Assembly: GCA_015179025.1 (NCBI GenBank)
Contig: WHUX01000005.1
Coordinates: 806,001-870,000 of the forward strand
Direction: 5' to 3'
DNA from: Terfezia claveryi
Lineage: Eukaryota; Ascomycota; Pezizomycetes; Pezizales; Pezizaceae
DNA: 64,000 nt
The translations under genes and the position numbers were made by a program. Below the pieces are notes generated by a model, which made no database searches, was not told where the DNA came from, and saw only the letters and a list, made by a program, of their open reading frames with translations. Below are positions 1 to 64,000 of the stretch, in pieces (the stretch's first letter is position 1; each line of letters begins with the position of its first letter).

Positions 1-523
1 GCGGGGGTTCCGCGGGAGAATCCCACCTCAGGGAACATCCAGCTGCAGGTGTTTTGCGGATCTATTTCTCTTTGATATTACTCCCTCTCGGGGTATTTCT
101 TTTGGTCCTCTTACATTTTCCCCATGCTGCTTCATCACCAGGAGGTTCAATACCGATCAAGAGCTCCTCATCTCCGCTCAAACAGCACAATAATCTGCAT
201 ATCGGTAGGTTCCCATATCGCTGTGTATTGGCCTGATTCCAATATCGGAGAGATAAATAAGGCTGAGTGTGAGAAACAGTTTTAATTTCGAGATTGTAAA
301 GGGATGATGCAGTACTTATTCTGCTTCCGCAAGGTTAAGTACATAGTAGTTTTATCAGGAGCCACGAGCTCCCCTCCACGAGGGGCGTAGTGCCAACCGG
401 CCATGCCAAGGTACGGGTGGTAGGTAGCCTTTGTGTTTCCTTAGACTGATCGTATAGAATGACGTTGCTAGATCTACAGTACATCCTAAGGACGCTTGCT
501 CGGCAAAAAAGAACAAAAATAAT
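1..523. other. Intergenic stretch, no gene seen
   Basis: No convincing gene. A short frame at about 54-236 has a hydrophobic start but begins with TTG and shows no intron or homology that I recognise. Confidence 0.4.
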
Positions 524-597
524 CGGTACTAGAAAGACTCGAACTTTCAACCTCCCGGTTAACAGCCGGACGCGCTAACCAATTGCGCCATAGAACC
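524..597 (-). tRNA. tRNA-Asn (anticodon GTT)
   Basis: On the minus strand this folds as a 74-nt tRNA cloverleaf. The anticodon loop is CTGTTAA, giving GTT, which reads Asn codons. The anticodon stem is CCGG/CCGG, the T-arm is GAAAG-TTCGAGT-CTTTC, and the D-loop contains TTGGTTAG. The acceptor stem pairs over six of seven positions, with one T-T mismatch at pair 4. A T-rich run follows the 3' end and could stop RNA polymerase III. The acceptor mismatch leaves open a slightly degenerate copy. Confidence 0.85.
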
Positions 598-2566
598 CAC
601 ATTTGATTGTTATATTTGTTAGTACTTTTGAATATAGAGCAGTATGCCTATCTTTATCTTGCTAATAATGAAGCACTTCTCAGCTCCTGTTTGTAGTCTA
701 CAGACGAGAAGGCGCATATCCTATCTGTCACCTTCAGCAGTCTTTTGTGGCGCTTCTTGTGAGCACATGACTACTAAAGTAATGCGGAGCTTCACATGAG
801 CAACTTGGTGGGTATACATAAGGCACGCTGTGTAAATGAAATGCATGATTTGATTCCACCGCACGGTGTTCTCGACCACTTAAAACCTAAAATCGTTTCC
901 ATATGAATCATCGATATTAATACGAATCCGCAGGAAATAAACAATCACACCTTCTCATCGTTGTATTCTAACTTGAGCTTCCTTTGAGTGATTTGATTTT
1001 TCTAATGAAAATTCTAGTACATGGGAAGGTTCGTAAGTTTCCTCTGGTGAAAGATGAGGGGTGTAAGGAAGTTTTAGGAAAGGGCGGTAAATATGGGCTG
1101 ACTCATTTTGCATGCTATGGTAAGAGGTGGTTTCTAATCCGGAACTTGGAGAGAAAACGTCCGGATTCTATACAAGTCCATTACCATCAAGATCACTTCT
1201 CAGCCGATTTCTTCAGAATCTGGTTATACATGTACGGACTACATTCCTCCACTTGCCTACAGTACGGTTGTCTTAATACTACGTCATTAGGATCTCCTGT
1301 TTCATCTAATTGCTCCGCCAAAAGATAAGAGGCGGGGCTGGGGAAGGGAAGAATCACTGGAAAAGTTCACTCTAGATTAGAAACTCCCAATAGCTCTGGT
1401 GGCAGGCGGCAGCCAGATCCCATTTCCCCAACGATTGGTTTTCTGAATGAAAGAACAGGATAGGGTATATACAGTATATATAGGTATATAATCATCCATG
1501 TCCATAAGTATGTGCTTAAATGTACAACCTGGACTTGAGAGTAAGTTTCACCGTCTTTGGAAAACACCAGTATGCGAGAGGCATCTTATTTTTACAGATG
1601 TTAACCTTAGAGGAAATCACCTGACCAGAATCTACTCTGGCAACCCTCACAACCTCTCAATGCAAAGATAAATCTCTTCTTAAGTGGAAAATATAGGTGA
1701 AAAGCCTATCGATTTTTATAGGTACGGTCTAGTGAACCGATAGCCAGTTACTTACCTCGATTAACAGGTATTGACGGACCGTGGGGGTGGCAGGAGGTAG
1801 TTGACAAAGGTAGGATACTTCATATTTGTCACTAAAATAATAATATATAAAAAAGTAATCGGGCATAAGACGCTGAAACAGCTTTTGGCAAACTAAACAG
1901 TACCGTAAGTAAGACTCCAGTCTTAACCATGGATTTCTATAGTAGTCTCTTGATGTGTAACCCAAATTGGATGCTTATAGTGGAACTATTTCAGGGTAAC
2001 ATAGGACAATGCGAGGCTCGGTTCTTGTGCAAGACGGAGTGGGATGTAGATGCGGTTATTACCGAGATTGATTGAAGTCTTCAGGCTGTAGTTGATACAA
2101 AATATGCTGAGGTACCTACACTGGTTGTACCAGCTACACCTCCGCTTATACTTCCTAAATAAACTAGACCGACCAGGGAATATCAATCAGCGAATTCAAA
2201 ACCCCTTTCCAACTCAATCCGCTGCCAGAACCCTTTCAAACTCTCGAAACTGGTTTGGAGGTTCACAACGGGTCCACAGTGATCATGGCTGATTTCTTTT
2301 CATTTGTGGTACTTAATTTTAGGTACTTCATCATTGAGAAACTCTCCCAGATTACTCTTCCCTACTGTACCCTTGGAGGCGTATAGTCTCGTGGTGGGGC
2401 CAGCTGGAGAGTGCCAGCATTGCAGGGCCTCAATTTTTGAGACGTGCGGCTTTGATTTGCCGAACGGCAGCTTGTAGTTCTTGCACTCTGGCGGAGGCGA
2501 AATGTGTATGTGCAGGTTGACGCCCACCAATGCATTTGCAACTTTCGCTGGATGTCAGTGAAATAT
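598..2566. other. Intergenic, no recognisable gene
   Basis: Only short frames without domains, and no clear intron structure. A frame at 984-1328 does not start with ATG and resembles nothing I recognise. Confidence 0.35.
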
Positions 2567-2568
2567 TA

Positions 2569-2708
2569 CAGCTAGGTGGCAAAAAGTTTCGTACCCCCCA
2601 CTGCATAAAGAGGCCCAAACACAAAATATTTGGGGATTTTGTATGGGAAAATGATAAGATATTTATTGCATGCTTATGCAGGGTACGAAACTTTTTGCCA
2701 CCTAGCTG
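2569..2708. mobile_element. 140-bp Tc1/mariner-type MITE
   Basis: The two ends are inverted repeats of about 28 bp, beginning CAGCTAGGTGGCAAAAAGTT. The element is flanked on both sides by the dinucleotide TA (2567-2568 and 2709-2710), the target duplication of the Tc1/mariner superfamily. There is no coding capacity. The near-perfect termini suggest a fairly young insertion. The TIR differs from the other two TA-flanked MITEs in this window (11300 and 21080), so it is a separate family. Confidence 0.85.
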
Positions 2709-2710
2709 TA

Positions 2711-3240
2711 CGACTCACTATCGATTTATTTGCCATTGCAGGCACAAAAGTGGAGAGAGGTTACGACCCGAAGCAGGGCGCAGATTGTCCGGAATCGATT
2801 AGTGTATAGACGTTAGTACTAACGTCCAATATGTTTGACATCTAGGTGCCCAAGTAACTGTGGTGTTCGGTATTGTGAGGGTAATGGGTTCTCGCGTGAG
2901 CATTGTGTTAGGTATGGCTTTATGATTTCATCGCGGGACTCAATGCCTAAACACGAGGCTATCTCTTTATTTCCGACAACTGACAAGCTAATCTTTGTTC
3001 TCCATGTAACCGTCCAATCTTCTAACGGGCCATACAACTCGGCCGCTAAATTTATTCGAGGTCGCACCGTTACAGCTGTCTGTATAATGAATCAGATTCT
3101 ACTACCTTGCGTCTTCATGTAAATTAGCTATGGCGTTTCTTATGTTGTTGCAAACGTCTTTGTTGCCAATGTTTACTTTCTTACTTACGGTGATATAAGC
3201 AACCCCCGTTATAAGAAACCTCGATTAAGAAACCATCGTT
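2711..3240. other. Intergenic, fragments only
   Basis: No confident gene. At 3185-3245 there are GTTATAAGAAACC-like motifs also found at the termini of the MITE at 21080-21766, so a degraded end of that family may be present. Confidence 0.3.
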
Positions 3241-3241
3241 A

Positions 3242-3760
3242 TTACAGATGCGCTTGATACAAGCATATCGTCCGGACGGGGGGGGGAATATGCTTGTTAC
3301 CAATATTTCTTACATCACAAGAAAATAGGCAATTATGGAATAAACTCGGAAAAGTTGCGGAATAGCATCAAGAATATGACAGGAGCATACAAGAAAAAAG
3401 ATAAACAGATATACGGAAGTACAGGGCCCAGAATCTCAAGAGGAGGAAGAGCCAGGGTTTCCGAAAGTCAGCGCTGAGCATGTTGACGCCGGCGCTGAAT
3501 TTCCAGAGTCTCGATACGTTTTTTCTCACGGTTGAGCACATCCTGTAGCTCTGTGATGTTGGCTGTTGGTTCGGCTTGAAGTGAGAAGAGAAGTAAGCCT
3601 TCAATGTGTGCTAACGCTTCATGCGGAGTAACAGGAGGTGGTATTGCTCTTGGGGTTTGTTCGGCATAGGTTCTTATGGCTTGATGTTCACTTTCTGACC
3701 ATGGCTGCCAATGCGGAGTATCAGAAGATGCCATGATTTGCAAAGTAACCAGAGTACGAT
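3242..3760 (-). repeat. Dispersed repeat R1, copy 1 (non-autonomous DNA element)
   Basis: This segment is homologous, in reverse orientation, to 25870-26478 and 52865-53505. One end carries a hairpin built on TACAAGCATA / TATGCTTGTA. The minus strand at 3468-3743 keeps an open 91-codon frame. Its core (HIEGLL, then IETLEIQRRR) is recognisable in the other two copies, where it is broken by stops. It may be the C-terminal relic of a pogo-type transposase; a similar LEGLLYREKRDIESLE stretch lies inside the MITE at 21080. That origin is inference. Confidence 0.6.
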
Positions 3761-3968
3761 GATGTATAGGGCTTCCTTATGTTGTAGCAATTCTCTATAT
3801 TATTTTGTTAGTCAGGTTGGCACAACAGCCCCGCCTATCATTGGTGGCAACGTTGTGGAGCGGGGTTATTCCTATCGATAGGCCTCTCTTTGTGGCTTAC
3901 CTAGTGCATCTCTGATACAAGCATATGTATGGTGACTAAGCAGAAAAAAGACACATGTTATTTGTAAC

Positions 3969-4091
3969 AGGTTTCTTCCCCTTTTGGCGGGGGACTTGTA
4001 GAGGGTGCTAACCAGACTAAAGGTTTCTTAGTCTGGCTAGTCTCGATCGAGTCTGGCTTGCACTATCCCCTCCTTAAGAGGAAGGTTTCTT
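3969..4091. repeat. Two TAGTCTGG mini-insertions between three copies of AGGTTTCTT
   Basis: The 9-mer AGGTTTCTT occurs at 3969-3977, 4021-4029 and 4083-4091. The first interval (43 bp) ends in AACCAGACTAA. The second (53 bp) starts AGTCTGG, the preceding T being shared with the repeat. The inserts are therefore in opposite orientation, and the triple repeat is what two successive insertions, each duplicating 9 bp, would leave. Confidence 0.7.
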
Positions 4092-4282
4092 AAGTATTTG
4101 TTTAGCAATGCATAACCACATCGTGCGAATTGTTTTCATCCAGTTCACAACAAATTTCAGCTCGCAAGGTCTTAGTTTGCTCATCTATCTCGATCTATCA
4201 AGATAAATTTTCATCTTGTTGTCCCTCCCACTACCATGCCACCCAAGGAGATTTAACAAGAGTGGGGAAGATATTCGCACTC

Positions 4283-4332
4283 AGCGTGCACCTCTCTACT
4301 CGAGGCTTGTGCCAACCAGACTAAGCGTGCAC
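4283..4332 (-). repeat. 32-bp TAGTCTGG-type insertion, 9-bp duplication
   Basis: The 9-mer AGCGTGCAC is repeated perfectly at 4283-4291 and 4324-4332. Between them lie 32 bp whose reverse complement begins TAGTCTGGTTGGCACAAG. Confidence 0.8.
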
Positions 4333-4355
4333 TACATTTTGGTTGCAAGATCTTA

Positions 4356-4400
4356 GTATCGATCTAGTCTGGTTGCACTACCCCTCGCAAGGGATCGATC
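4356..4400 (+). repeat. 27-bp TAGTCTGG-type insertion, near-perfect 9-bp duplication
   Basis: GTATCGATC at 4356-4364 and GGATCGATC at 4392-4400 (8 of 9 identical) flank 27 bp starting TAGTCTGGTTGCACTACC. Confidence 0.65.
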
Positions 4401-4463
4401 AGCATACCTAACAGCGTGGCATTAACCAGACTACCCTCCGGGTAACACGGACTACGGTACTGT

Positions 4464-6078
4464 AAAATGCCCTCCACTTAGTGGAACATGTCTAAGATAC
4501 AACACTAAACTACTGTACATCTCTCTCTACTAGACACAATACCTTGATGCTTGGCATGACTCTATGCAAAGGCCTCTTTTTTATGCTAGACTATCACGCG
4601 CCCTATCATGCGCTTCACCAGTTCAGCATACCATACCTAGCATACCCAGCATACCCAGCATACCCAGCATACCCAGCATACCAGCCCAGCATAACCTGAT
4701 AACCGACACGCAGCATACCCGTCCCCATACCCAGCAGCATACCGCGCCCATACTCAGGAGCATACCGGCCCCATACCCAGCACACTTCGCAACATACTTA
4801 AACTACCTAGTACATGGCGATATCTCTCAGTGCTCCTGTAGTAGGCTTGTGCTTCGGGGGGGGGCCGCTAATCTGTTCACGCATATTACACGCTCCTATA
4901 GCTATACCAGTACCTAGACTTCATGCGCTTTTTCTATGGCTAATATACTATGTATGATTGCTTTATTACTCCATACACTCTTATAAGCAGGCATGCTTTA
5001 GATTACGTGCTGCGATAGCTGTTGGTTTGATATGCTTTGTAGTTACCGTCCTGTTTCAGGGTAACCTGGTGTTCCCCACTCGCTTCTATTGCATTTGGTA
5101 TCTTTAATTGCGGCTGCTCCTATAGCATTTGGTATCTTTAATATGTCTAAACTACTGTAGTTTATATTTTCGCATAGTTTGTAGGTGCGGGTGTCAGAGT
5201 AAACCTATACACAGTGTTGAATGAACTTCAGAGTGAGATCTTACCATAATACCATACTCTGTAAATAAACCTCACTAGAAGTACAAGTTGGGCTATTACT
5301 TACCAACATAGAGAGCACATATATGATCTTTAGCCGAGGGCGAAAGTATTTAGAATAATCATCTCTATATATTTTATGATTATACATCTATATATTTTGG
5401 TGCTATGTACGGAGTATATTCTACTAAAATAGGCAATTGGGAACACAACTACCTACCGACAGAGCATGCCTGGTCATACGCCAAGAGCCACAAGCACAGA
5501 CCTGAGCGAAGATTACCCTGAAGCGTGATTGTAACTACGGAACCGCATCAAACCAACAGATAACTATCGCAGCGCGTAATTTAAAGCATGCCTGCCTATA
5601 AGATTGTATGGAGTAATAAAGCAATCATACATGGTATATTAGCCATAGAAAAAGCGCATGAAGTCTAGGTACTGGTATAGCTATAGGAGCGTGTAGGCCC
5701 CCCCGAAGCACAAGCCTACTACAGGAGCACAGAGAGATGTGCTGGTTGAGTATGCTGCGAAGTGTGCTGGGTATGGGCGCCGGTATGCTGCTGAGTATGG
5801 GCGCGGTATGCTGCTGGGTATGGGCGCAGTATGCTGCTGAGTATGGGGACAGGTATGCTACGTGTCGGTTATACAGGCTGGGTATGCTGGGTTGGGTATG
5901 CTGGGTATGCTAGGTAGGGTATGCTGAACTGGAGAAGCGCATGATAGGGCGTGTGATAGTCTAGCATAAAAAAGGGGCCTTTGCATAGAGTCATGCCAAA
6001 CATCAAGGTATTGTGTCTAGTAGAGAGAGTGGTTTAGTGTTGTATCTTAGACATGTTCCACTAAGTGGAGGGCATTTT
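4464..6078. mobile_element. Foldback palindrome FB1 (1.6 kb)
   Basis: The left arm (about 4464-5070) reappears as the reverse complement in the right arm (about 5505-6078). Examples are AAAATGCCCTCCACTTAG at the left edge against CTAAGTGGAGGGCATTTT at the right edge, and the segment around 4930-5000 against 5580-5650. Each arm contains a diverged minisatellite of GCATACCCA-like units (about 4620-4790 and, inverted, 5730-5935). The loop, about 5070-5505, is AT-rich and apparently non-coding. Sequences ending AACCAGACTA lie just outside both edges, but I could not define a target duplication. It resembles foldback elements; whether an enzyme moves it or it arose by inverted duplication is open. 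Confidence 0.75.
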
Positions 6079-6299
6079 AAAGGTTTTCTCCATTTTAAAG
6101 GTTTTCTCTTGTGCCAACCAGACTACCGGTTAGATTGTGCCTTATATGAATGCTATCAAGTAGAGTGGAGGAACATACCAGTTAATGGACGTATTATTCA
6201 ACTGGCTTTTTTAGGCCTCGCTCGGACAATTCTTAATTTTTCATGTACAAAGCTCGATATAAGAACCACTCTTTTATAAGCAAGAGATGTTGATGCAGG

Positions 6300-6423
6300 T
6301 AACTTACTACAAGTTTTTATAGGGGTTTCCTATTGGCCACCAAGCAAGCATCCACCTGGGTTTCTAGGTGGCTTATCATGGTTCCCTTACTTGGATCGCA
6401 TATGAGTACTAATAAACCAAAAA
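6300..6423 (+). repeat. Diverged LINE/SINE 3' stem-loop tail
   Basis: Contains the first stem-loop (CCACCTGGG...AGGTGG), the second stem-loop region ending CATATGAGTACTAATAAA, then an A-rich tail. The order matches the 3' ends of the LINE copies elsewhere in the window. No coding part remains. Confidence 0.55.
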
Positions 6424-6594
6424 GAAAAAGCGTCTAGAGATAAGTAGAGTGAGATGCTACTCTTGAGATCTGTTGTGGGGTCTCCAGGCTCCTAGATATG
6501 TTTAGCAAGCTTCGCGAGGGATAAACTACTTTCATATATATTTTTATATCTTTATTTATAGTAAATTATTTATAATTTACTAAATAAATTGACT

Positions 6595-7060
6595 ATGTAG
6601 ACACCTTTTTTTTAAAAAAAAAAAATCGTTACTGGTATGCGGTCACGTTAGGGGGACCATGACGAGCCGGCTCACCCGGAATCCCGGGCGTATTATTCAA
6701 GAACAAGGCAAGTTATTCTGCCAGGTCCGCGCTAAATACAAATAACAAATAAATATCGGGTATGGTCGGGGTCTCCATGCTGCGATTACCGGCCCACCTG
6801 AATGAACATGAAGGAGGGGAAAAAGGGATTTGAGACCGAGCTGAAGAAACTATAAAATAGAACTTGAACTGGGAACTAAAGGAACTCGTAAAATAAACCG
6901 GAAATCGGGAACTAAGCGAACTTGTAAAAGTAAACTGCGGGTTAAGGCTCTCGAGAACAGAATTATGGAACTCGTGAAAGCAGAATAAGGAAACTCGTGA
7001 AATTTAAGGGAACTGGTAAAAATAGAAAGTAATCGGTGACTCATGAAGATAAAATTGGAC
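6595..7060 (-). repeat. LINE 3'-UTR fragment in reverse orientation
   Basis: Reading the minus strand, motifs of the form CACGAGTTCC / TTTACGAGTTCC, typical of the LINE 3'-UTRs here, are followed by a diverged 3' stem-loop and then an A-tract (T/A run at 6604-6625). It is strongly diverged. The neighbouring 6530-6600 is very AT-rich. Confidence 0.5.
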
Positions 7061-7474
7061 CGCGCGGGGGTTAGGTGGGCTCATTATGTAGTCACCTGAA
7101 AATACTTAAGTGATGTTTTTAGTGATTTGATCATAGACCCGAATTATGATCCTCATAGGGCGAGTTTGACTATCCCAACAAGATAATCACAAATTCTTGA
7201 AACGACTTCTCAAGAAGCATCTTAGTCTGGGTAAAAGTTACCCAACTAGGTATAATGAAGGTGTTGGGTGCATCTTGGTATATTTGTAGTGCTGAAAGTG
7301 CAAACTACATAAAAGAAGACTATGCTAACACTGCCTTTAAGGGCTTTATAAAAGGGCCGTTGTTCCCGAGGCAACTGACTACCTGTACTTAAAACCTAAC
7401 TCAATGCGTTACCTAGTACCGGTAGACATGAATACTTACTTTGGGCAGTGCCTAAAAGTTACGAAGCGTGAGGA
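7061..7474. other. Intergenic, no gene seen
   Basis: No recognisable gene or repeat boundary. Confidence 0.3.
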
Positions 7475-7507
7475 CTCGTTGATTAGTCTGGTTGGCACCT
7501 CGTTGAT
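7475..7507 (+). repeat. 15-bp TAGTCTGG mini-insertion with perfect 9-bp duplication
   Basis: CTCGTTGAT occurs at 7475-7483 and again at 7499-7507. Exactly 15 bp, TAGTCTGGTTGGCAC, lie between. Confidence 0.85.
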
Positions 7508-7972
7508 GAATGTGAATGTGAAGCTTTCTTAAGTTGTGACCTTACACAGCTGGGGCGAGATTGCCTAGACGCTGTCCTGTGCCTGGTTGGCCGGATTCTA
7601 AACTTGTGGGAGTGGCACTTGAGCAGATGCAACGAGATTTGTTCAGACGACAAACATGCGGAGCAGTTTGTCTGGCTGCACAAGCCCTAGTAAGGAGCCG
7701 AGCAATGCTAATAAAGTTATATCTCCACCTAGAGTTCGACCTGCCTCTGATAAATCCACAAGGAAAAACAGTACTGTAGTCCCAGGCCAGGAGGGGTCGT
7801 GCCAACTGGGCCAGTCCTACTAAATCTCCCAGAAAATCCATCGTTGAAGAATCACCCTTCCCCACTCATCCAACGATCGAAACTTCCTTCCAACACCTGC
7901 AACATCTCTGATCTCGATAGCACGCCTGCCAGGCATCCTCCGTTCTCTCTTCCACCACCACACTTCAGTTCA

Positions 7973-8783
7973 ATGTCAGACAGCCAGGCATCAATAGCTG
8001 GACCACTGGCGTCTGCAATCAACAACCCGGTACAGGCAATGCAGCCTACAGGTACTATTTTCCTTGCCTTGATCTCACTATTTTCTAATCTCATACCCAA
8101 CCTCAAGTCACATCCTTCAATCTCATTACTAACAGCGCTTTTTAGACTTGAAAGCCATACCTGTACAGATGGGTCTTTTTGCTCATTCTAACTTCCAAAA
8201 CTGTTTCATCCAAGTCAATGGTAATCCATTTACCATTTCCCAAAACTCAGTACCTGCCATCCCACCTCCTATAACGCACCATATCAATGTTCCGGCCGGA
8301 GAGGTCAGATTTAATCCTGCTGCACCCCAACTCCACTCTATAGCAGGAGCAGCCAGACCTAATCCAGCTGCAACCCAAAACCCCTCTTTACCAGAAGCAG
8401 CTAGACTTTATCCTGCATCCCATGTCCCCTCTCCAGCAGGGGCGGTTGGACTCGATCCTGCTGCACCTGAAACTTTCGGACTTCAGGCTAAGCCTGTCGT
8501 TTCAACAACTGAGGTTGTTCAACCCTCCGCATCGCTCAAGGAAAATCAGGGACATTCGGTGTATGAAAAAGGCCAACGAGATGCCCTCGTTCGACTAATT
8601 ATGTACGTGGATCAGCTCGGAAAATCTACAGCCGACAAACTCCAGGATGAAGAGAACCGTCTCTGTGAGCGCCTACAACTCACTGCAGGAGTGCACCCAC
8701 ACGAGCTTTTACTCTCTGATCAATACGACTACATTTTCGGTTATTTGATTGAGGTGGTCATGACAAGGAAGGGTTTGTATTGA
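7973..8783 (+). CDS. Two-exon hypothetical protein, 238 aa
   Basis: I do not recognise the family. The model is ATG at 7973, exon 1 7973-8051, intron 8052-8145 (GTACTA...TTTTAG with an ideal TTACTAAC branch point), exon 2 8146-8783 ending TGA. The spliced length, 717 nt, is in frame. The protein starts MSDSQASIAGPLASAIN. Residues about 75-140 contain three degenerate repeats of roughly 20 residues with NPAAPQ/GAARPNPAAT/LDPAAPE cores, rich in Pro and Ala, hence probably disordered. The last 75 residues (from about SVYEKGQRDALV) are charged and likely helical, including a KLQDEENRLCERLQL segment. No signal peptide or membrane span is evident. Two of the three frames are closed, and the branch point argues for a real transcript. 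A chance open frame cannot be excluded. Confidence 0.55.
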
Positions 8784-9165
8784 GAAAGGTTTTGATGCCT
8801 TGGCCTCAGCTTGGGAGTTTGAGTTTGGGCTGCGAAGGCACGTGGGGATTAACGGTTCCATTGTATAAGGAGTCTGGGCACATGTATGAGAAAAGGGTGG
8901 TGAGATCCTATTTTGCTGTTTGTTGGGCTTTGGGGAAAATAATAAGTTATAGCTCTTACATCTGAGATGGAACATTTGTTTTTCTGTGTTGTCACTGTTG
9001 ACAATTCGCATTGCACTCGCCAGGCTAGTCTGAGCGACTGACTGTATCTAGCTTTCGCTATAGGATTGATATTCTGTGTTGCGGAATAGATATCGTTACG
9101 GTAGGAAAATATGGCTGTCCTAATAGTTGCAAGAGCACTATCTAGTCAATAGGGCCCCCATGACA
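8784..9165. other. Intergenic, no gene seen
   Basis: No recognisable feature. Confidence 0.3.
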
Positions 9166-9169
9166 ATTA

Positions 9170-9505
9170 TACGCTCAGTAGCTCCATTCGTCCCTCCAGG
9201 ACCCTCCACAAAAGGCAAGCAGCCAGCAGCTCGCCACCATACCCTGTTGATCCAGGATACGCTGCTATGAAGGCACAGGTTCAACATTTAGAAGCAGAAA
9301 AGCAAGCTGCACTGGCGCAAGTACAGCAGCTTCAGTAGACATAGACTACTCATACCGAATTTATTCAGCGAAGTGCAGCAGATATCCAGAATACAGCAAA
9401 TGCTGCCGCCAATAAACATGCTCAACTATCGAATGATACACAATCTGCACTAACTCAGATCCAGAACCTCATTATTACTGGACAAACGGACGCCGGTTGT
9501 TGAAA
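9170..9505 (+). pseudogene. Degenerate coiled-coil (gag-like) coding remnant
   Basis: One frame reads as a Gln/Ala-rich coiled coil: AAMKAQVQHLEAEKQAALAQ, then, after two TAG stops that look like former CAG codons, EFIQRSAADIQNTANAAANK and a LSNDTQSALTQIQNL segment. It lies just upstream of the LTR-like repeat at 9675, so a gag remnant of a retrotransposon is plausible. No zinc knuckle or protease motif is present, so assignment is tentative. Confidence 0.35.
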
Positions 9506-9674
9506 GAGAATGATTACTTCTGCCAGAAGTGAAGCTCGTCTAACGGACATATCTATGTAGTCAATACGAGGCTTGACAGCATTTCCTCCTCTTCATGCCT
9601 ATACGCGGATTCACATACATGAATTGGGAGGCTACCCCAGTGCAAGCCATGCAATTCGCTGCTTGGACACCCCA

Positions 9675-10138
9675 TATAGGAATAGGAATAGCAACAGGCG
9701 AGCGGAGAGATCCAAGTGTCCACTGAAGGAAGGTATGAACAGAGCGAGTTGGTCACTGGAGAGAGGAATATGAAGAGAAGAAGATGTTCGTATACACAGT
9801 GAGTGCATGTATTGTATTGAGTGAAGTGATGACTTCGTTATCCCGAAAAAGTAGGAACATGAACGAGATATATATACATGTATGAGCGTACATCTAAAGC
9901 AGGAAGAAGAAGAAGAAGCACATGTCCGTTGCAAGCCGTATAGCTAGGCATGAAGCAACGATATGGGTGCGAGCAAGGTGTGAAGTACGCAATATGATGT
10001 GCAAGCCGCTGCGAGCCGTATAGCTAAGCAGGAAGCACACATATGATGTGCAAGCCGCTGACGGCTACATATGGTATAGGTAGCAAGGCATGGGCGGAAT
10101 GAACGGAATGTACTGCATTCATTCTAACACCCCTTCTC
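9675..10138. repeat. LTR-like repeat R2, copy 1
   Basis: About 464 bp, closely similar to 21787-22250 and ending at the same CATTCTAAC boundary. It contains GATATATATACATGTATGAG, usable as a TATA region. The segment ACCCC adjoins both ends, consistent with a 5-bp target duplication. On the minus strand it begins GTTAGAATG, as many LTRs begin TGTTA. A solo LTR is the best guess. Confidence 0.55.
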
Positions 10139-10193
10139 AGCACATACTTGCTAGACTCAGGCACCTCCTGTTTTCTTAAAATGTACGTTATTA

Positions 10194-12378
10194 GGCCTGG
10201 GCACGAGCCGGCTCGCGAGAATTGCGACAAGAATAGATAACTGCCTACGCTATATATCTGTATAGGCCATGGAAATATGAAAGACTCAGAAATACGAAAG
10301 ACACGGATATAAACAGACATGGAAAAAGGAAAGGAATCAGTCATCATCCTCAACACCTGCAATCTCCAGTGGCAAATCTCCCTCCATAGCTACTTCATTC
10401 AAATGGGCAAGCAGCTGTTCCTCCACTATAAGCTCTTCCGACGTTATCTCCTACACTCCAAGCCATGCTTTACAGCACATAATTGCATTCATTATATTTT
10501 CACTAAGGCAAGACCGGCGCTTATTAAGTATCTGGCCTGGTAGTTCCAGTAATAAATAGTTAGATTATTCTAATAACCTGGAAGAATTGAACGTACCTGC
10601 AATGGAAAAAACTTGCTCAGATGGGACGCTGGTGGCAGGAACAGCAAGAAAGTCGCGCACCATTAAGGAGAGATGTGGGTACTTAGATGCATAGGTTTGC
10701 CACCATTCGATTGACTTGACAGTTCGCCCTTCCGGAGGTTCTTCCAAATAAATCTCAAGTTCAGAACGTGTATTAAATGTGACAGTAGATTGTTGTGAGC
10801 CAAATACAGCGTCCCAATAATCATCTAGTGAATCACTAGCACAAGCATCTGGTATAGGAGGACGGGATTCTTCGGAAGTAGGAGAGGGTGCATACTGTGC
10901 TGTATATATGTGATATATACTTTGTTGGGCAGATTGGATCCATTACTCACACCAGGATAGGTTGCGAAATATAGTCAATTTGCATCGAGGATCCAAGATT
11001 GTAGCGATAGCTTGTGCAGCGCCTGTTTTACTATGATATTCATCAAGTTTTATCCAAGCATTAGTTACTGCCTGCAGTAATTCTCTGTCAGGTTCTGATT
11101 CTCGCAACTCATCAGCTAAAAGCTCTAATCGAGTTGCTAGAACACTAAAATAAGGTAGTTGTAAGGAGAGAGTTGGATATGAACTTCCAGAGAGATGTTG
11201 TGTCACTTTCACAAAAATCTCCATTGTACTTTTAAGACGTTCAAGCAGCTTCCAATGTTCTGCTGAAAGTATAAAAGGACGTAGAGTATCTTCGAGCTAC
11301 CGTATTAATTCGCAACTAAGAAAGTACTACTCGGCAAGACAGTATTCGCGTATAAGACAGGGGTAAAACAGCCTAATTTTGGCCGAGATATCCGAATCGT
11401 GTTTAAGACAGCAAATTTTTCTTGTAAGACAGTAGTATAAGAATGTCATTCTTTCATTCCTCACGATCACTTGTTACAATGTCAATTCCGCAGGCACCTC
11501 GTCCTGGACCCAGTGCGCAAACCACTGGCAACTACCTCCTGAGTCTGAAGACCAACTCGACCTGCCAACAGACACGGAGGATGAAAGTTCTGACATTGAG
11601 ATTGTGGATGATGCGGAGGAAGCAGATGGAAGTGACAATGAGCAGGGAGATTACATTACTGAAGAAGAGGCTGTACAATATGCTACAATTACACTTGGAG
11701 AGGAGATCGTGTAAAAAGATATCAATTATGCTACTGTGTCGTTCCAGAATTTTTTTTTTTCCCTGGAAATTCTCTTATAAGAAAGTATCTCGTGTTTAAG
11801 CTAGTATCGCTTATAAGACAGTAAATTTAAGGCCCCTCCGACCGCCCGTTCGTGAATAAGACAGCATTCTTAGTTGCGAATTAATACGGTAATATACTGC
11901 ATGTACAGCTGGTCGTAACTGAAGTAGTCGTGAAAGCATATCATGTGTTGAGTTCCATCTATATAAGATTAGTATAATACTTCTAATGGTATATATATAC
12001 TTACCTTACTTGCATATCTAAAATTAGCTTAATGGAAGGTAACTTAGCTGCTGTTTATGCTTCAAAACATTCCCACAATATATTTGAAGCTCAAATTTTC
12101 CGAATAATCTGACTAGCATGACTAAATACTATAGAAATTAAATTTGCTGAATTAGATGTAAGACTCTCATTATCTTCATCTTTTAGAAGAACCTGAAGAT
12201 GCGATAAAACCTGTTGAGCAGCAGGATTAATAATATGAGCCATAAATCATACTTGACTATTCTGTAATATAAAACCAGTAAGAGGATCCTCCAAAATAGA
12301 AAGCATTTTCGTATTAATAGAAGCACTATCTAAAGTAATAGTACGAATATAAGAGGTAATCTGAAATCGACCAAATAA
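10194..12378 (-). pseudogene. hAT superfamily transposase, decayed and split
   Basis: Minus-strand remnants appear in the order of a hAT transposase. At 12378-12000 are ITLDSASINTKML and FMAHIINPAAQQVLSHL, matching the conserved Asp and 'aHiinLa' region. At about 11960-11905 is RWNSTHDMLSRLLQLRP. At 11297-10943 is LEDTLRPFILSAEHWKLLER, then AIATILDPRCKL. At 10747-10565 is the hAT dimerisation motif DFLAVPATSVPSEQVFS. The last coding traces reach about 10330. Several in-frame stops (TGA, TAA) disrupt it. A putative terminus AGGCCTGGGCACGAG lies at 10194-10210. The upstream end is lost where the pogo remnant begins, and a TA-flanked MITE sits inside (11300-11889). Not functional. Confidence 0.85.
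11300..11889. mobile_element. 590-bp pogo/Fot1-type MITE nested in the hAT transposase
   Basis: Terminal inverted repeats of 23 bp, perfect, starting CCGTATTAATTCGCAACTAA. The TA at 11298-11299 is duplicated at 11890-11891. The hAT reading continues cleanly across the two TA sites (RPAVHAVYY on one side, LEDTLRPF on the other). Inside, one frame keeps an acidic tail, DTEDESSDIEIVDDAEEADG, which may be the C-terminus of the parent transposase. Confidence 0.9.
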
Positions 12379-12389
12379 CAAGGCTACTA

Positions 12390-13412
12390 GTTACTACAAT
12401 GTCCCCTTACTACCTCCTCATTATCGATGGACATGATTCATATATTACTTTGGAATTCATTAAGTATTGCAATGAAGTCAATATTAAGCCATACTGTTTG
12501 CTACCATATAGTACCTATTTACTTCAGCCTTTGGATATCAGTCTTTTTTCTCCTCTATAAAAGACCTATAGGAAGGTAGTGGATCAAACAACTTGTTTCT
12601 CTTTCTTTTCTATTTAGAAGGACAATTTCCTTCTATTATTTGTTGAGGCTCGAAAGGCAACATATATAAAAGAGAATATTATAGCAGGATGGTGTAGTGC
12701 AGGTTTAATTCCATTTAATGCTCAATATATACTAGATAATATTCCGTACGGATATGTTTTAGATCCTTCATTACCTCCTCATGCTACAGTAACTGCAACT
12801 CCAAAGAACTTGAGTGATCTTCTCTACTATACCCACCAGGTTAAGTTCATGTTGAAAGGGAAGGCTTCTGTAGACAAAGCAGAGCTTTTGGATATTATTG
12901 AACAGTTGGAGTACTTTGGAATTGCAGCAGATAAAGATTAGGACCTTGAACGAGTTACCTTCAGCAAATGGTAGGAAACAGTTAAGTTGGCAGCTCCTAA
13001 GGATAAGAGGCATATTGGGAAGGGTTATGGTGAAGTAATTGATGGAAAAAAATTGGCTAGGTTATATCAGGAGCGAGCTGCAGCAGATCTAAAGCGAGCT
13101 CAAGCTGCGGAGAAAAGGAAGGTAAAACAAGCAGCAGGTCAAGCACCTCCAAGTCGTTCTACCAAGACCAAGAAGGTTACAATCCAATCTCCGGTAGTTA
13201 TTGAGGTATCTGATAATGAATTGGAGGCATGGGATACCGATTCAAGCGCTTCTTCTTCTACTGCTTCTACCTTGTCTGTTATCACTGTTTCTACCCCATT
13301 ACGCCCCTTCCGGAGGGGTATTACCCCCCGTACCCTTCCTTCACCTCTTACAGGGCCCTCTCGGAGGTCTTTTATTCATATTCCATCCACCCCATCTACT
13401 CCGTGTAACTAG
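12390..13412 (+). pseudogene. Fot1/pogo-type DDE transposase, C-terminal part
   Basis: A single frame runs through about 340 codons with four stops, each explicable as a single transition. It opens with LLIIDGHDSYITLEFIKYCN and PYCLLP, then LLQPLDISLFSPL, the hallmark DDE_1 block with the second catalytic Asp. VEARKATYIKENIIAGWCSAGLIPFN follows. The tail (KDKRHIGKGYGEVIDGKKLA, then a Lys-rich helix and a Ser/Thr/Pro-rich end) is typical of fungal pogo elements. The N-terminal HTH and first Asp are missing. It abuts the hAT remnant in opposite orientation, suggesting insertion into it. Confidence 0.85.
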
Positions 13413-13429
13413 ATCTCGCTCAAAATGTA

Positions 13430-13800
13430 TCTAAACGCAAATTGATCCGCATCCCCGTGGTAATCCGCATCCCAAGGATGGATGGTACACTCACGCGACT
13501 CACATTTACATGGCGATCCACCCATGTGCGTATCACGTCGACTCATGTCGGTGCGGCTCACACACACATGGCGATCTGCACATGTACACTTGAAGCTTAC
13601 GCTCACATAAGTGCTGTCCAATTTTGTTGAGCGCTGTCTACTCCAGTTCATGTATATATAGCTCATGTATCGTCCACGAGATCATTATCACAATCATTAT
13701 CATTACTATCATACAAACGAGCTTCTCTCTTACTCTTGCTCCTGCTATCACTCTCGTATAGGCAGTTCCTTCATCGGACTAAACTTGCCGCTCACCTATT
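13430..13800. repeat. Dispersed repeat R3, copy 1
   Basis: The segment is the diverged reverse complement of 17160-17555. Matching anchors include CTCACATAAGTGCTGTCCAA, GCTCATGTATCGTCCAC and CTTACTCTTGCTCCTGC. The copies are 3.4 kb apart in inverted orientation, so they are not the two LTRs of one element. Confidence 0.65.
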
Positions 13801-13984
13801 CCAATACCAGGCTTGGGATAACGAACATCGCAATCAGAGTCAGAGTGACAAGGAACAACAAGCGACTCGAACTGAGCTTCCTCCGGGTTAGTGAGCCCTC
13901 CAGCAGAGAATGAAATTTATCCATCACCCCGACCAGACTACCATCATCCTATTCCGAATAGATTTCCAACTATTGCTGACGGCC

Positions 13985-14034
13985 AACCCAGCTTAGTCTG
14001 GTTGGAACGACCGCTCCTGTGGAGGAACCCAGAC
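13985..14034 (+). repeat. 32-bp TAGTCTGG insertion, imperfect 9-bp duplication
   Basis: AACCCAGCT (13985-13993) and AACCCAGAC (14026-14034), 7 of 9 identical, flank 32 bp beginning TAGTCTGGTTGG and ending in a small CTCC/GGAG hairpin. Confidence 0.45.
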
Positions 14035-14039
14035 TATCT

Positions 14040-14139
14040 GGCCTGGGCACGAGACGTCTCGAGACAAGAAGGGACCTGCTCTCGAGACATCTCGTGGTTA
14101 GGGACAGTGGTCTCGAGACGTCTCGACTCGTGCCCAGGC
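14040..14139. repeat. 100-bp hairpin, possible hAT-derived MITE
   Basis: The ends are long inverted repeats starting GGCCTGGGCACGAGACGTCT and ending CTCGTGCCCAGGCC. The outermost bases match the putative end of the hAT remnant at 10194 (AGGCCTGGGCACGAG), so this may be a miniature derivative. No 8-bp target duplication is visible, which weakens the idea. Confidence 0.5.
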
Positions 14140-14482
14140 CTAAGCCTCGTCTGCTTGGCACGCCTAAGCAGACTACCTGTCAGGCAGAACTGCTTGGGGC
14201 AATAGCCACAAGACTACATATACTTACCTATCTTTGTCAGCTACCTTGTTGCTGAGGCTGACTGCTGCGATAAGCAGAACCTGAACAACTACCCGAGATG
14301 GAAGGTGTTAATAGAGGAGTCCCGCCGGGGATACATTCATCGAGGCCCACAGTTTCATCACTTCCAGGCATTCTCCGCACACACACCACTCATCACACAT
14401 CCACCATGGTAGCACTACTCCTGCTAGCGATACTGGCATTTATGCCCTGGTGTATGTACACTGCAAATATGGTCAATTTCTC

Positions 14483-14841
14483 AACGGGCCGGCCAGGCCG
14501 GCCTGGACCTCACAGATCTTGGCTGGGGCCTGGCCTGAATAATCAGGCGGGCGATGCCTTGGCCTGGACCGCCTAGACCGCCTGGACCGGCCTGCATGGC
14601 CTGGACTGGCCTGGTCTGGACTGGCCTGGACCGCCTGGACCGTCTGGACCGGCCTGCATTGCCTGGACCGGCCTGCATGGCCTGTATGGCCTGCATGGCC
14701 TGGACTGGCCTGCGTGGCCTAGAGGTCGGCCCAGACCATTAGATACTCCCGCCGGGGGCGGTCCAGGCTGTTTCAGGCCCGCACGGACCTTGGCCGGCTG
14801 GCCAGGCCTCCGGCGGCCTGTAGGGCGGCCTGGCCCGTTGC
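14483..14841. repeat. GC-rich GGCCTGGA minisatellite block
   Basis: About 360 bp of variants of GGCCTGGACCGCC and GGCCTGCATGGCC, far richer in GC than the flanks. The outer edges are partly inverted (CAACGGGCC at left, GGCCCGTTG at right), so it may be a discrete element. Open frames here are artefacts of the repeat. Confidence 0.6.
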
Positions 14842-15034
14842 GACCACTGAATTATATGGTAGCCGGACAATAGCTCAAGGAAGTGAAGAACAAGACCTGT
14901 ACGTACTCCACATCCTACATCATCCTTGCCCCTCTCCCCACTAAGTCCTTTCTCTAAGTCTCAGAGGTGAATCCAGAGCAACTGCGTTCGGGTTGGGCAA
15001 ACGACTCCCACCTGGTACCTCTATTTCAACAACA

Positions 15035-15118
15035 ATTGCCCTCCTCCACCACCCTGCCCTCCTCTACCACCCTGCCCTCCTGCACCACCCTGCCCTCCTC
15101 CACCACCCTACTCTCCTT
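15035..15118. repeat. CTCCTCCACCACCCTGCC minisatellite
   Basis: Four to five copies of an 18-bp unit with minor variants. Confidence 0.75.
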
Positions 15119-15119
15119 G

Positions 15120-17155
15120 TCCCCCTGGAAAGCAAATGGTCTGGGACCTTTTTGTGTCTACGATGAGCGGGGGGACGATTTCTCTGGTCGGGCTGATTAG
15201 TGCTTTGGTGTGGTATTTGTGGAAGAGGGGGGCGAAGAAGGCAAAGAAAGCAATGAAAGCAACCATTTCACGTTCAGCTCTCTTTTGGTGCCAACAAGGT
15301 CGAAAGCAGTTCCGGAGCCAAGTCACACCCCGAGCCAAGTGATCTGTTACCCTCCAGTCCTTAGTGTTCTCTTCCCCCGGCAGTATGAAATTTATCACCA
15401 GTTACCGACAACGATGTGAATCCCCCCCTTAATTATTCCGATTTGTCAGCTATGCCGTTCTCCGTTCTCATAGTTATACCCCATATACAATACGCACTCA
15501 CGGAGTTGACTTAGATCTTACGAGTACCAATATTTACCGTCAATTCCTCTACTATCATCAACCCCATCAATTCGGCCCTCCCATCTCCAACAGTTTCATC
15601 ACCATATTCTCCTGCTTCCACCGTCATGTTCTCGTTCCTGCCCAGTTTCTTCATGTCAACTTCTCATGGTTGTCCAATAGCCTCCCTTTACCCCCCCTCA
15701 TTCTGGCTGGCCATAGCCTCAGGCTGACTCTGAGTACCGATTACCAAAAAAAAAAACCCCTCGCAGTCTCGGCTTTTTAGAGCCCCGCCTTGTCCACCTC
15801 ATTCTCCACCTGGCTCAGCAACACACCCAAGAAGCTAGTCCAACCAAAATTATTACCCCATTACTATTCCTGAATCATGTTCAGGGGGTGTTGAACCTAG
15901 TCAATTGGGCAGTGGTGTTAGTTACTTCGCCGTAACGCCTTCTGTTTGTGGTCATAGTAGGAATTCCTGTTGTGGTTCAGCTTCTTGCCTTTTAGATGTA
16001 CCTCTTGACAGACTGAGTAGGAGTTTCTTTACACTACCCACCTACGGTTGAAATTCGCAATTTGAATGCCCAACGGTCGTGGCAATTATATTTGAAAGTT
16101 GTGATGGTAAGGGCGGTAGCACTAGAGCCCCTAACACCATTGACTGACTGTAGGCTGAAAATACCAGATTGCAAACCATGTGCTTGTTTGTACTAACTTT
16201 CTAGAGTAGCAAGCAGTTAATATTCTTGTACCTTGTACGTAATTTGTCTTGTATGGCAATGTGTAAAAGGTATCAGTAAAAGGACGCACTTGCTGCTCCT
16301 AAACCCGCTAATTCCCCGTCCTCGCTATGGCTACCTTCCCCAGGTATATTCCTCGAGACGTCGTAGCCCCAAATACTCTCCCCCGGATCCTGCTTCCATC
16401 CGAGTATGCATCCACTTGGTCAAGTGCCAAATCATTGCCCACTTATTCTCCCATCGTCGCACTGAATCCCCTCTCAGTCAACTAAAAACTCCCTCAACTG
16501 CGTTTGTCAAAATCTTTTTCTGCTACGCCGCGTAGTTCCGGAGGCGCCTGCGACACACTGAGGAGCCCGTGTACTATGTATCAATTCCTCCAGTTCCCGA
16601 ATTCCTGAAATATTTTCCACCTAGCTACTGTCGCTACCCCTAGAGGCACCCACCACCCAGCGTGCATATTCCCTTGCGAGTCTGACTTGCTCCTAGAAGT
16701 GCTCGAAATAGAGTTCCGATCCGTATGTTAAGATGGCTAGGATCTGACCACCGGGGGGAGTGTGGAGAGCCTTCTCATCACTCCCCATTATGTTCTTGCC
16801 TTCTCGGTCCTGTATTCCTGTGCCCCTCAGATCCACTCTGAGATGTCTTCCATTTTTCCAGTTCTTCTGTTGGTCCCACATGAGGCGGAATTCTTGTCCT
16901 GCTGTTTGGAATAATGGAATTGAATTGCGGGAAAGAATTATTACAGTCGGTTGAATTGCAGGGTGATTTTGTGGATTATTCTTTTGGGGAGGATATGGGT
17001 CTGGGACTTATGGGAACCGCCGAGAGTGGTATGCACTTTAAGTGGGGGGGTGGTCAGGATGGAGGTTTGAGTGTTCTACAGGGCAAGGGGAAGTGAAGGT
17101 TTAGCTTAGTCATGAGAGTAATATGGCGGATGTATTGGAATAGGTGAGCAGTCTA
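15120..17155. other. Intergenic, no assignable gene
   Basis: An ATG frame at 15136-15342 would give 68 residues with a hydrophobic segment followed by Lys-rich sequence (WYLWKRGAKKAKKAMK). I cannot assign a function or show it is real. An A-run at 15747-15757 is not preceded by a recognisable stem-loop. At 16233-17096 only short conflicting frames are seen. Confidence 0.3.
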
Positions 17156-17159
17156 GTCC

Positions 17160-17555
17160 AATGAAGGAAACTGCCTATGCGAGAGTGATGGCAGGAGCAA
17201 GAGTAAGAGAGAAGCTCGTTTGTATTGTATGTAGCTTATGTAGAGTGTGAAGCGTACATCTGTATGATTGTAATGTCATGTAGTAGTGATGGTAGTAGTA
17301 TCGAACAGAAGGAGTGGACGATACATGAGCTATGAACAGGAGTAGACAGCGCTCAACAAGATTGGACAGCACTCATGTGAGCGTAAGCTTAATGAGTGTA
17401 CATGTGAACATGGATGGATCGCTATGTGTGTGAGCCGACGTGAGCCGACGAGATAAGCACATAAGTGGATCGCCATGTGAATGAGTGTTGCACATGTGAG
17501 TGTATGTGAATACGCCTGTGAGCCGTCATGCCATGTGAATGAGTGTACGTAGGTT
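17160..17555. repeat. Dispersed repeat R3, copy 2 (inverted relative to copy 1)
   Basis: Reverse-complement homologue of 13430-13800, with extra short internal duplications of GAGCCGACGTGAGCCGACG type. Confidence 0.6.
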
Positions 17556-17588
17556 AGGTTTAGGTTCAGGTTAGTCTGACGGTTCAGG

Positions 17589-18137
17589 ATGGGCGGAATA
17601 TACTTCCAACAGGATGGACTAGGTTTAGTTACAAGCTGGGGGAAGTCCGCCCATGGCTCGAAGAGGACAGCAGACACCTCTGCCGGATCCCGCTGGCTGC
17701 TAGCCGAAAACCGGCGGCTGGGGAAGACACACTCGTCCGTTGTCCTGTACCTAAAGGACCCCACCGTCGCTACCTCTGAGGAGGAAGCCCCTCCGCATCA
17801 CCACATACGATTGACGAAGGGTTGCCGCTTGGGATATTGTTCAAAGTTGGGTTTCGTTTTGTTTTCGATAATTCTGTGAGGAGGATTTTACTTGAGCGAA
17901 GTTGTTTTCTACCAGAGCGAGATCTGTTTTGGGATTTGAGGGGGTCTTCCCTCGAGCAATCTGGATGATGGGGTTTTCACGAATTTCCTTGGTGCCGATT
18001 ATTATCATCATTATTGTACATATGCGTGCGGCCGCAGATTAACTTGCGCGTCCGCTTGAATCCTCCCGGGGGGCTCCTCATACGTCCACTAAGGATGTCC
18101 ATAGGTAGTAGAAGGAAAAAAAAAAAAAAGACAAGGT
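17589..18137 (+). pseudogene. LINE ORF1-like fragment with 3' stem-loop tail
   Basis: A frame at 17589-17879 contains RWLLAENRRLGKTHSSVVLY, reminiscent of the conserved block in fungal LINE ORF1 (gag-like) proteins. At 18040-18137 follows a diverged copy of the LINE 3' tail (TTAACTTGCGCGTCC, GGGGGGCTCCTCATA, an A-run). Both assignments rest on resemblance only. Confidence 0.4.
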
Positions 18138-18713
18138 TTAGTTGGGAGACCACTATGGCACTCTTACCATTGCTACCGAAAGTGGCACTCTTGGCATAGA
18201 AGCAGTGAGAAGCATTTTTAGCATTGGAAGCGTAACTTCAGGGAAGCTTCTCTATAACTTAACAATACCCTCTCCACTTCATCCTTCCTCTGAGTGATTC
18301 TCCTGGTTCACTGTTCGTCAATACCAATTTATATCATACAAGGAATAGCCTAGCTTTCCACCCCTCCGCCTTACTCAAAAGACCATTTCTACAGTCGTTC
18401 ATATATCTCGTGCAAATAGCATAATGGATTCTCCGTCCAGGCCCTCTGCTCTAGGGAGTGGTTATGGTGGGACACTGGCTGAGCCAAACGGTCCCTCCCC
18501 AATTGCTTTGCACCCAGTGACAGCAGAGACAGTCAGGGGGTGGGATTCTGATGAGTTGTATGCTTAGTTGGCAGAGCTAGAACATCCACCACTCCGCAAG
18601 CAGGCGACAATAGACAAATTTCTGCAAGCAGAAGTTGCTGGAGACGTGTTTCTCACTGCAACAGAGAAATAGTTTACTGTCGAATGTGGGCTTCCAGCTC
18701 TCTCTCACTCAGA

Positions 18714-19980
18714 AGGTAATTTTAGACCCTAAGTCAGAACGCTCTAAGCAGTTAGGTCCTTGGGCAGCAGGTATAGGCTCAATACGAGAAGAAGGATGGA
18801 GAGTCTGTTATACCGATGGTACGGGACGAAAAGGAGTGGTACCTAGCGGAATCCACAGTGAGGATCAAACAGGAGGCACCCCTAAGGACTACGGGGGCTA
18901 TCTGGGAGACCACGCCACAGTAGCGGATGGCGAATTATTCGCGATGCAACTGGCATTACTCAATGAAGACTCACCCATGATATCGATCCTCTCGGACTCC
19001 CAGGCCGCAATTCAAGCAGTCCTCAATATGAGCTCAGGCTCCCCACCCAGATCCGGGATCGAAATAGGCATCAAGTCCCTTATCACCACGAACCCGTATA
19101 GGGACCTCCAGATCTCGTGGGTCAGAGGCCATTTAGGCATCCCAGGCAATGAAAAGGCGGACCGGCTCGCTAACTTACAGTCCCACCTGGGGGAATTCAC
19201 ATGCCAGGAACAGACAACAACCGAAGGAGGGCTACGCGCAGCCTCTAAAGCGAGACGAAAGGAAGCAAGAACAAAGGCGGGCTTCGGGGTAAGAAGAGTG
19301 GAGTGGAATCGACAAGCCCTGTCAGCCTACACCTGGCTAAGAACTAACAGAGGCCCGCAACGGAGCTGGCTTCACCATATCGGCAAGGCGGAATCAGCAG
19401 CATGCACATGCGGTCACCCCACTGAGACCGGAGAACATATCGTCTTCGATTGCCCACGCTTCAACCGGATACGCAGCGGTTTATTGGGGGGGAGGAGGAG
19501 CTGGGAGGAGCTCGACGAACTGGATTGGAGGAAAGAAGGGGAAGGAGAAGAGAGATACGAAGCTACGGAGGCCTTCTTCAGCCTTCTATACCATGAGCTT
19601 ATGTAGAGAGCTGTCGGGAATGCCGTTGCCGTCGGGAGCTGGAGATGAAGAGAGAGATTTACGAATTTTCACGAGTTCCCTTGCATTTCAGTCCCATTTA
19701 TCTCAGTTCCGTCAGTTTTCTACGCGGTTATTTCCAGTTTATCTCAGCTTCTAGTCCTTCAAGTTCATCATTTCGCAGTCGAGTACCAGTCAGGCTTCCG
19801 GGTCATCGGCTAGTTCCGTTAATGACAGCATGGGGCCTTCTGCAAGTTCGTGTATTTGAGTTTGCGTGGGGTTGGCAGACTTGCCTCTCCCTTGAATCCA
19901 CCGGGTTTCCGCGTGGCTCCTCATAGCCCCCCTAACGGGGCTGCATAGGAGTACTGAGTATTTAAAAAAAAAAAAAAAAA
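18714..19980 (+). mobile_element. LINE-A copy 1, 5'-truncated: RNase H domain, CCHC motif, 3' stem-loop, A-tail
   Basis: The open frame to 19606 encodes an RNase HI domain. Visible are CYTDGTG (first catalytic Asp), DGELFAMQLAL (Glu), ILSDSQAAIQAV (Asp) and WVRGHLGIPGNEKADRLA (His and final Asp). A CTCGHPTETGEHIVFDC cluster follows, the CCHC-like motif at the C-terminus of many fungal non-LTR elements. The reverse transcriptase is missing. The 3'-UTR ends in two stem-loops (CCACC...GTGG; CTCCTCATAG...CATAGGAG) and a run of A to 19980. RNase H residues are intact, and this is the best preserved copy. It lies inside the Crinkler-like gene. The exact 5' junction is uncertain and I saw no target duplication. 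Confidence 0.85.
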
Positions 19981-21079
19981 TGGTGTAGCAAGGGCGTTAG
20001 CAACAGTTTCGGCATCTCTGAGCCACCATACATTGCAACAGAAACGGAAGCGTGATTCTGGAACTTGGGAGGATCAGAAGGGGAAACGACCTCAAACCAA
20101 AAATGAGTCGGGGGTCAGTGATGAGGAGTCTGGATCAACCATGGACGTCAAGTTCGAGGAGCTTGAGAGTACTTATGCTCCTTCCTTCTAAGTCTGTTTA
20201 TGTTGTACTAATAAGCTCGTGTTGTAAACAAAATTAGGCAGTATCAACGCACTTTCCATAGACGTTTCAACATTATCAAATCCAGCAGTAGTGACCGAGT
20301 TACCCTTCCCGTTTCCGGGACCAATGCCACAGCGATTTCAGGACGAAGGTGACAAAAGGTTCAAGTTCCGAGGAAGACAAACATTCTCAACACTCTACCA
20401 GGCTTTCCAAAAAATGAATCTGACGCAGAATCGGCGCCTCCATTTTCATGGCAGTTTGGGCGCCGGGAAGTCATACCTGATCGCAGCAATGGTGTGTCTA
20501 CTTAAAAAGGAAGGCAGAACGGTCGTTTACCTGCCCGACTGCTACGAATTACTATTATCAGAACCGCCATCACTCTATGTTGTGAACGCACTCTGTCTGA
20601 CATTCCATAGTGATCCAAATCTGAGATCTGACATACGAAAGCTTGCCCATACGGCTGTACATCAACACCTTGACCTAGATTGACAAGTCACAGCCTTCTG
20701 TACTAAGTTATCCAACATGGGGATAACAATAATTTTCGTCATCGACCAAGCAAACGTCCTGGATCACGATGTGCACGTGGATGACCATATTAGCAATCAA
20801 AAGAAGATAGAGGCGCGAAGGCTACTGGATGGAATAGCTTCACAGCATATGAAAGTCTCGAGTTCTACAGCCAACTATCATGCTGCAAGATATGATGAGC
20901 TGAGAGAGACTGCGGAAAGCCGACTGACGTTAAACCATGGGCTCAATGATGTGAGTTAGTTGCGTGATACAAGTCCCTTTTAAAAAACCAATTCAGTGGT
21001 CATATTTAATAAACACAATCTATTGAACAGGATGAGATTGAAAAGTGGTGGGAAACCGGGATAGGAATCGCGTTAGATA

Positions 21080-21766
21080 CAGTGGTGTCGCGTTATAAGA
21101 AACTGCTTGGGACCACCACAGAGTTTCTTATAACGCGAGGTTTCTTACAACGAGAGATATACACAGAAATTAGGAAATGTCCGAGGAGGGGGTAAAATAC
21201 CTGGTAATGTCTGTCTGATGCTGCGTCGGCGAGCCATACCTTCTAGACTCTCAATATCCCGCTTTTCTCGATATAACAGACCCTCCAGCTGCTCGCCTTT
21301 CTGTAGAATGACATGAGGACTTTGAAGACGAAAGAGACGAAAGAAGTTCAAGGGCTTCTGGTGCATGGTCGGCGTATAGCATATGATGATGTGAGCAAAC
21401 ATCCTCTCGCTCTTTTCAGTCCATGCCTGGCGAGTTTGAACTCATAGCCAGCATGACTTAGTAGGAGAACAATCTAATTGAATAACAATTTATCTGAATA
21501 GAGGCAACTTCGGCAAGTAGAATGAGACTTTATTCACTTGATTTTCACTGTAAATTGGTGGAGAAACAATTTGCACAATGCGGCGGGGTAATTGTTCATG
21601 CGACATGGACCAACTGCAACTTCGTTATAAGAAACTCTATGTGTTACAAAGCAAAGACTTAAGAAACTTTCCTATAACGAGAGTTTCTTATTTTCCCATA
21701 CAAATTTTGACGGGACCGAAGCACAGTTTCTTATAACGCGAGGTTTCTTATAACGCGACACCACTG
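21080..21766. mobile_element. 687-bp pogo-type MITE in the Crinkler-like gene
   Basis: Flanked by TA at 21078-21079 and 21767-21768. Both termini read CAGTGGTGTCGCGTTATAAG inward, the CAGTG start being usual for pogo/Fot1. The right end contains a tandem duplication of the GTTATAAGAAACC block. A minus-strand frame at 21145-21402 carries LEGLLYREKRDIESLE, akin to the conserved piece in repeat R1. Confidence 0.9.
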
Positions 21767-21786
21767 TAATTCTCAAAGGGAAGCTT

Positions 21787-22250
21787 TATAGGAATAGGAA
21801 TAGCAACAGGCGAGCGGAGAGATCCAAGTGTCTACTGAAGGAAGGTACTGTACGAACAGAGCGAGTTGGTCACTGGAGAGAGGAATATGAAGAGAAGAAG
21901 ATGTTCGTATACACAGTGCGTGCATGTATTGTATTGAGTGAAGTGATGACTTGCTTATCTCGAACAAGTAGGAACATGAACAAGATATATATACATGTAT
22001 GAGCGTACATCTAAAGGAGAAAGAGAATGAGAAGGAGAAGCACATGTCCGTTGCAAGCCGTATAGCTAGGCATGAAGCAACGATATGAGTGCGAGCAAGG
22101 TGTGAAGTACGCAATATGATGTGCAAGCCGCTGCGAGCCGTATAGCTAAGCAGGAAGCACGCATATGATGTGCAAGCCGCTGACGGCTACATATGGTATA
22201 GGTAGCAAGGCATAGGCGGAATGAATGGAATGTACTATATTCATTCTAAC
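21787..22250. repeat. LTR-like repeat R2, copy 2, in the Crinkler-like gene
   Basis: Same 464-bp family as 9675-10138. AAGCTT adjoins both ends (21781-21786 and 22251-22256). Removing the repeat and one flank restores the reading QREALENLTGRMP of the host gene, direct evidence of an insertion. Confidence 0.75.
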
Positions 22251-23300
22251 AAGCTTTAGAGAACCTAACAGGAAGGATGCCGATTTTGCTGCGGGCGCTA
22301 TCAGAGTCTGCAAAAGAACTTAGGGATTCAGCTGGCGATGTACTAACCCGAGAGCTAGCGCCCCACCCACAATGGCACATCAAGCTTGAAGAAATATTCA
22401 TGGAGCATTCTGTAGTGCGCAGAATCATTAGCATATTAAACAAATTTGCAACAAAGAGGCTTGAAGAGTTCCAGATGGCTAACGATGAGATGAAACTGAA
22501 TAGGTATAGTGTTATGAAGCATGCATCTAGTATTCTCATGACAAGAGGCTAACGAAGCAAACGATAGTTATCGTAGAGGATTAGAAGCTTGCTTGTTGGA
22601 TCAAGGGATGCAGCCGGAAGATGAGGCCTACTTAGACGCACGATTCTACTATCGAGATAGTAGCAGCATTGGGCGGACTACGTGTCATCTGGCGAGGAGT
22701 GTGGGAGCTGCAAGGGTACGGGCACCCCAAACATTCGGGCCTTTTGCGGAGAAATCTTGGTTAAACCGGATAGCCCTTCCTAGGGAGTACCCAGCGGTAC
22801 TAGGGTTCTTGATAGAAAGAGCCGTGCTGGGAGTTCTTGTGAAAAATGGAACTGAGCATGCAGGTGGGGAGTTCAGTAGAGGTTTGGTCCAGCAGGTTTT
22901 CTCCGGAACCTACCACCAACCCACCCGAATTTGCCAGTGATCTATATCCCTACGGCATTTAATTATCATGCTGTAGATGCTATATTAGCAACCAAGGTTC
23001 ACAAGCGGAGGCACCCTGCTAAGGCAATTGTGGTAGGGATACAGATACCTAACCATTGCTGGTTCCCACTCTGCATCAGAGGAGGGCTTCATGAAGAACT
23101 GGGGACAATGGCACCATGTGATGGGCTGCGATTCAACCGAGTTCAAATTTTTGTGGATTGTGGAGCATCCTGTGAATATACCTACAGCCGACTGGACTGG
23201 ACGGAGATTCCAGAGAAGCGTGTCAATGTTTGGTCAGAGGAAAAGGGGGTGCGCTCTAGCTATTAACGCAAGTATGTGACGATAATGAATTTGGATGCTT

Positions 23301-23865
23301 CTATTGGCGAACAGTTGAGAAAGGCAAGAAACAGCAAGGAGGTGTGAGGCCACGGGCAGGAATATTGGGTGCTGGGCCGTGGATTTTCTTTCAGTAACAT
23401 GGTGTGTTTCTCCCTCATCTGTGGCTCGAGTCAGACATGAAGTCCTTGGTCATCATTATCTTTATAGATAGATGCGCGCTCGCTCTTGCCTGTTTTCCTT
23501 CCCTGGTTCTCTCTCCACCTCCACTACCACAGTCGCATCAGACCCGGTGCCAAATGGTATGTTTAGTTAATGGTGTTAATGTTAATAGGTGTTTTACGAT
23601 AAATGGAACGGGGTACTTTCGAAAGGTATTTGCGGATGCGGCAGGAAGAGAAGTGGGAGAGGCGAGGAAGGGCTGTTGAGCATGACATTCACGACATGTT
23701 GGTTGGTGTTGAGCAAAAGAGAGTTTTTTAATGAATTGAAATACGGGGTATTTCGTGGAATATCATCATGAAGGAAGTATGACTAGTCGAGTTGATGGAG
23801 TTGTATGGGATGTAAGTTGTTGTTGTTCTGGTGGAGGACATTGCGATGATTTTGGCTAGAAAGAG
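23301..23865. other. Decayed 3' flank of the Crinkler-like gene
   Basis: No intact gene. The first 80 bases still resemble the end of the Crinkler-like frame; the rest is unassigned. Confidence 0.35.
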
Positions 23866-24753
23866 ATAAAGTCCCTCATAATCACTAACCCGCATAGGTA
23901 CATTCAGATATCATGGGTCAGGGGTCACTTGGGCATCCCAGGCAATGAAAGAGCAGACCGGACCGCGGCCTTCCAGTCCCACCTAGGAGAGTTCACAGGT
24001 CAAAAGCGTCTAACGACAGACGGGGGTCTCCGCACATCCTCCAAAGCCGAACGGAAGGAAGCAAGAACAAAAACGGGATACGGAACCAGAAGAGTAGAGT
24101 GGAACCACCATGCCCTATCGGCCTACACATGGTTACGGACGAACAGAGGCCCACAAAAGAGCTGGCTCTACCACGTCGGCAAAGCAGAGTCGACAACGTG
24201 CACATGCGGACACCATTCCGAGACCGGGGAACATATCGTCTTCGAATGCCCACGATTCGACCGGCCTCGGAGGGCCCTATTGGGGGGGGAGAAGTAGCTG
24301 GGAGAACCTCGACAAAGCAGTATGGAGAAGAGAGGAAGAGGAGACTTACGAGGCTACGGAGGCCTTTTTCGGGTTGCTATACCGCGCGCTCACCTAGGAG
24401 CGGAGTTACTAGTTTTTACGAGTTTTTACGAGTTTTTACGAGTCCCCTTATGTTTGTTAGTCCTTTACCGCCTGCGAGTTCCCTTTTGTTTTCAGTCCCC
24501 CTTTTCCCTAGTTCATCAGCAAGTACTTCGTTGGTCAAGAGAGCGAGCCCAGTCAGGCTTTCGAGTCATCGGCTAGCCCGTTAGTGACAGTATGGGGCTT
24601 CGTCTCTAGTTCTATCTGTGTATTTATTCTGCGTGGGTCTGGCAGACTAACTTGCCTTACCCTTGAATCCACCGGGCTTCCGCGTGGCTCCTCATAGTCC
24701 CCCTTACGGGGCTGCATAGGAGTACTAAGTATTTAAAAAAAAATTAAAAAAAA
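23866..24753 (+). mobile_element. LINE-A copy 2, 5'-truncated
   Basis: Starts within the RNase H domain (IKSLIITNPH), keeps WVRGHLGIPGNERADRTAAF and the CTCGHHSETGEHIVFEC cluster. A change in a run of G near 24285 shifts the frame, after which SSWENLDKAVWRREEEE continues to a stop at 24397. The 3'-UTR has three short TTTTTACGAG tandem units, the shared stem-loops and an A-rich tail. Non-autonomous and non-functional. Confidence 0.85.
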
Positions 24754-24969
24754 GGCTAAAATGAAAATCGTGAAATGCATCACGTGAATGGAGATGCCCC
24801 ATCATAATATAGCGGAGCTAGAAACAGAAAAAGAAAATGGAAATCATGAGCGATGGGCGCAAAGTAAAAGAATTGACTGAGATGTTATAGAGAGGAGTAG
24901 GAGTGGGCAATAGCAGGACTGGAGATAGAGGATGTATCTTGTGAGTGGGGGTGGTTGGCCGGAATTTCA

Positions 24970-25060
24970 GAAAATGTTTTTTTTTTTCGGTTTTTTGTTA
25001 AACTCATTATTCCTATGCAGCTCCTTCGTGAATTTCACGCTCCCTCATATAGTGTGGGTC
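24970..25060 (-). repeat. Diverged LINE 3' tail, reverse orientation
   Basis: A T-run at 24978-25000 followed by ATTCCTATGCAGC, the reverse complement of the GCATAGGAGT end of the tail, then a diverged stem. No coding portion. Confidence 0.45.
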
Positions 25061-25184
25061 GCCTTCGGGGAAAACATATAATGTAGAGACAGTAATGTGC
25101 ACAATCTTCTGCAACACTTACACCCCATAGAGGCGAAAAGCCCGCCATGAAGTTACGTGCTTACATGTTTTTATTTTATTTTCA

Positions 25185-25262
25185 TCTCTACAGATTCATT
25201 ACTGATATGCGGACCCTATGATCAGCCGGCCGAAAGCCCGAGTGGATTCAAGGTATTTGGTT
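25185..25262 (-). repeat. Second diverged reverse LINE 3' tail
   Basis: TTCATTACTGATATGCGGAC followed by GGATTCAAGG fits the reversed tail (CCTTGAATCC...GCATAnnAGT). Confidence 0.4.
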
Positions 25263-25865
25263 TTCTTCTAAACGAAATTCATTACTCCTATCATAGGCAC
25301 ACCTTTCATGGAGTCCCCCGGAAACTAAGGTAATGGTGAGCGAAGCCACTAACGTAAGAGCTTCTGGACATCATGCCAGAGGGACTAGCTAAGTCAAGTA
25401 AAGAGCATTTGTAAGCAAGGTATCGTAATGACAGTCATACGAGCATACGTGAGTGAACATAATGTCAGTCATACGAGCTTACGTAAGAGAACGAAAGAGC
25501 ATTCCGTGAGCAAATGTAATACAATACGGTAAACGTAAGCAAATGCAATACTAGGTGAATAGGCAGTAAGATTAATAGGATCGGTGGAGATTGGTATAAC
25601 CCAGTAAGTATGGGCTGAACCATATCCTAACAATATGTAGGACGGGTAGCAGTATTGAAGGGTTGTGAGATGAACCTGCCTCTCTTTGAATTTGGCAGGT
25701 GCATGAATTGGTGCATTGGCCATTACCTAGGCCTACTCCAATCCACCAGATGCAGGGCAATGAAGCACCTTCAGTTTTAGGGTCAAAACCTAGCTCTCTT
25801 AATACTGGTTGTACCGCGGCACGCCACGGCCAGCCCAGCACCTCTCTCTGGATTGTATCACAGTA
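25263..25865. other. Intergenic, no gene seen
   Basis: Contains short imperfect repeats around ATACGAGC(A/T)TACGTGAGT at about 25440-25490, but no gene. Confidence 0.3.
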
Positions 25866-25869
25866 CCTA

Positions 25870-26478
25870 CTTAGAGATGGCAGAGCGGACGGGGTGCCTC
25901 ATTTTCTTCAGTCTATGGTCATAGATGTTAAATGATGATGCACTCTCGATTTTATGTCACCTGTTGACTGTCAAATTAGCTTACTTGGTTTTGTATCAGA
26001 CCGAGTGATCCGATGATGTATACATACTGACTGTGAAAACAATGGCCTCTTCTTCCAAATCTTCAGTTGTCCAACAGCATCAGTCATGGTCGGAGCTTGA
26101 CCGGTTACACCTCACGCCCGCGCATATTGAAGGATTACTCCCTTTTCTCTTCAAGCTGAACCTACAGCCAATATCAGGGACCTAAGAGATGTTCTACAGC
26201 GTGAGGAGAAAAGTATTGGGACTCTAGAAATTCAATGCAGGCATCTGCATGTTCAGCGCAGGATCAATGACTTTCTGGTGCCTCCTCTCCTTGACATTCC
26301 CGCCTCCACACCTACTACTCTCGTTTGAATATTTCTTGTTTATATGCTCTGCTTGGATTCATAAGCCTATTCCACAACATTTCCTAGCGCTAGTTAACTT
26401 CATTTTATAGTTACCTATTTTATTTTCTCTTATATTGGTTACAAGCATACTTCTCCCGGTCCGAACGATATGCTTGTA
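25870..26478 (+). repeat. Dispersed repeat R1, copy 2
   Basis: Closely similar to 52865-53505, and to the reverse of 3242-3760. The relic frame reads MASSSKSSVVQQHQSWSELD then AHIEGLLPFLFKL with stops. It ends at about 26478 in the hairpin ACAAGCATAC...TATGCTTGTATCGAG. Confidence 0.7.
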
Positions 26479-26499
26479 TCGAGAGTTCTCTGTATGAGG

Positions 26500-27239
26500 A
26501 AGGGGTGTGCGAGCATTGGTGGAGGTATAGAGGATAGAGCGGTAGTAGAGAGGATGGCCATGGGATAGGTAGTACCCATGGAGGTTTTCTTGAAGGCATG
26601 TTTGATTGGGTTTAGAAGGTGCACATTCCATGACCTTATGTCCGTTACATCGAAACCATTCATTTAATGGACGTATGTTGTCTTGCATGAATACCCTATC
26701 CCCTTGATGCAAAAATTCTGGGAGGAAGTCCTGCAATGTCTTCAAATTACTCATCCGTGATCACCAATACTTGCACTCTGGATCGTCATACACCTCAACC
26801 ATAGGCCGCACGGCAAAACAAGCCCAGGTTATCTGGGTAAGAGCCCCGGATTTTCTTGGAGGATTAATACAATCCATTTCACTGGAGACCCATACAACTT
26901 TCGCACCAGAGGACTTTTCGAAAGAACACTCATCTTTCCAATTCACCTTTCCCCGCTGATCTGTGATCCAATTTCGTGCTCTAATATCCACTGAAGCCTC
27001 TGGGAGGATATGTCATCATCGAGCAATGCTCACTGAGCTGCTCGCCACCTTTTTATATTGGCTTCTATCAATTGCCAATTTCTCTTGAAAATACTCCCCT
27101 GGAATCCCGCTCCTATGTTGACTGATAACTCTCCCAATGGCTGCCGTCTGTCCCCTAACGCAGTTCGAACTATTAATTGATGGGTTCGCAGAGATGCAGT
27201 GGTTTTCCTCGAGTTATGGACTGGATGTGATGGTGTCAT
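26500..27239 (-). pseudogene. Tc1/mariner transposase remnant
   Basis: On the minus strand, segments appear in transposase order: a helix-turn-helix-like piece (SLRTHQLIVRTALGDRRQPL), then WKDECSFEKSSGAKVVWVSS, which matches 'sDEs.f...g...vWr' around the first catalytic Asp. Then come ITWACFAVRP, and FLHQGDRVFMQDNIRPLNEW, the second Asp block, followed by CAPSKPNQTCLQENLHG in place of 'PPYSPDLNPIEnlW'. Frameshifts and stops separate the pieces. Immediately downstream lies repeat R1 copy 2. Confidence 0.75.
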
Positions 27240-28095
27240 TGTTGTTGCAAGGTAGAGGTTCGGGTTTGCCGTCCGTTACGGTGCAAAGATTTATGTCCTA
27301 GAATTATACATACCTTCTTAGGTCAAGTTGTGGTTATCTTGGAATGGAAGGCTAGGATTGTGCTTGATGGACTGGACATTGACAGACTATCTAGCACACA
27401 CATAAGTAGATCATGTAATATTGAGCAAGCATTATGTAGTTCATATATGGGCTGGTGGTTTGATAGGACTTGGTGTCTCGAAACCAGTAATTGATATGAG
27501 GGAATATAGGGGCAATCTAGTGGGTGGTGAAGTTGAGGGTAACTGATGTATCCTTGCTAATTTCAAGTGAATCAACCTAACCTGAGGAATCAAGCAATTC
27601 TGTATAAACATAGGTATTATAAACAATCTACACTATTCATTGATTCAGAATATATCTATATTTTCATATGTTTTGAGGGATACGATAGTGTGACAATGCA
27701 TACTGCACTTTATCTAGAACTCTCGAAGGTTCCTTGAGGTTGATTCATAACGTATAAATGCTTTCCTAACAAAGAGCATCATGGTATGTCTCAGGTTAAA
27801 GAAGTTTATTCACTTGACATCAGCGAAAACTAGCAGTTACCCTCAACTCACGCATGCCTCCGTCATACCTATAACTGGTTTCTATACAATTTACTAAGTC
27901 ATAAGCTCGTATATATACTCTATATAAAACTTGATTGACTAATATCCCTCGTACTATGAATCTTTTCATTTAATTTTCTATGAACCTTATCATAATTTTA
28001 CTGATACCAGGCGGTTAGTCCTGATATCTCCGAGATTTGGTAAAGCCACCAGCTCCGTTGTAGTTTTTTTGACAGGAATTAGCCGTTGGGAGTCA
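27240..28095. other. Intergenic, AT-rich, no gene seen
   Basis: No recognisable gene or repeat boundary. Confidence 0.3.
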
Positions 28096-28099
28096 CCTA

Positions 28100-28316
28100 A
28101 AGATGAGGGGACGCTGGCTCCCAATGACCAGTAATGGCTTTTACCTTGTCCGGCATTTCGCACCCCTATACAGTTTTATAAAGAGCGGGTCTTCTACAGT
28201 TTCAGGGTTGTTGTTTTGCTCGTTGTTCCGTGAGCGTACCGAGTCTTTTAAGATGAGGGAGCGGGACCGTTTCATAGCCTTAGGCTCCATAGACGTATAG
28301 ACTCTTAAAAAAAAAA
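28100..28316 (+). repeat. LINE-B 3' end
   Basis: Shares with 50130-50242 the tract TACCGAGTCTTTTAAGATGA, CGGGACCGT, and TAGGCTCCATAGACGTA before an A-run. It is a second non-LTR family with a different 3' tail from LINE-A. Confidence 0.55.
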
Positions 28317-28324
28317 GGCCTGAT

Positions 28325-28396
28325 ATCTAGTCCACACATCTCCTCATGGTCCGCCTAATGGGACCGCATAGGAGTAATAAGTGTTTAAAAAAAATA
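28325..28396 (+). repeat. LINE-A-type 3' stem-loop tail
   Basis: CTCCTCATGGTCCGCCTAAT then GGGACCGCATAGGAGTAATA and an A-run, directly after the LINE-B tail. The stem GGTCC/GGGACC is kept by compensating changes. Confidence 0.65.
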
Positions 28397-29435
28397 GTTC
28401 TCACATGCTTACTACACATCACAAATAATGTATATTGAGCTCCAGAAGCCCATTGAGGCCATATATCAAGTTTTGGTCCATAAATGCTTGAATTCCTACC
28501 TTCTATTCCTTGCCGCCTCATATATATTTCCCTTTGCATCAGAACGGTACTTACAGATCATATCCATACATTCCTTATACTATTCACATGACAATTTGAC
28601 TTTTAAACAATTTGATGTGTATTTTCCGGAAGTACGTCACGTCACAGTTCTATACCTCAGTATCTCCTGCTAGTCTCATGCCGCTATTACTCCTTAATGA
28701 TTTAATGATCCGTGAATAACGACTTATCTCTCTCTCTCTCACCATTCGTACTTCAAGCTTGCTCTGTACCCCATTATAGGATTTCAATGCCTGGGTCTAG
28801 AAGAATTGGCTGAAATAGTCTGAGTGCTCGAAAAGGCTGAATTCTACAATGTAAGTGCATGAAAATAATAACCTTCTAGACCGCCATATGCTATATTACA
28901 TGTAAACGTAACTATAGAGGTATATTGATGCGCTACTATTTTCTATGTGTAAGTGTTACTAGGGTACTAGGTTGTGACAAGCCCATGGACCACGAGCAAA
29001 TACATGTAAAAGTAGGCGAACATTTTCACTGTAAATATCAGGCTTACAGCAGCTGGCTGAGGATGTATGTTCAATGATGAATGAAGAATAACTGGAGGGA
29101 GCACGGCCCAATCTATTGTTCCGGGCCCCCGCGGGAGAACATGGAAGCACATAATTACTTAAGTAAGTAAAATTTTGATATATAGTAGATACAACGAGGA
29201 AAGCATGAAATGGAATACAAAGTGGGAGTAAGGTATGAAATGAGATGTAACATTAAGAAGAAGAAGGGCCTGCAACATGTATTGTGCCCTCCTTGGAGGA
29301 TTCTGACGCTCATGGACTGGAACGAGATTTGTTGGTACATATGAGATTTGTAGGATTAAAGGCTTTCTTCGGTTTCCTTTACAGAAGCTCGCCGGAAGAG
29401 GGGGGGCCCTAATGTGAAAAGGCACAGCAGAGGTT
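28397..29435. other. Intergenic, no gene seen
   Basis: AT-rich, with a short CT microsatellite at about 28728-28740. No gene recognised. Confidence 0.3.
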
Positions 29436-29439
29436 TGGA

Positions 29440-29845
29440 ACGGGCTTCAGTCAAGGTCATTCGGTACATGGAGTATTGCTTTACTTGGGTTTATTTTTAT
29501 TATAATAATTCAATACGGGTCTGGTTGGTGGGGGCTTCAGTCAGGCCTCTCGGGGTCTCTGGCATTAGCCGGTTAATGACAGCATGGGGTTTCCGTTTCA
29601 CTTGAGTTTGTTTTCTTTCTTTTTACTTATATCTACTTTGGACTCGAGTTCATTTTGTTTGCGGTATATAGGCGCCAGATGTGGCGATTAACTTGCCTAA
29701 TCCTGAATCCACCTCCAGGTGGCTCATCATGGTCTCCTTACTGAGACCACATATGAATAAATGATTTACTAAATACTCCGTAAATAGGATACAAAAAAAT
29801 ATGTAAGAATAGTGAGTATTTTTTAAAAAAATAAAATAAAAAAAA
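29440..29845 (+). repeat. LINE-A 3'-UTR fragment
   Basis: Contains AGTCAGGCCTCTCGGGGTC, CCGGTTAATGACAGCATGGG, TTAACTTGCCTAATCCTGAA and a short stem CCACCTCCAGGTGG, in the order seen in full copies, then an A-rich end. Diverged, non-coding. Confidence 0.6.
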
Positions 29846-30879
29846 TTACATTTACATGTAGTTGCACTGCAGGCTGGTCAATATAGTTAAGGAAGCAGCC
29901 TCTCTTGATGATAGGCGTTTTGCATCATCCACATGCAATTCATCCAAATCAGGATGTATAAAATTTGGCGGAGCTGCTGTAGTTCACGGGTATGTGCATC
30001 AGTTGATGTCAGTCAATTCTGGGAATGTAAAGTGAACACTAACTCACCAACATGAAATTGTGCAATATCTTGGTAAGAATGCCTTGTGTGCTGAGTTCAC
30101 ATTGTTGCCTAAGCTTATCTTATGTTGCAAACGCACATAAAGTGGCAATACCCCTGAGATCCGAGCTCACCATATGTCGGAAGCATCTTGAGTGGTAAGC
30201 ATAGGTACTGCCTGTGGTAAGCGAGTCTGAGGCATGCCGTGCTCTCGTGCAAGGTACTCACAGTTGCATATTGACAAGTTAAGCATCCGGTGAACAGGCC
30301 ATATGTCAAGTTCAGGGTAATGAGCTCACCAAGCCTCATTTTTCTCATACTCGAGGGGGGGGCGGAACGTATATACAAGCGACCGCTGGCTTACCTTAAT
30401 CCTGATTTCAGACTGTTCAAAAATGAACCTTTGAGATTGATTTTGATACTGTAGGGGTGTTTCCCATCGGCCTTATGATCCCCAAGCGCTCCTCACCGTG
30501 ACGGCTTGATAGGGTTACCCTCAGTTGTCCAGCCTGCCGCAAATTTCGGAGGTCCATAGGAGTTGAATTGAGAGCTATGACGAGACAAGAGGAAGAGCTT
30601 ATCAGTGGGAAAGAGATCTAGCGACCAGCAGAAGGGAAGCCACTCGATGTCAGCACGCAGCTCTATGTATGTATAGGCAGCTGCCTGCCGCAACTCACCG
30701 AACACCGTAGATGTACAAAGCCTAGCTAGACACGAGAGCAAAAAAGCTAGTCATTTCTTCCAACCCGTGCTAGATACTAATCCTTGATCACGTCTCTGCC
30801 ATCAACCTTTCAATTCAACAGTACTCAGTTCCTCAAATAATTAGCTAATTAGCTACACAGATTGCAGGCCCTCCTCTAG
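29846..30879. other. Unassigned region with minus-strand frames
   Basis: Minus-strand frames at 30115-30378 and 30493-30741 are open but short and unlike anything I recognise. No supported splice model links them. Confidence 0.3.
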
Positions 30880-31140
30880 ATTCCATACGCCCCTATGCCC
30901 TATTGCCTATACCCTATCCCCCTCCCCTATCTTCCCTATGCCTCATGTCCTATGCCCTAATTCCTTCTCTATTTCCTTCCCTATTTCCTTCCCTATGCCC
31001 TATTCCATTCGCTGTGTCCTATTTCCCTTCCCTATGCCCTTTCCCTTCCTATGCCGCCCTGCCCCTATTCCCGTCCCTTTGTCCAATTTCCTTCCCTATG
31101 CCCTATTCCCTTCCTTATTCCTTTCCCTATTCCCGACGCC
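30880..31140. repeat. CCCTAT/TTCCCTATGCC low-complexity tract
   Basis: Pyrimidine-rich imperfect tandem repeat with units such as CCCTATGCCCTATT and TTCCTTCCCTATGC. A shorter relative is at 33290-33370. Confidence 0.75.
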
Positions 31141-31361
31141 CGTCAAGATCGAGTTCCTCGGGAGAAGGATTTCGAGGGGAACAGCTTTAAGCAATATGAG
31201 CGGGGGGTTGCTCAGGGTGTGTAAACCTCATGAAAGTCTGTATGCCGGTTCTGAGTCTCGTTGAGCGAGAATCCATGGTTTAATAAGTGCGTTTAGCATC
31301 AGGAAAAGAAGCATCGTGCTATGAGCCTGATGGATCCAACTTTTCGGATCTGGAGATGAGG

Positions 31362-32134
31362 AGTGATCAATACACAGACCGGACCGCAAACCTCCAGTCG
31401 CATTTGGGGGAATTCACAGGCCAAGAACGGATAGTTACAGAAGGGGGTCTCCGGGCGTCCTCTAAAGCCGTGAGGAAGGAAGCGAGAACCAGAGCAGGAC
31501 ATGGTATGAGAAGGACGGAATGGAACCGCCAAGCCCTTTCAGCCTACACTTGGCTACTATCGAATAGAGGTCCTCAGAAAAGCTGGCTCCACCATATCGG
31601 TAAAGCAGACTCAGCAGTATGCGCATGCGGACATCCCACCGAGACAGGCGAGCATATCGTCTTCGAGTGCCCACGCTTCGACCATTACCGGAGAACACTA
31701 TTGGGGGAAAAAAGCAACTGGGAGGATCTCGACAAACCGGAATGGAGAAAGGAGGGGGAGGAAATGTATGAGGCCACGGAGGCTTTTTTCGGGCTCTTAT
31801 TCCGAGAGCTCACTTAGTACACAGCTTAATTTTTGTTTATTACGAGTCCCCTTTGTCTACAGTTCTGATTTCAGTCACATATATTCATAGTTTCACAGCC
31901 GGTCCAGGAGGCGAGCTCAGTCAGGCTTTCGAGTCATCGGCTAAGTCCGTTAGTGACAGCACGGGGCAGCCTCTCTTTTTCCTTTTATTGTATCTAGTTT
32001 GCGCGGGTCTGGCAGATTAACTTGCCTTACCCTTGAATCCACCGGGCTTCCGCGTGGCTCCTCATAGCCCCCCTACGGGGCTGCATAGGAGTACTGAGTA
32101 TTTAAAAAAAAAAAAAAAAAAGTGATCAATACAC
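31362..32134 (+). mobile_element. LINE-A copy 3, 5'-truncated, with 14-bp target duplication
   Basis: The element occupies 31376-32120. AGTGATCAATACAC lies on both sides (31362-31375 and 32121-32134), the signature of target-primed reverse transcription. Coding starts at the end of RNase H (DRTANLQSHLGEFTG) and continues through CACGHPTETGEHIVFEC to a stop at 31817. The 3' part has the shared stem-loops (CCACCGGG...GTGG; AGCCCCCCTACGGGGCT) and an A-run to 32120. No frameshift, so it is recent. Confidence 0.92.
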
Positions 32135-32449
32135 GTTGGATTGATATTTATAGGTGACACTCGAGTGTAGGAGGTATCGAGTTTTATGATGTGAGGTGCC
32201 GTCAGCCCACATTATCGCGAAATGTCCATCGACCGGACCCGCGTTTAGCCTGTGACTCCTCACTACTGTGTTAGGGTTGTTAAGCATGGCCTTCACGATG
32301 GACAGTGGTTACTGCAAAGTGAGTTGCCGAGCAGTGGTCAGGGCTGAGTGATATACCCCTGGGCCCGATAGTATGGATGCGGGCACCTGTCTCCAGGTAG
32401 CACTTTGTGTATGCGAACTGAGGTTGAGGGTACAAAGGGGAAGCCCGAC

Positions 32450-32540
32450 TAACAGTTAACACCCGGGGTCCTCATGACCCCCTGATGGGGCCGCATAGGA
32501 GTAACAAGTATTTAAAAAAATAAAATAAAATAACAGTTAA
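32450..32540 (+). mobile_element. Tail-only retro-insertion (71 bp), 10-bp target duplication
   Basis: TAACAGTTAA at 32450-32459 and 32531-32540 flanks only the terminal stem-loop (GGTCCTCATGACCCC, GGGGCCGCATAGGAGTAACA) and an A-rich tail. No other LINE sequence is present, so nothing upstream of the hairpin survived reverse transcription. Confidence 0.85.
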
Positions 32541-33150
32541 AGGGGTTACTCATTCTTTCTGAGATCCCCAGCCCGTACGGAGGAGTTCAAAAGCAAGCGA
32601 GGGTCGATACAGAGCCGGTAGTCTTAGAAGGGAAAAAGGCTGCCGGGCACGTACCTAGGTCTGGCGGGGGATGAGGTAAGTTAGAGGCCGAGAAGGACAG
32701 CATGGATAGGCAAAGGAATGCTACGGCCTACCGGCTGGGATTCGTCAGGCCTTCAGGCTTCACCAAAACACACACGCGATATGGACCAACAGATCAATCA
32801 AGGGGTTGGCTTACATAGTTACGGATCGGGATCCACAGAGAGCTGGACAAACATGATCGGGAGGGCGGAGGATCCCTATGCGGCAGCATCCAGAACGCAC
32901 TGCTGGAAATGTGTGTGGATTGGGGATGGGAAGGGTACAGCTGCAGCTGCTAAGTATGTACTGCTGTATATAAGGTATGGTACAGCGTATGCTTAGGGAG
33001 ATGAGAGAAGTGGTGCGAGAAGGTGTGGGAGACGCTGCATGACGGGAGGGGGGAGGCTGGCTAAGGGGAATAAAAGGCCTTTTCTTTACTTCTGTATGTA
33101 ACGTAGACTTTCTCCTATGGAGGTGAGACCTTGGGGTTAGAGGATCTACC
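32541..33150 (+). pseudogene. Possible ancient LINE remnant
   Basis: Around 32780-32900 a shifting frame gives RDPQRAGQT followed by GGRRIPMRQ, in the position of the LINE-A segment TNRGPQKSWLHHIGKAES. Too diverged to be certain. Confidence 0.25.
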
Positions 33151-33154
33151 GGAC

Positions 33155-33233
33155 TTGAGCCGGATTTTTTTTTTTTTTAATAATTATGACTCCTATGCGG
33201 CCCCATTAGGGGGGCCATGAGGAGTTGAGCCGG
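33155..33233 (-). mobile_element. Tail-only retro-insertion (61 bp), 9-bp target duplication
   Basis: TTGAGCCGG at 33155-33163 and 33225-33233 flanks, on the minus strand, CTCCTCATGGCCCCCCTAAT, GGGGCCGCATAGGAGTCATA and an A-run. It is the shortest such insertion in the window and consists of a single hairpin plus tail. Confidence 0.85.
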
Positions 33234-33457
33234 GGATGCAGTCTCTCGTCATAGGTTAAATCAATCTGAATACGAGTAATGATTTATTAAAAAAATTTCC
33301 CTTTGACCTATTTTTTTCCACCTTCCCTTTGCTTTATTTCCTTCCCTTAGCCCAATTTCCTTCCCTTGGCTACGCCATTTTTTTTTTGGGGGGAGCTAAA
33401 CCATATTTCCAACACGCTATCCCCCACACCCCCTATACCCTAATACCAAAGCATGAT

Positions 33458-34215
33458 TCATTCATCTTTCACGCTCTCCAACCACTTCCACACCTTTTCG
33501 CACGAAAGTCTGAGATGCGATGAAAGTTGCTCGAGCTCTTGCATATTCGGGATCACCTGTTTCCTTGCCAGATTCTGCACTCCTCCTTTCCAGTATCTCT
33601 CCTCATCTGACGCACCATCTTGCATATCACGCTGTAGACGCTCAGCTGCCAACCTCTCTATCTCCGCTCTTCGTTGAACCTGCCGTTGAAAGAACGCACT
33701 TCTGCGGGTTTGGCGGGAGAAATGTTGGATTGAATTTGCCTCCGTGGCTAGCATCCTGCGCCCCGGATGCTGGGGCATGCCACGTTGTTGAAGATTGTTT
33801 GCGTTACTAAGTGGTATGTTACTACTACGAGGAAAATGATTGCCAAAATAGGCCCTGGGGAAGACAATGCTTACTGGGATGCCCTCTCAATGTGACCGAG
33901 TCGTGGATAGAATGGCAGTGGTGCCAGTTGTGTATGCCTCTGGGCATGGCGCGCATCAGGTCCCAAGTGGTCCCGACCTGTGAAAGGCACAGCCTTGTAC
34001 TTTGGCTTGTGTACTGCTGGCATGCGTTGCGGTTGCAATGGGGCCAGAGCCTGGAGTGGGGGGTGCATCGGCGGGGGTGCTGGGGGTCGCACAGGGGGGG
34101 AAGGTGGCCCCGGCGGAAGAGGAGTTTGGATCGACTGCTGGTTGCGGGCCTTGTGGCAGCTGCAGCCATATACATTTGGGTGACGCCGTGGAAGAGGTAA
34201 CTGTGACCGTTGCAT
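33458..34215 (-). CDS. Two-exon hypothetical protein, 229 aa, Pro-rich then coiled coil
   Basis: I do not recognise the family. The minus-strand model has ATG at 34215, exon 1 34215-33875, intron 33874-33807 (GTAAGC...CACTTAG, 68 nt, with a TAACA-type branch), exon 2 33806-33458. The spliced length of 690 nt is in frame and the splice phase fits exactly. Residues 35-70 are Pro-rich (TPLPPGPPSPPVRPPAPPPM). Exon 2 is strongly charged and probably helical (FFQRQVQRRAEIERLAAERL) and ends SLESVKDE-like, WKWLESVKDE. No membrane span or signal peptide. An overlapping antisense frame exists but has no intron support. Confidence 0.55.
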
Positions 34216-34919
34216 GTTGTCTGGGTTTTTGCTGTGTTTCGTTTTAAAAAGCCTCACCCGGGACAACTATGAACAGAATGTGCCCGAGGCAGCGAAGCCA
34301 ATTGGTGAGGTGTGGTGGTGGGGAATCGGATGCTAGTACCACGAGGCTAGAGGAACTTCGTGAACTGCTTTTCCAAGGATTTCTCGACCTAGGTGGGGTA
34401 AGTAACTAGGTACAATGCAATTGTAGGTGCAAATGTTGAAGGGCACTGGAGTGAGTGTGAACATACGAAAGATGATTTCCAGAGATGAATCGCTGTGCAT
34501 GCAAGAGTCCGCAACGCCTGGGGTCCTCAGTTGTTGACTGCCTGGTCTCGAGTTGAGTGAGTCCAGGCACGTTCTGTGAACTACAGTTCGTGTGGTGACT
34601 CAGGAGTAATTTGGGAGGAAAACAAAAGGGCAACCAAGCCGTTACGCCTGCGCCATAAAGCTTATTTAACTTCGGCAGAGATTGATCAGCACTATTTGGG
34701 TACTCCAAGTCGAGAGCCCTAAATCCATGCGCAAGCAAATATCTACTGCAGTAGTCATGGAACAAGCCATGATTATCACGGAAGCCTTAAATCTCACTGA
34801 GGTCCTCGAAACGGTAGACTTCACACTTCAATAACCCCTTTCAGTGACAAGCCTCTTCTTGTAACTGTGGATATCTGCTGTTGGTTGGTAAGGACTTCAT
34901 TCCTTCCCGCATACAAGCA
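34216..34919. other. Intergenic, no gene seen
   Basis: Contains the promoter side of the minus-strand gene at 33458-34215. No other recognisable feature. Confidence 0.3.
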
Positions 34920-35011
34920 GCCGGTGTAGTGTAATTGGTAACATACCAGAGTCTAGAATTAGACGTGCACCTCAGCGGTGTGGGATCTTGGTTCGAATCC
35001 AGGTGCCGGTA
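34920..35011 (+). tRNA. tRNA-like gene, 92 nt, anticodon not assigned
   Basis: Seven acceptor pairs form between GCCGGTG and TGCCGGT, with wobble pairs. An A-box-like D-arm (TAGTGTAATTGGTA) and a clean T-arm (CTTGG-TTCGAAT-CCAGG, containing the B box) are present, and a TTTT run follows. Between D-arm and T-arm lie two hairpins, GTCTA..TAGAC and TGCAC-CTCAGCG-GTGTG. The second would give a CAG (Leu) anticodon, but then an extra hairpin sits before it. Alternatively it is a type II or intron-containing tRNA. I could not choose. Confidence 0.55.
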
Positions 35012-35808
35012 TTTTACTTTTTGCACTTTTTTCTGTGTCCTTCCGTTCGGGGATAGGATGCATGCCCTGGCTGCAAGAGACAAGGCGAGATGGAGTTCCG
35101 ATGGCACGAGACTAGTTCCGATAGACCCTCATCTACAAAGTATTACGCAAGTTATGTTAGCTGAGATGCGTAGACTTGGTTCAATCGAAGTTCCACCCCA
35201 GACTACTCTCAGCAATGGCTCAAACCTTTGGTACACGGTGCCATCACCTGACAGTCATAGTTCCTCTGACTGAAGTCTGTAGTGACTGCATAAAGTGTCG
35301 ACATTCGTGTTAGGCCTTCGCAGTCCCCACGCGGGAGGGGGGAGGACTCTTTTTGGCTGAAATGCATAACTTCCATGTCCTCCTGGATGAGCCAAACAGC
35401 AGCCAGAGCTCATTTATTTATTACTCTCTTATTAGAATTCTGAGATCATCAGGCAAGAGAAAGAGTCATGTGATTGGGAGTCCGCAGCAGAGAGCTCCGC
35501 CGATGTTGTCTCGGTATTGTTTCGATGATGTTGTTTCGATGTCTGGGGTGGTGAAGGCCTAATGCCGTCGATCGTGTGGATACTTTTATACACCCACTGC
35601 CCTATTAGGCTTGGCATCCATCCGTGTCCCGTGCCCTCCTTCTAAGCCATCGATCGTATCATACACATAAGTCACGAGTGCAGGTAACTACAGCTGGTTC
35701 TCTTGAGCCTATCCACGATCCCCAATTCTGAGCTTACACGGTATCATTCCTCCTCATATCAAGTCCATCCTCGAGCACTACCTCATAATCTGCAACAGGC
35801 TTACTTTC
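35012..35808. other. Intergenic, upstream of the 35.8-kb gene
   Basis: Short frames only. A minus-strand frame over the tRNA-like gene is its antisense. Confidence 0.3.
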
Positions 35809-38800
35809 ATGTCCCTGCGACGCATAACTGCCAATATCTCAAAAATGGATATTCTCCTTGCCCTTGCAGCAGGGGTCGTGATGTTCTCGTACTTCGTCCC
35901 TACGGTTGAGGCTTACAATCCTAAAGAACAGGGTAAGTATGCCTTCATGACTTATCGTTGTGATGGACACAGCTGATTATTGTAGAAACTAGTAAACGGC
36001 CTGCGTCGCAGCAGCTCGAGTCACGCCGGGCAGGTCATATGCTTGGTGATTACCCACGGCAGAGACAACCACCTATTACGGATAGAGCCATCGGCCCACT
36101 AGCAGATGTAAAGAAGGAAGAGGGTTTCGAAAACAAAGTTGGGAATGACTTAGAAGAGCAGAGTTCATGCGACATTTCAAAGGAGGAAAGAGTCCTTGTA
36201 CCGGAGGCGGAGCTTGCCACCGGATCTCTGATGCTGAGAAGCCTCAGACATCGGAATCTACTCCAACAGCTAGGGGTGGGGAGTCGTGCAAGATATGGGC
36301 CACGAGCCCCGCGTCAACGGCCTCGACATCCAGCACTTCCGCCATCTACCATGCATCATGCCCCTCTGTTTCTGTACAACCACGATTCCCGTATCCCTCC
36401 TACCGCTATTGCAAGATCAAGTCTCAATGAGCAAGAATTGCTCCAGACGGTGGCCCTCATAGTGGCCTCGTACCTTCGGATCCTCCACCGGCTGCGATTG
36501 CAGCTAACAACACCCCCAAACTGGAGAAGGCCGGGGATTGTCCATTAGAAACTCCGTCTTACGGAGAAATTGTGTCGTATTTCTCCTCTAGCGCATGCAA
36601 CTCACTCACGAAGGATCATATCCATGACCGGGTCCGAGCAAACCAATTTCCTCAGCGGCAGCTTATGAACCCTCGCCCCCATCAAGAACCTGATACCTGT
36701 CATGTAAACATCATCAACCCGATAACTCAATATCCTCCAGGTCAGCTTGGCGTACCCCGCTTCCTCGAGAATTCCCATGATGGTTATAATGATCGACTGG
36801 GGTTAGCGTTCCATCCTCCATTGGTGATAGGCTTCAGCCGCAATTCAAGGACTGAGCGAGGGCATGCCCGTATCCCACCCCAAGTAATAGATTACCGTGG
36901 GTCTGGAGGTCCAAGTTTGGTCATACCAAATGATTCACTACCTACGCCACCGAGTAGCTTTGAAGCCTCCGCCTGGGAAAGGCACTCATATACCAGGACC
37001 AAGACAAACTCACCTGGTACCAGGTCAAGAAATTTTGATGCCTCTGTCTGGGAAAGCTACTCGTCCACCAGGCGTCGTAGCAACGTGAATACGATTGCCT
37101 TTTCCCGCACAGTATCTGATCCTATAATCCGCGAATTGCCAAACCAAGAAACACCTGCTCAAACCAATCATCTTGCTCCGGCAACAGCATGTCAATCGGA
37201 ACCTAATGCATCTTCAAGATCCAGGGATTACGTTGTCCAAAGAGACCTTACAGCCGACCAAGATAGTGAAGGCAGTTCTTCCGGGTCCTCCAACCCCGGC
37301 CTACCTAGGTCCATTGCCTCTTTCCTTGGGCTACCATTCGCCGACAAAGGGGCCGAAAGCTCTTCTCCTGAGGCCACCAAACCCAGCTTACGTAGAGCAA
37401 GCCCCTCTTCCCTTGGACTACCATCGGTACAAGGGAACTTTGATAGACCTCCCCCTTTCGAGCTCTCCGCCACTTCATCCGGCCTTCTATACTTGCCTAG
37501 TGAACTGACAGGGACTGACTATGTTACCGTTCGCCAACATCATACACGAAGGGCAGCTCAAACTCTCCCTGATAATCAACCCCCGGCTAGCCTACAAAAT
37601 GACAAACTCCTCACGCAATTACAGCAGTTCGCTACCGGCAATGCCATCATTGAGGGTGCGACAAGTACATCCCCTTCAGGTATCCCCGCGTCTTGTGACT
37701 ATTATTGACCCAGTTTACGATGGTACAAGGACCACCATGGCGAATATTGTCCAAACCCGTCCCGGCAAAGAGTTATTTCAGCCCAAATCGAGGAATCTAC
37801 TCCGATGCAAGGAATTACTGACCGTTATTATCGAGAGATTCCAGAAACCGGGGGGCATGGTGCTAGGGGGCCTTCCTTGAGGGGAGGAGAAGCTCCGGAT
37901 TATATGGCGATGGTACCGCTTCGCCCTCCTTGGATAAGAGGCCGGAGCATCGTAGACACCTTTGACCATGCCCACGCCAGTGCGTTGTCAACCGAAAATC
38001 TAATAAATCGGGAGGAAGAGCTTGTAGCTATAGAGCATTCAATGGCGTCACTGGTCCCACCGCCTCACCAAGACCCACACAAGAGCTTGTCAAAAGGGTG
38101 GAAAACTCACATGGAGAAATTGACTTTGAGTGGAAATTTACAGAACTTACATTCGAATTTTCTGCAGGGTCTGCCGTGACACTAAATTCCCAGCGAAACC
38201 CATCTCCGATCCCGTCCACTACCAGTACACTAAATTTGCCGGGAGATGTTTCTGATGCGGGATCGTCAGGACTAGATCAAGCAATACCCATCCCCCAATC
38301 CCCGCCAAGCAGTGAAGGGCGAATCCTTCTCACACCTCCTTTAGGCTCCTCAAGTCTTCCTACGCCTCCGCCCAGCTGGCGACTCCCAAGCCACCACAGT
38401 CCATCCCGCATTCCCGTTCCATGCGGTGGGGAAACTTATCACGGCCATCTTTCGCCACAAAGAAGGGTTGGATTGTCTTCCATCAAGCCGCCGTCTCCAA
38501 CAAAGCCATCTACTCGGCTACCTACCGCACCCAAGACCCCACCTCTAATATCGGAACCTACCATACGAAAGCTCCAGCAGCCATCCCCCCATGAAGTTCC
38601 ATCTAGCCCAATTCACGCCGAAAATTCCTCCCTTGGTGAAATGGCATTTTCATTGGAGATCGACGAGATTGAACGTTGTCCAAAAAAAAGTTTGTCTCTT
38701 CCTTCATTCAACCGCCCAAAGAAATCCCGTAAGAGATTGACGGAGGAGTCACTCAGGGTATGGATCCTGAGGCAATGTTATCTAGCGAAATTGAATGCAG

Positions 38801-39021
38801 CGTATGAGGAAGTAGTGCATAAAGAAGAGGAGGTTGATCGAGAGGTTTTGATTGATTTGGAGGTGTTCATGGAAGATGGGGGAGTTTCATTTGAAGAGAT
38901 GTTGGAGGCGTTAAGGTGGCAGTGGAGGGCAGGGGTGGTTAGCGGGTATGTACAAAATCGAGGGGATAAACAGAATCTTACAATAGCGAGAGAGAATCTT
39001 ACTCATGGATTATATATCTAG
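35809..39021 (+). pseudogene. Long low-complexity protein gene with N-terminal leader, frame-disrupted
   Basis: Exon 1 (35809-35932) encodes MSLRRITANISKMDILLALA and a hydrophobic stretch ending PTVEAYNP, a likely signal peptide or anchor. Intron 35933-35985 (GTAAGT, branch CTGAT, TTGTAG) joins in frame to SKRPASQQLESRRAGHMLGD. The frame then changes near 36220, meets single stops at 36428 and 37706, and changes again near 38040, before an open 38098-39021 segment. The middle is Ser/Pro/Thr-rich with repeated ASAWERHSYT/ASVWESYSST and LGLPFADKGA/LGLPSVQGNF pieces. The end is folded-looking and acidic (EESLRVWILRQCYLAKLNAA, FMEDGGVSFEEMLEALRWQW). Family unknown. Either a decaying gene, undetected introns, or base-calling indels would explain the breaks. 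Confidence 0.5.
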
Positions 39022-39123
39022 TATGAAGATTATGAAGTTGTCAGAACAAACATTGCGTGAACAGGAGGCCCACGCCAAGGGAAAATAACGCCGTCTCTAT
39101 CAAGAATAGAATAGGTTGCTTAT

Positions 39124-39169
39124 GGGTGTATTTAGTCTGGTTGCACTACCCCTTGCAGAGGGGTGTATT
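39124..39169 (+). repeat. 28-bp TAGTCTGG insertion with perfect 9-bp duplication
   Basis: GGGTGTATT at 39124-39132 and 39161-39169 flanks 28 bp starting TAGTCTGGTTGCACTACC. Including the downstream flank, CCCCT and AGGGG can pair as a hairpin. Confidence 0.85.
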
Positions 39170-39815
39170 AATACTTCCTGCCTGTGGGGCCGAAGCACGA
39201 ATGCCCAGGCGCTAATGCAGTAATCGTATGGATTGTTTTGTGACTTGCTTGTTATTGGTTGGTCATTGAGTGGGACTTGGTTGGTCATTGGGTGGGGCGG
39301 GTGGGTCAGTGGATGGTCACAAGATTATTCCTTTTTTTTTTCGCTAGTGGCGCTGATTAGCTTAAACACCTAAGGGTGGTGGAGACATCGAGCGTATTAT
39401 ATTTCATATGAGCGATTTTGTGATTGGCGCCATGCATGTCTGAAACGTTGCGCGAAACGTTAATGTTATTTAGGTTTGATGGCGGTGTCAACGTCAAAAG
39501 TTTAGTGGTAAAAACTTATGTGTTGTGTTCGTGGATAAGTATGATAGGTGTGGAATAGGAGAGTTTTCGTTACCCTGAGGTTGCTTCCAACCTTTTATTT
39601 TTCATGCGTCTAGTCTTTTTTTTTCTAGTTTTTTTTCTAATTGTGTATGATGAAACAAAGTGTACATTGCTTTTAGTAGTTAACTAGTATTATTATTGTT
39701 TATTTTTTTTGGAGGGGAGGTACTCGTAATTATACTATCTAGCATATGACGAGAGCGGGTATCCAGGCGTCCAACCCCTGAGCCGTGCTAGCTCTAAATC
39801 ATGTACATGCGGGCC
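39170..39815. other. Intergenic, T-rich, no gene seen
   Basis: No recognisable gene. Confidence 0.3.
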
Positions 39816-40373
39816 GTTCCTCTCAACCTACACATGGATGCAAACGAACAGAGGCCCACAAAGGAGCTGGCTACACCACATCGGCAAAGCGGAGTCACAT
39901 CCCACTGAGACAGGAGAGCACATTGTCTTCAATTGCCACGCTTCAATCGACACCGGAGAGATCTGCTGGGGGAAAAGAATAGTTGGGAGGACTTGGATAA
40001 GCCGGAATGGAGAAAGGAGGGGAGGAAACATATGAGGCCACGGAGGCCTTTTCGGGCTCTTATTCCGAGAGCTCACATAATACACCCAATCATTACGAGT
40101 CCCCTTTGTTTTCAGTGCCTCATTCCTTTAAGTTCAGCTAGTCTCCTTAGTTCTCAGTCTTCAGTTTCAGTTCACGATATTTGAAGCGAGCCCAGTCAGG
40201 CTCTCGAGTCATCGGTCAGTCCGTTAATGACAGCATGGGGCTACGTTTCCTTTTTCTCGCTTTTGTATGTAGTCTGCGCGGGTCTGGCAGATTAACTTGC
40301 CTTACCCTTGAATCCACCGGGCTTCCGCGTGGCTCCTCATAGTCCCCCTTACGGGGCTGCATAGGAGTACTGA

Positions 40374-40409
<36 letters not shown>

Positions 40410-40970
40410 AAGCGGAGTCACCAGAGTGCGCATGCGGTCACCCCACCGAGACGGGGGAGCACGTTGTCTTCCAATGTCCACGCTTCAATCAAGCTCGCAA
40501 CGTCCTTCTAGGGGATAGGAGGAGCTGGGAGGAGCTCGACAAACCGGAATGGAGAAAGGAGGGTGAGGAGACATACGAGGCCACGGAGGCCTTCTTCGGG
40601 TTGCTATTTCGAGAGTTCACTTAGGAGGAGACATCGTTTTCTTTATTTTCAGTCCACAATTTCTATACAGCAGGTTACCACTTACGAGTCCCCTTTGTTT
40701 TCAAGTCCACAAGTTAGTCCTTTTAGTTCATCCTTTTCCGCGAGTCCTTCAGTGCTTTAGTTGGGGTGAGGCCCAGTCAGGCCTCCGGGTCATCGGCCAG
40801 TCCGTTCATGACAGCATGGGGCTTTACCTCTATCCGTGTACCTAGTTTGCGTAGGGGTGGCAGATTAACTTGCCTCTCCCTTGAATCCACCGGATTTCCG
40901 TGTGGCTCCTCATAGCCCCCCTAACGGGGCTGCATAGGAGGATCAAAGTATTTAAAAAAAACAAAAAAAA
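39816..40970 (+). mobile_element. LINE-A copy 4 (outer), split by a nested copy
   Basis: The outer element is read from about 39816 to 39898 (frame of TNRGPQRSWLHHIGKAES) and resumes at 40422 with CACGHPTETGEHVVFQC, SWEELDKPEWRKEGEE, a stop near 40624, the shared 3' stem-loops, and an A-rich tail to about 40970. Removing 39899-40421 restores one continuous reading. Confidence 0.85.
39899..40405 (+). mobile_element. LINE-A copy 5 (nested), 16-bp target duplication
   Basis: Inserted in copy 4. GGCAAAGCGGAGTCAC lies at 39883-39898 and again at 40406-40421, directly after a 26-A tail. The copy is truncated inside the CCHC region (HPTETGEHIVFNC), has small indels, and carries the complete 3'-UTR with both stem-loops. 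Confidence 0.9.
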
Positions 40971-41153
40971 ACATAGCTGCATACATGGCTGCATACGTGC
41001 ATTACTTAGATAGAAGCTTAGCTAGATACAATGTCGGGCTTCGCTCGAGGCTTGGCAGGGCCTATAAGGTCATATGCTGGCTAGATAGACTTAGGAAATA
41101 CATGCTCCTTTCCCATCACATCATCCTACAGGAGGACAAGTTGATGGGAGCTC

Positions 41154-41503
41154 ATCGTTATCGAAGGATAGAGAGCACAATCAAAGAATGCTTTCCCACA
41201 CATAACGGTGATTGCTCACATAAGGAAGGCATCAGCGACTTTTTTAACAATCACACAGTCGTTTCCAGAAGGTGGGTTTTTTTGATTTCTCAAGTATAGA
41301 GTGCGAGCTAATTAGTCGAGTCAGACATATCGTTATCGAAGGATAGAGAGCACAATCAAAGAAAGCTTTCCCACACATAACTGTGATTGCTCACATCAGG
41401 AAGGCATCAGCAACTTTTTGACAATTACACAGTCGTTTCCAAACGGTGAGTTTTTCTGATTTCTCATGTATAGAGTACGAGCTAATTAGTCGAGTCAGAA
41501 AGA
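41154..41503. repeat. 175-bp tandem duplication
   Basis: The unit beginning ATCGTTATCGAAGGATAGAG occurs at 41154 and 41329 with few differences. The second copy runs up to the ATG of the next gene, so the duplication covers its immediate upstream region. Confidence 0.85.
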
Positions 41504-42350
41504 TGGTGCTCAAATTACTATTTCAAGCTGGACGAGGTGTTTTTCCGAAATTTCACCGTGGAGGTCGTGGAGGCTTTCAGAACCTGACGAGGCATGATTT
41601 AACTACGACAGCGGCATACCAAAGGACGAAACAGGTTACTTCATATTCGAAGATGTCTATTCGACAGGCAGAGAAGAGATTAGGTTTTCGACTGCAATCC
41701 ATTAAGGCGGTACCTGTTGATAAGTTTCTGGTAAAGCAAAGCTGTAAAGAGATGGATGCAATCAAGGAGAAGGTTTATGACCGGTTAGTTGAATATCTTG
41801 ACATCGAAGGATATCCGACGGAAGCGAGTGCGGATTTCAAGGAAGCCAAAGTTAGCGACTTGGTTTACAGTACGCTCGGTCCAATACTGGCAAGGTTTAA
41901 GCACAATACAGGACGGGACATACTTTTGGAGAGGGAGAAAGATATCATCTCGGTGGACGGTGAGACGAGGAATCTGTGGTAATGGACCTGATTTCAGTGA
42001 TGGAGGAAAAGTTTGTGTTGATTGTCGAGGCAAAGAGAGCATCTACCGGTCAGGCAATGAAGCAGTGTGTTTTGTCATTGAAGGATGCATGGGATAACAA
42101 TGAAGGAGGTGAAGTGTACGGGTTTGTTACATCAGGGAATCAATGGCGGATGTTTAAATTCGATGGTAAGTCTTTTGTCGCAACGGAGGAGTTTATGGTC
42201 TTGTTTGAGTCTATGAAGGAGGACAAAAAGAGATGGACGAAAAACATTTTCAGTTGTGGTGGATTGTGTATATTTTGCGTTGAATTGAGGAATCATCAAG
42301 GACAAGGTTGTTTAAGGATAGGTGATTGTAGTTTAGGTAGTGTAGGATGA
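41503..42350 (+). pseudogene. PD-(D/E)XK nuclease-like fungal protein, frameshifted
   Basis: From ATG at 41503 the first frame reaches LLEREKDIISVDGET near 41970. The reading then continues in another frame with SVVMDLISVMEEKFVLIVEAKRAS. The pair D (in DLIS or VDGE) plus ExK in VEAKR fits the PD-(D/E)XK nuclease core. Next come MKQCVLSLKDAWDNN, GGEVYGFVTSGNQWRMFKFD and FMVLFESMKEDKKRWTK, a layout seen in fungal restriction-endonuclease-like proteins (some are Crinkler-associated). Upstream of the core lies a helical part (KMSIRQAEKRLGFRLQSIKA). A small deletion near 41970 is the only clear break. The role is unknown. Confidence 0.6.
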
Positions 42351-42532
42351 GGATGTACTGCTCTCGTCTTCGTTATCCTCTTAGAACTGTAGGCACTCGA
42401 GTCCCAAAGGAGTTCTTTCCTGTGAAGTCTCTGCTCAATGAAAAATTCAATCTCTATGATCTCAAGTCTGATGTAAAGTCGCTTATCCCCCATTTCCTAG
42501 TCCGACGGGGTAAAACAACCCCTGTTTTTGCG

Positions 42533-42565
42533 CTAGTCAACGTGCCAACCAGACTACTAGTCAAC
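42533..42565 (-). repeat. 15-bp TAGTCTGG mini-insertion, perfect 9-bp duplication
   Basis: CTAGTCAAC at 42533-42541 and 42557-42565 flanks GTGCCAACCAGACTA, the exact reverse complement of the insert at 7484-7498. Confidence 0.85.
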
Positions 42566-42599
42566 CGTGGTACCGCCAACCACATGTATCATGCGGTAG

Positions 42600-42770
42600 G
42601 GAGACTACCAAGATAGGACTAGCTTAATCACAAAAAGGGTAGACTGGGAGATACCGGAAAAGGTATGGGCTAGTCTGGTTGGTATGGGCCAGAAAAGGAC
42701 TATCTCAAAAAGGCAACCATCCAATGATACCGAAAGAAGTAGTCAAAAATTCTGAATACCCATTGCGTGC
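42600..42770. repeat. Dispersed repeat R4, copy 1, with a 10-bp insertion
   Basis: Homologous to 49680-49915 (AGACTGGGAGATACC, AAAGGCAACCATCCAATGAT, CCCATTGCGTGCTG). It holds TAGTCTGGTT at 42671-42680 between GGTATGGGC at 42662-42670 and 42681-42689. The other copy has a single GGTATGGGC there. Confidence 0.85.
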
Positions 42771-42776
42771 TGCGGC

Positions 42777-42873
42777 GGTCTCCCATAGTCTGGCGGGCAC
42801 CTAGTCTGGCTAGCACTAGCCTCTCGTAGACTAGTGCTAGCCAGACTAGCGGGCACCCCTCGTAGGTCTCCCA
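42777..42873 (+). repeat. Nested TAGTCTGG insertions, two perfect 9-bp duplications
   Basis: Outer: GGTCTCCCA at 42777-42785 and 42865-42873 around a 79-bp insert starting TAGTCTGGCGGGCACC. Inner: GCGGGCACC at 42793-42801 and 42849-42857 around a 47-bp insert. The inner insert is a hairpin with 18-bp perfect inverted ends, TAGTCTGGCTAGCACTAG. Without the inner one, the outer insert would be 23 bp. Confidence 0.9.
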
Positions 42874-42925
42874 CCGCAGTAAATTGGCACTAAACCTGCT
42901 AGCGTAGTCATGATCTAGTGCCGAC

Positions 42926-42972
42926 AGTTAATTGTAGTCTGGTTGCACTACCTTTCGCAGAGGAGTTAATTG
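42926..42972 (+). repeat. 29-bp TAGTCTGG insertion, perfect 9-bp duplication
   Basis: AGTTAATTG at 42926-42934 and 42964-42972 flanks 29 bp starting TAGTCTGGTTGCACTACC. Another TAGTCTGGTT begins two bases further on (42974). Confidence 0.85.
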
Positions 42973-43247
42973 GTAGTCTGGTTGCTAAACCTGGTAGCGT
43001 AGTCGCTACCTCTTATAATCTAGTGCGGCTCATATGTTCCAGACCTACTAGAGTAGTGACTGCCACCTTCAGTCCCATAACTCCAAGTGCGCTAAACCTA
43101 AGTTCTATACCACTAAGCCCATCAGGTTATTAATTTATGTTAACATTCTACCAATAATGCTGCATCCCCGCGTAACATTCTTAGCTGTGCCAGTATGTGC
43201 TACAGAATAATGCGATTACTAGGATTAGTCGGATATTACTCCATACT

Positions 43248-43275
43248 GGTAGCCCGTAGTCTGGTTGGTAGCCCG
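43248..43275 (+). repeat. 10-bp TAGTCTGGTT insertion, perfect 9-bp duplication
   Basis: GGTAGCCCG at 43248-43256 and 43267-43275 flanks exactly TAGTCTGGTT. Confidence 0.85.
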
Positions 43276-43439
43276 CATAAGTGTAACCCACTAAAGGCTC
43301 AGAGCCAATTGCTAGCGTGCAACCTTGCCAAAAATAATAACGTATGCATGCATCAGGTACATATTCGTGATTTTTGTTGACGTCGCAGCTAAACTGCAGT
43401 CAGTTAGACGATAAGTAGGCTAGGCTGCTGCACAACCCA

Positions 43440-44185
43440 TGCTCGTCACGTAGCCTCGTAATAACCAATCTGTTGTCTCTGGGGGGTCTGAACCAGATCG
43501 GGTAAGTTGGTAGTGTTGTCACATGTCCTTTCAGTTTGCGACGTCACGAATGCTACAAATAATAATGTATTAACCTGGTTCTACGAGGCTACGTCACGCC
43601 ATATGTTCGTGCTGATTATTGTTGGTGTCACAGCTCATATGCACTATGCCATAGAAGGAAAATCTATCCGTATCATTACCACTGACCACAAGGGGCAGTG
43701 GCTACTGCAGTAGGCTTAGCTTGTTATCTGCACTAGATCAGAAGAGGTAGTGACTACGGTAATATGTTTCGCGCCATTGCCGCCTGTTAACTAAACCTGC
43801 CAGTCTCGGTGCCCTCCAGCTCCTTTATTTGTTGACGCTCTGCACTGCGATCCATCTTCTCCACCCTGTTCCTAGCAGTGTGTCAACTGGTCTTCCTGTC
43901 GAACATCCCGCGAAATTAGCTAAAAAGTGATCGAACTTCTTTAGCTCCACCTTCATCGTTGGTACTTCTCCTGTTTTTCCATCCACAGGACCGCTTTTCC
44001 GTTTATCATCTCAATTTCCTCCTCCAATTTATCTTCCTCCTCTCTTAGCTGGCGTGAATTTCTAGAATTAAAACCAAAAGTCTTGGCAGACAACACTAGC
44101 CTCGTAGTAACTCTGGGGGTCACAAATCACGAATGCTACCACGAACACTACAATATATTAACCTGGGTACGAGGCTAGAGTTACC
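43440..44185. repeat. Repeat R5: GTAGCCTCGTA inverted-end elements
   Basis: Two hairpin-ended segments: 43450-43593 (GTAGCCTCGTAATAACC ... GGTTCTACGAGGCTAC) and about 44097-44177 (CTAGCCTCGTAGTAAC ... GGGTACGAGGCTAG). They share CACGAATGCTAC and a TATTAACCTGG approach to the right end. A lone right end is at 45250-45270. Target duplications are not clear. Confidence 0.5.
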
Positions 44186-44208
44186 GTGCAACCAGACTAA
44201 GAGTTATC
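44177..44208 (-). repeat. 14-bp TAGTCTGG-type insertion, near-perfect 9-bp duplication
   Basis: AGAGTTACC (44177-44185) and AGAGTTATC (44200-44208), 8 of 9 identical, flank GTGCAACCAGACTA. Confidence 0.65.
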
Positions 44209-45640
44209 ACAAATTAATCAACGGTAAAAATGGTGCATAGCAATGGATTCAGCTGCAAAGCAGATGACAGTTGTATTGAAAGGCTTCTGAGCGAGGTTAT
44301 CGCGGAGGCTTTGGAGGATGCAGCAGCGGTGGACTTATTGGTGCAGTGAAGCAGAGTGCGAGTGCGAGTGCGAGTGTGAGAGCAAAAAGCGTATGCGAGC
44401 GCGAGCATATGAAGTGTTCGGTCAAGAGTAGACGGTCAATTGAGTCTATCAAGAGAAGCTTATTGATACATGGGTGCTCTGAGTGCTCGTATATAGCCAC
44501 GAGATCAGAGTAAAGTAAGGAGATATCTATTACGCAGCTAGCGATAATATCATGCAAGGTAAACCCGTTGCGACAGATATTGTGGTCATGAGCAAGGAAA
44601 GTGAGGCATATGGAGTCATGAAGTACATGAAGAAGAAATAAGAAATAACGTAGGGGTCCTTAGCAAGGTAGCAAGTGTTCGCTAGGTATCAGCATAAGTT
44701 AATAACGAAGAGACTTAACTAGGTAAAGTAAGGAAAAAACCGTTATTTACAACAAGTTGCCATTCACGGTCGGGTATCGGGTAAGAGCAACGGCAAGGGA
44801 AAAGGCGGACGCCAGATTCAAATACCGAGTCCAGAAAATGCTCCACCGACACACAAGACACCGGAGCCAACACATTTACCGCCACTAGCCAGCACACCAG
44901 CAGTTTCAAAAATAAGAATGACTCCAACGTTTTTGAAGGAATGCGTTCCTTTACTGATGTGAGAAGAGGATTGCAAGGGATAGCCGAGGGTTTGGCGGAC
45001 GTATTCTAATGAGGAGAATTTGAGGAGGAGCTTAGGTCATTCGCAGAACTGAAGGGGAGGATGACAAGGGAAGAGTGGGAAATAGTCGGGGAGTTCCTAC
45101 TGTAAGCAGTTGCACCAATGTAGGACTCGTGGGACCGGCAGAGGCACAGAGCGTTATAGAGGAAATTCTAGGAGAGTATGACTGTGAGGGACATAGGAGG
45201 GTAGCAGGTTCGTGACCTCACAACCAACTCCCCCAATAATAAACAACAGACTGGTTCTACGAGGCTACGGTAACTCTAATTATGCCAAGGCACCAGGGGC
45301 ATAGTCGCATACCACTACATAACCTGGCTAGTGGCGTCCTTGGCATCCGTAATCTTTCACAGCAAACGTTAGAACTTCTACGAGCCTCATGGTGCGGTAA
45401 CCCCTTCTTGGCCTTGTCCTGCTTCTGCCACCACAACCTCCACCAAAACCCTCCTCCACTACACCCTCCTTCACCCTCCTTCACCATACCCTGCTCGCCT
45501 ACACTTTCTCAGACACATTTTCTTTTTAAGTTCTCAGTTTGTCTCCTTACTCTCAAAGAGGAACACAAACGGACAGCAAGCACGCTCGGAGACGTGAACA
45601 GCCAAATAGCCGCAAGTGTAGCGATTCGATCAAAGCAACC
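44209..45640. other. Unassigned region
   Basis: A plus-strand frame around 44750-44960 reads SPENAPPTHKTPEPTHLPPL and then meets stops; it may be a retroelement relic. The ATG frame from 45282 runs into LTLKEEHKRTASTLGDVNSQ before the retro-insertion at 45659. I cannot show either is a gene. The second could be an upstream exon of the gene at 45870. Confidence 0.3.
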
Positions 45641-45644
45641 AGTA

Positions 45645-45781
45645 AGTGCCAAACCTAGCAGATTAACTTGCCTTGTCCTGAAGCCACCTGGGTTTCCGGG
45701 TGGCTCTTCATGGCCCCCTTGGGGCCGCATAAGAGTAACAAGTATTTAAAAAATACAAATGAAAAAAAGTGCCAAACCTAG
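45645..45781 (+). mobile_element. Tail-only retro-insertion (109 bp), 14-bp target duplication
   Basis: AGTGCCAAACCTAG at 45645-45658 and 45768-45781 flanks both stem-loops (GCCACCTGGGTTTCC...GGTGGC; GGCCCCCTTGGGGCC) and an A-rich tail. It begins CAGATTAACTTGCCTTG, i.e. at the start of the first stem-loop block. It landed in an existing TAGTCTGG insertion. Confidence 0.88.
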
Positions 45782-45801
45782 TCTGGTTGGCACAAACCTA
45801 G
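45773..45801 (+). repeat. TAGTCTGG mini-insertion split by the tail-only insertion
   Basis: CAAACCTAG at 45773-45781 and 45793-45801 brackets TCTGGTTGGCA; with the shared TAG this is TAGTCTGGTTGGCA. The boundary is ambiguous because TAG ends the flank. Confidence 0.6.
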
Positions 45802-45869
45802 CCTCTAACCATTTTACTAACTCCGTTCCCACAGATACGGATCAGAAGTTAACCGGCCACTCCGGGAAC

Positions 45870-47733
45870 ATGTCGAAACCAACTGATGATTACAGTAGCC
45901 CCCCAAATCAACCGGAGGCCCCCGCAAAGTCTATTGACCTACATTCTACTGAAGTCCTCCTAAAATTTACAAGATCCTTTGTTCTGCGATGGCTGGAGGT
46001 CATTTCAGATGGCATCGAAATATTTGACGGCTTACAGGATGTTCAGTGTAAGCACCTGGAGGCATTATGCAAAGAGCTATTTGCAAATTATTGCGTATTT
46101 AGCGAGGCAGTAAAATCGTGCCCTACATACCCACCCCTCGAAACAATACACAAGGGACCCATCTTCAATGTTGACTACCAGGCCTGGATACAATATCTAC
46201 GATGTCCCAGATGGCCCGGTGAAAGTGCCCGGATGCAGATTATCAGAGATCGATGTTCCGTATTACTAGGTGAACTAGAAGAAGGTAGAACCATTCTAGA
46301 GGGTGGTGGGGGTGGAGCAGCACACGGAGCATCAACCGACCAGACGCTGCTTGTCGAATTGGCATACAAGGAAGTTGATGGAGTCTGGGCTGCACGGGCA
46401 AAGCTCAAATTTGCTCACAGTAAGCGGGGACTATCACATATTGTGGCCTGCACTGACAGGTTATCCAGCGCACGACCAGAGGTTCCTGACCCCCACAGAG
46501 GAGTTACAATTTTACGGATTTTCAGAAGAAAATGCACACAAGATGTTACTTGAAGCGGAGTTTGTTGAGGATGAGGACGATGCATATGAGATGGCATTAA
46601 CCCATGTGCGGGCAAGACAACAGATGAAGAGGTTTGGTTGGTTAGGTAAATTACCCTAGAAACCAATATAAAGTAGATCAAGCTCACGTCATTTTTAGAG
46701 ACCACGGAGCAGCTTGTAGAGGCAGCGAGGGAAATTGGGATGTCTAGGCGGTTCTGCTCTGTCGTGGGCGATTCAGCCGAGTTTCAGTGGATTGCCTCCC
46801 AGCCGCTGTGGAAATTGATCGTGGAAAACATTGAAGATGTACATCTATTCTATATGGCGTATGTATCATTTCCTACTGTAGACTACTGGATTCTGACTTC
46901 AAGAAAACAGCGTTCTCAAGATGTCGAGCAACCAATCAGAGGACAGCTCAGATATACAGGACCCCACCCAAGTCGGCAGCGCAAGCATCTTCCAACCCGA
47001 CATATGGTCCACGCAAACCCCTGAGAATCATGCCGGTATAGATGAGGACATGAATGAAGAAGAGTTTCCGCTACTGGAGTTAGCCATAACCGACCGGAGG
47101 GATGCTCCAGAGCAGTTTATCACATTGTACAAAGGAGGGCTCAGCACTATGAAGCACTTCCTGTCATGGACATCAACTACGGAAGCTCGAAACGTCACAG
47201 AGATAGAATCGCCGCCACCATCCGACTTCTGCACTTTCCCAGCCATCTACTTGACACCCCACAAGGAACTAGCAGAGTATCATGCAAACCTGCGCAGACG
47301 CATATCCGGACTCGGAAATGACGATGTGGGAATTTTGACTATATACATAAGGCAATTCGAGCACGAGACCTTAGAAGGTGATACTTGGAAAAATGTAAGT
47401 AACCCTCATGAATAAATAACCTGGCTCTGACGTGTGGAGTTTGTTTTTCTAAACCGCCTTTATAAACCCTTGCCCAAAGCATGGGATCAATGGACCAGGG
47501 CCCCGATCGTGAAGGGCGAGGTAGCCGGTCCGAATGCGTCAGTAAGTGTAACCATTTCAAGATGGCAGATAGCACATGCTAACCATTCTCCATAGTATAC
47601 TGCGAATCAAAACTGGCAGGAGGTGAGGAGGTTAAATGTTTGGGATATACCGTCACCACTGCAATACCGCTTTCTTAGATGTTCTTATTCTCTCCTCGCA
47701 AATGTTGAGGCTCAATACGGCAGGTTACATTAA
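45870..47733 (+). CDS. Six-exon orphan protein, 539 aa, apparently intact
   Basis: Function unknown. Exons: 45870-46419, 46460-46645, 46699-46858, 46911-47394, 47440-47541, 47596-47733 (TAA). Introns are 40, 53, 52, 45 and 54 nt, all GT-AG; the third has GTATGT and CTGAC, the fifth a TGCTAAC branch. All phases join, giving 1620 nt. Residues 1-30 are polar (MSKPTDDYSSPPNQPEAPAK). The next 200 are helical and Cys-containing (LLKFT RSFVLRWLEVI, CKELFANYCVFSEAV). An acidic stretch follows (EFVEDEDDAYEM), then SQPLWKLIVENIEDVHLFYM. The C-terminal half holds FITLYKGG, SDFCTFPAIYLTPHKELAEY and VGILTIYI. That order loosely recalls ADP-ribosyltransferase-like folds, but I do not see a certain catalytic set. 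The start could lie in an upstream exon. Confidence 0.7.
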
Positions 47734-48350
47734 ATAACAACGTTCATGAGCTCCTTCATCCTGTATCTCTTGGCTAAAAGCCCCGGCCGGTCAGAATCTT
47801 TTTTTTTGTTAAGTCTGTACTGTACGCAAATGGTATATTCCCTGAAGGGAATATAGCGTGGTAATACCCTAGTCTGGTTGGTACCGTATTTTAGCGATAC
47901 GGAAGTCGTATATCCGGCCGTACGTCGTATAAGTACGGGTGTCCATAGAATTAAAAATACGTGCAACACTCTATTACATTCATGGGAAGATCTGATAAGA
48001 TTGAAATCTAAGATACGCATGAACGCCAAGCACCAAGGTTGATTAAGCGGACTTAAAATTCCAGAATTGGCCCGTGCCGGCACAGCAACATCGAATGGTT
48101 ATCATCACGTAAGCTGCACTTCGCGAGGGCAACGTTGTCACACTAGGGTGGCATGAGACTAACACTAGGGAATTGGTGTTCTCGTACCCAGATCCTAGCC
48201 TGATCTTGGCATTCGCTTCTGCGATTTAATCAGAAGAGAGTCACTCCCTCCCTAGGAGCGGTCGGGTTCGAGACTAGAGTCACTCTAGGCTATCTATAAA
48301 GGCAAATTGAGAAGAAACCGAGTCTATAATTATATACATAATGTAAAAGC
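47734..48350. other. Intergenic, no gene seen
   Basis: Contains one degenerate TAGTCTGGTTGGTACC motif at 47872-47887. A minus-strand frame (47730-48083) is unassigned. Confidence 0.3.
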
Positions 48351-49197
48351 TCAAACCACTGGGGCCGAATTAGGACATGAATAATTTCTCAAGCCAGTAT
48401 GGCAATAAAGCAGTATACAATTGCCCTTCCTTTTTGCATTGGCAGCGACAGTCTGCACATTGGCCCTTGCATTTACAGCAAACCACAGATCCAGTAGAAG
48501 CCAGGCGTGCAACTTTATGAATTGACTTTGGCTTTTGGGTTTGCCATGTTGATGGGATAGACTCAAGGTAATTTGGTCTAATACTAGAAGGAAGCCGCTC
48601 CAATTCTCTAGTAGGATAGTATCGATCTACTAAGCCATATTCACAATATAGCTGATGTCGGTCAGGATGGCTTGTAGACAACTCTGCAAAAAATCTGGCG
48701 ATGGTCAGTAGAAGCTCGATCAATACTAGGAATTCGCAAGCTAACGAGATCTCCTACTGTAAAGGTATCTATTTTGTGCTGTTGAGTATATCGATTCGCC
48801 ATTTGCTTGCGAGCTGTCCAAGTACGTTTACGTACTTTTGCTAGCATAACATCAGTGCTAGGAAGTTGAACATTACGCAGCTTATATTTATTCAATGCCT
48901 TCCATTGCAGTTTGATGGCTAGCAAATCACCTGCTGGGGCCTTTAAGTTTGGGTCTCGAAGGTAAGCTTTTATTTTACGAGATCTAGTTCTATATTAGTC
49001 ACTACATACTTGAGTAGATTGAAAGAATTACTTCTCGGAGGTCAACCGAGATTTACTACTTGTTGCATGCAAATAGTCTTCAAACTTAGTACGTGCAGTA
49101 CCGGAGAATGCTTCAATTGCACTTTGAGATGGAGCGGCACCTAGGGCGTGAAATTGATTGAAATCAATATCACTATCATAATCAGAAACTGACATTA
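48351..49197 (-). pseudogene. KRBA2/Ginger-type integrase, internally deleted
   Basis: On the minus strand, ATG at 49197 starts MSVSDYDSDIDFNQFHALGA and stops near 49030. After about 90 unassigned bases, KYKLRNVQLPSTDVMLAKVR and TVGDLVSLRIPSIDRASTDH appear. After a frameshift near 48690 come LYCEYGLVDRYYPTRELERL and CCKCKGQCADCRCQCKK. The 'VGDlV.l.IP..DR..td' block plus Cys-rich tail is the C-terminal signature of KRBA2-like integrases related to Ginger DNA transposons. The zinc-binding and DDE core are absent. This is an internal-deletion relic. Confidence 0.65.
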
Positions 49198-49401
49198 TAG
49201 TGAGTGTAGAAATGTTGTGGTATGCTGGTAATATTATGATATGTAGAGGAAGTTGTATTGAAGAGTATGCTGCGTGGAAGTATATTTCTGTTATATTGAA
49301 TGAAAATCTTTACGAACTACCTCTAGCGAACTACTTAGAGGTTTTATCATTATTTGTTGCGTTGAAAGAAAGTCGAGGTTTTACTGTAATTCAGTAATGG
49401 A

Positions 49402-49479
49402 CTGGTCCGTTGCGGAATCCAGTCCATTCTGGAATGGACCAGTCTATACCAGTATGGACTGGATTCCGCAACGGACCAG
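49402..49479. repeat. Perfect 26-bp inverted repeat hairpin
   Basis: CTGGTCCGTTGCGGAATCCA (start of the left arm, 49402-49427) is matched by the reverse complement at 49454-49479, all 26 bases. The 26-bp spacer contains a further GGACCAGTC copy. Confidence 0.85.
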
Positions 49480-49679
49480 AACATATACATTTGACGACCC
49501 AACACAGCTGGCATTTGGGATGCAAGCCAGATGGGGCTACTCCGAAATTTTGTTTGCAGTACTGCATGTGAAGGGCTCACCTCAGTGCTACTGTTGGGCG
49601 TCGTGGAACCTACGAGGGTCTGATCGAGACTACGTGGGACTGGGGAAACTCAATCCAGAAATGGTAACCAGACTAAAAT

Positions 49680-49915
49680 TGGTGTGGTAGGGAGAATACC
49701 AAGATAGAACTAGCTTAATGACAGAAAGGGTAGACTGGGAGATACCAGAAAAGGTATGGGCCAAAAAAGGATAGTCTTGATCAGAACCCTCTACAATAAC
49801 TACGAGGGTTCTGATTGAGACTAAAAAAGGACTACCTGTAAGATTTCTCAAAAAGGCAACCATCCAATGATACCGAAACAAGAAGTCAAAATTCTAAAAA
49901 CCCAATGCGTGCTGT
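49680..49915. repeat. Dispersed repeat R4, copy 2, with a 51-bp palindromic insertion
   Basis: Homologue of 42600-42770. At 49772-49822 it carries a 51-bp insert with about 19-bp inverted ends (TAGTCTTGATCAGAACCCTC at left). AAAAAAGGA lies at 49763-49771 and 49823-49831; copy 1 has a single AGAAAAGGA there. Confidence 0.8.
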
Positions 49916-50245
49916 GGTGGTAGACTCGAAAGGGCAACCTCCAACTGTGGAGGGCCAAGCTAGACAATACAGTGGATCCTACATGCCGAGTGTGCAGCAG
50001 AAGCGAGGAGACTGGCAAACACGTAGCGCTGGTATGCCCACAGGGGGAGGAGATTGGCAGGAGATGGAGGGGGAGGGAAGTTATTTCTGTTATGACGTTT
50101 CCTTTGTTCGGCAGGCTGGCGCTCATGCAATCCGTTGTCCCGTGGATGTACCGAATCTTTTAAGACGAGGGAACGGGGCCGTCTCTTAGCCCTAGGCTCC
50201 ATAGATGTAAAGACTCCTAAAAAAAAAAATTAAAAAAAAAAGTGG
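49916..50245 (+). mobile_element. LINE-B 3' end with CCHC-like cluster
   Basis: The frame at 49972-50163 reads DPTCRVCSRSEETGKHVALV then CPQGEEIGRRW, a C-x2-C...H...C cluster as at the C-terminus of non-LTR polyproteins. The 3' end (TACCGAATCTTTTAAGACGA; TAGGCTCCATAGATGTA; A-run to 50241) matches 28100-28316. The RT and endonuclease are missing. Confidence 0.65.
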
Positions 50246-50740
50246 GCTCAGGTTGATAACACACATATATGTGGAATATTTGCTGATTGAATCGACGTCC
50301 ACACTGAACGTGCTATTGCCGTAAATAATTGGAAAAATATTCCCCACAAATAAGATAACATAAAGTAATACCCCATACCGGGTGAGATCCCATGAGTGGG
50401 TAATTGCAGGATAGTAAAGGAGTTTCTTGAACAGGTGAGCACCAAAGAACCCCAGTTGCGTAAATACATCCGAATCTTCCAGAAAGCAATGCAAAACAAT
50501 GGCATGAACACTATCGGCCAACGAGTGACACTGTATACCAGAGAGTACTATCTATATATTCGTATATTTTCACTCCTAAACTATATCAATACAGAAACAG
50601 TGGGGGCAAGCCATGTGTTATACCCTGTGTTCAGGCTGCGGGACCATATTTGGGGGGGGGGGGCGTTTTTAGGACTCGCTCATAAAGAGCCCTTCAAGTC
50701 CTTTCCCAGACCACAATCATTTTCGGTACCCCAAACGCAC
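50246..50740. other. Intergenic, upstream of the MADS-like gene
   Basis: No separate gene supported. A plus-strand frame from 50396 overlaps the MADS-like gene out of frame. Confidence 0.35.
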
Positions 50741-50741
50741 C

Positions 50742-51105
50742 ATGTCCACTTCCGTGAAAAGGCAAGTTGCACAAGACCTAAAATCAACCTCCATCAGATT
50801 TCGCAAGCGGTGGCTAGGCTTGTTTAAGAAACCATTCGAGCTTGGACACTTCTGTCATGCCGATATATATTTACTGGTTCGCAGAGATGGGAAGTGCTAC
50901 GTGTACAAATCCGTAGAGGCAGCCTCATGGCCGCCTCCACTAGAAAGTTTGGTCGGTTCTGTGGCTTGAGATATGGTGTCCTCATATTAATGTTCACCAG
51001 AAAGCCCACGTTACACAAGTTGGTCCGAAGGATTATGAACCAGGAGTACCATTGGTTAGGAAAGATTGTGAAGGGTCTTTGTTAAAGCCACCAACTTTTG
51101 AGTAG
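50742..51105 (+). CDS. Small MADS-like domain protein, 104 aa, two exons
   Basis: ATG at 50742 (context ACC ATG T). Exon 1 50742-50951, intron 50952-51000 (GTCGGT...TTCACCAG, 49 nt; the 5' site is atypical), exon 2 51001-51105 (TAG). The phase is 0 and fits. Residues 18-56 read IRFRKRWLGLFKKPFELGHF then CHADIYLLVRRDGKCYVYKS. This follows the MADS/SRF pattern: basic helix KRxxGLxKKxxEL, then the hydrophobic strand and GKxxxY. The first 15 DNA-contact residues of classical MADS proteins are poorly matched. The tail (WPPPLESL, then KDYEPGVPLVRKDCEGSL) resembles short fungal MADS-like proteins that lack activation domains. It is probably DNA-binding or a dominant partner, which is inference. It looks intact amid transposon debris. 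Confidence 0.65.
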
Positions 51106-51194
51106 CTAGGACGGGGCACTAGATAATTGTCATGTGGTATTGGAATTTCTGAGGGTTATAGAGTTTATTTTAAGTAATTCAAAACCAAATTCAA

Positions 51195-51400
51195 ACCCGT
51201 GTGGATTACCGGAATGTCCACATGGGTTGAAATGATGTCCACATGGGTTGGGATAACCTTACGGAGAAAATTTATACCCACACGGGTTGGGTGCCCCTAC
51301 GGACACAGTTTATCTTCGCACGGACAGAGTTTATGTCCACACGGGTTACGTTGCCCGTGCGGAAACAAATCATGTCCACACGGGCTCTTGGTAGTTATAA
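51195..51400. repeat. GTCCACACGGGTT-like degenerate tandem repeat
   Basis: At least six diverged units (GTCCACATGGGTTG, CCCACACGGGTTGGG, GTCCACACGGGTTACG, GTCCACACGGGCTC) with TTTATGTCC linkers. Confidence 0.6.
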
Positions 51401-51460
51401 TTTCCATTGGCAGCACCCCAACTCATCAACACTTCAGCCCTTCTTACAGCGTCAAACACA

Positions 51461-51709
51461 ATGGACCCTAACACACACTGCACTCCAATATCTCCGTCCC
51501 CTTATTCGCCTGTATATCTGGGTCCATATGAGCCTGCAATACCGGGTCCTTATTCGCCTGGATCGTCGGGTCCATATGAGCCTGCAATACCGGGTCCTTA
51601 TTCGCCTGGATCGCCGGGTCCATATTATTCGCCTTTCAGTCCGCGTAGTCTTGGGTGCAATAAACAGGAGAATATCTCTAAGTCCCAGCCGGCCACACCT
51701 TGGAAATAG
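51461..51709 (+). CDS. Small repetitive Pro/Tyr/Gly-rich protein, 82 aa
   Basis: Unknown function. ATG at 51461, TAG at 51707. The middle is two near-identical DNA repeats of about 51 bp encoding GPYEPAIPGPYSPGS(S/P)G, framed by SPSPYSPVY and YYSPFSPRS. The YSPxSP spacing recalls the RNA polymerase II tail and low-complexity structural proteins; that is only a resemblance. No signal peptide. A single uninterrupted exon is assumed. It may be a chance frame in a repeat. Confidence 0.35.
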   Translation: MDPNTHCTPISPSPYSPVYLGPYEPAIPGPYSPGSSGPYEPAIPGPYSPGSPGPYYSPFSPRSLGCNKQENISKSQPATPWK

Positions 51710-51894
51710 GGAAGGGACACTTCGTGCTGCGCGCCCCCTGAGGTCGGATCCAGCTACCCAACTGACTGACGCTGTCTCAGAACCTGTCTTACCTGCAACC
51801 ACTCCTGCTTTCTTGCATGGCGTCGGTTGGAGCTCCAGCTGCTCTGGGCAAAATCTAGGACCGAAGAAGAAATAGCCGTGTGTGGGAAGGTAAG

Positions 51895-52115
51895 GGCGGC
51901 CTCTCAATATGCTTCAAAACCATGCTGAAAACCATGCTTCCGCGAGCTCTCAATATGTATGAAAACCATGGTCCCGCGAGCTCTCGATATGCTTGAAAAC
52001 CATGCTTCCGCGAGCTCTCAATATGTATGAAAATCATGCTTCTGCGAGCTCTCAATATGCTTGAAAACCATGCTGAAAACCATGCTTCCGCGAGCTCGCA
52101 ATATGTATGAAAACC
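51895..52115. repeat. GAGCTCTCAATATGTATGAA minisatellite
   Basis: Five to six units of about 41 bp, each with GAGCTCTCAATATG, AAAACCATGCTTCCGC and small variants. Some units carry an extra GCTGAAAACCAT. Confidence 0.8.
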
Positions 52116-52860
52116 ATGTAGATAGGAGCCCAGATAGACGGGTCGGGACGCGACGTGACAGAAAGTAGGCGACCTGACGCAGGCCATAGGGGTAAGGATG
52201 CATGACGAAGGTGGGACGCGACGCGACGCAGGCATACACATGGTGGGACGGAGGTGGACGCTACGTGACGCAGACTGAGGCAGATGAAGCGCCTGACGTG
52301 GGGGAAGTAGGAGTGCGTCCTGACGCAGATTTTTTTTTGCTGATGGACGCAGAGGAAGTGCAGAGGATATGGGACCTAGGAGGCAAATGACAGTGTGACT
52401 GCAATTTGAATTTCCTGAGATGACTGGAGGGGCTGTAGAGACTGGTGGTTCAAGGAGGAGGGAATGACCGAACAATATATAGTTTTTGATCCTAAGGGCC
52501 TGGCTGAAAAAAAAAACCAAGCCGTTCAAAGTTGGTATAGGGGCCGAGAATATGGCAGCTGCAGAGTACTACGTTGGGACCGCATACTGGTATATAAAAA
52601 AAACAAAAGGCTGTAGAGTACTGGGTGGTGTACAGAGTACTAGTGTGGTGTTGCGGCGTGGTGTGCCAAAAGAGGAGTAGCACGATTCCTAAAATGGTAG
52701 TCTGCGAGACCAGAAATGGTAGGGGCCAAATCGGGACTGACTAGTGTGACTTCCCTAAAAGGTAATCAAACAATACCAGGGAAAATAATTGCAGATTGCC
52801 TGTTTAGTGCTGTGATGGGAGACTTTATTACATGGTCACCTACTGCAGTACTAGTCTGGC
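52116..52860. other. Unassigned region with GACGCGACG tandem motifs
   Basis: GC-rich GGGACGCGACG-type motifs recur at 52145-52310. Nothing is assignable to a gene. At 52690-52800 there is weak similarity to repeat R4. Confidence 0.3.
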
Positions 52861-52864
52861 AATC

Positions 52865-53505
52865 TGAAGCTTAGATATGGCAAAGCAGATAGGATGCTTC
52901 ATTTTCTTCAGTCTATGGTTGGAGCTGTTAAATGATAATATACTCTCAATTTCATATCACCTGTCAAATTAGCTTACTTGGTTTTGTATCAGACAGAGTG
53001 ATCCGATGATGTATACATACTGACTGTGAAAAAAATAGCCTTTTCTTCCAAATCTTTGGTTGTCCAACAGTATCAGGCATGGACAGAGCTTAACTGGTTA
53101 CACCTCAGGGTAGCGCTCACGTATATTGAAGGATTACTCCCCTTTTCTCTTCAAGCTGAACCTATAGCCAATATCAAGGACCTACAAGATGTTCTATAGT
53201 ATGAGGAGAAAAGTATTAAGACTCTAGAAATTCAATACAGGTGTCTGCATGTTCAGCTCAGGATCGCTGACTTTCTGGTGCCTCCTCTCCTTAACATTCC
53301 CGCTTCCACACCTATTACTCTTGTTTGAATATTTCTTATTTATATGCTTTCCTTGGATTCATAAGCCTATTCCATAATATTTCCTAGTGCTAGTTAACTT
53401 CATTTTATAGTTACCTATTTTCTCTTGCTATAAGCATATATTGGTTACAAGCATACTTCTCCCTGTCCGAACGATATGCTTGTATCGAGAGTCTTCTATA
53501 GTTTG
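52865..53505 (+). repeat. Dispersed repeat R1, copy 3
   Basis: Same orientation as, and about 85-90% similar by eye to, 25870-26478, with more stops in the relic frame. It ends in the TACAAGCATA / TATGCTTGTA hairpin at about 53450-53495. Confidence 0.7.
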
Positions 53506-53519
53506 GCTTGCACTAGCCC

Positions 53520-54013
53520 CTCTAACTACTGGAGGATACCTGGTTAGATAACGTTATGAAGAAGATCGCAAATAGTCAGAGTGACTATTACTGTCTTAGA
53601 TGTCCAGAGAGTTGAATGAGCTGGTGGAATCCACTAGTATCTCGCAGAATCGTCGCGGAGTATTATTACGATAAGTGAAAATCCTATAAGCGAGGATCGA
53701 TCTCAACAAGAGATAAGTGATTCTTAAGACTTACGTGTCTCAACACATGCAAGTGATAGAGTAAAGCCTTAAGAAAAAGTAAAAGACAATCGACAGTGGC
53801 ATACGAAGCTAGCTAGCAATCATCTTGAGGTAACAGAGCGAAGATTCTAGCACTTTCCTTGTGCGCGTAAAACCAATGCATATATTTCTTAATGAGTGTG
53901 TACAAGTACAAGAATTCCCCTGCATAATATACCCCTTTCCAGCGAGGCTAATAAACTAAGCTAAAATAACTTTTGCTGTTACCCTCATCACAAATAACTT
54001 CCTAGCCACCACA
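53520..54013 (-). mobile_element. Probable 3' LTR of the Gypsy element
   Basis: The upper edge is inferred: on the minus strand a polypurine tract (AAGAGGGAGGAGGAA) is followed at 54013 by TGTGGTGGCTAGG, the usual TG start. A TATA-like GGGGTATATTATGC lies about 75 bp inside. The lower edge is not defined, and the 5' LTR is outside the window. Confidence 0.45.
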
Positions 54014-54239
54014 TTCCTCCTCCCTCTTAAAACTTAGGCAGCCCCATTGCCACCTAAATATCCATCCAACTCTCAAACAACAAATTCTTCACCCTTTTTC
54101 CCTGTAGCAAAAGCAAAAAAATATATCTACAAAAGAAATATATAAAATATCCAAAACAATCCAGCACTTGCGTAATAACAAAAGAAACCTCCCTAATCCA
54201 TATCTTCCACCATATCCGCCTTACTAGCTTCCAACAACT

Positions 54240-55420
54240 TCTCTAACCTCCACACTAACGTTCCTTATTTAGCCTCCCTTCCCCGGCTGTCAACGATCTG
54301 ATTGCCCCTTCTACTGCCAAAGCATCATCCTTATCCTCCTTATCCTCAGCCTTCGGTTTAAGCTCATCTACCCCCTCATCAACATCCAGATTAATAACTG
54401 GTATGTTCAGCTTAAACTTCCTCTTCTTTTCCTCTTTCTCCTCTTCTCTCCTCCTCTTCCTCATTATCGGCCTTCCCGCTTCAGGCCTTACTTCAACAAT
54501 CTTTCCAACAACTTTCTTCCCTTGTCTTTGGCCATACTAACTTCCTCAACCTCATCATTCTTATCTTCACCCTTATCCGAATTCCCTCCCTCAACAACCT
54601 CAACTTCCGCCTCAGCCTGTACTTCGGCTTTTTTACTTGGTGAGGTGGCTTGAGATACCACCTTGAGAGATGCAACCATTTCAATAGCTGCTTGTGTGTT
54701 TGGGGTGTCGATTTCATGAGGAGGGTTATTAAAAGGAGTGAGAGTTATTGTCGGAGGGGATGTAAGAGGTGCCGAGGAAGATGCAGGCGAAGCAACCTCC
54801 CCTAAATTTTATTTCCCCACAATTGCTTCTTTTCCATGTACCTCTTTTCGGCAATATCCTTATCATACCCACTTATATTTCTTGGTTCGCTTAGCAGCTA
54901 ACCTTTCTGCTACCCCTATTGTCATTTTCCCTCCGCATCATTCCATGCTGGATTCCTCTCCGCAAACCACACGAGTTCACTGAGGAATTCTTCTGCAGGC
55001 CAAGGAGGCATCAATTCCCCCATCTTCTCTTCCCATTCATCTCCCCACGTTCTCCAGCCTTTCTTGTACATTCGCTTTTCTTTTTGAGATTCCGTATGAA
55101 TCTCAGATAATGGTAGGATTGTTTTTGAGAAGCTGAGATCCATCTCAACATCTTCTCGGGATGCTTTCATGCTCGTAAAGTCTTCGTCAGTCCACCCTTC
55201 CACTATTTCTTTGAGGACTTGGGTAGTAAAAGCTACCTTTTCTGCTTGAGTTTGGGTCAGGCGAGCTATTTCTTTGGCAAACTCCCATTTGTCCCTTCCC
55301 TCTAGCTTTGCTATCTCATCTTGATACCTCTTCCTAAATCTTGACTCCTGCTCACTACCCTATCAGCGATACTGATAATTCGGTTGTCGTTTTCTGACAT
55401 GGTAGATCGGGGTATGAGGT
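54240..55420 (-). pseudogene. ORF downstream of Gypsy pol (charged, gag-like or accessory)
   Basis: On the minus strand, ATG near 55398 (MSENDNRIISIADRVVSRSQ), then after a frameshift DEIAKLEGRDKWEFAKEIAR and MYKKGWRTWGDEWEEKMGEL. Then come Lys/Glu-rich segments (MRKRRREEEKEEKKRKFKLN). Stops and shifts occur throughout. Its place between pol and the LTR suggests an extra retroelement ORF; a gag of an adjacent element is possible because a second polypurine tract (AAGAGGGGGGAGGGA) lies at about 55755-55770. No family recognised. Confidence 0.4.
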
Positions 55421-55954
55421 AGGGTAATAATATGTGATATGTGAAGTAGAGGAAGGTATCGTTTAGGAAGGATAAGTAGGATGTTACGACTTGATGAGGG
55501 TTATCGTAAGGGAGCTTTTGTTTGAGGAGGAAGAATGAAGATTGGAGTTTGTATGAATGATGGGGGATCGGAGGTATTTATACTAAACAGAACACTAAAT
55601 TTTAGCGCTCTATTCGTATCTGATGCCTTCTTCGTTTGTTCCGTTCCATTCCAGACCCTTCTATAGAAGATTCTGTGGTTATCCGAACATTCGAATTTTC
55701 TTTCTATTCGTTACCCTAAACTCCCTGAACTTCTTTTCCTTATAATCTCTATCCCTCCCCCCTCTTAAAAATTTTTTGGCCTCTTCAAAAAAAAATCCCT
55801 TGATACTCGAGTAATATTTTTGTCCTTCTTTTTACATGAGTGTCAATTCTATTTCCTTCTCCCACTATCTTTCCTTTTCCAAAACAGTAATTTCACGAGA
55901 TCACTAGCATTATATTAAAATCAAAACCCGCATACGAAGCCTAATTTATCTAAA

Positions 55955-56430
55955 ACGAGACGATAAAACGAACAAAACTAGCGTAAAGCATTACTTATGT
56001 GTTCACATTCTATGTAAGTGATCAAAACATGACGATAAAACGAACAAAACTAGCATAAAGTATCACTTACGTGTTCAATTCCACGTAAGTGATCAAAATA
56101 AGACGATAAAACGAATAAAACTAGCGTAAAGTATCACTTACGTGTTCACATACTACGTAAGTGATCAAAACAAGATGATAAAACGAATAAAACTAGCGTA
56201 AAGCATCACTTACATGTTCACATTCCACGTAAGTGATCAAAACAAAACGATAAAATGAACAAAACTAGCGTAAAGCATCACTTACGTGTTCACATTCCAC
56301 ATAAGTGATCAAAACAAGACGATAAAAGCATTAAAGACAACAGATATAATGATCAAAAAAGAAAAAAAACGAGCATAAAGCGTCACTTACGTGTTCACAT
56401 CCACGTAAGTGATCAAGACAACACGATAGA
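55955..56430. repeat. 71-72 bp tandem repeat, each unit with a CACTTACGTG hairpin
   Basis: Six units of ACGATAAAACGAACAAAACT, AGCGTAAAGCATCACTTACG, TGTTCACATTCCACGTAAGTGATC type. Each contains the inverted pair CACTTACGTG...CACGTAAGTG. The sixth is partly replaced. It sits just after the pol stop on the minus strand. Confidence 0.85.
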
Positions 56431-56449
56431 AGTTCCTTACACCTGCTCT

Positions 56450-57911
56450 TCCAGTGTATGAACATAATATTTTCCTAATCTTCAGGCTCCACCATTTCAT
56501 ACTCTTCCTCGTTTCCCCCTTCATTGTTATCCCCTTCTTCAACTATCTCTTTATCTTCCACTTCAACTCCATGGCGGACAAAAAACCTCTTAACTCAATC
56601 TCCTGCATAAATCTCTTTCATCTCCATGCCATCAAGTTCTTCGAGCAGATAAGTTCCCCGATCTTCTCTAACATCCCTAATCTTATACGGGCCATTCCAC
56701 TTATTCTTGAGCTTTTGAGACCATTGCTTATCAAGAGCGCTGTTGTACAGAAGTACCATATCCCCGATCTACAAGTTTTGTTGTCTTTCTCGATAATTCT
56801 TATCAAAGTGGGCTTTGTTTCTCCCTCGACTTTCTCTAATTTTCTTCCTTGCTTCCTCTATATCTTCTTCTCTTCTTTCCAGTTACCTCACTTTTGCAGC
56901 CGAAAGGTCTTCTCTACTTTTCACCTTATCCCAATTGACAGTAGCCCAGCTTTTCGCAGAAAGTTCTACTGGGAGTATACAATCTTGTCCGAATACAAGT
57001 TTAAACGGCGTATACCCAGTTGAAGCTCTAGTCGTAACTCTATCCGCCCATAGAACAAATGGTAGATTCGCCACCCATCTTGATCCCAGTTTTGCCAACC
57101 CATCCACAATTTGTTGGTAGCCCCTCTCAATGATACCATTCGACTGAGGATGGTATGAAGCGATACAGACGTTTTTAATTCTATATCTATCGATTAGCAG
57201 CTTAGTTATCTTCTGGTTTTCGGGTCCATTATCATAGATTATTTGTCCAGGAACACTGAATCTAACTATTTATTTGTGGACAAAAGCTGCTATACTCTTC
57301 GAATCCGCTTTCTTCAATGCCTTTCCTTCAACCCATCCAGATAGGTAGTCTCTCATCGCTACAATTCTCGTCATTCCTTCATTTGCTGGCATATGTATCA
57401 CATCCAATCCGACCTTCAACCACAATGAGTTTTTTAGGGTAGGATGCAATTCTTCTGTGACCCTTATTCCGGATCTTTTTTGGCATTGCTGACAGCTTCG
57501 AACCCACTTCTCAACGTCTTTATACAATCCTTTCCACCAGTATCGTAAGGCTACCTTCTCATACGTCCCCTTCCATCCTCTATGCCCACATTCTTCATGA
57601 AGCTCTTGCAAAATCTCTTTCTGCTCATTCTCTTTCCACACGACCCTTCTTGGAGGCAAGTTTTGCCGTGCCCTTCGAAATAACAAACCTCCTTGAATCA
57701 AAAACTTCAAGGCGTTCAATCTGAAAGAATCAAACTGCTTATCTGTCATCACTTCTGGCCTTTCAAGATCCTGCAAAAATTTCCGAATCTTCCTTATTTC
57801 CTCCGGCATTCTTCTTTCTTCTTCTTTATCCTCAATAACTTCAATTTCCTCAAATTCATTCACTACTAATTCCGTATCCATCTCGTCCTCTAACTCTTCC
57901 TCATCCGACAC
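56450..57911 (-). pseudogene. Gypsy integrase
   Basis: On the minus strand, after an acidic linker, FLIQGGLLFRR and the zinc-binding part HEECGHRGWKGTYEKVALRY ... CQQCQKR (HHCC) lead into the catalytic core with GLDVIHMP (first Asp) and RDYLSGWVEGKAL. One stop follows at about 57250. Continuation gives LPFVLWADRVTTRASTGYTP and KLVFGQDCILPVEL, and then the C-terminal DNA-binding part WNGPYKIRDVREDRGTYLLE. Several stops show it is inactive. Confidence 0.88.
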
Positions 57912-57938
57912 CTTAGAGTCTTCTTCTGATTACCATCT

Positions 57939-58340
57939 TCAGGATAATGCATCTAGTCTTTTGTGCCTGCTACCAGGTATGTGTTTGATTTCGAAGGCAA
58001 ATAACTTAATCCATACCAACCATTGATTCACTACAGATCCTGGCAGGTCCGAAGCTGGTTGGTTTAGCTGATGAACAAGCATTCTTGCATCAATTTCAAC
58101 CAAAAACCTGACTCCATATAAGTACATGCGAAACCTTTTTAATGCCTTAAGGAGACCCCGACATTTCAACTTTCTGGAATCATACTTTTTCTCAGCAGCA
58201 GTCCACATTCCTAATTCATATTGAGCCGGATATCTTTTTCCGGTTTCCAGTTCTTCCTGCTGCAAAATCGCCCCCATCTGGCTAAGGACGAATCGACTGA
58301 CAGCACAATTCTTCTTTTGAGTCATAATCAATTAGCTTGA
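57939..58340 (-). pseudogene. Gypsy RNase H domain
   Basis: Reads AAEKKYDSRKLKCRGLLKAL, YLYGVRFLVEIDARMLVHQL and IKHIPGSRHKRLDALS, the order of Gypsy RNase H (Glu, Asp and the final Asp visible). Upstream of this the frame is cut by stops. Confidence 0.85.
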
Positions 58341-59410
58341 GAGCAGGCGCACTGACCAAAACCTTCTTCAACTTATCCATTGCTTGTTGTTATTCACCCG
58401 TCCACTCAAATTCCACATTCTTTTTCCCCAGGCGAAAAAGCAGTTCCACAATCATCAAGAAATCTTTAATCCAAATTCTATAATAGATGCATAGTCCCAA
58501 GAATGCTCACATATCGGTAAGATCCACACATGAGGGCCAACTAGTAATTTTTTGGGTCTTCGTCTTTTCCAGCATTCTTCCATTTATCCCACACACATAA
58601 GCCACGACCTTCAACTGTTCCATTAGAAACTCGCTCTTAAACTTAGAAATTGTTCCTCCAGCTCGTTCTATATCTGCTAGCACCTTATTAATAGACATAA
58701 TGGCATCTAGAACAAATTTTCTGATACCTGGCGCTATTTCAATCGGCTTTCCATTCTTATCTAAAAACAAGCTTCTAGTCTACGGCTTAACCCCAATGTT
58801 ATCAATAAATGGCTTGCTTCTCTTAGCAGTTATCTGGTCCTTCAAAATCTTCTTCATTATCCTGTCGAATACCTGTACTCTATTCGTATATTCTTAGGGT
58901 AGGGTAGTCATTCTAAGATGTCCTAGTGGAGTTTGAAATGCTGTCATATCTCGGCTAACCTCTGCTAGCTCATATTGATCATACCCGGAAAACAAGTTGA
59001 GCAAGGATAGCAATGGAAATCCAGCGAAGTCCTCGCTATATTCTTCCGCAGATGGAGGCAACTCGCATCCTAATGGTTACTGCATTCAATCTTTGAGCTG
59101 CATTGATGAGTGATATCCCTTATCTTTCTTTTTTACCAGAACTAGGATTATGGTATGGACCACAATATCTTTCAAAGCCCTACATTCAAGCTTCCTCTTC
59201 ACGATATCAATAACTCTTCTTCTAGTGCTTTCGGGACTCGAAAATTGGCAGCTTGCTATGGTACATATTCGATAGTAGGAATCCTATGGGGTAGTTCGAC
59301 TTCAGACTTGAAAACCCCTTTCTCCGTAAAATCAAAAGCAATTCCTGCTTCCCTGCTAAACAAAACTTCCATAAGAACATCCCATTCTTTAGCGGTGATT
59401 GTTTCTCCAA
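58341..59410 (-). pseudogene. Gypsy reverse transcriptase
   Basis: One frame with several stops. It holds ILVLVKKKDKGYHSSMQLKD, LLSLLNLFSGYDQYELAE, TAFQTPLGHL, then KPFIDNIGVKP where active elements have F-I-D-D. The second catalytic Asp is thus Asn. The thumb follows: VLADIERAGGTISKFKSEF and VAYVCGINGRMLEKTK. The mutated active site and stops mean no activity. Confidence 0.85.
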
Positions 59411-59413
59411 TCT

Positions 59414-60461
59414 TCAACTTGGTAATTCTTTTGGAGTGAGCCTTTCCCCTCTTTTCAAAGAAGAAAACTTAGGGATAGTCCATGGGTATTTGTTTTCAAG
59501 TGACGGATATCCTATAAGATGTTCCTTCCAATTCTCTAACCCTTCAGGTTTCAATCCCCCTTTATGCGGAATATTAGCAGGACGAATTTTTTCTTGCTTT
59601 CTCTTGTATAGGGTCCGTCCTTCCACCTTTTTAAGCGAATCTGACACTCGCGTAAAGCTCTTTACGCAAATGTCATCTTTTCCTTCCGTAATCTTCGGCG
59701 GCTTCTCTTTTTCTATCTTTAAGGTAAAAACATCCACATTTTCATCAACTTGAACTTCCTCCCATACCTCACATCCTAGGTTACTGGACTCAATATCTGA
59801 ATCCTCAGGAGTATCGTCAACTTGTCTATTGACCTTCAGGCAAGCCTTTATCCATCTGGCTTCACTTCGATTTCGTTTATAATGAGATGAAACTAAGCAG
59901 AATGTTACTACGTTTCCTTTTTTGTCATGTATCGTAGTATAACAACTCCCATTGTCTCTATTATCATGCTTCACCCTGACTATCCTCTCCCAAGGCCTTC
60001 CTAAGATTACGTCCTGGGATAAGTTTTCCATAACAAAAAATCGACATCTGGTTGATATCCCTCCAATCCTTACCTCAACATTATGACAAATTTCATATGC
60101 CTTCATCCTTTGATTGTTTGCTGCTCCAACAGACCAATCCACAGCTAAATCAATGGGTAATTCTAACTCCTCGAAGACATCTTTACTCATCAAACACAAC
60201 TCTGCTCCCGAATCTATCAGCATCTCATACTTCATCTCTTCAACTCTACCCTTACACTTAGGGGAAGCACACGCATATAGCTTCCTGAGCGCCTCTTTTC
60301 AACCAACAGTGAATGCTATAGCATCTGGTTCGTCCGCTTTTTTCTTGATCGGTGGAACTCTCTTAATGCCAAACCATTGTTGAATTAGTTCTGGCGAAAT
60401 CGATAGAAGCTTTCGAACGGTTACTCCTGGTACAGGTGCATCCAGAGTTCTTTTACTAAGA
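59414..60461 (-). pseudogene. Gypsy aspartic protease region
   Basis: The minus-strand frame of 273 codons carries MLIDSGAELCLMSKDVFEEL, the DSG active site, and later DVILGRPWER, the second conserved block of retroviral-type proteases. Upstream, beyond the ATG, KLLSISPELIQQWFGIKRVP continues to the foldback insertion at 60469. A GGRTLYKRKQEKI-type linker follows the protease. Confidence 0.85.
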
Positions 60462-61014
60462 TCTTTAATTAGTGTGTGCCACGGGGCGAGTAAAACTCGC
60501 CTCGCTCGCCAAGACTCACCTCGGCGAGCGAGTTTTCGTCTCCTCCACAACTCACCGAGTCGGCTTTTTCCAACCTCAACTCGACTCGCGATTAATCGGT
60601 GATCTACAGATTACTCGCCAAGATTCAAGGCTAGCCTGCTTTATACTGGGGCCTCTGCCCCAGGCGCGGTATACGCCACGGCACCTTAGGTATATGGTTG
60701 CACGCGCGCGGGTGGGACGTTGGGTTTCTACGAAGAGAAGCATCTTTACCCTCTCTACAACTGAGGCCAGCTATGTGGAATGAAGTGAACCAATGATCCA
60801 GGATGCATGCACGCATAAGTATAATAAATGTCTATAGTATTTCTAAATGTTTATGTACATGGTAGCTAATGCCATAAGAGACAGAAATATAATTAAACGG
60901 ACCTGTCCTACCTTGCCATGTACCTAGCGAACTCGAGGCCAAGAACCTGGTCCCTACGTTGGTCTGCGAACGAAAGTGGTGGGAGTACAGTGTAGACTAG
61001 GCTGGTGCAGAGGT

Positions 61015-61635
61015 AAGGCAAGCTGGACGACGGAGGCGTGGCAAGCAAGACGACGGAGGTAAGGCAAGATGGACGATGGAGGGATGGCAAGCTGGACGGC
61101 GGAGGCATGGCAAGCTGGACGGCGGAGATATGGTAAAGGGGATGGCGGAGGGGAGGCAAGCTAGACGGCGGAGGCATGGCAAGCTGGACGGCGGAGGCAT
61201 GGCAAGCTGGACGGTGGAGGCATGGCAAGCTGGACGACGGAGGTAAGGCAAGCTGGACGATGGAGGGATGGCAAGCTAGACGGCGGAGATATGGCAAAGG
61301 GGACGGCGGAGGGGAGGCAAGCTGGACGGCGGAGGCATGGCAAGCTGGATGGCGGAGGCATGGCAAGCTGGACGACGGAGGTAAGGTAAGCTGGATGATG
61401 GAGGGATAGCAAGCTGGACGGCAGAGGTATGGCAAGCTGGACAGCAGAGGCATGGCAAGCTAGACGGCGGAGGCATGGCAAGCTGGACGACGGAGGGATG
61501 GCAAGCTGGACGATGGAGGGATGGCAAGCTGGACGGCAGAGGCATGGCAAGCTAGACGGCGGAGGCATGGCAAGCTGGACGACAGAGGGATGGCAAGCTG
61601 GACGACGGAGATATGGCAAGCTGGACGGCGGAGGG
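61015..61635. repeat. GGCAAGCTGGACGGCGGAG minisatellite, left arm of FB2
   Basis: About 25 units of 24-25 bp with variants (GACGACGGAGGTAA, GATGGAGGGATGG). Its inverted counterpart is at 62640-63160. Long open frames here come from the repeat and are not genes. Confidence 0.9.
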
Positions 61636-62027
61636 AAGGCAATGCTCTCATCCAGATTGCAGGCAGTTCATGACTTGTGTTATTGATGAAAATTCCAGAT
61701 GCTGGGGATGGAGAGCTCACTTGAAAGTTGTGCCTCGTGTGCCAGCGGTAGCTGCTGTATAGACTGTAATTTGGGGTGGCAGGCAGGGAGTTTAGGGGGG
61801 CGCTAGTCGATGCAACAGGTATGATCAACCCCGCTTGGCAGCTGGCTCGAGTATGCCAGCCTAGACTGGCAATATGCTAACGTTGCGCTATATCTGTGCA
61901 GGCAACAGTCTCATTCGGCTGAACAATATACAATACCTACGTCTTTACATGGTTGAGATGTTGTAGCCATAATATGTGTCCTTGTCGATATATTGGCCAC
62001 CTGATATATATATGGAATTCATGTCTT

Positions 62028-62250
62028 CACGGCCTATATATTTACTTGGGAATTCATGCCTTCGCTGGCTATATATTTGCTTGGGAATTCATGCCTTCGC
62101 TGGCTATACATATGCTTAGGAATTCATGCCTCCACTGGCTATATATTTGCTTTGGAATTCATACCTTCGCGGCCTATATACATATATGCACGGAATTCAT
62201 GCCTTCGAGGCTTAGATATATGCTAGGACATCATATATATATATAGGGCG
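62028..62250. repeat. Loop of FB2: GGAATTCATGCCTTCGCTGG tandem repeat
   Basis: Five to six units of about 42 bp, each with CTATATATTTGCTTGGGAAT and GGAATTCATGCCTTCG variants, separating the two palindrome arms. Confidence 0.85.
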
Positions 62251-62639
62251 CAAAGACATGAATTCCATATATATATAAGGTGGCCAATATATCGACAAGG
62301 ACATATATTATGGCTGCAACATCTCAACCATGCAAAGACGTAGGTATTGTACATTGTTGCAGCCGAATGAGACTGTTGCCTGCATAGGCATAGCGCAACG
62401 TTAGCATTATGCCAGTCTAGGCTGGCATACCCGAGCCAGCTGCCAAGCGGGGTTGATCATACCCGTTGCGTCAACTAGCGCCCCCCTAAACTCCCTGCCT
62501 GCCACCCCAAATTAAAGTCTGTATAGCAGCTACCACTGGCACACGAGGCACAACTTTCAAGTGAGCTCTCCGTCCCCAGCATCTGGAATTTTCATCAATA
62601 ACACAAGTCATGAACTGCCTGCAATCTGGGTGAGAGCAT

Positions 62640-63160
62640 TGCCTTCCCTCCGTCGTCCAGCTTGCCATGCCTCTACCGTCCAGCTTGCCATGCCTCCGCC
62701 GTCCAGCTTACCATCCCTCCATCGTCCAGCTTGCCTTACCTCCGTCGTCCAGCTTGCCATGCCTCCGCCGTCCAGCTAGCCATGCCTCCGCCGTCCAGCT
62801 TGCCTCCCCTCCACCGTCCCCTTTGCCATATCTCCGCCGTCTAGCTTGCCATGCCTCCGCCGTCCAGCTTGCCATCCCTCCATCGTACAGCTTGCCTTAC
62901 CTCCGTCGTCCAGCTTGCCATGCCTCTGCTCTCCAGCTTGCAATGCCTCCATCGTCCAGCTTGCCTTCCCTCCACCGTCCCCTTTGCCATATCTTCGCCG
63001 TCCAGCTTGCCATGCCTCCACCGTCCAGCTTGCCATGCTTCCATAGTCCAGCTTGCCTTACCTCCGCCATCTAGCTTACCATGCCTCCGTCGTCCAGCTT
63101 GCCATACCTGCCTCCGCCGTCCAGCTTGCCATGCCTCCACCGTCCCCTTTGCCATATCTC
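62640..63160. repeat. Minisatellite, right arm of FB2 (inverted)
   Basis: Units of CCATGCCTCCGCCGTCCAGC type, the reverse complement of the left-arm minisatellite. The unit order differs between arms, so the arrays have diverged since the palindrome formed. Confidence 0.88.
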
Positions 63161-63697
63161 TACACCAGCCTAGTCTAAGCTGTACTCCCACCACTTTCAT
63201 TCGCAGACCAACGTAGAGGCCAGGCTCTTGGCTTCGAGTTCGCTAGGCACATGGCAAGGTTGGACAGGTCCATTTAATTATATTTCTGTCTCTTGTGGCA
63301 TTAGCTCCCATGTACATAAACATTTAGAAATACTATAGACATTTATTATACTTATGCGTGCATGCGTCCTGGATCATTGGTTCACTTCATTCCACGTAGC
63401 TAGCCTCAGTTGTAGGGAGGGTAAAGACGCTTCTCTTCGTAGAAACCCAAGGTCCCCAGATGAAGTCAGTCGCATGCGTGCAAGGCGCCGTGGCGTATAC
63501 CGCACCTGGGGCAGAGGCACCAGTATAAAACAAGCTAGCCTTGAGTCTTGGCGAGTAATCTATAGATCACTGATTAATCGGTGAAGTGGTCCGAGGCGAG
63601 TTATGGTAGGTAAAGACCGAGGCAAGTCGATAGCCGAACGAGTTGTCAGGGTGAGAAACTCGGACCGACTCGCCCCGTGGCGCACACTATCTTTAAT

Positions 63698-64000
63698 ATC
63701 CACTTCTTCTCTTAAGGTAGCCCATAGCTTATCGTGAGATTGTCTAGGTTGCTTTGAATCAACCTTGCTTTGATCCTTCTGTCCGTGCTTCAGGATTCTC
63801 GGAAGTACGGAAGGGTTGAAAGGTTGTTTCGATTTTCGATTGCTTTCGCCAATATCCTCAATATCTCTCATTCTTTTCTCCTCAATTAATACTTCTTTTG
63901 ATGCTTTGAAGACCACCAGTTCACCATTGATTCTTTCCTCAATAACATTACAATCAACACCTTCCTGATCTTCCACGAAAATACACTGCACTTTTGAAAC
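63698..64000 (-). pseudogene. Gypsy gag/protease linker, entering the window
   Basis: The minus-strand frame reads VEDQEGVDCNVIEERINGEL, NRKSKQPFNPSVLPRILKHG and DKLWATLREEVDIKD, then meets the FB2 insertion. It is the upstream part of the Gypsy polyprotein; gag proper and the 5' LTR lie beyond the window. Confidence 0.7.

Follow-up and report, generated by a model that had tools for sequence, protein, structure and literature searches.

Short inserts and their flanking repeats

The window, by which the whole 64-kb stretch of DNA analysed here is meant, contains 34 TAGTCT[GTC]G sites. Twelve distinct inserts are flanked by an exact 9-bp repeat (insert starts 4029, 4292, 7484, 39133, 42542, 42671, 42786, 42802, 42935, 43257, 48247 and 49772), and six more have one mismatch between the flanking repeats (3977, 4038, 4365, 13930, 35104 and 44186). 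The first-pass annotation had counted at least fourteen sites of the form 9-mer, insert, same 9-mer; these numbers bear it out, and the 9-mers that it named are present. The inserts measure 10, 11, 14, 15, 27, 28, 29, 30, 32, 43, 47, 51, 53 and 79 bp, the last of these being a nested pair. The features are as follows.

3968..4090, no strand assigned: two inserts of opposite orientation on one target, 3977-4019 (minus, 43 bp, one mismatch) and 4029-4081 (plus, 53 bp), with three copies of the target 9-mer AGGTTTCTT around them
4038-4048: 11-bp TAGTCTCGATC insert, one mismatch, nested within the 4029-4081 insert
4283..4332, minus: 32-bp insert 4292-4323, 9-bp duplication GTGCACGCT
4356..4400, plus: 27-bp insert 4365-4391, duplication GTATCGATC/GGATCGATC, one mismatch
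7475..7507, plus: 15-bp insert TAGTCTGGTTGGCAC at 7484-7498, duplication CTCGTTGAT
13921..13949, minus: 11-bp insert at 13930-13940, flanked by repeats that differ at one position
13994..14036, no strand assigned: ambiguous site, readable as a 32-bp insert whose duplication has two mismatches or as a two-ended form of 43 bp that lacks a duplication
35095..35123, minus: 11-bp TAGTCTCGTGC insert at 35104-35114, flanked by repeats that differ at one position
39124..39169, plus: 28-bp insert 39133-39160, duplication GGGTGTATT
42533..42565, minus: 15-bp insert 42542-42556, duplication GTTGACTAG
42592..42779, plus: copy A of a duplicated segment (paralogue 49683-49921), source of the empty-site comparison
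42662..42689, plus: 10-bp insert TAGTCTGGTT at 42671-42680, duplication GGTATGGGC
42777..42873, plus: nested pair, outer insert 42786-42864 with duplication GGTCTCCCA
within 42777..42873, plus: inner insert of the pair, a 47-bp near-palindrome at 42802-42848, duplication GCGGGCACC
42926..42972, plus: 29-bp insert 42935-42963, duplication AGTTAATTG
43248..43275, plus: 10-bp insert 43257-43266, duplication GGTAGCCCG
44177..44208, minus: 14-bp insert at 44186-44199, flanked by repeats that differ at one position
48238..48285, minus: 30-bp TAGTCTCG-type insert 48247-48276, duplication GAGTGACTC, additional to the sites of the first-pass annotation
49763..49831, plus: two-ended near-palindrome of 51 bp at 49772-49822, duplication AAAAAAGGA

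The duplicated segment provides two empty sites. The 10-bp insert at 42671-42680 is matched in the paralogous copy by a single GGTATGGGC at 49753-49761, and the 51-bp insert at 49772-49822 by a single AGAAAAGGA at 42691-42699. Together with the unrelated target 9-mers and the fixed 9-bp length, this pair supports the earlier claim that the duplication arises at insertion. Further empty sites sought by self-comparison (paralogues of L002 and L007) were not clean. The inserts are also clustered: 12 neighbour pairs lie within 100 bp, against 2.8 expected, and none of 2000 random placements gave as many. Two loci (L053 and L071) carry two inserts each, with duplications offset by one base.

Copy number and form of the inserts

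An unbiased set was composed of the window and 20 pieces of 10 kb from contig C1 (200 kb), 264 kb in total. The 9-mer recurs exactly across the insert at 21 of its 83 TAGTCT[GTC]G sites, a palindromic insert being read on both strands in this count, and with at most one mismatch at 31. At 379 sites of 60 shuffled octamers, the corresponding counts were 0 and 6, far below the counts at the TAGTCT[GTC]G sites. The remaining 52 sites lack a flanking duplication; age or chance octamers may be the cause. Over 136 sites, comprising all collected loci including those chosen for study, the best flanking repeat is most often 9 nt long: 30 sites have this length, whereas length 8 is seen at 8 sites and length 10 at 9. 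When any 9-mer repeat 9-60 nt apart was considered, TAGTCT was the most frequent edge hexamer (22), followed by GCCTCA (12); it was missing from 276 of about 302 such repeats. Genome-wide, the pattern TGAA-5N-TAGTCTBG-N2-32-TGAA has 15 matches, of which 11 read by eye as classic forms. With CATT as the second word there are 7, none of which reads as a CATT-closed insert, and one of them (C1:396290) sits on a genuine TGAA insert.

The inserts are 10 to about 60 nt long, with one common end and a 9-nt target duplication, and the 15-mer TAGTCTGGTTGGCAC occurs 2885 times in the 72.6-Mb assembly. Their lengths are bimodal (10-18 and 26-36 bp), and longer ones are few. The common long form ends at 28-31 nt, often by closing a mini-hairpin; 2 of the 33 inserts in the 26-36 bp class reach 36 (L066 and L068) and are probably copies of one event. 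In the commonest subfamilies the inner end is sharp: of 111 copies of TAGTCTGGTTGGCACAASMCCCTCGTAG, 49 continue to AGG and 6 run three bases further, about three of which would be expected by chance on our own estimate. The end stem averages 3.0 bp, compared with 1.55 bp in shuffles. The 29 distinct inserts compared are related to one another, hence not independent cases; an end stem of at least 4 bp is present in 13 of them, and the other 16 lack a stem of that length.

One orientation is dominant (172 against 9), and a palindrome of about 50 bp is therefore not the usual donor. Random halves of such a palindrome are excluded as a source by this ratio and by the 111/49/6 end counts, with which identical terminal repeats on a longer donor still fit. 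The suggestion that these are miniature MULEs, in the sense of complete two-ended elements, was not sustained. Most copies carry one end only, few have terminal inverted repeats at both ends, and convergent pairs are rare: 27 at 24-39 bp (12-mer ends), 47 at 40-70 bp and 14 at 71-101 bp, against 2885 15-mers. From the end sequences alone, both ends could be assigned to a subfamily in 14 of the 43 distinct two-ended strings. In ten the two subfamilies agree, which would also be expected of a two-ended transposon or of a snap-back product. The other four are mixed (C157:168310, C424:10480 with its copy C434:242345, C1:725085 and C568:63325); the last of them, 62 bp long, includes an extra copy of the motif in its interior and may be compound. 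New in this analysis are the exclusion of random palindrome halves, the dominance of one orientation, the stop at 28-31 nt, the rarity of two-ended forms, the mixed subfamilies in some of these and the clustering.

Search for a donor and comparison with known systems

The larger element with these ends that the first-pass annotation had envisaged was not found in the 264 kb, searched within the 10-kb pieces and the window, and no complete donor was present among 53 sites without a short duplication. The 9-bp duplication is consistent with the proposed Mutator-like stagger, and the genome has at least 21 MULE-domain matches. The MULE loci seen have inverted repeats other than the insert termini. 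Since no TAGTCT-bounded MULE was seen among 21 MULE-domain loci of 3.2 kb each, and the inverted repeats of several extend to the locus edge so that ends may fall outside, the link to MULEs is one that we infer. A donor of about 600 bp was considered and rejected; the convergent pairs at C1:773645 and C2:360382 share no interior by eye and look like separate inserts. MULEs with an internal TAGTCTGGTTGG (L034 and L045) were rejected as donors as well, as the word is embedded in extended inverted repeats (at least 333 bp and 210 bp, respectively), is not terminal and has no duplication. Viral contigs gave no match to TAGTCTGGTTGGCACAAG. In the literature, the 15-mer was not found, TAGTCTGG was not found among the matches listed for a looser query, and no report of such a class of inserts appeared among the matches listed.

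MULEs, like the MITEs derived from them, are two-ended and usually span hundreds of bp or more. The inserts share with them the 9-bp duplication of unrelated targets, and MULE domains occur in this genome; they differ in having mostly one end, a length of 10-36 bp and no donor found. The MULE Muta1 makes target duplications of 8 or 9 bp, and its excision has been assayed in yeast (PMC5225508). Excision footprints or abortive gap repair likewise leave a duplication and a few bp of terminal repeat, but here there are 2885 15-mers, mostly intact duplications where tested and a recurrent 28-31 nt form, and parents were not found. One-ended transposition in the Tn3 family also combines one fixed and one variable end with a normal target duplication; it is bacterial, with 5-bp duplications and kilobase inserts. 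Tn5 tagmentation is a laboratory method in which free short transposon ends are joined to the target with a 9-nt stagger. Free ends and stagger are the likeness, whereas the Tn5 case is artificial, and no natural counterpart is known to us. The GC clusters of yeast mitochondria are comparable as short, mobile, hairpin-bearing inserts with a short repeat on either side, and mergers have been reported for them; the flanking repeat is AG or ACT, and in the 42-nt GC42 it is AG (PMC4478555). They differ in being mitochondrial with a flanking repeat of 2-3 bp, whereas the inserts here are spread over many contigs amid nuclear genes, a SYF1 homologue on C1 being one example, and the repeat is 9 bp. 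In mitochondria of Annulohypoxylon stygium, 44 strain-variable inserts of 12-106 bp have been described, with hairpins in 31 of 44 and some in tandem; these are again mitochondrial, and the sections of that report available do not mention a 9-bp duplication (PMC6140425).

Proposed mechanism and alternatives

On the best reading, short terminal fragments are inserted, or left behind, by a MULE-like transposase that cuts with a 9-bp stagger. To direct insertion, in which nothing but short end pieces of transposons enters the target, we give a probability of roughly 40%, the MULE type being suggested by the stagger. After a 9-nt staggered cut, the transposase would insert a single piece (10-18 or 26-36 bp); in rare cases it would insert two pieces joined head to head, together 24 to about 61 bp long. 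The transposon 3' end (...CCAGACTA-3') would join the staggered break, and the recessed target 3' end would fill the 9-nt gap and copy TAGTCTGG... inward. Copying would stop at 28-31 nt, often with a mini-hairpin (e.g. CCTC-GTA-GAGG) at the end of the piece, or earlier at 10-15 nt, and the new end would join the other target side, whose 9-nt overhang would already be filled in. We infer the type of transposase, the shortness of the piece at insertion and every one of these enzymatic steps. What is observed is the constant outer end, the 9-bp duplication, the two empty sites, the bimodal lengths, an inner end that is sharp in the commonest subfamilies, the predominance of single ends, the dominant orientation and the clustering. 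These features favour end-fragment insertion, as do the end stems, the mixed two-ended strings and a weak base preference in the duplication, with G at the first base in 17 of 39 (p 0.004) and C at the last in 12 of 39 (p 0.17). Against it, neither a transposase nor a donor with these termini was found in the regions searched, ten of the 14 classified two-ended strings have matching subfamilies, no acceptable duplication was seen at 5 of 20 CCTCGTAG sites or at 52 of the 83 sites of the unbiased set, two inserts reach 36 bp, and 16 of the 29 distinct inserts have no end stem of 4 bp. The stop of the short pieces at 10-15 nt, ahead of the hairpin, is not accounted for by end-fragment insertion.

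The inserts could also be excision scars, a rather unlikely origin in our judgement. A normal transposon whose terminal inverted repeats measure 31 bp or more would insert with a 9-bp duplication and later excise, and sister-chromatid repair would abort at 10-15 or 28-31 nt, leaving one terminal piece between intact duplications. This accounts for the single end, the intact duplications and the dominant orientation; the two-sided remnants 24+10, 24+6 and 28+12 (L004, L017 and L069) fit, and hairpin formation in the new strand could set the stop point. The inserts have the form of a terminal-repeat remnant between duplications, and no matching parent repeat was identified. Against such scars, no unexcised donor lies in the 264 kb, yet the 15-mer has 2885 copies, and 4 of the 14 classified two-ended strings combine different subfamilies. 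Excision scars often damage the duplication, whereas at 20 CCTCGTAG sites it is exact in 11 and one base off in 4 more. In the yeast assay of Muta1, excision of constructs lacking donor duplications occasionally left up to 13 bp of terminal repeat, but with donor duplications present it was about 90% precise, so that such scars would be a minority (PMC5225508). Of the two, direct insertion of end fragments, as yet unproven, has a slight edge over excision followed by abortive repair.

A bolder and more doubtful form of end-fragment insertion is natural tagmentation, in which a transposase carrying free, unlinked end fragments of about 31 nt would break the chromosome and leave one or two adapters, sometimes of mixed subfamilies. 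Thousands of 10-61 bp insertions would then have built up with no complete transposon moving. If end-fragment insertion is real, transposases can remodel a genome by thousands of small events that standard repeat annotation would probably miss, each of which lengthens the DNA by about 19-45 bp and carries a precise duplication. Abortive or one-ended transposition in eukaryotes would then be open to direct test by strain comparison. The duplication is a simple search signature for other genomes.

It is improbable that the inserts are copies of a short hairpin, an RNA or single-stranded DNA of about 31 nt with the 3' end ...CCAGACUA and a 5' mini-hairpin, made at a staggered break much as in target-primed reverse transcription, with the short forms as early stops. 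The fixed and the variable end, the usual maximum of about 31 nt and the end stem agree with this. In target-primed copying, duplications usually vary in length, whereas here they are 9 bp; no source gene was found, and only two tRNAs in the window reach the Rfam threshold. We give similarly little credence to the view that the unit of about 28-31 bp is a non-autonomous element in its own right, moving as a whole and bounded by two dissimilar ends (TAGTCT... and ...CGTAG(AGG)), from which the 10-15 bp forms arose by later deletion. Ends at 28 and 31 do recur inside subfamilies, but the inner-end sequence differs among them, and exact duplications around the 10-15 bp forms mean that deletion would have to stop precisely at the duplication every time. 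No support was found for an origin by chance, through low-complexity sequence or as an assembly artefact; these readings are refuted by the absence of exact repeats at the 379 control sites, the empty-site pair and the spread of inserts over many contigs.

Target duplications at the TAGTCT inserts

Exact 9-bp flanking repeats were found at 12 distinct inserts in the window, with one mismatch at 6 further inserts. The first-pass annotation had claimed that 9-bp duplications surround the TAGTCT motif. This was borne out in a sample comprising the window and 20 pieces of 10 kb from another contig (C1), where 21 of 83 TAGTCT[GTC]G sites carry an exact duplication and 31 of 83 one with at most one mismatch. 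Around 60 shuffled octamers (379 sites), the corresponding counts were 0 and 6. The duplication length is specific to 9 bp. Among the edge hexamers of all 9-mer repeats spaced 9-60 nt, TAGTCT ranks first (22; runner-up 12), and 276 of the approximately 302 repeats have no relation to it.

The same annotation held that the duplications arise at insertion. Two paralogous segments agree with this, each having a single-copy 9-mer at the site that is empty in it. These sequences were compared by eye, the aligner having put the gaps elsewhere.

Window 42592-42779: copy A, with TAGTCTGGTT and a second GGTATGGGC; a single AGAAAAGGA at the place of the copy B insert
Window 49683-49921: copy B, with one GGTATGGGC only; a 51-bp insert flanked by two AAAAAAGGA
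Window 49835-49845: about 11 bases of copy B (CCTGTAAGATT), absent from copy A
Window 42786/42802: nested inserts

The nested inserts indicate that the activity recurred. Genome-wide (72.6 Mb, 794 contigs; the window is C445:806001-870000), the 15-mer TAGTCTGGTTGGCAC has 1432 + 1453 copies, against 0 for its reversed control. The insert class is real, abundant and unusual; it is a new variant of transposon-generated sequence. Among the open PMC papers listed, judged by title and opening of the abstract, none dealt with one-ended inserts of 10-60 bp in nuclear DNA that carry a 9-bp duplication. Short mobile hairpins exist in fungal mitochondria but differ in location and flanking repeat (PMC4478555, PMC6140425).

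Anatomy, orientation and clustering

The inserts are mostly one-sided, with a fixed outer end, and their subfamilies have in common TAGTCT and a C-rich stretch.

Insert subfamilies (grouping by the authors; still others exist)
TAGTCTGGTTGGCAC-AAGC- or -AACA-CCCTCGTAG(AGG)
TAGTCTGGTTGCACTACCCCTCGCAG(AGG)
TAGTCTCGATCAGACCCTCGTAGAGG
TAGTCTCGTGCCCAGACCCTCCAGAGAGG

Lengths are bimodal: 60 inserts with duplications (41 exact), drawn from random loci mixed with loci picked via the 15-mer or CCTCGTAG and with palindromes counted from both strands, measure 10-18 bp (21), 26-36 bp (33) and 40-53 bp (6). Twenty fetched CCTCGTAG sites gave 11 exact duplications, 4 with one mismatch and 5 with none accepted. 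The 15 inserts so flanked measure 28 (5), 29 (1), 30 (2), 31 (4), 36 (2) and 40 bp (1); the two 36-bp inserts are probably copies of one event, and the 40-bp insert is two-ended. The inner end is sharp, TAGTCTGGTTGGCACAASMCCCTCGTAG (n = 111) being followed directly by AGG in 49 cases and the match running on for three more bases in 6. In several subfamilies a small terminal stem, its letters differing, closes the stretch. This stem averages 3.0 bp versus 1.55 bp in shuffles; one of at least 4 bp is present in 13 of 29 distinct inserts and absent in 16.

One orientation dominates. The form TAGTCTGGTTG-N4-14-CCTCGTAG occurs 172 times and that predicted from the palindrome's other end (CCTCTACG) 9 times, which rules out randomly chosen halves of a short palindrome. 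They may derive from the two ends of some longer donor whose terminal repeats are identical. Convergent pairs number 27 at 24-39 bp total (12-mer ends), 47 at 40-70 bp (15-mer ends) and 14 at 71-101 bp, some of which may be two separate inserts. The 40-70 bp pairs yield 43 distinct two-ended strings; against our own subfamily list, both arms were assigned in 14, one in 19 and neither in 10. Both arms belong to the same subfamily in 10 of the 14, some of which may be snap-back products, and to different subfamilies in 4. One of these four, a 62-bp chimera on contig C568, has a third motif copy inside and may be compound.

The sites are clustered. Counting every TAGTCT[GTC]G site, duplication present or absent, with convergent pairs merged first, 12 neighbours lie within 100 bp versus 2.8 expected, and none of 2000 random placements gave as many. 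Two loci (L053, L071) each hold two adjoining inserts of different subfamilies with duplications shifted by one base. On contig C108, one 9-mer apparently flanks two successive inserts, its final copy visible for 4 letters only, and at window 3968-4090 one target is common to two oppositely oriented inserts. An identical 15-bp insert with TGAATCATC at its left lies at C1:396290 and C68:590606, perhaps copied together with its flanks.

Donor, enzyme and mechanism

We infer a MULE-type enzyme. The transposase search covered the MULE family and gave at least 21 domain matches in the genome. No TAGTCT termini were seen in these loci (3.2 kb each), many of which contain long inverted repeats, several reaching the locus edge. 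No element bounded on both sides by TAGTCT was seen at 53 sites lacking a short duplication, each viewed up to 8 kb onward within its piece; in three cases an exact 9-mer recurred far away, close to the number expected by chance (at most ~1.6 by our estimate). Two loci, L034 (C773:255169-258447; open frame of 575 aa) and L045, have a MULE-domain gene between long inverted repeats in fold-back style, with short tandem repeats and TAGTCTGGTTGG inside the repeats.

Our preferred reading, at a probability of about 0.4, is that the pieces were already short on arrival, as transposon ends inserted directly by a transposase with a 9-nt stagger. A slightly less likely account has them shortened later, by excision and aborted repair. 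In its favour, Muta1 excision in yeast occasionally left part of the terminal repeat behind, 13 bp at most, though from constructs without donor duplications; with them, excision was ~90% precise (PMC5225508). The intact duplications, the absence of parent elements from the sequence examined and the apparent two-ended chimeras of mixed subfamilies speak against excision scars. Direct insertion might take the form of natural tagmentation, a transposase loaded with free ~31-nt end fragments leaving one or two per repaired break, which we rate slightly less likely still. Since the C568 chimera looks compound, support for both direct insertion and tagmentation is slightly lowered.

Other features of the window and of contig C1

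Window 524-597 and 34920-35011: tRNA genes (n = 2; Rfam)
Window 4460-5067 and 5510-6082: a pair of ~600-bp repeats in inverted orientation, 83% identical, with abundant CAGCATACC-like repeats
Window 57270-57911, 59414-60235 and 18635-19606: domains resembling those of retroelements (integrase zinc-binding, aspartyl protease, RNase H)
Window 60589-63580: tandem array and inverted copy, with offsets that we read as 23-bp multiples

A SYF1 homologue on C1 (L027) points to a probable ascomycete genome: its top match is PDB 9l5r_I (1037.6 bits), followed by 5mqf SYF1 (698) and 9esh cwf3 (668). The source of 9l5r is a filamentous ascomycete (Chaetomium).
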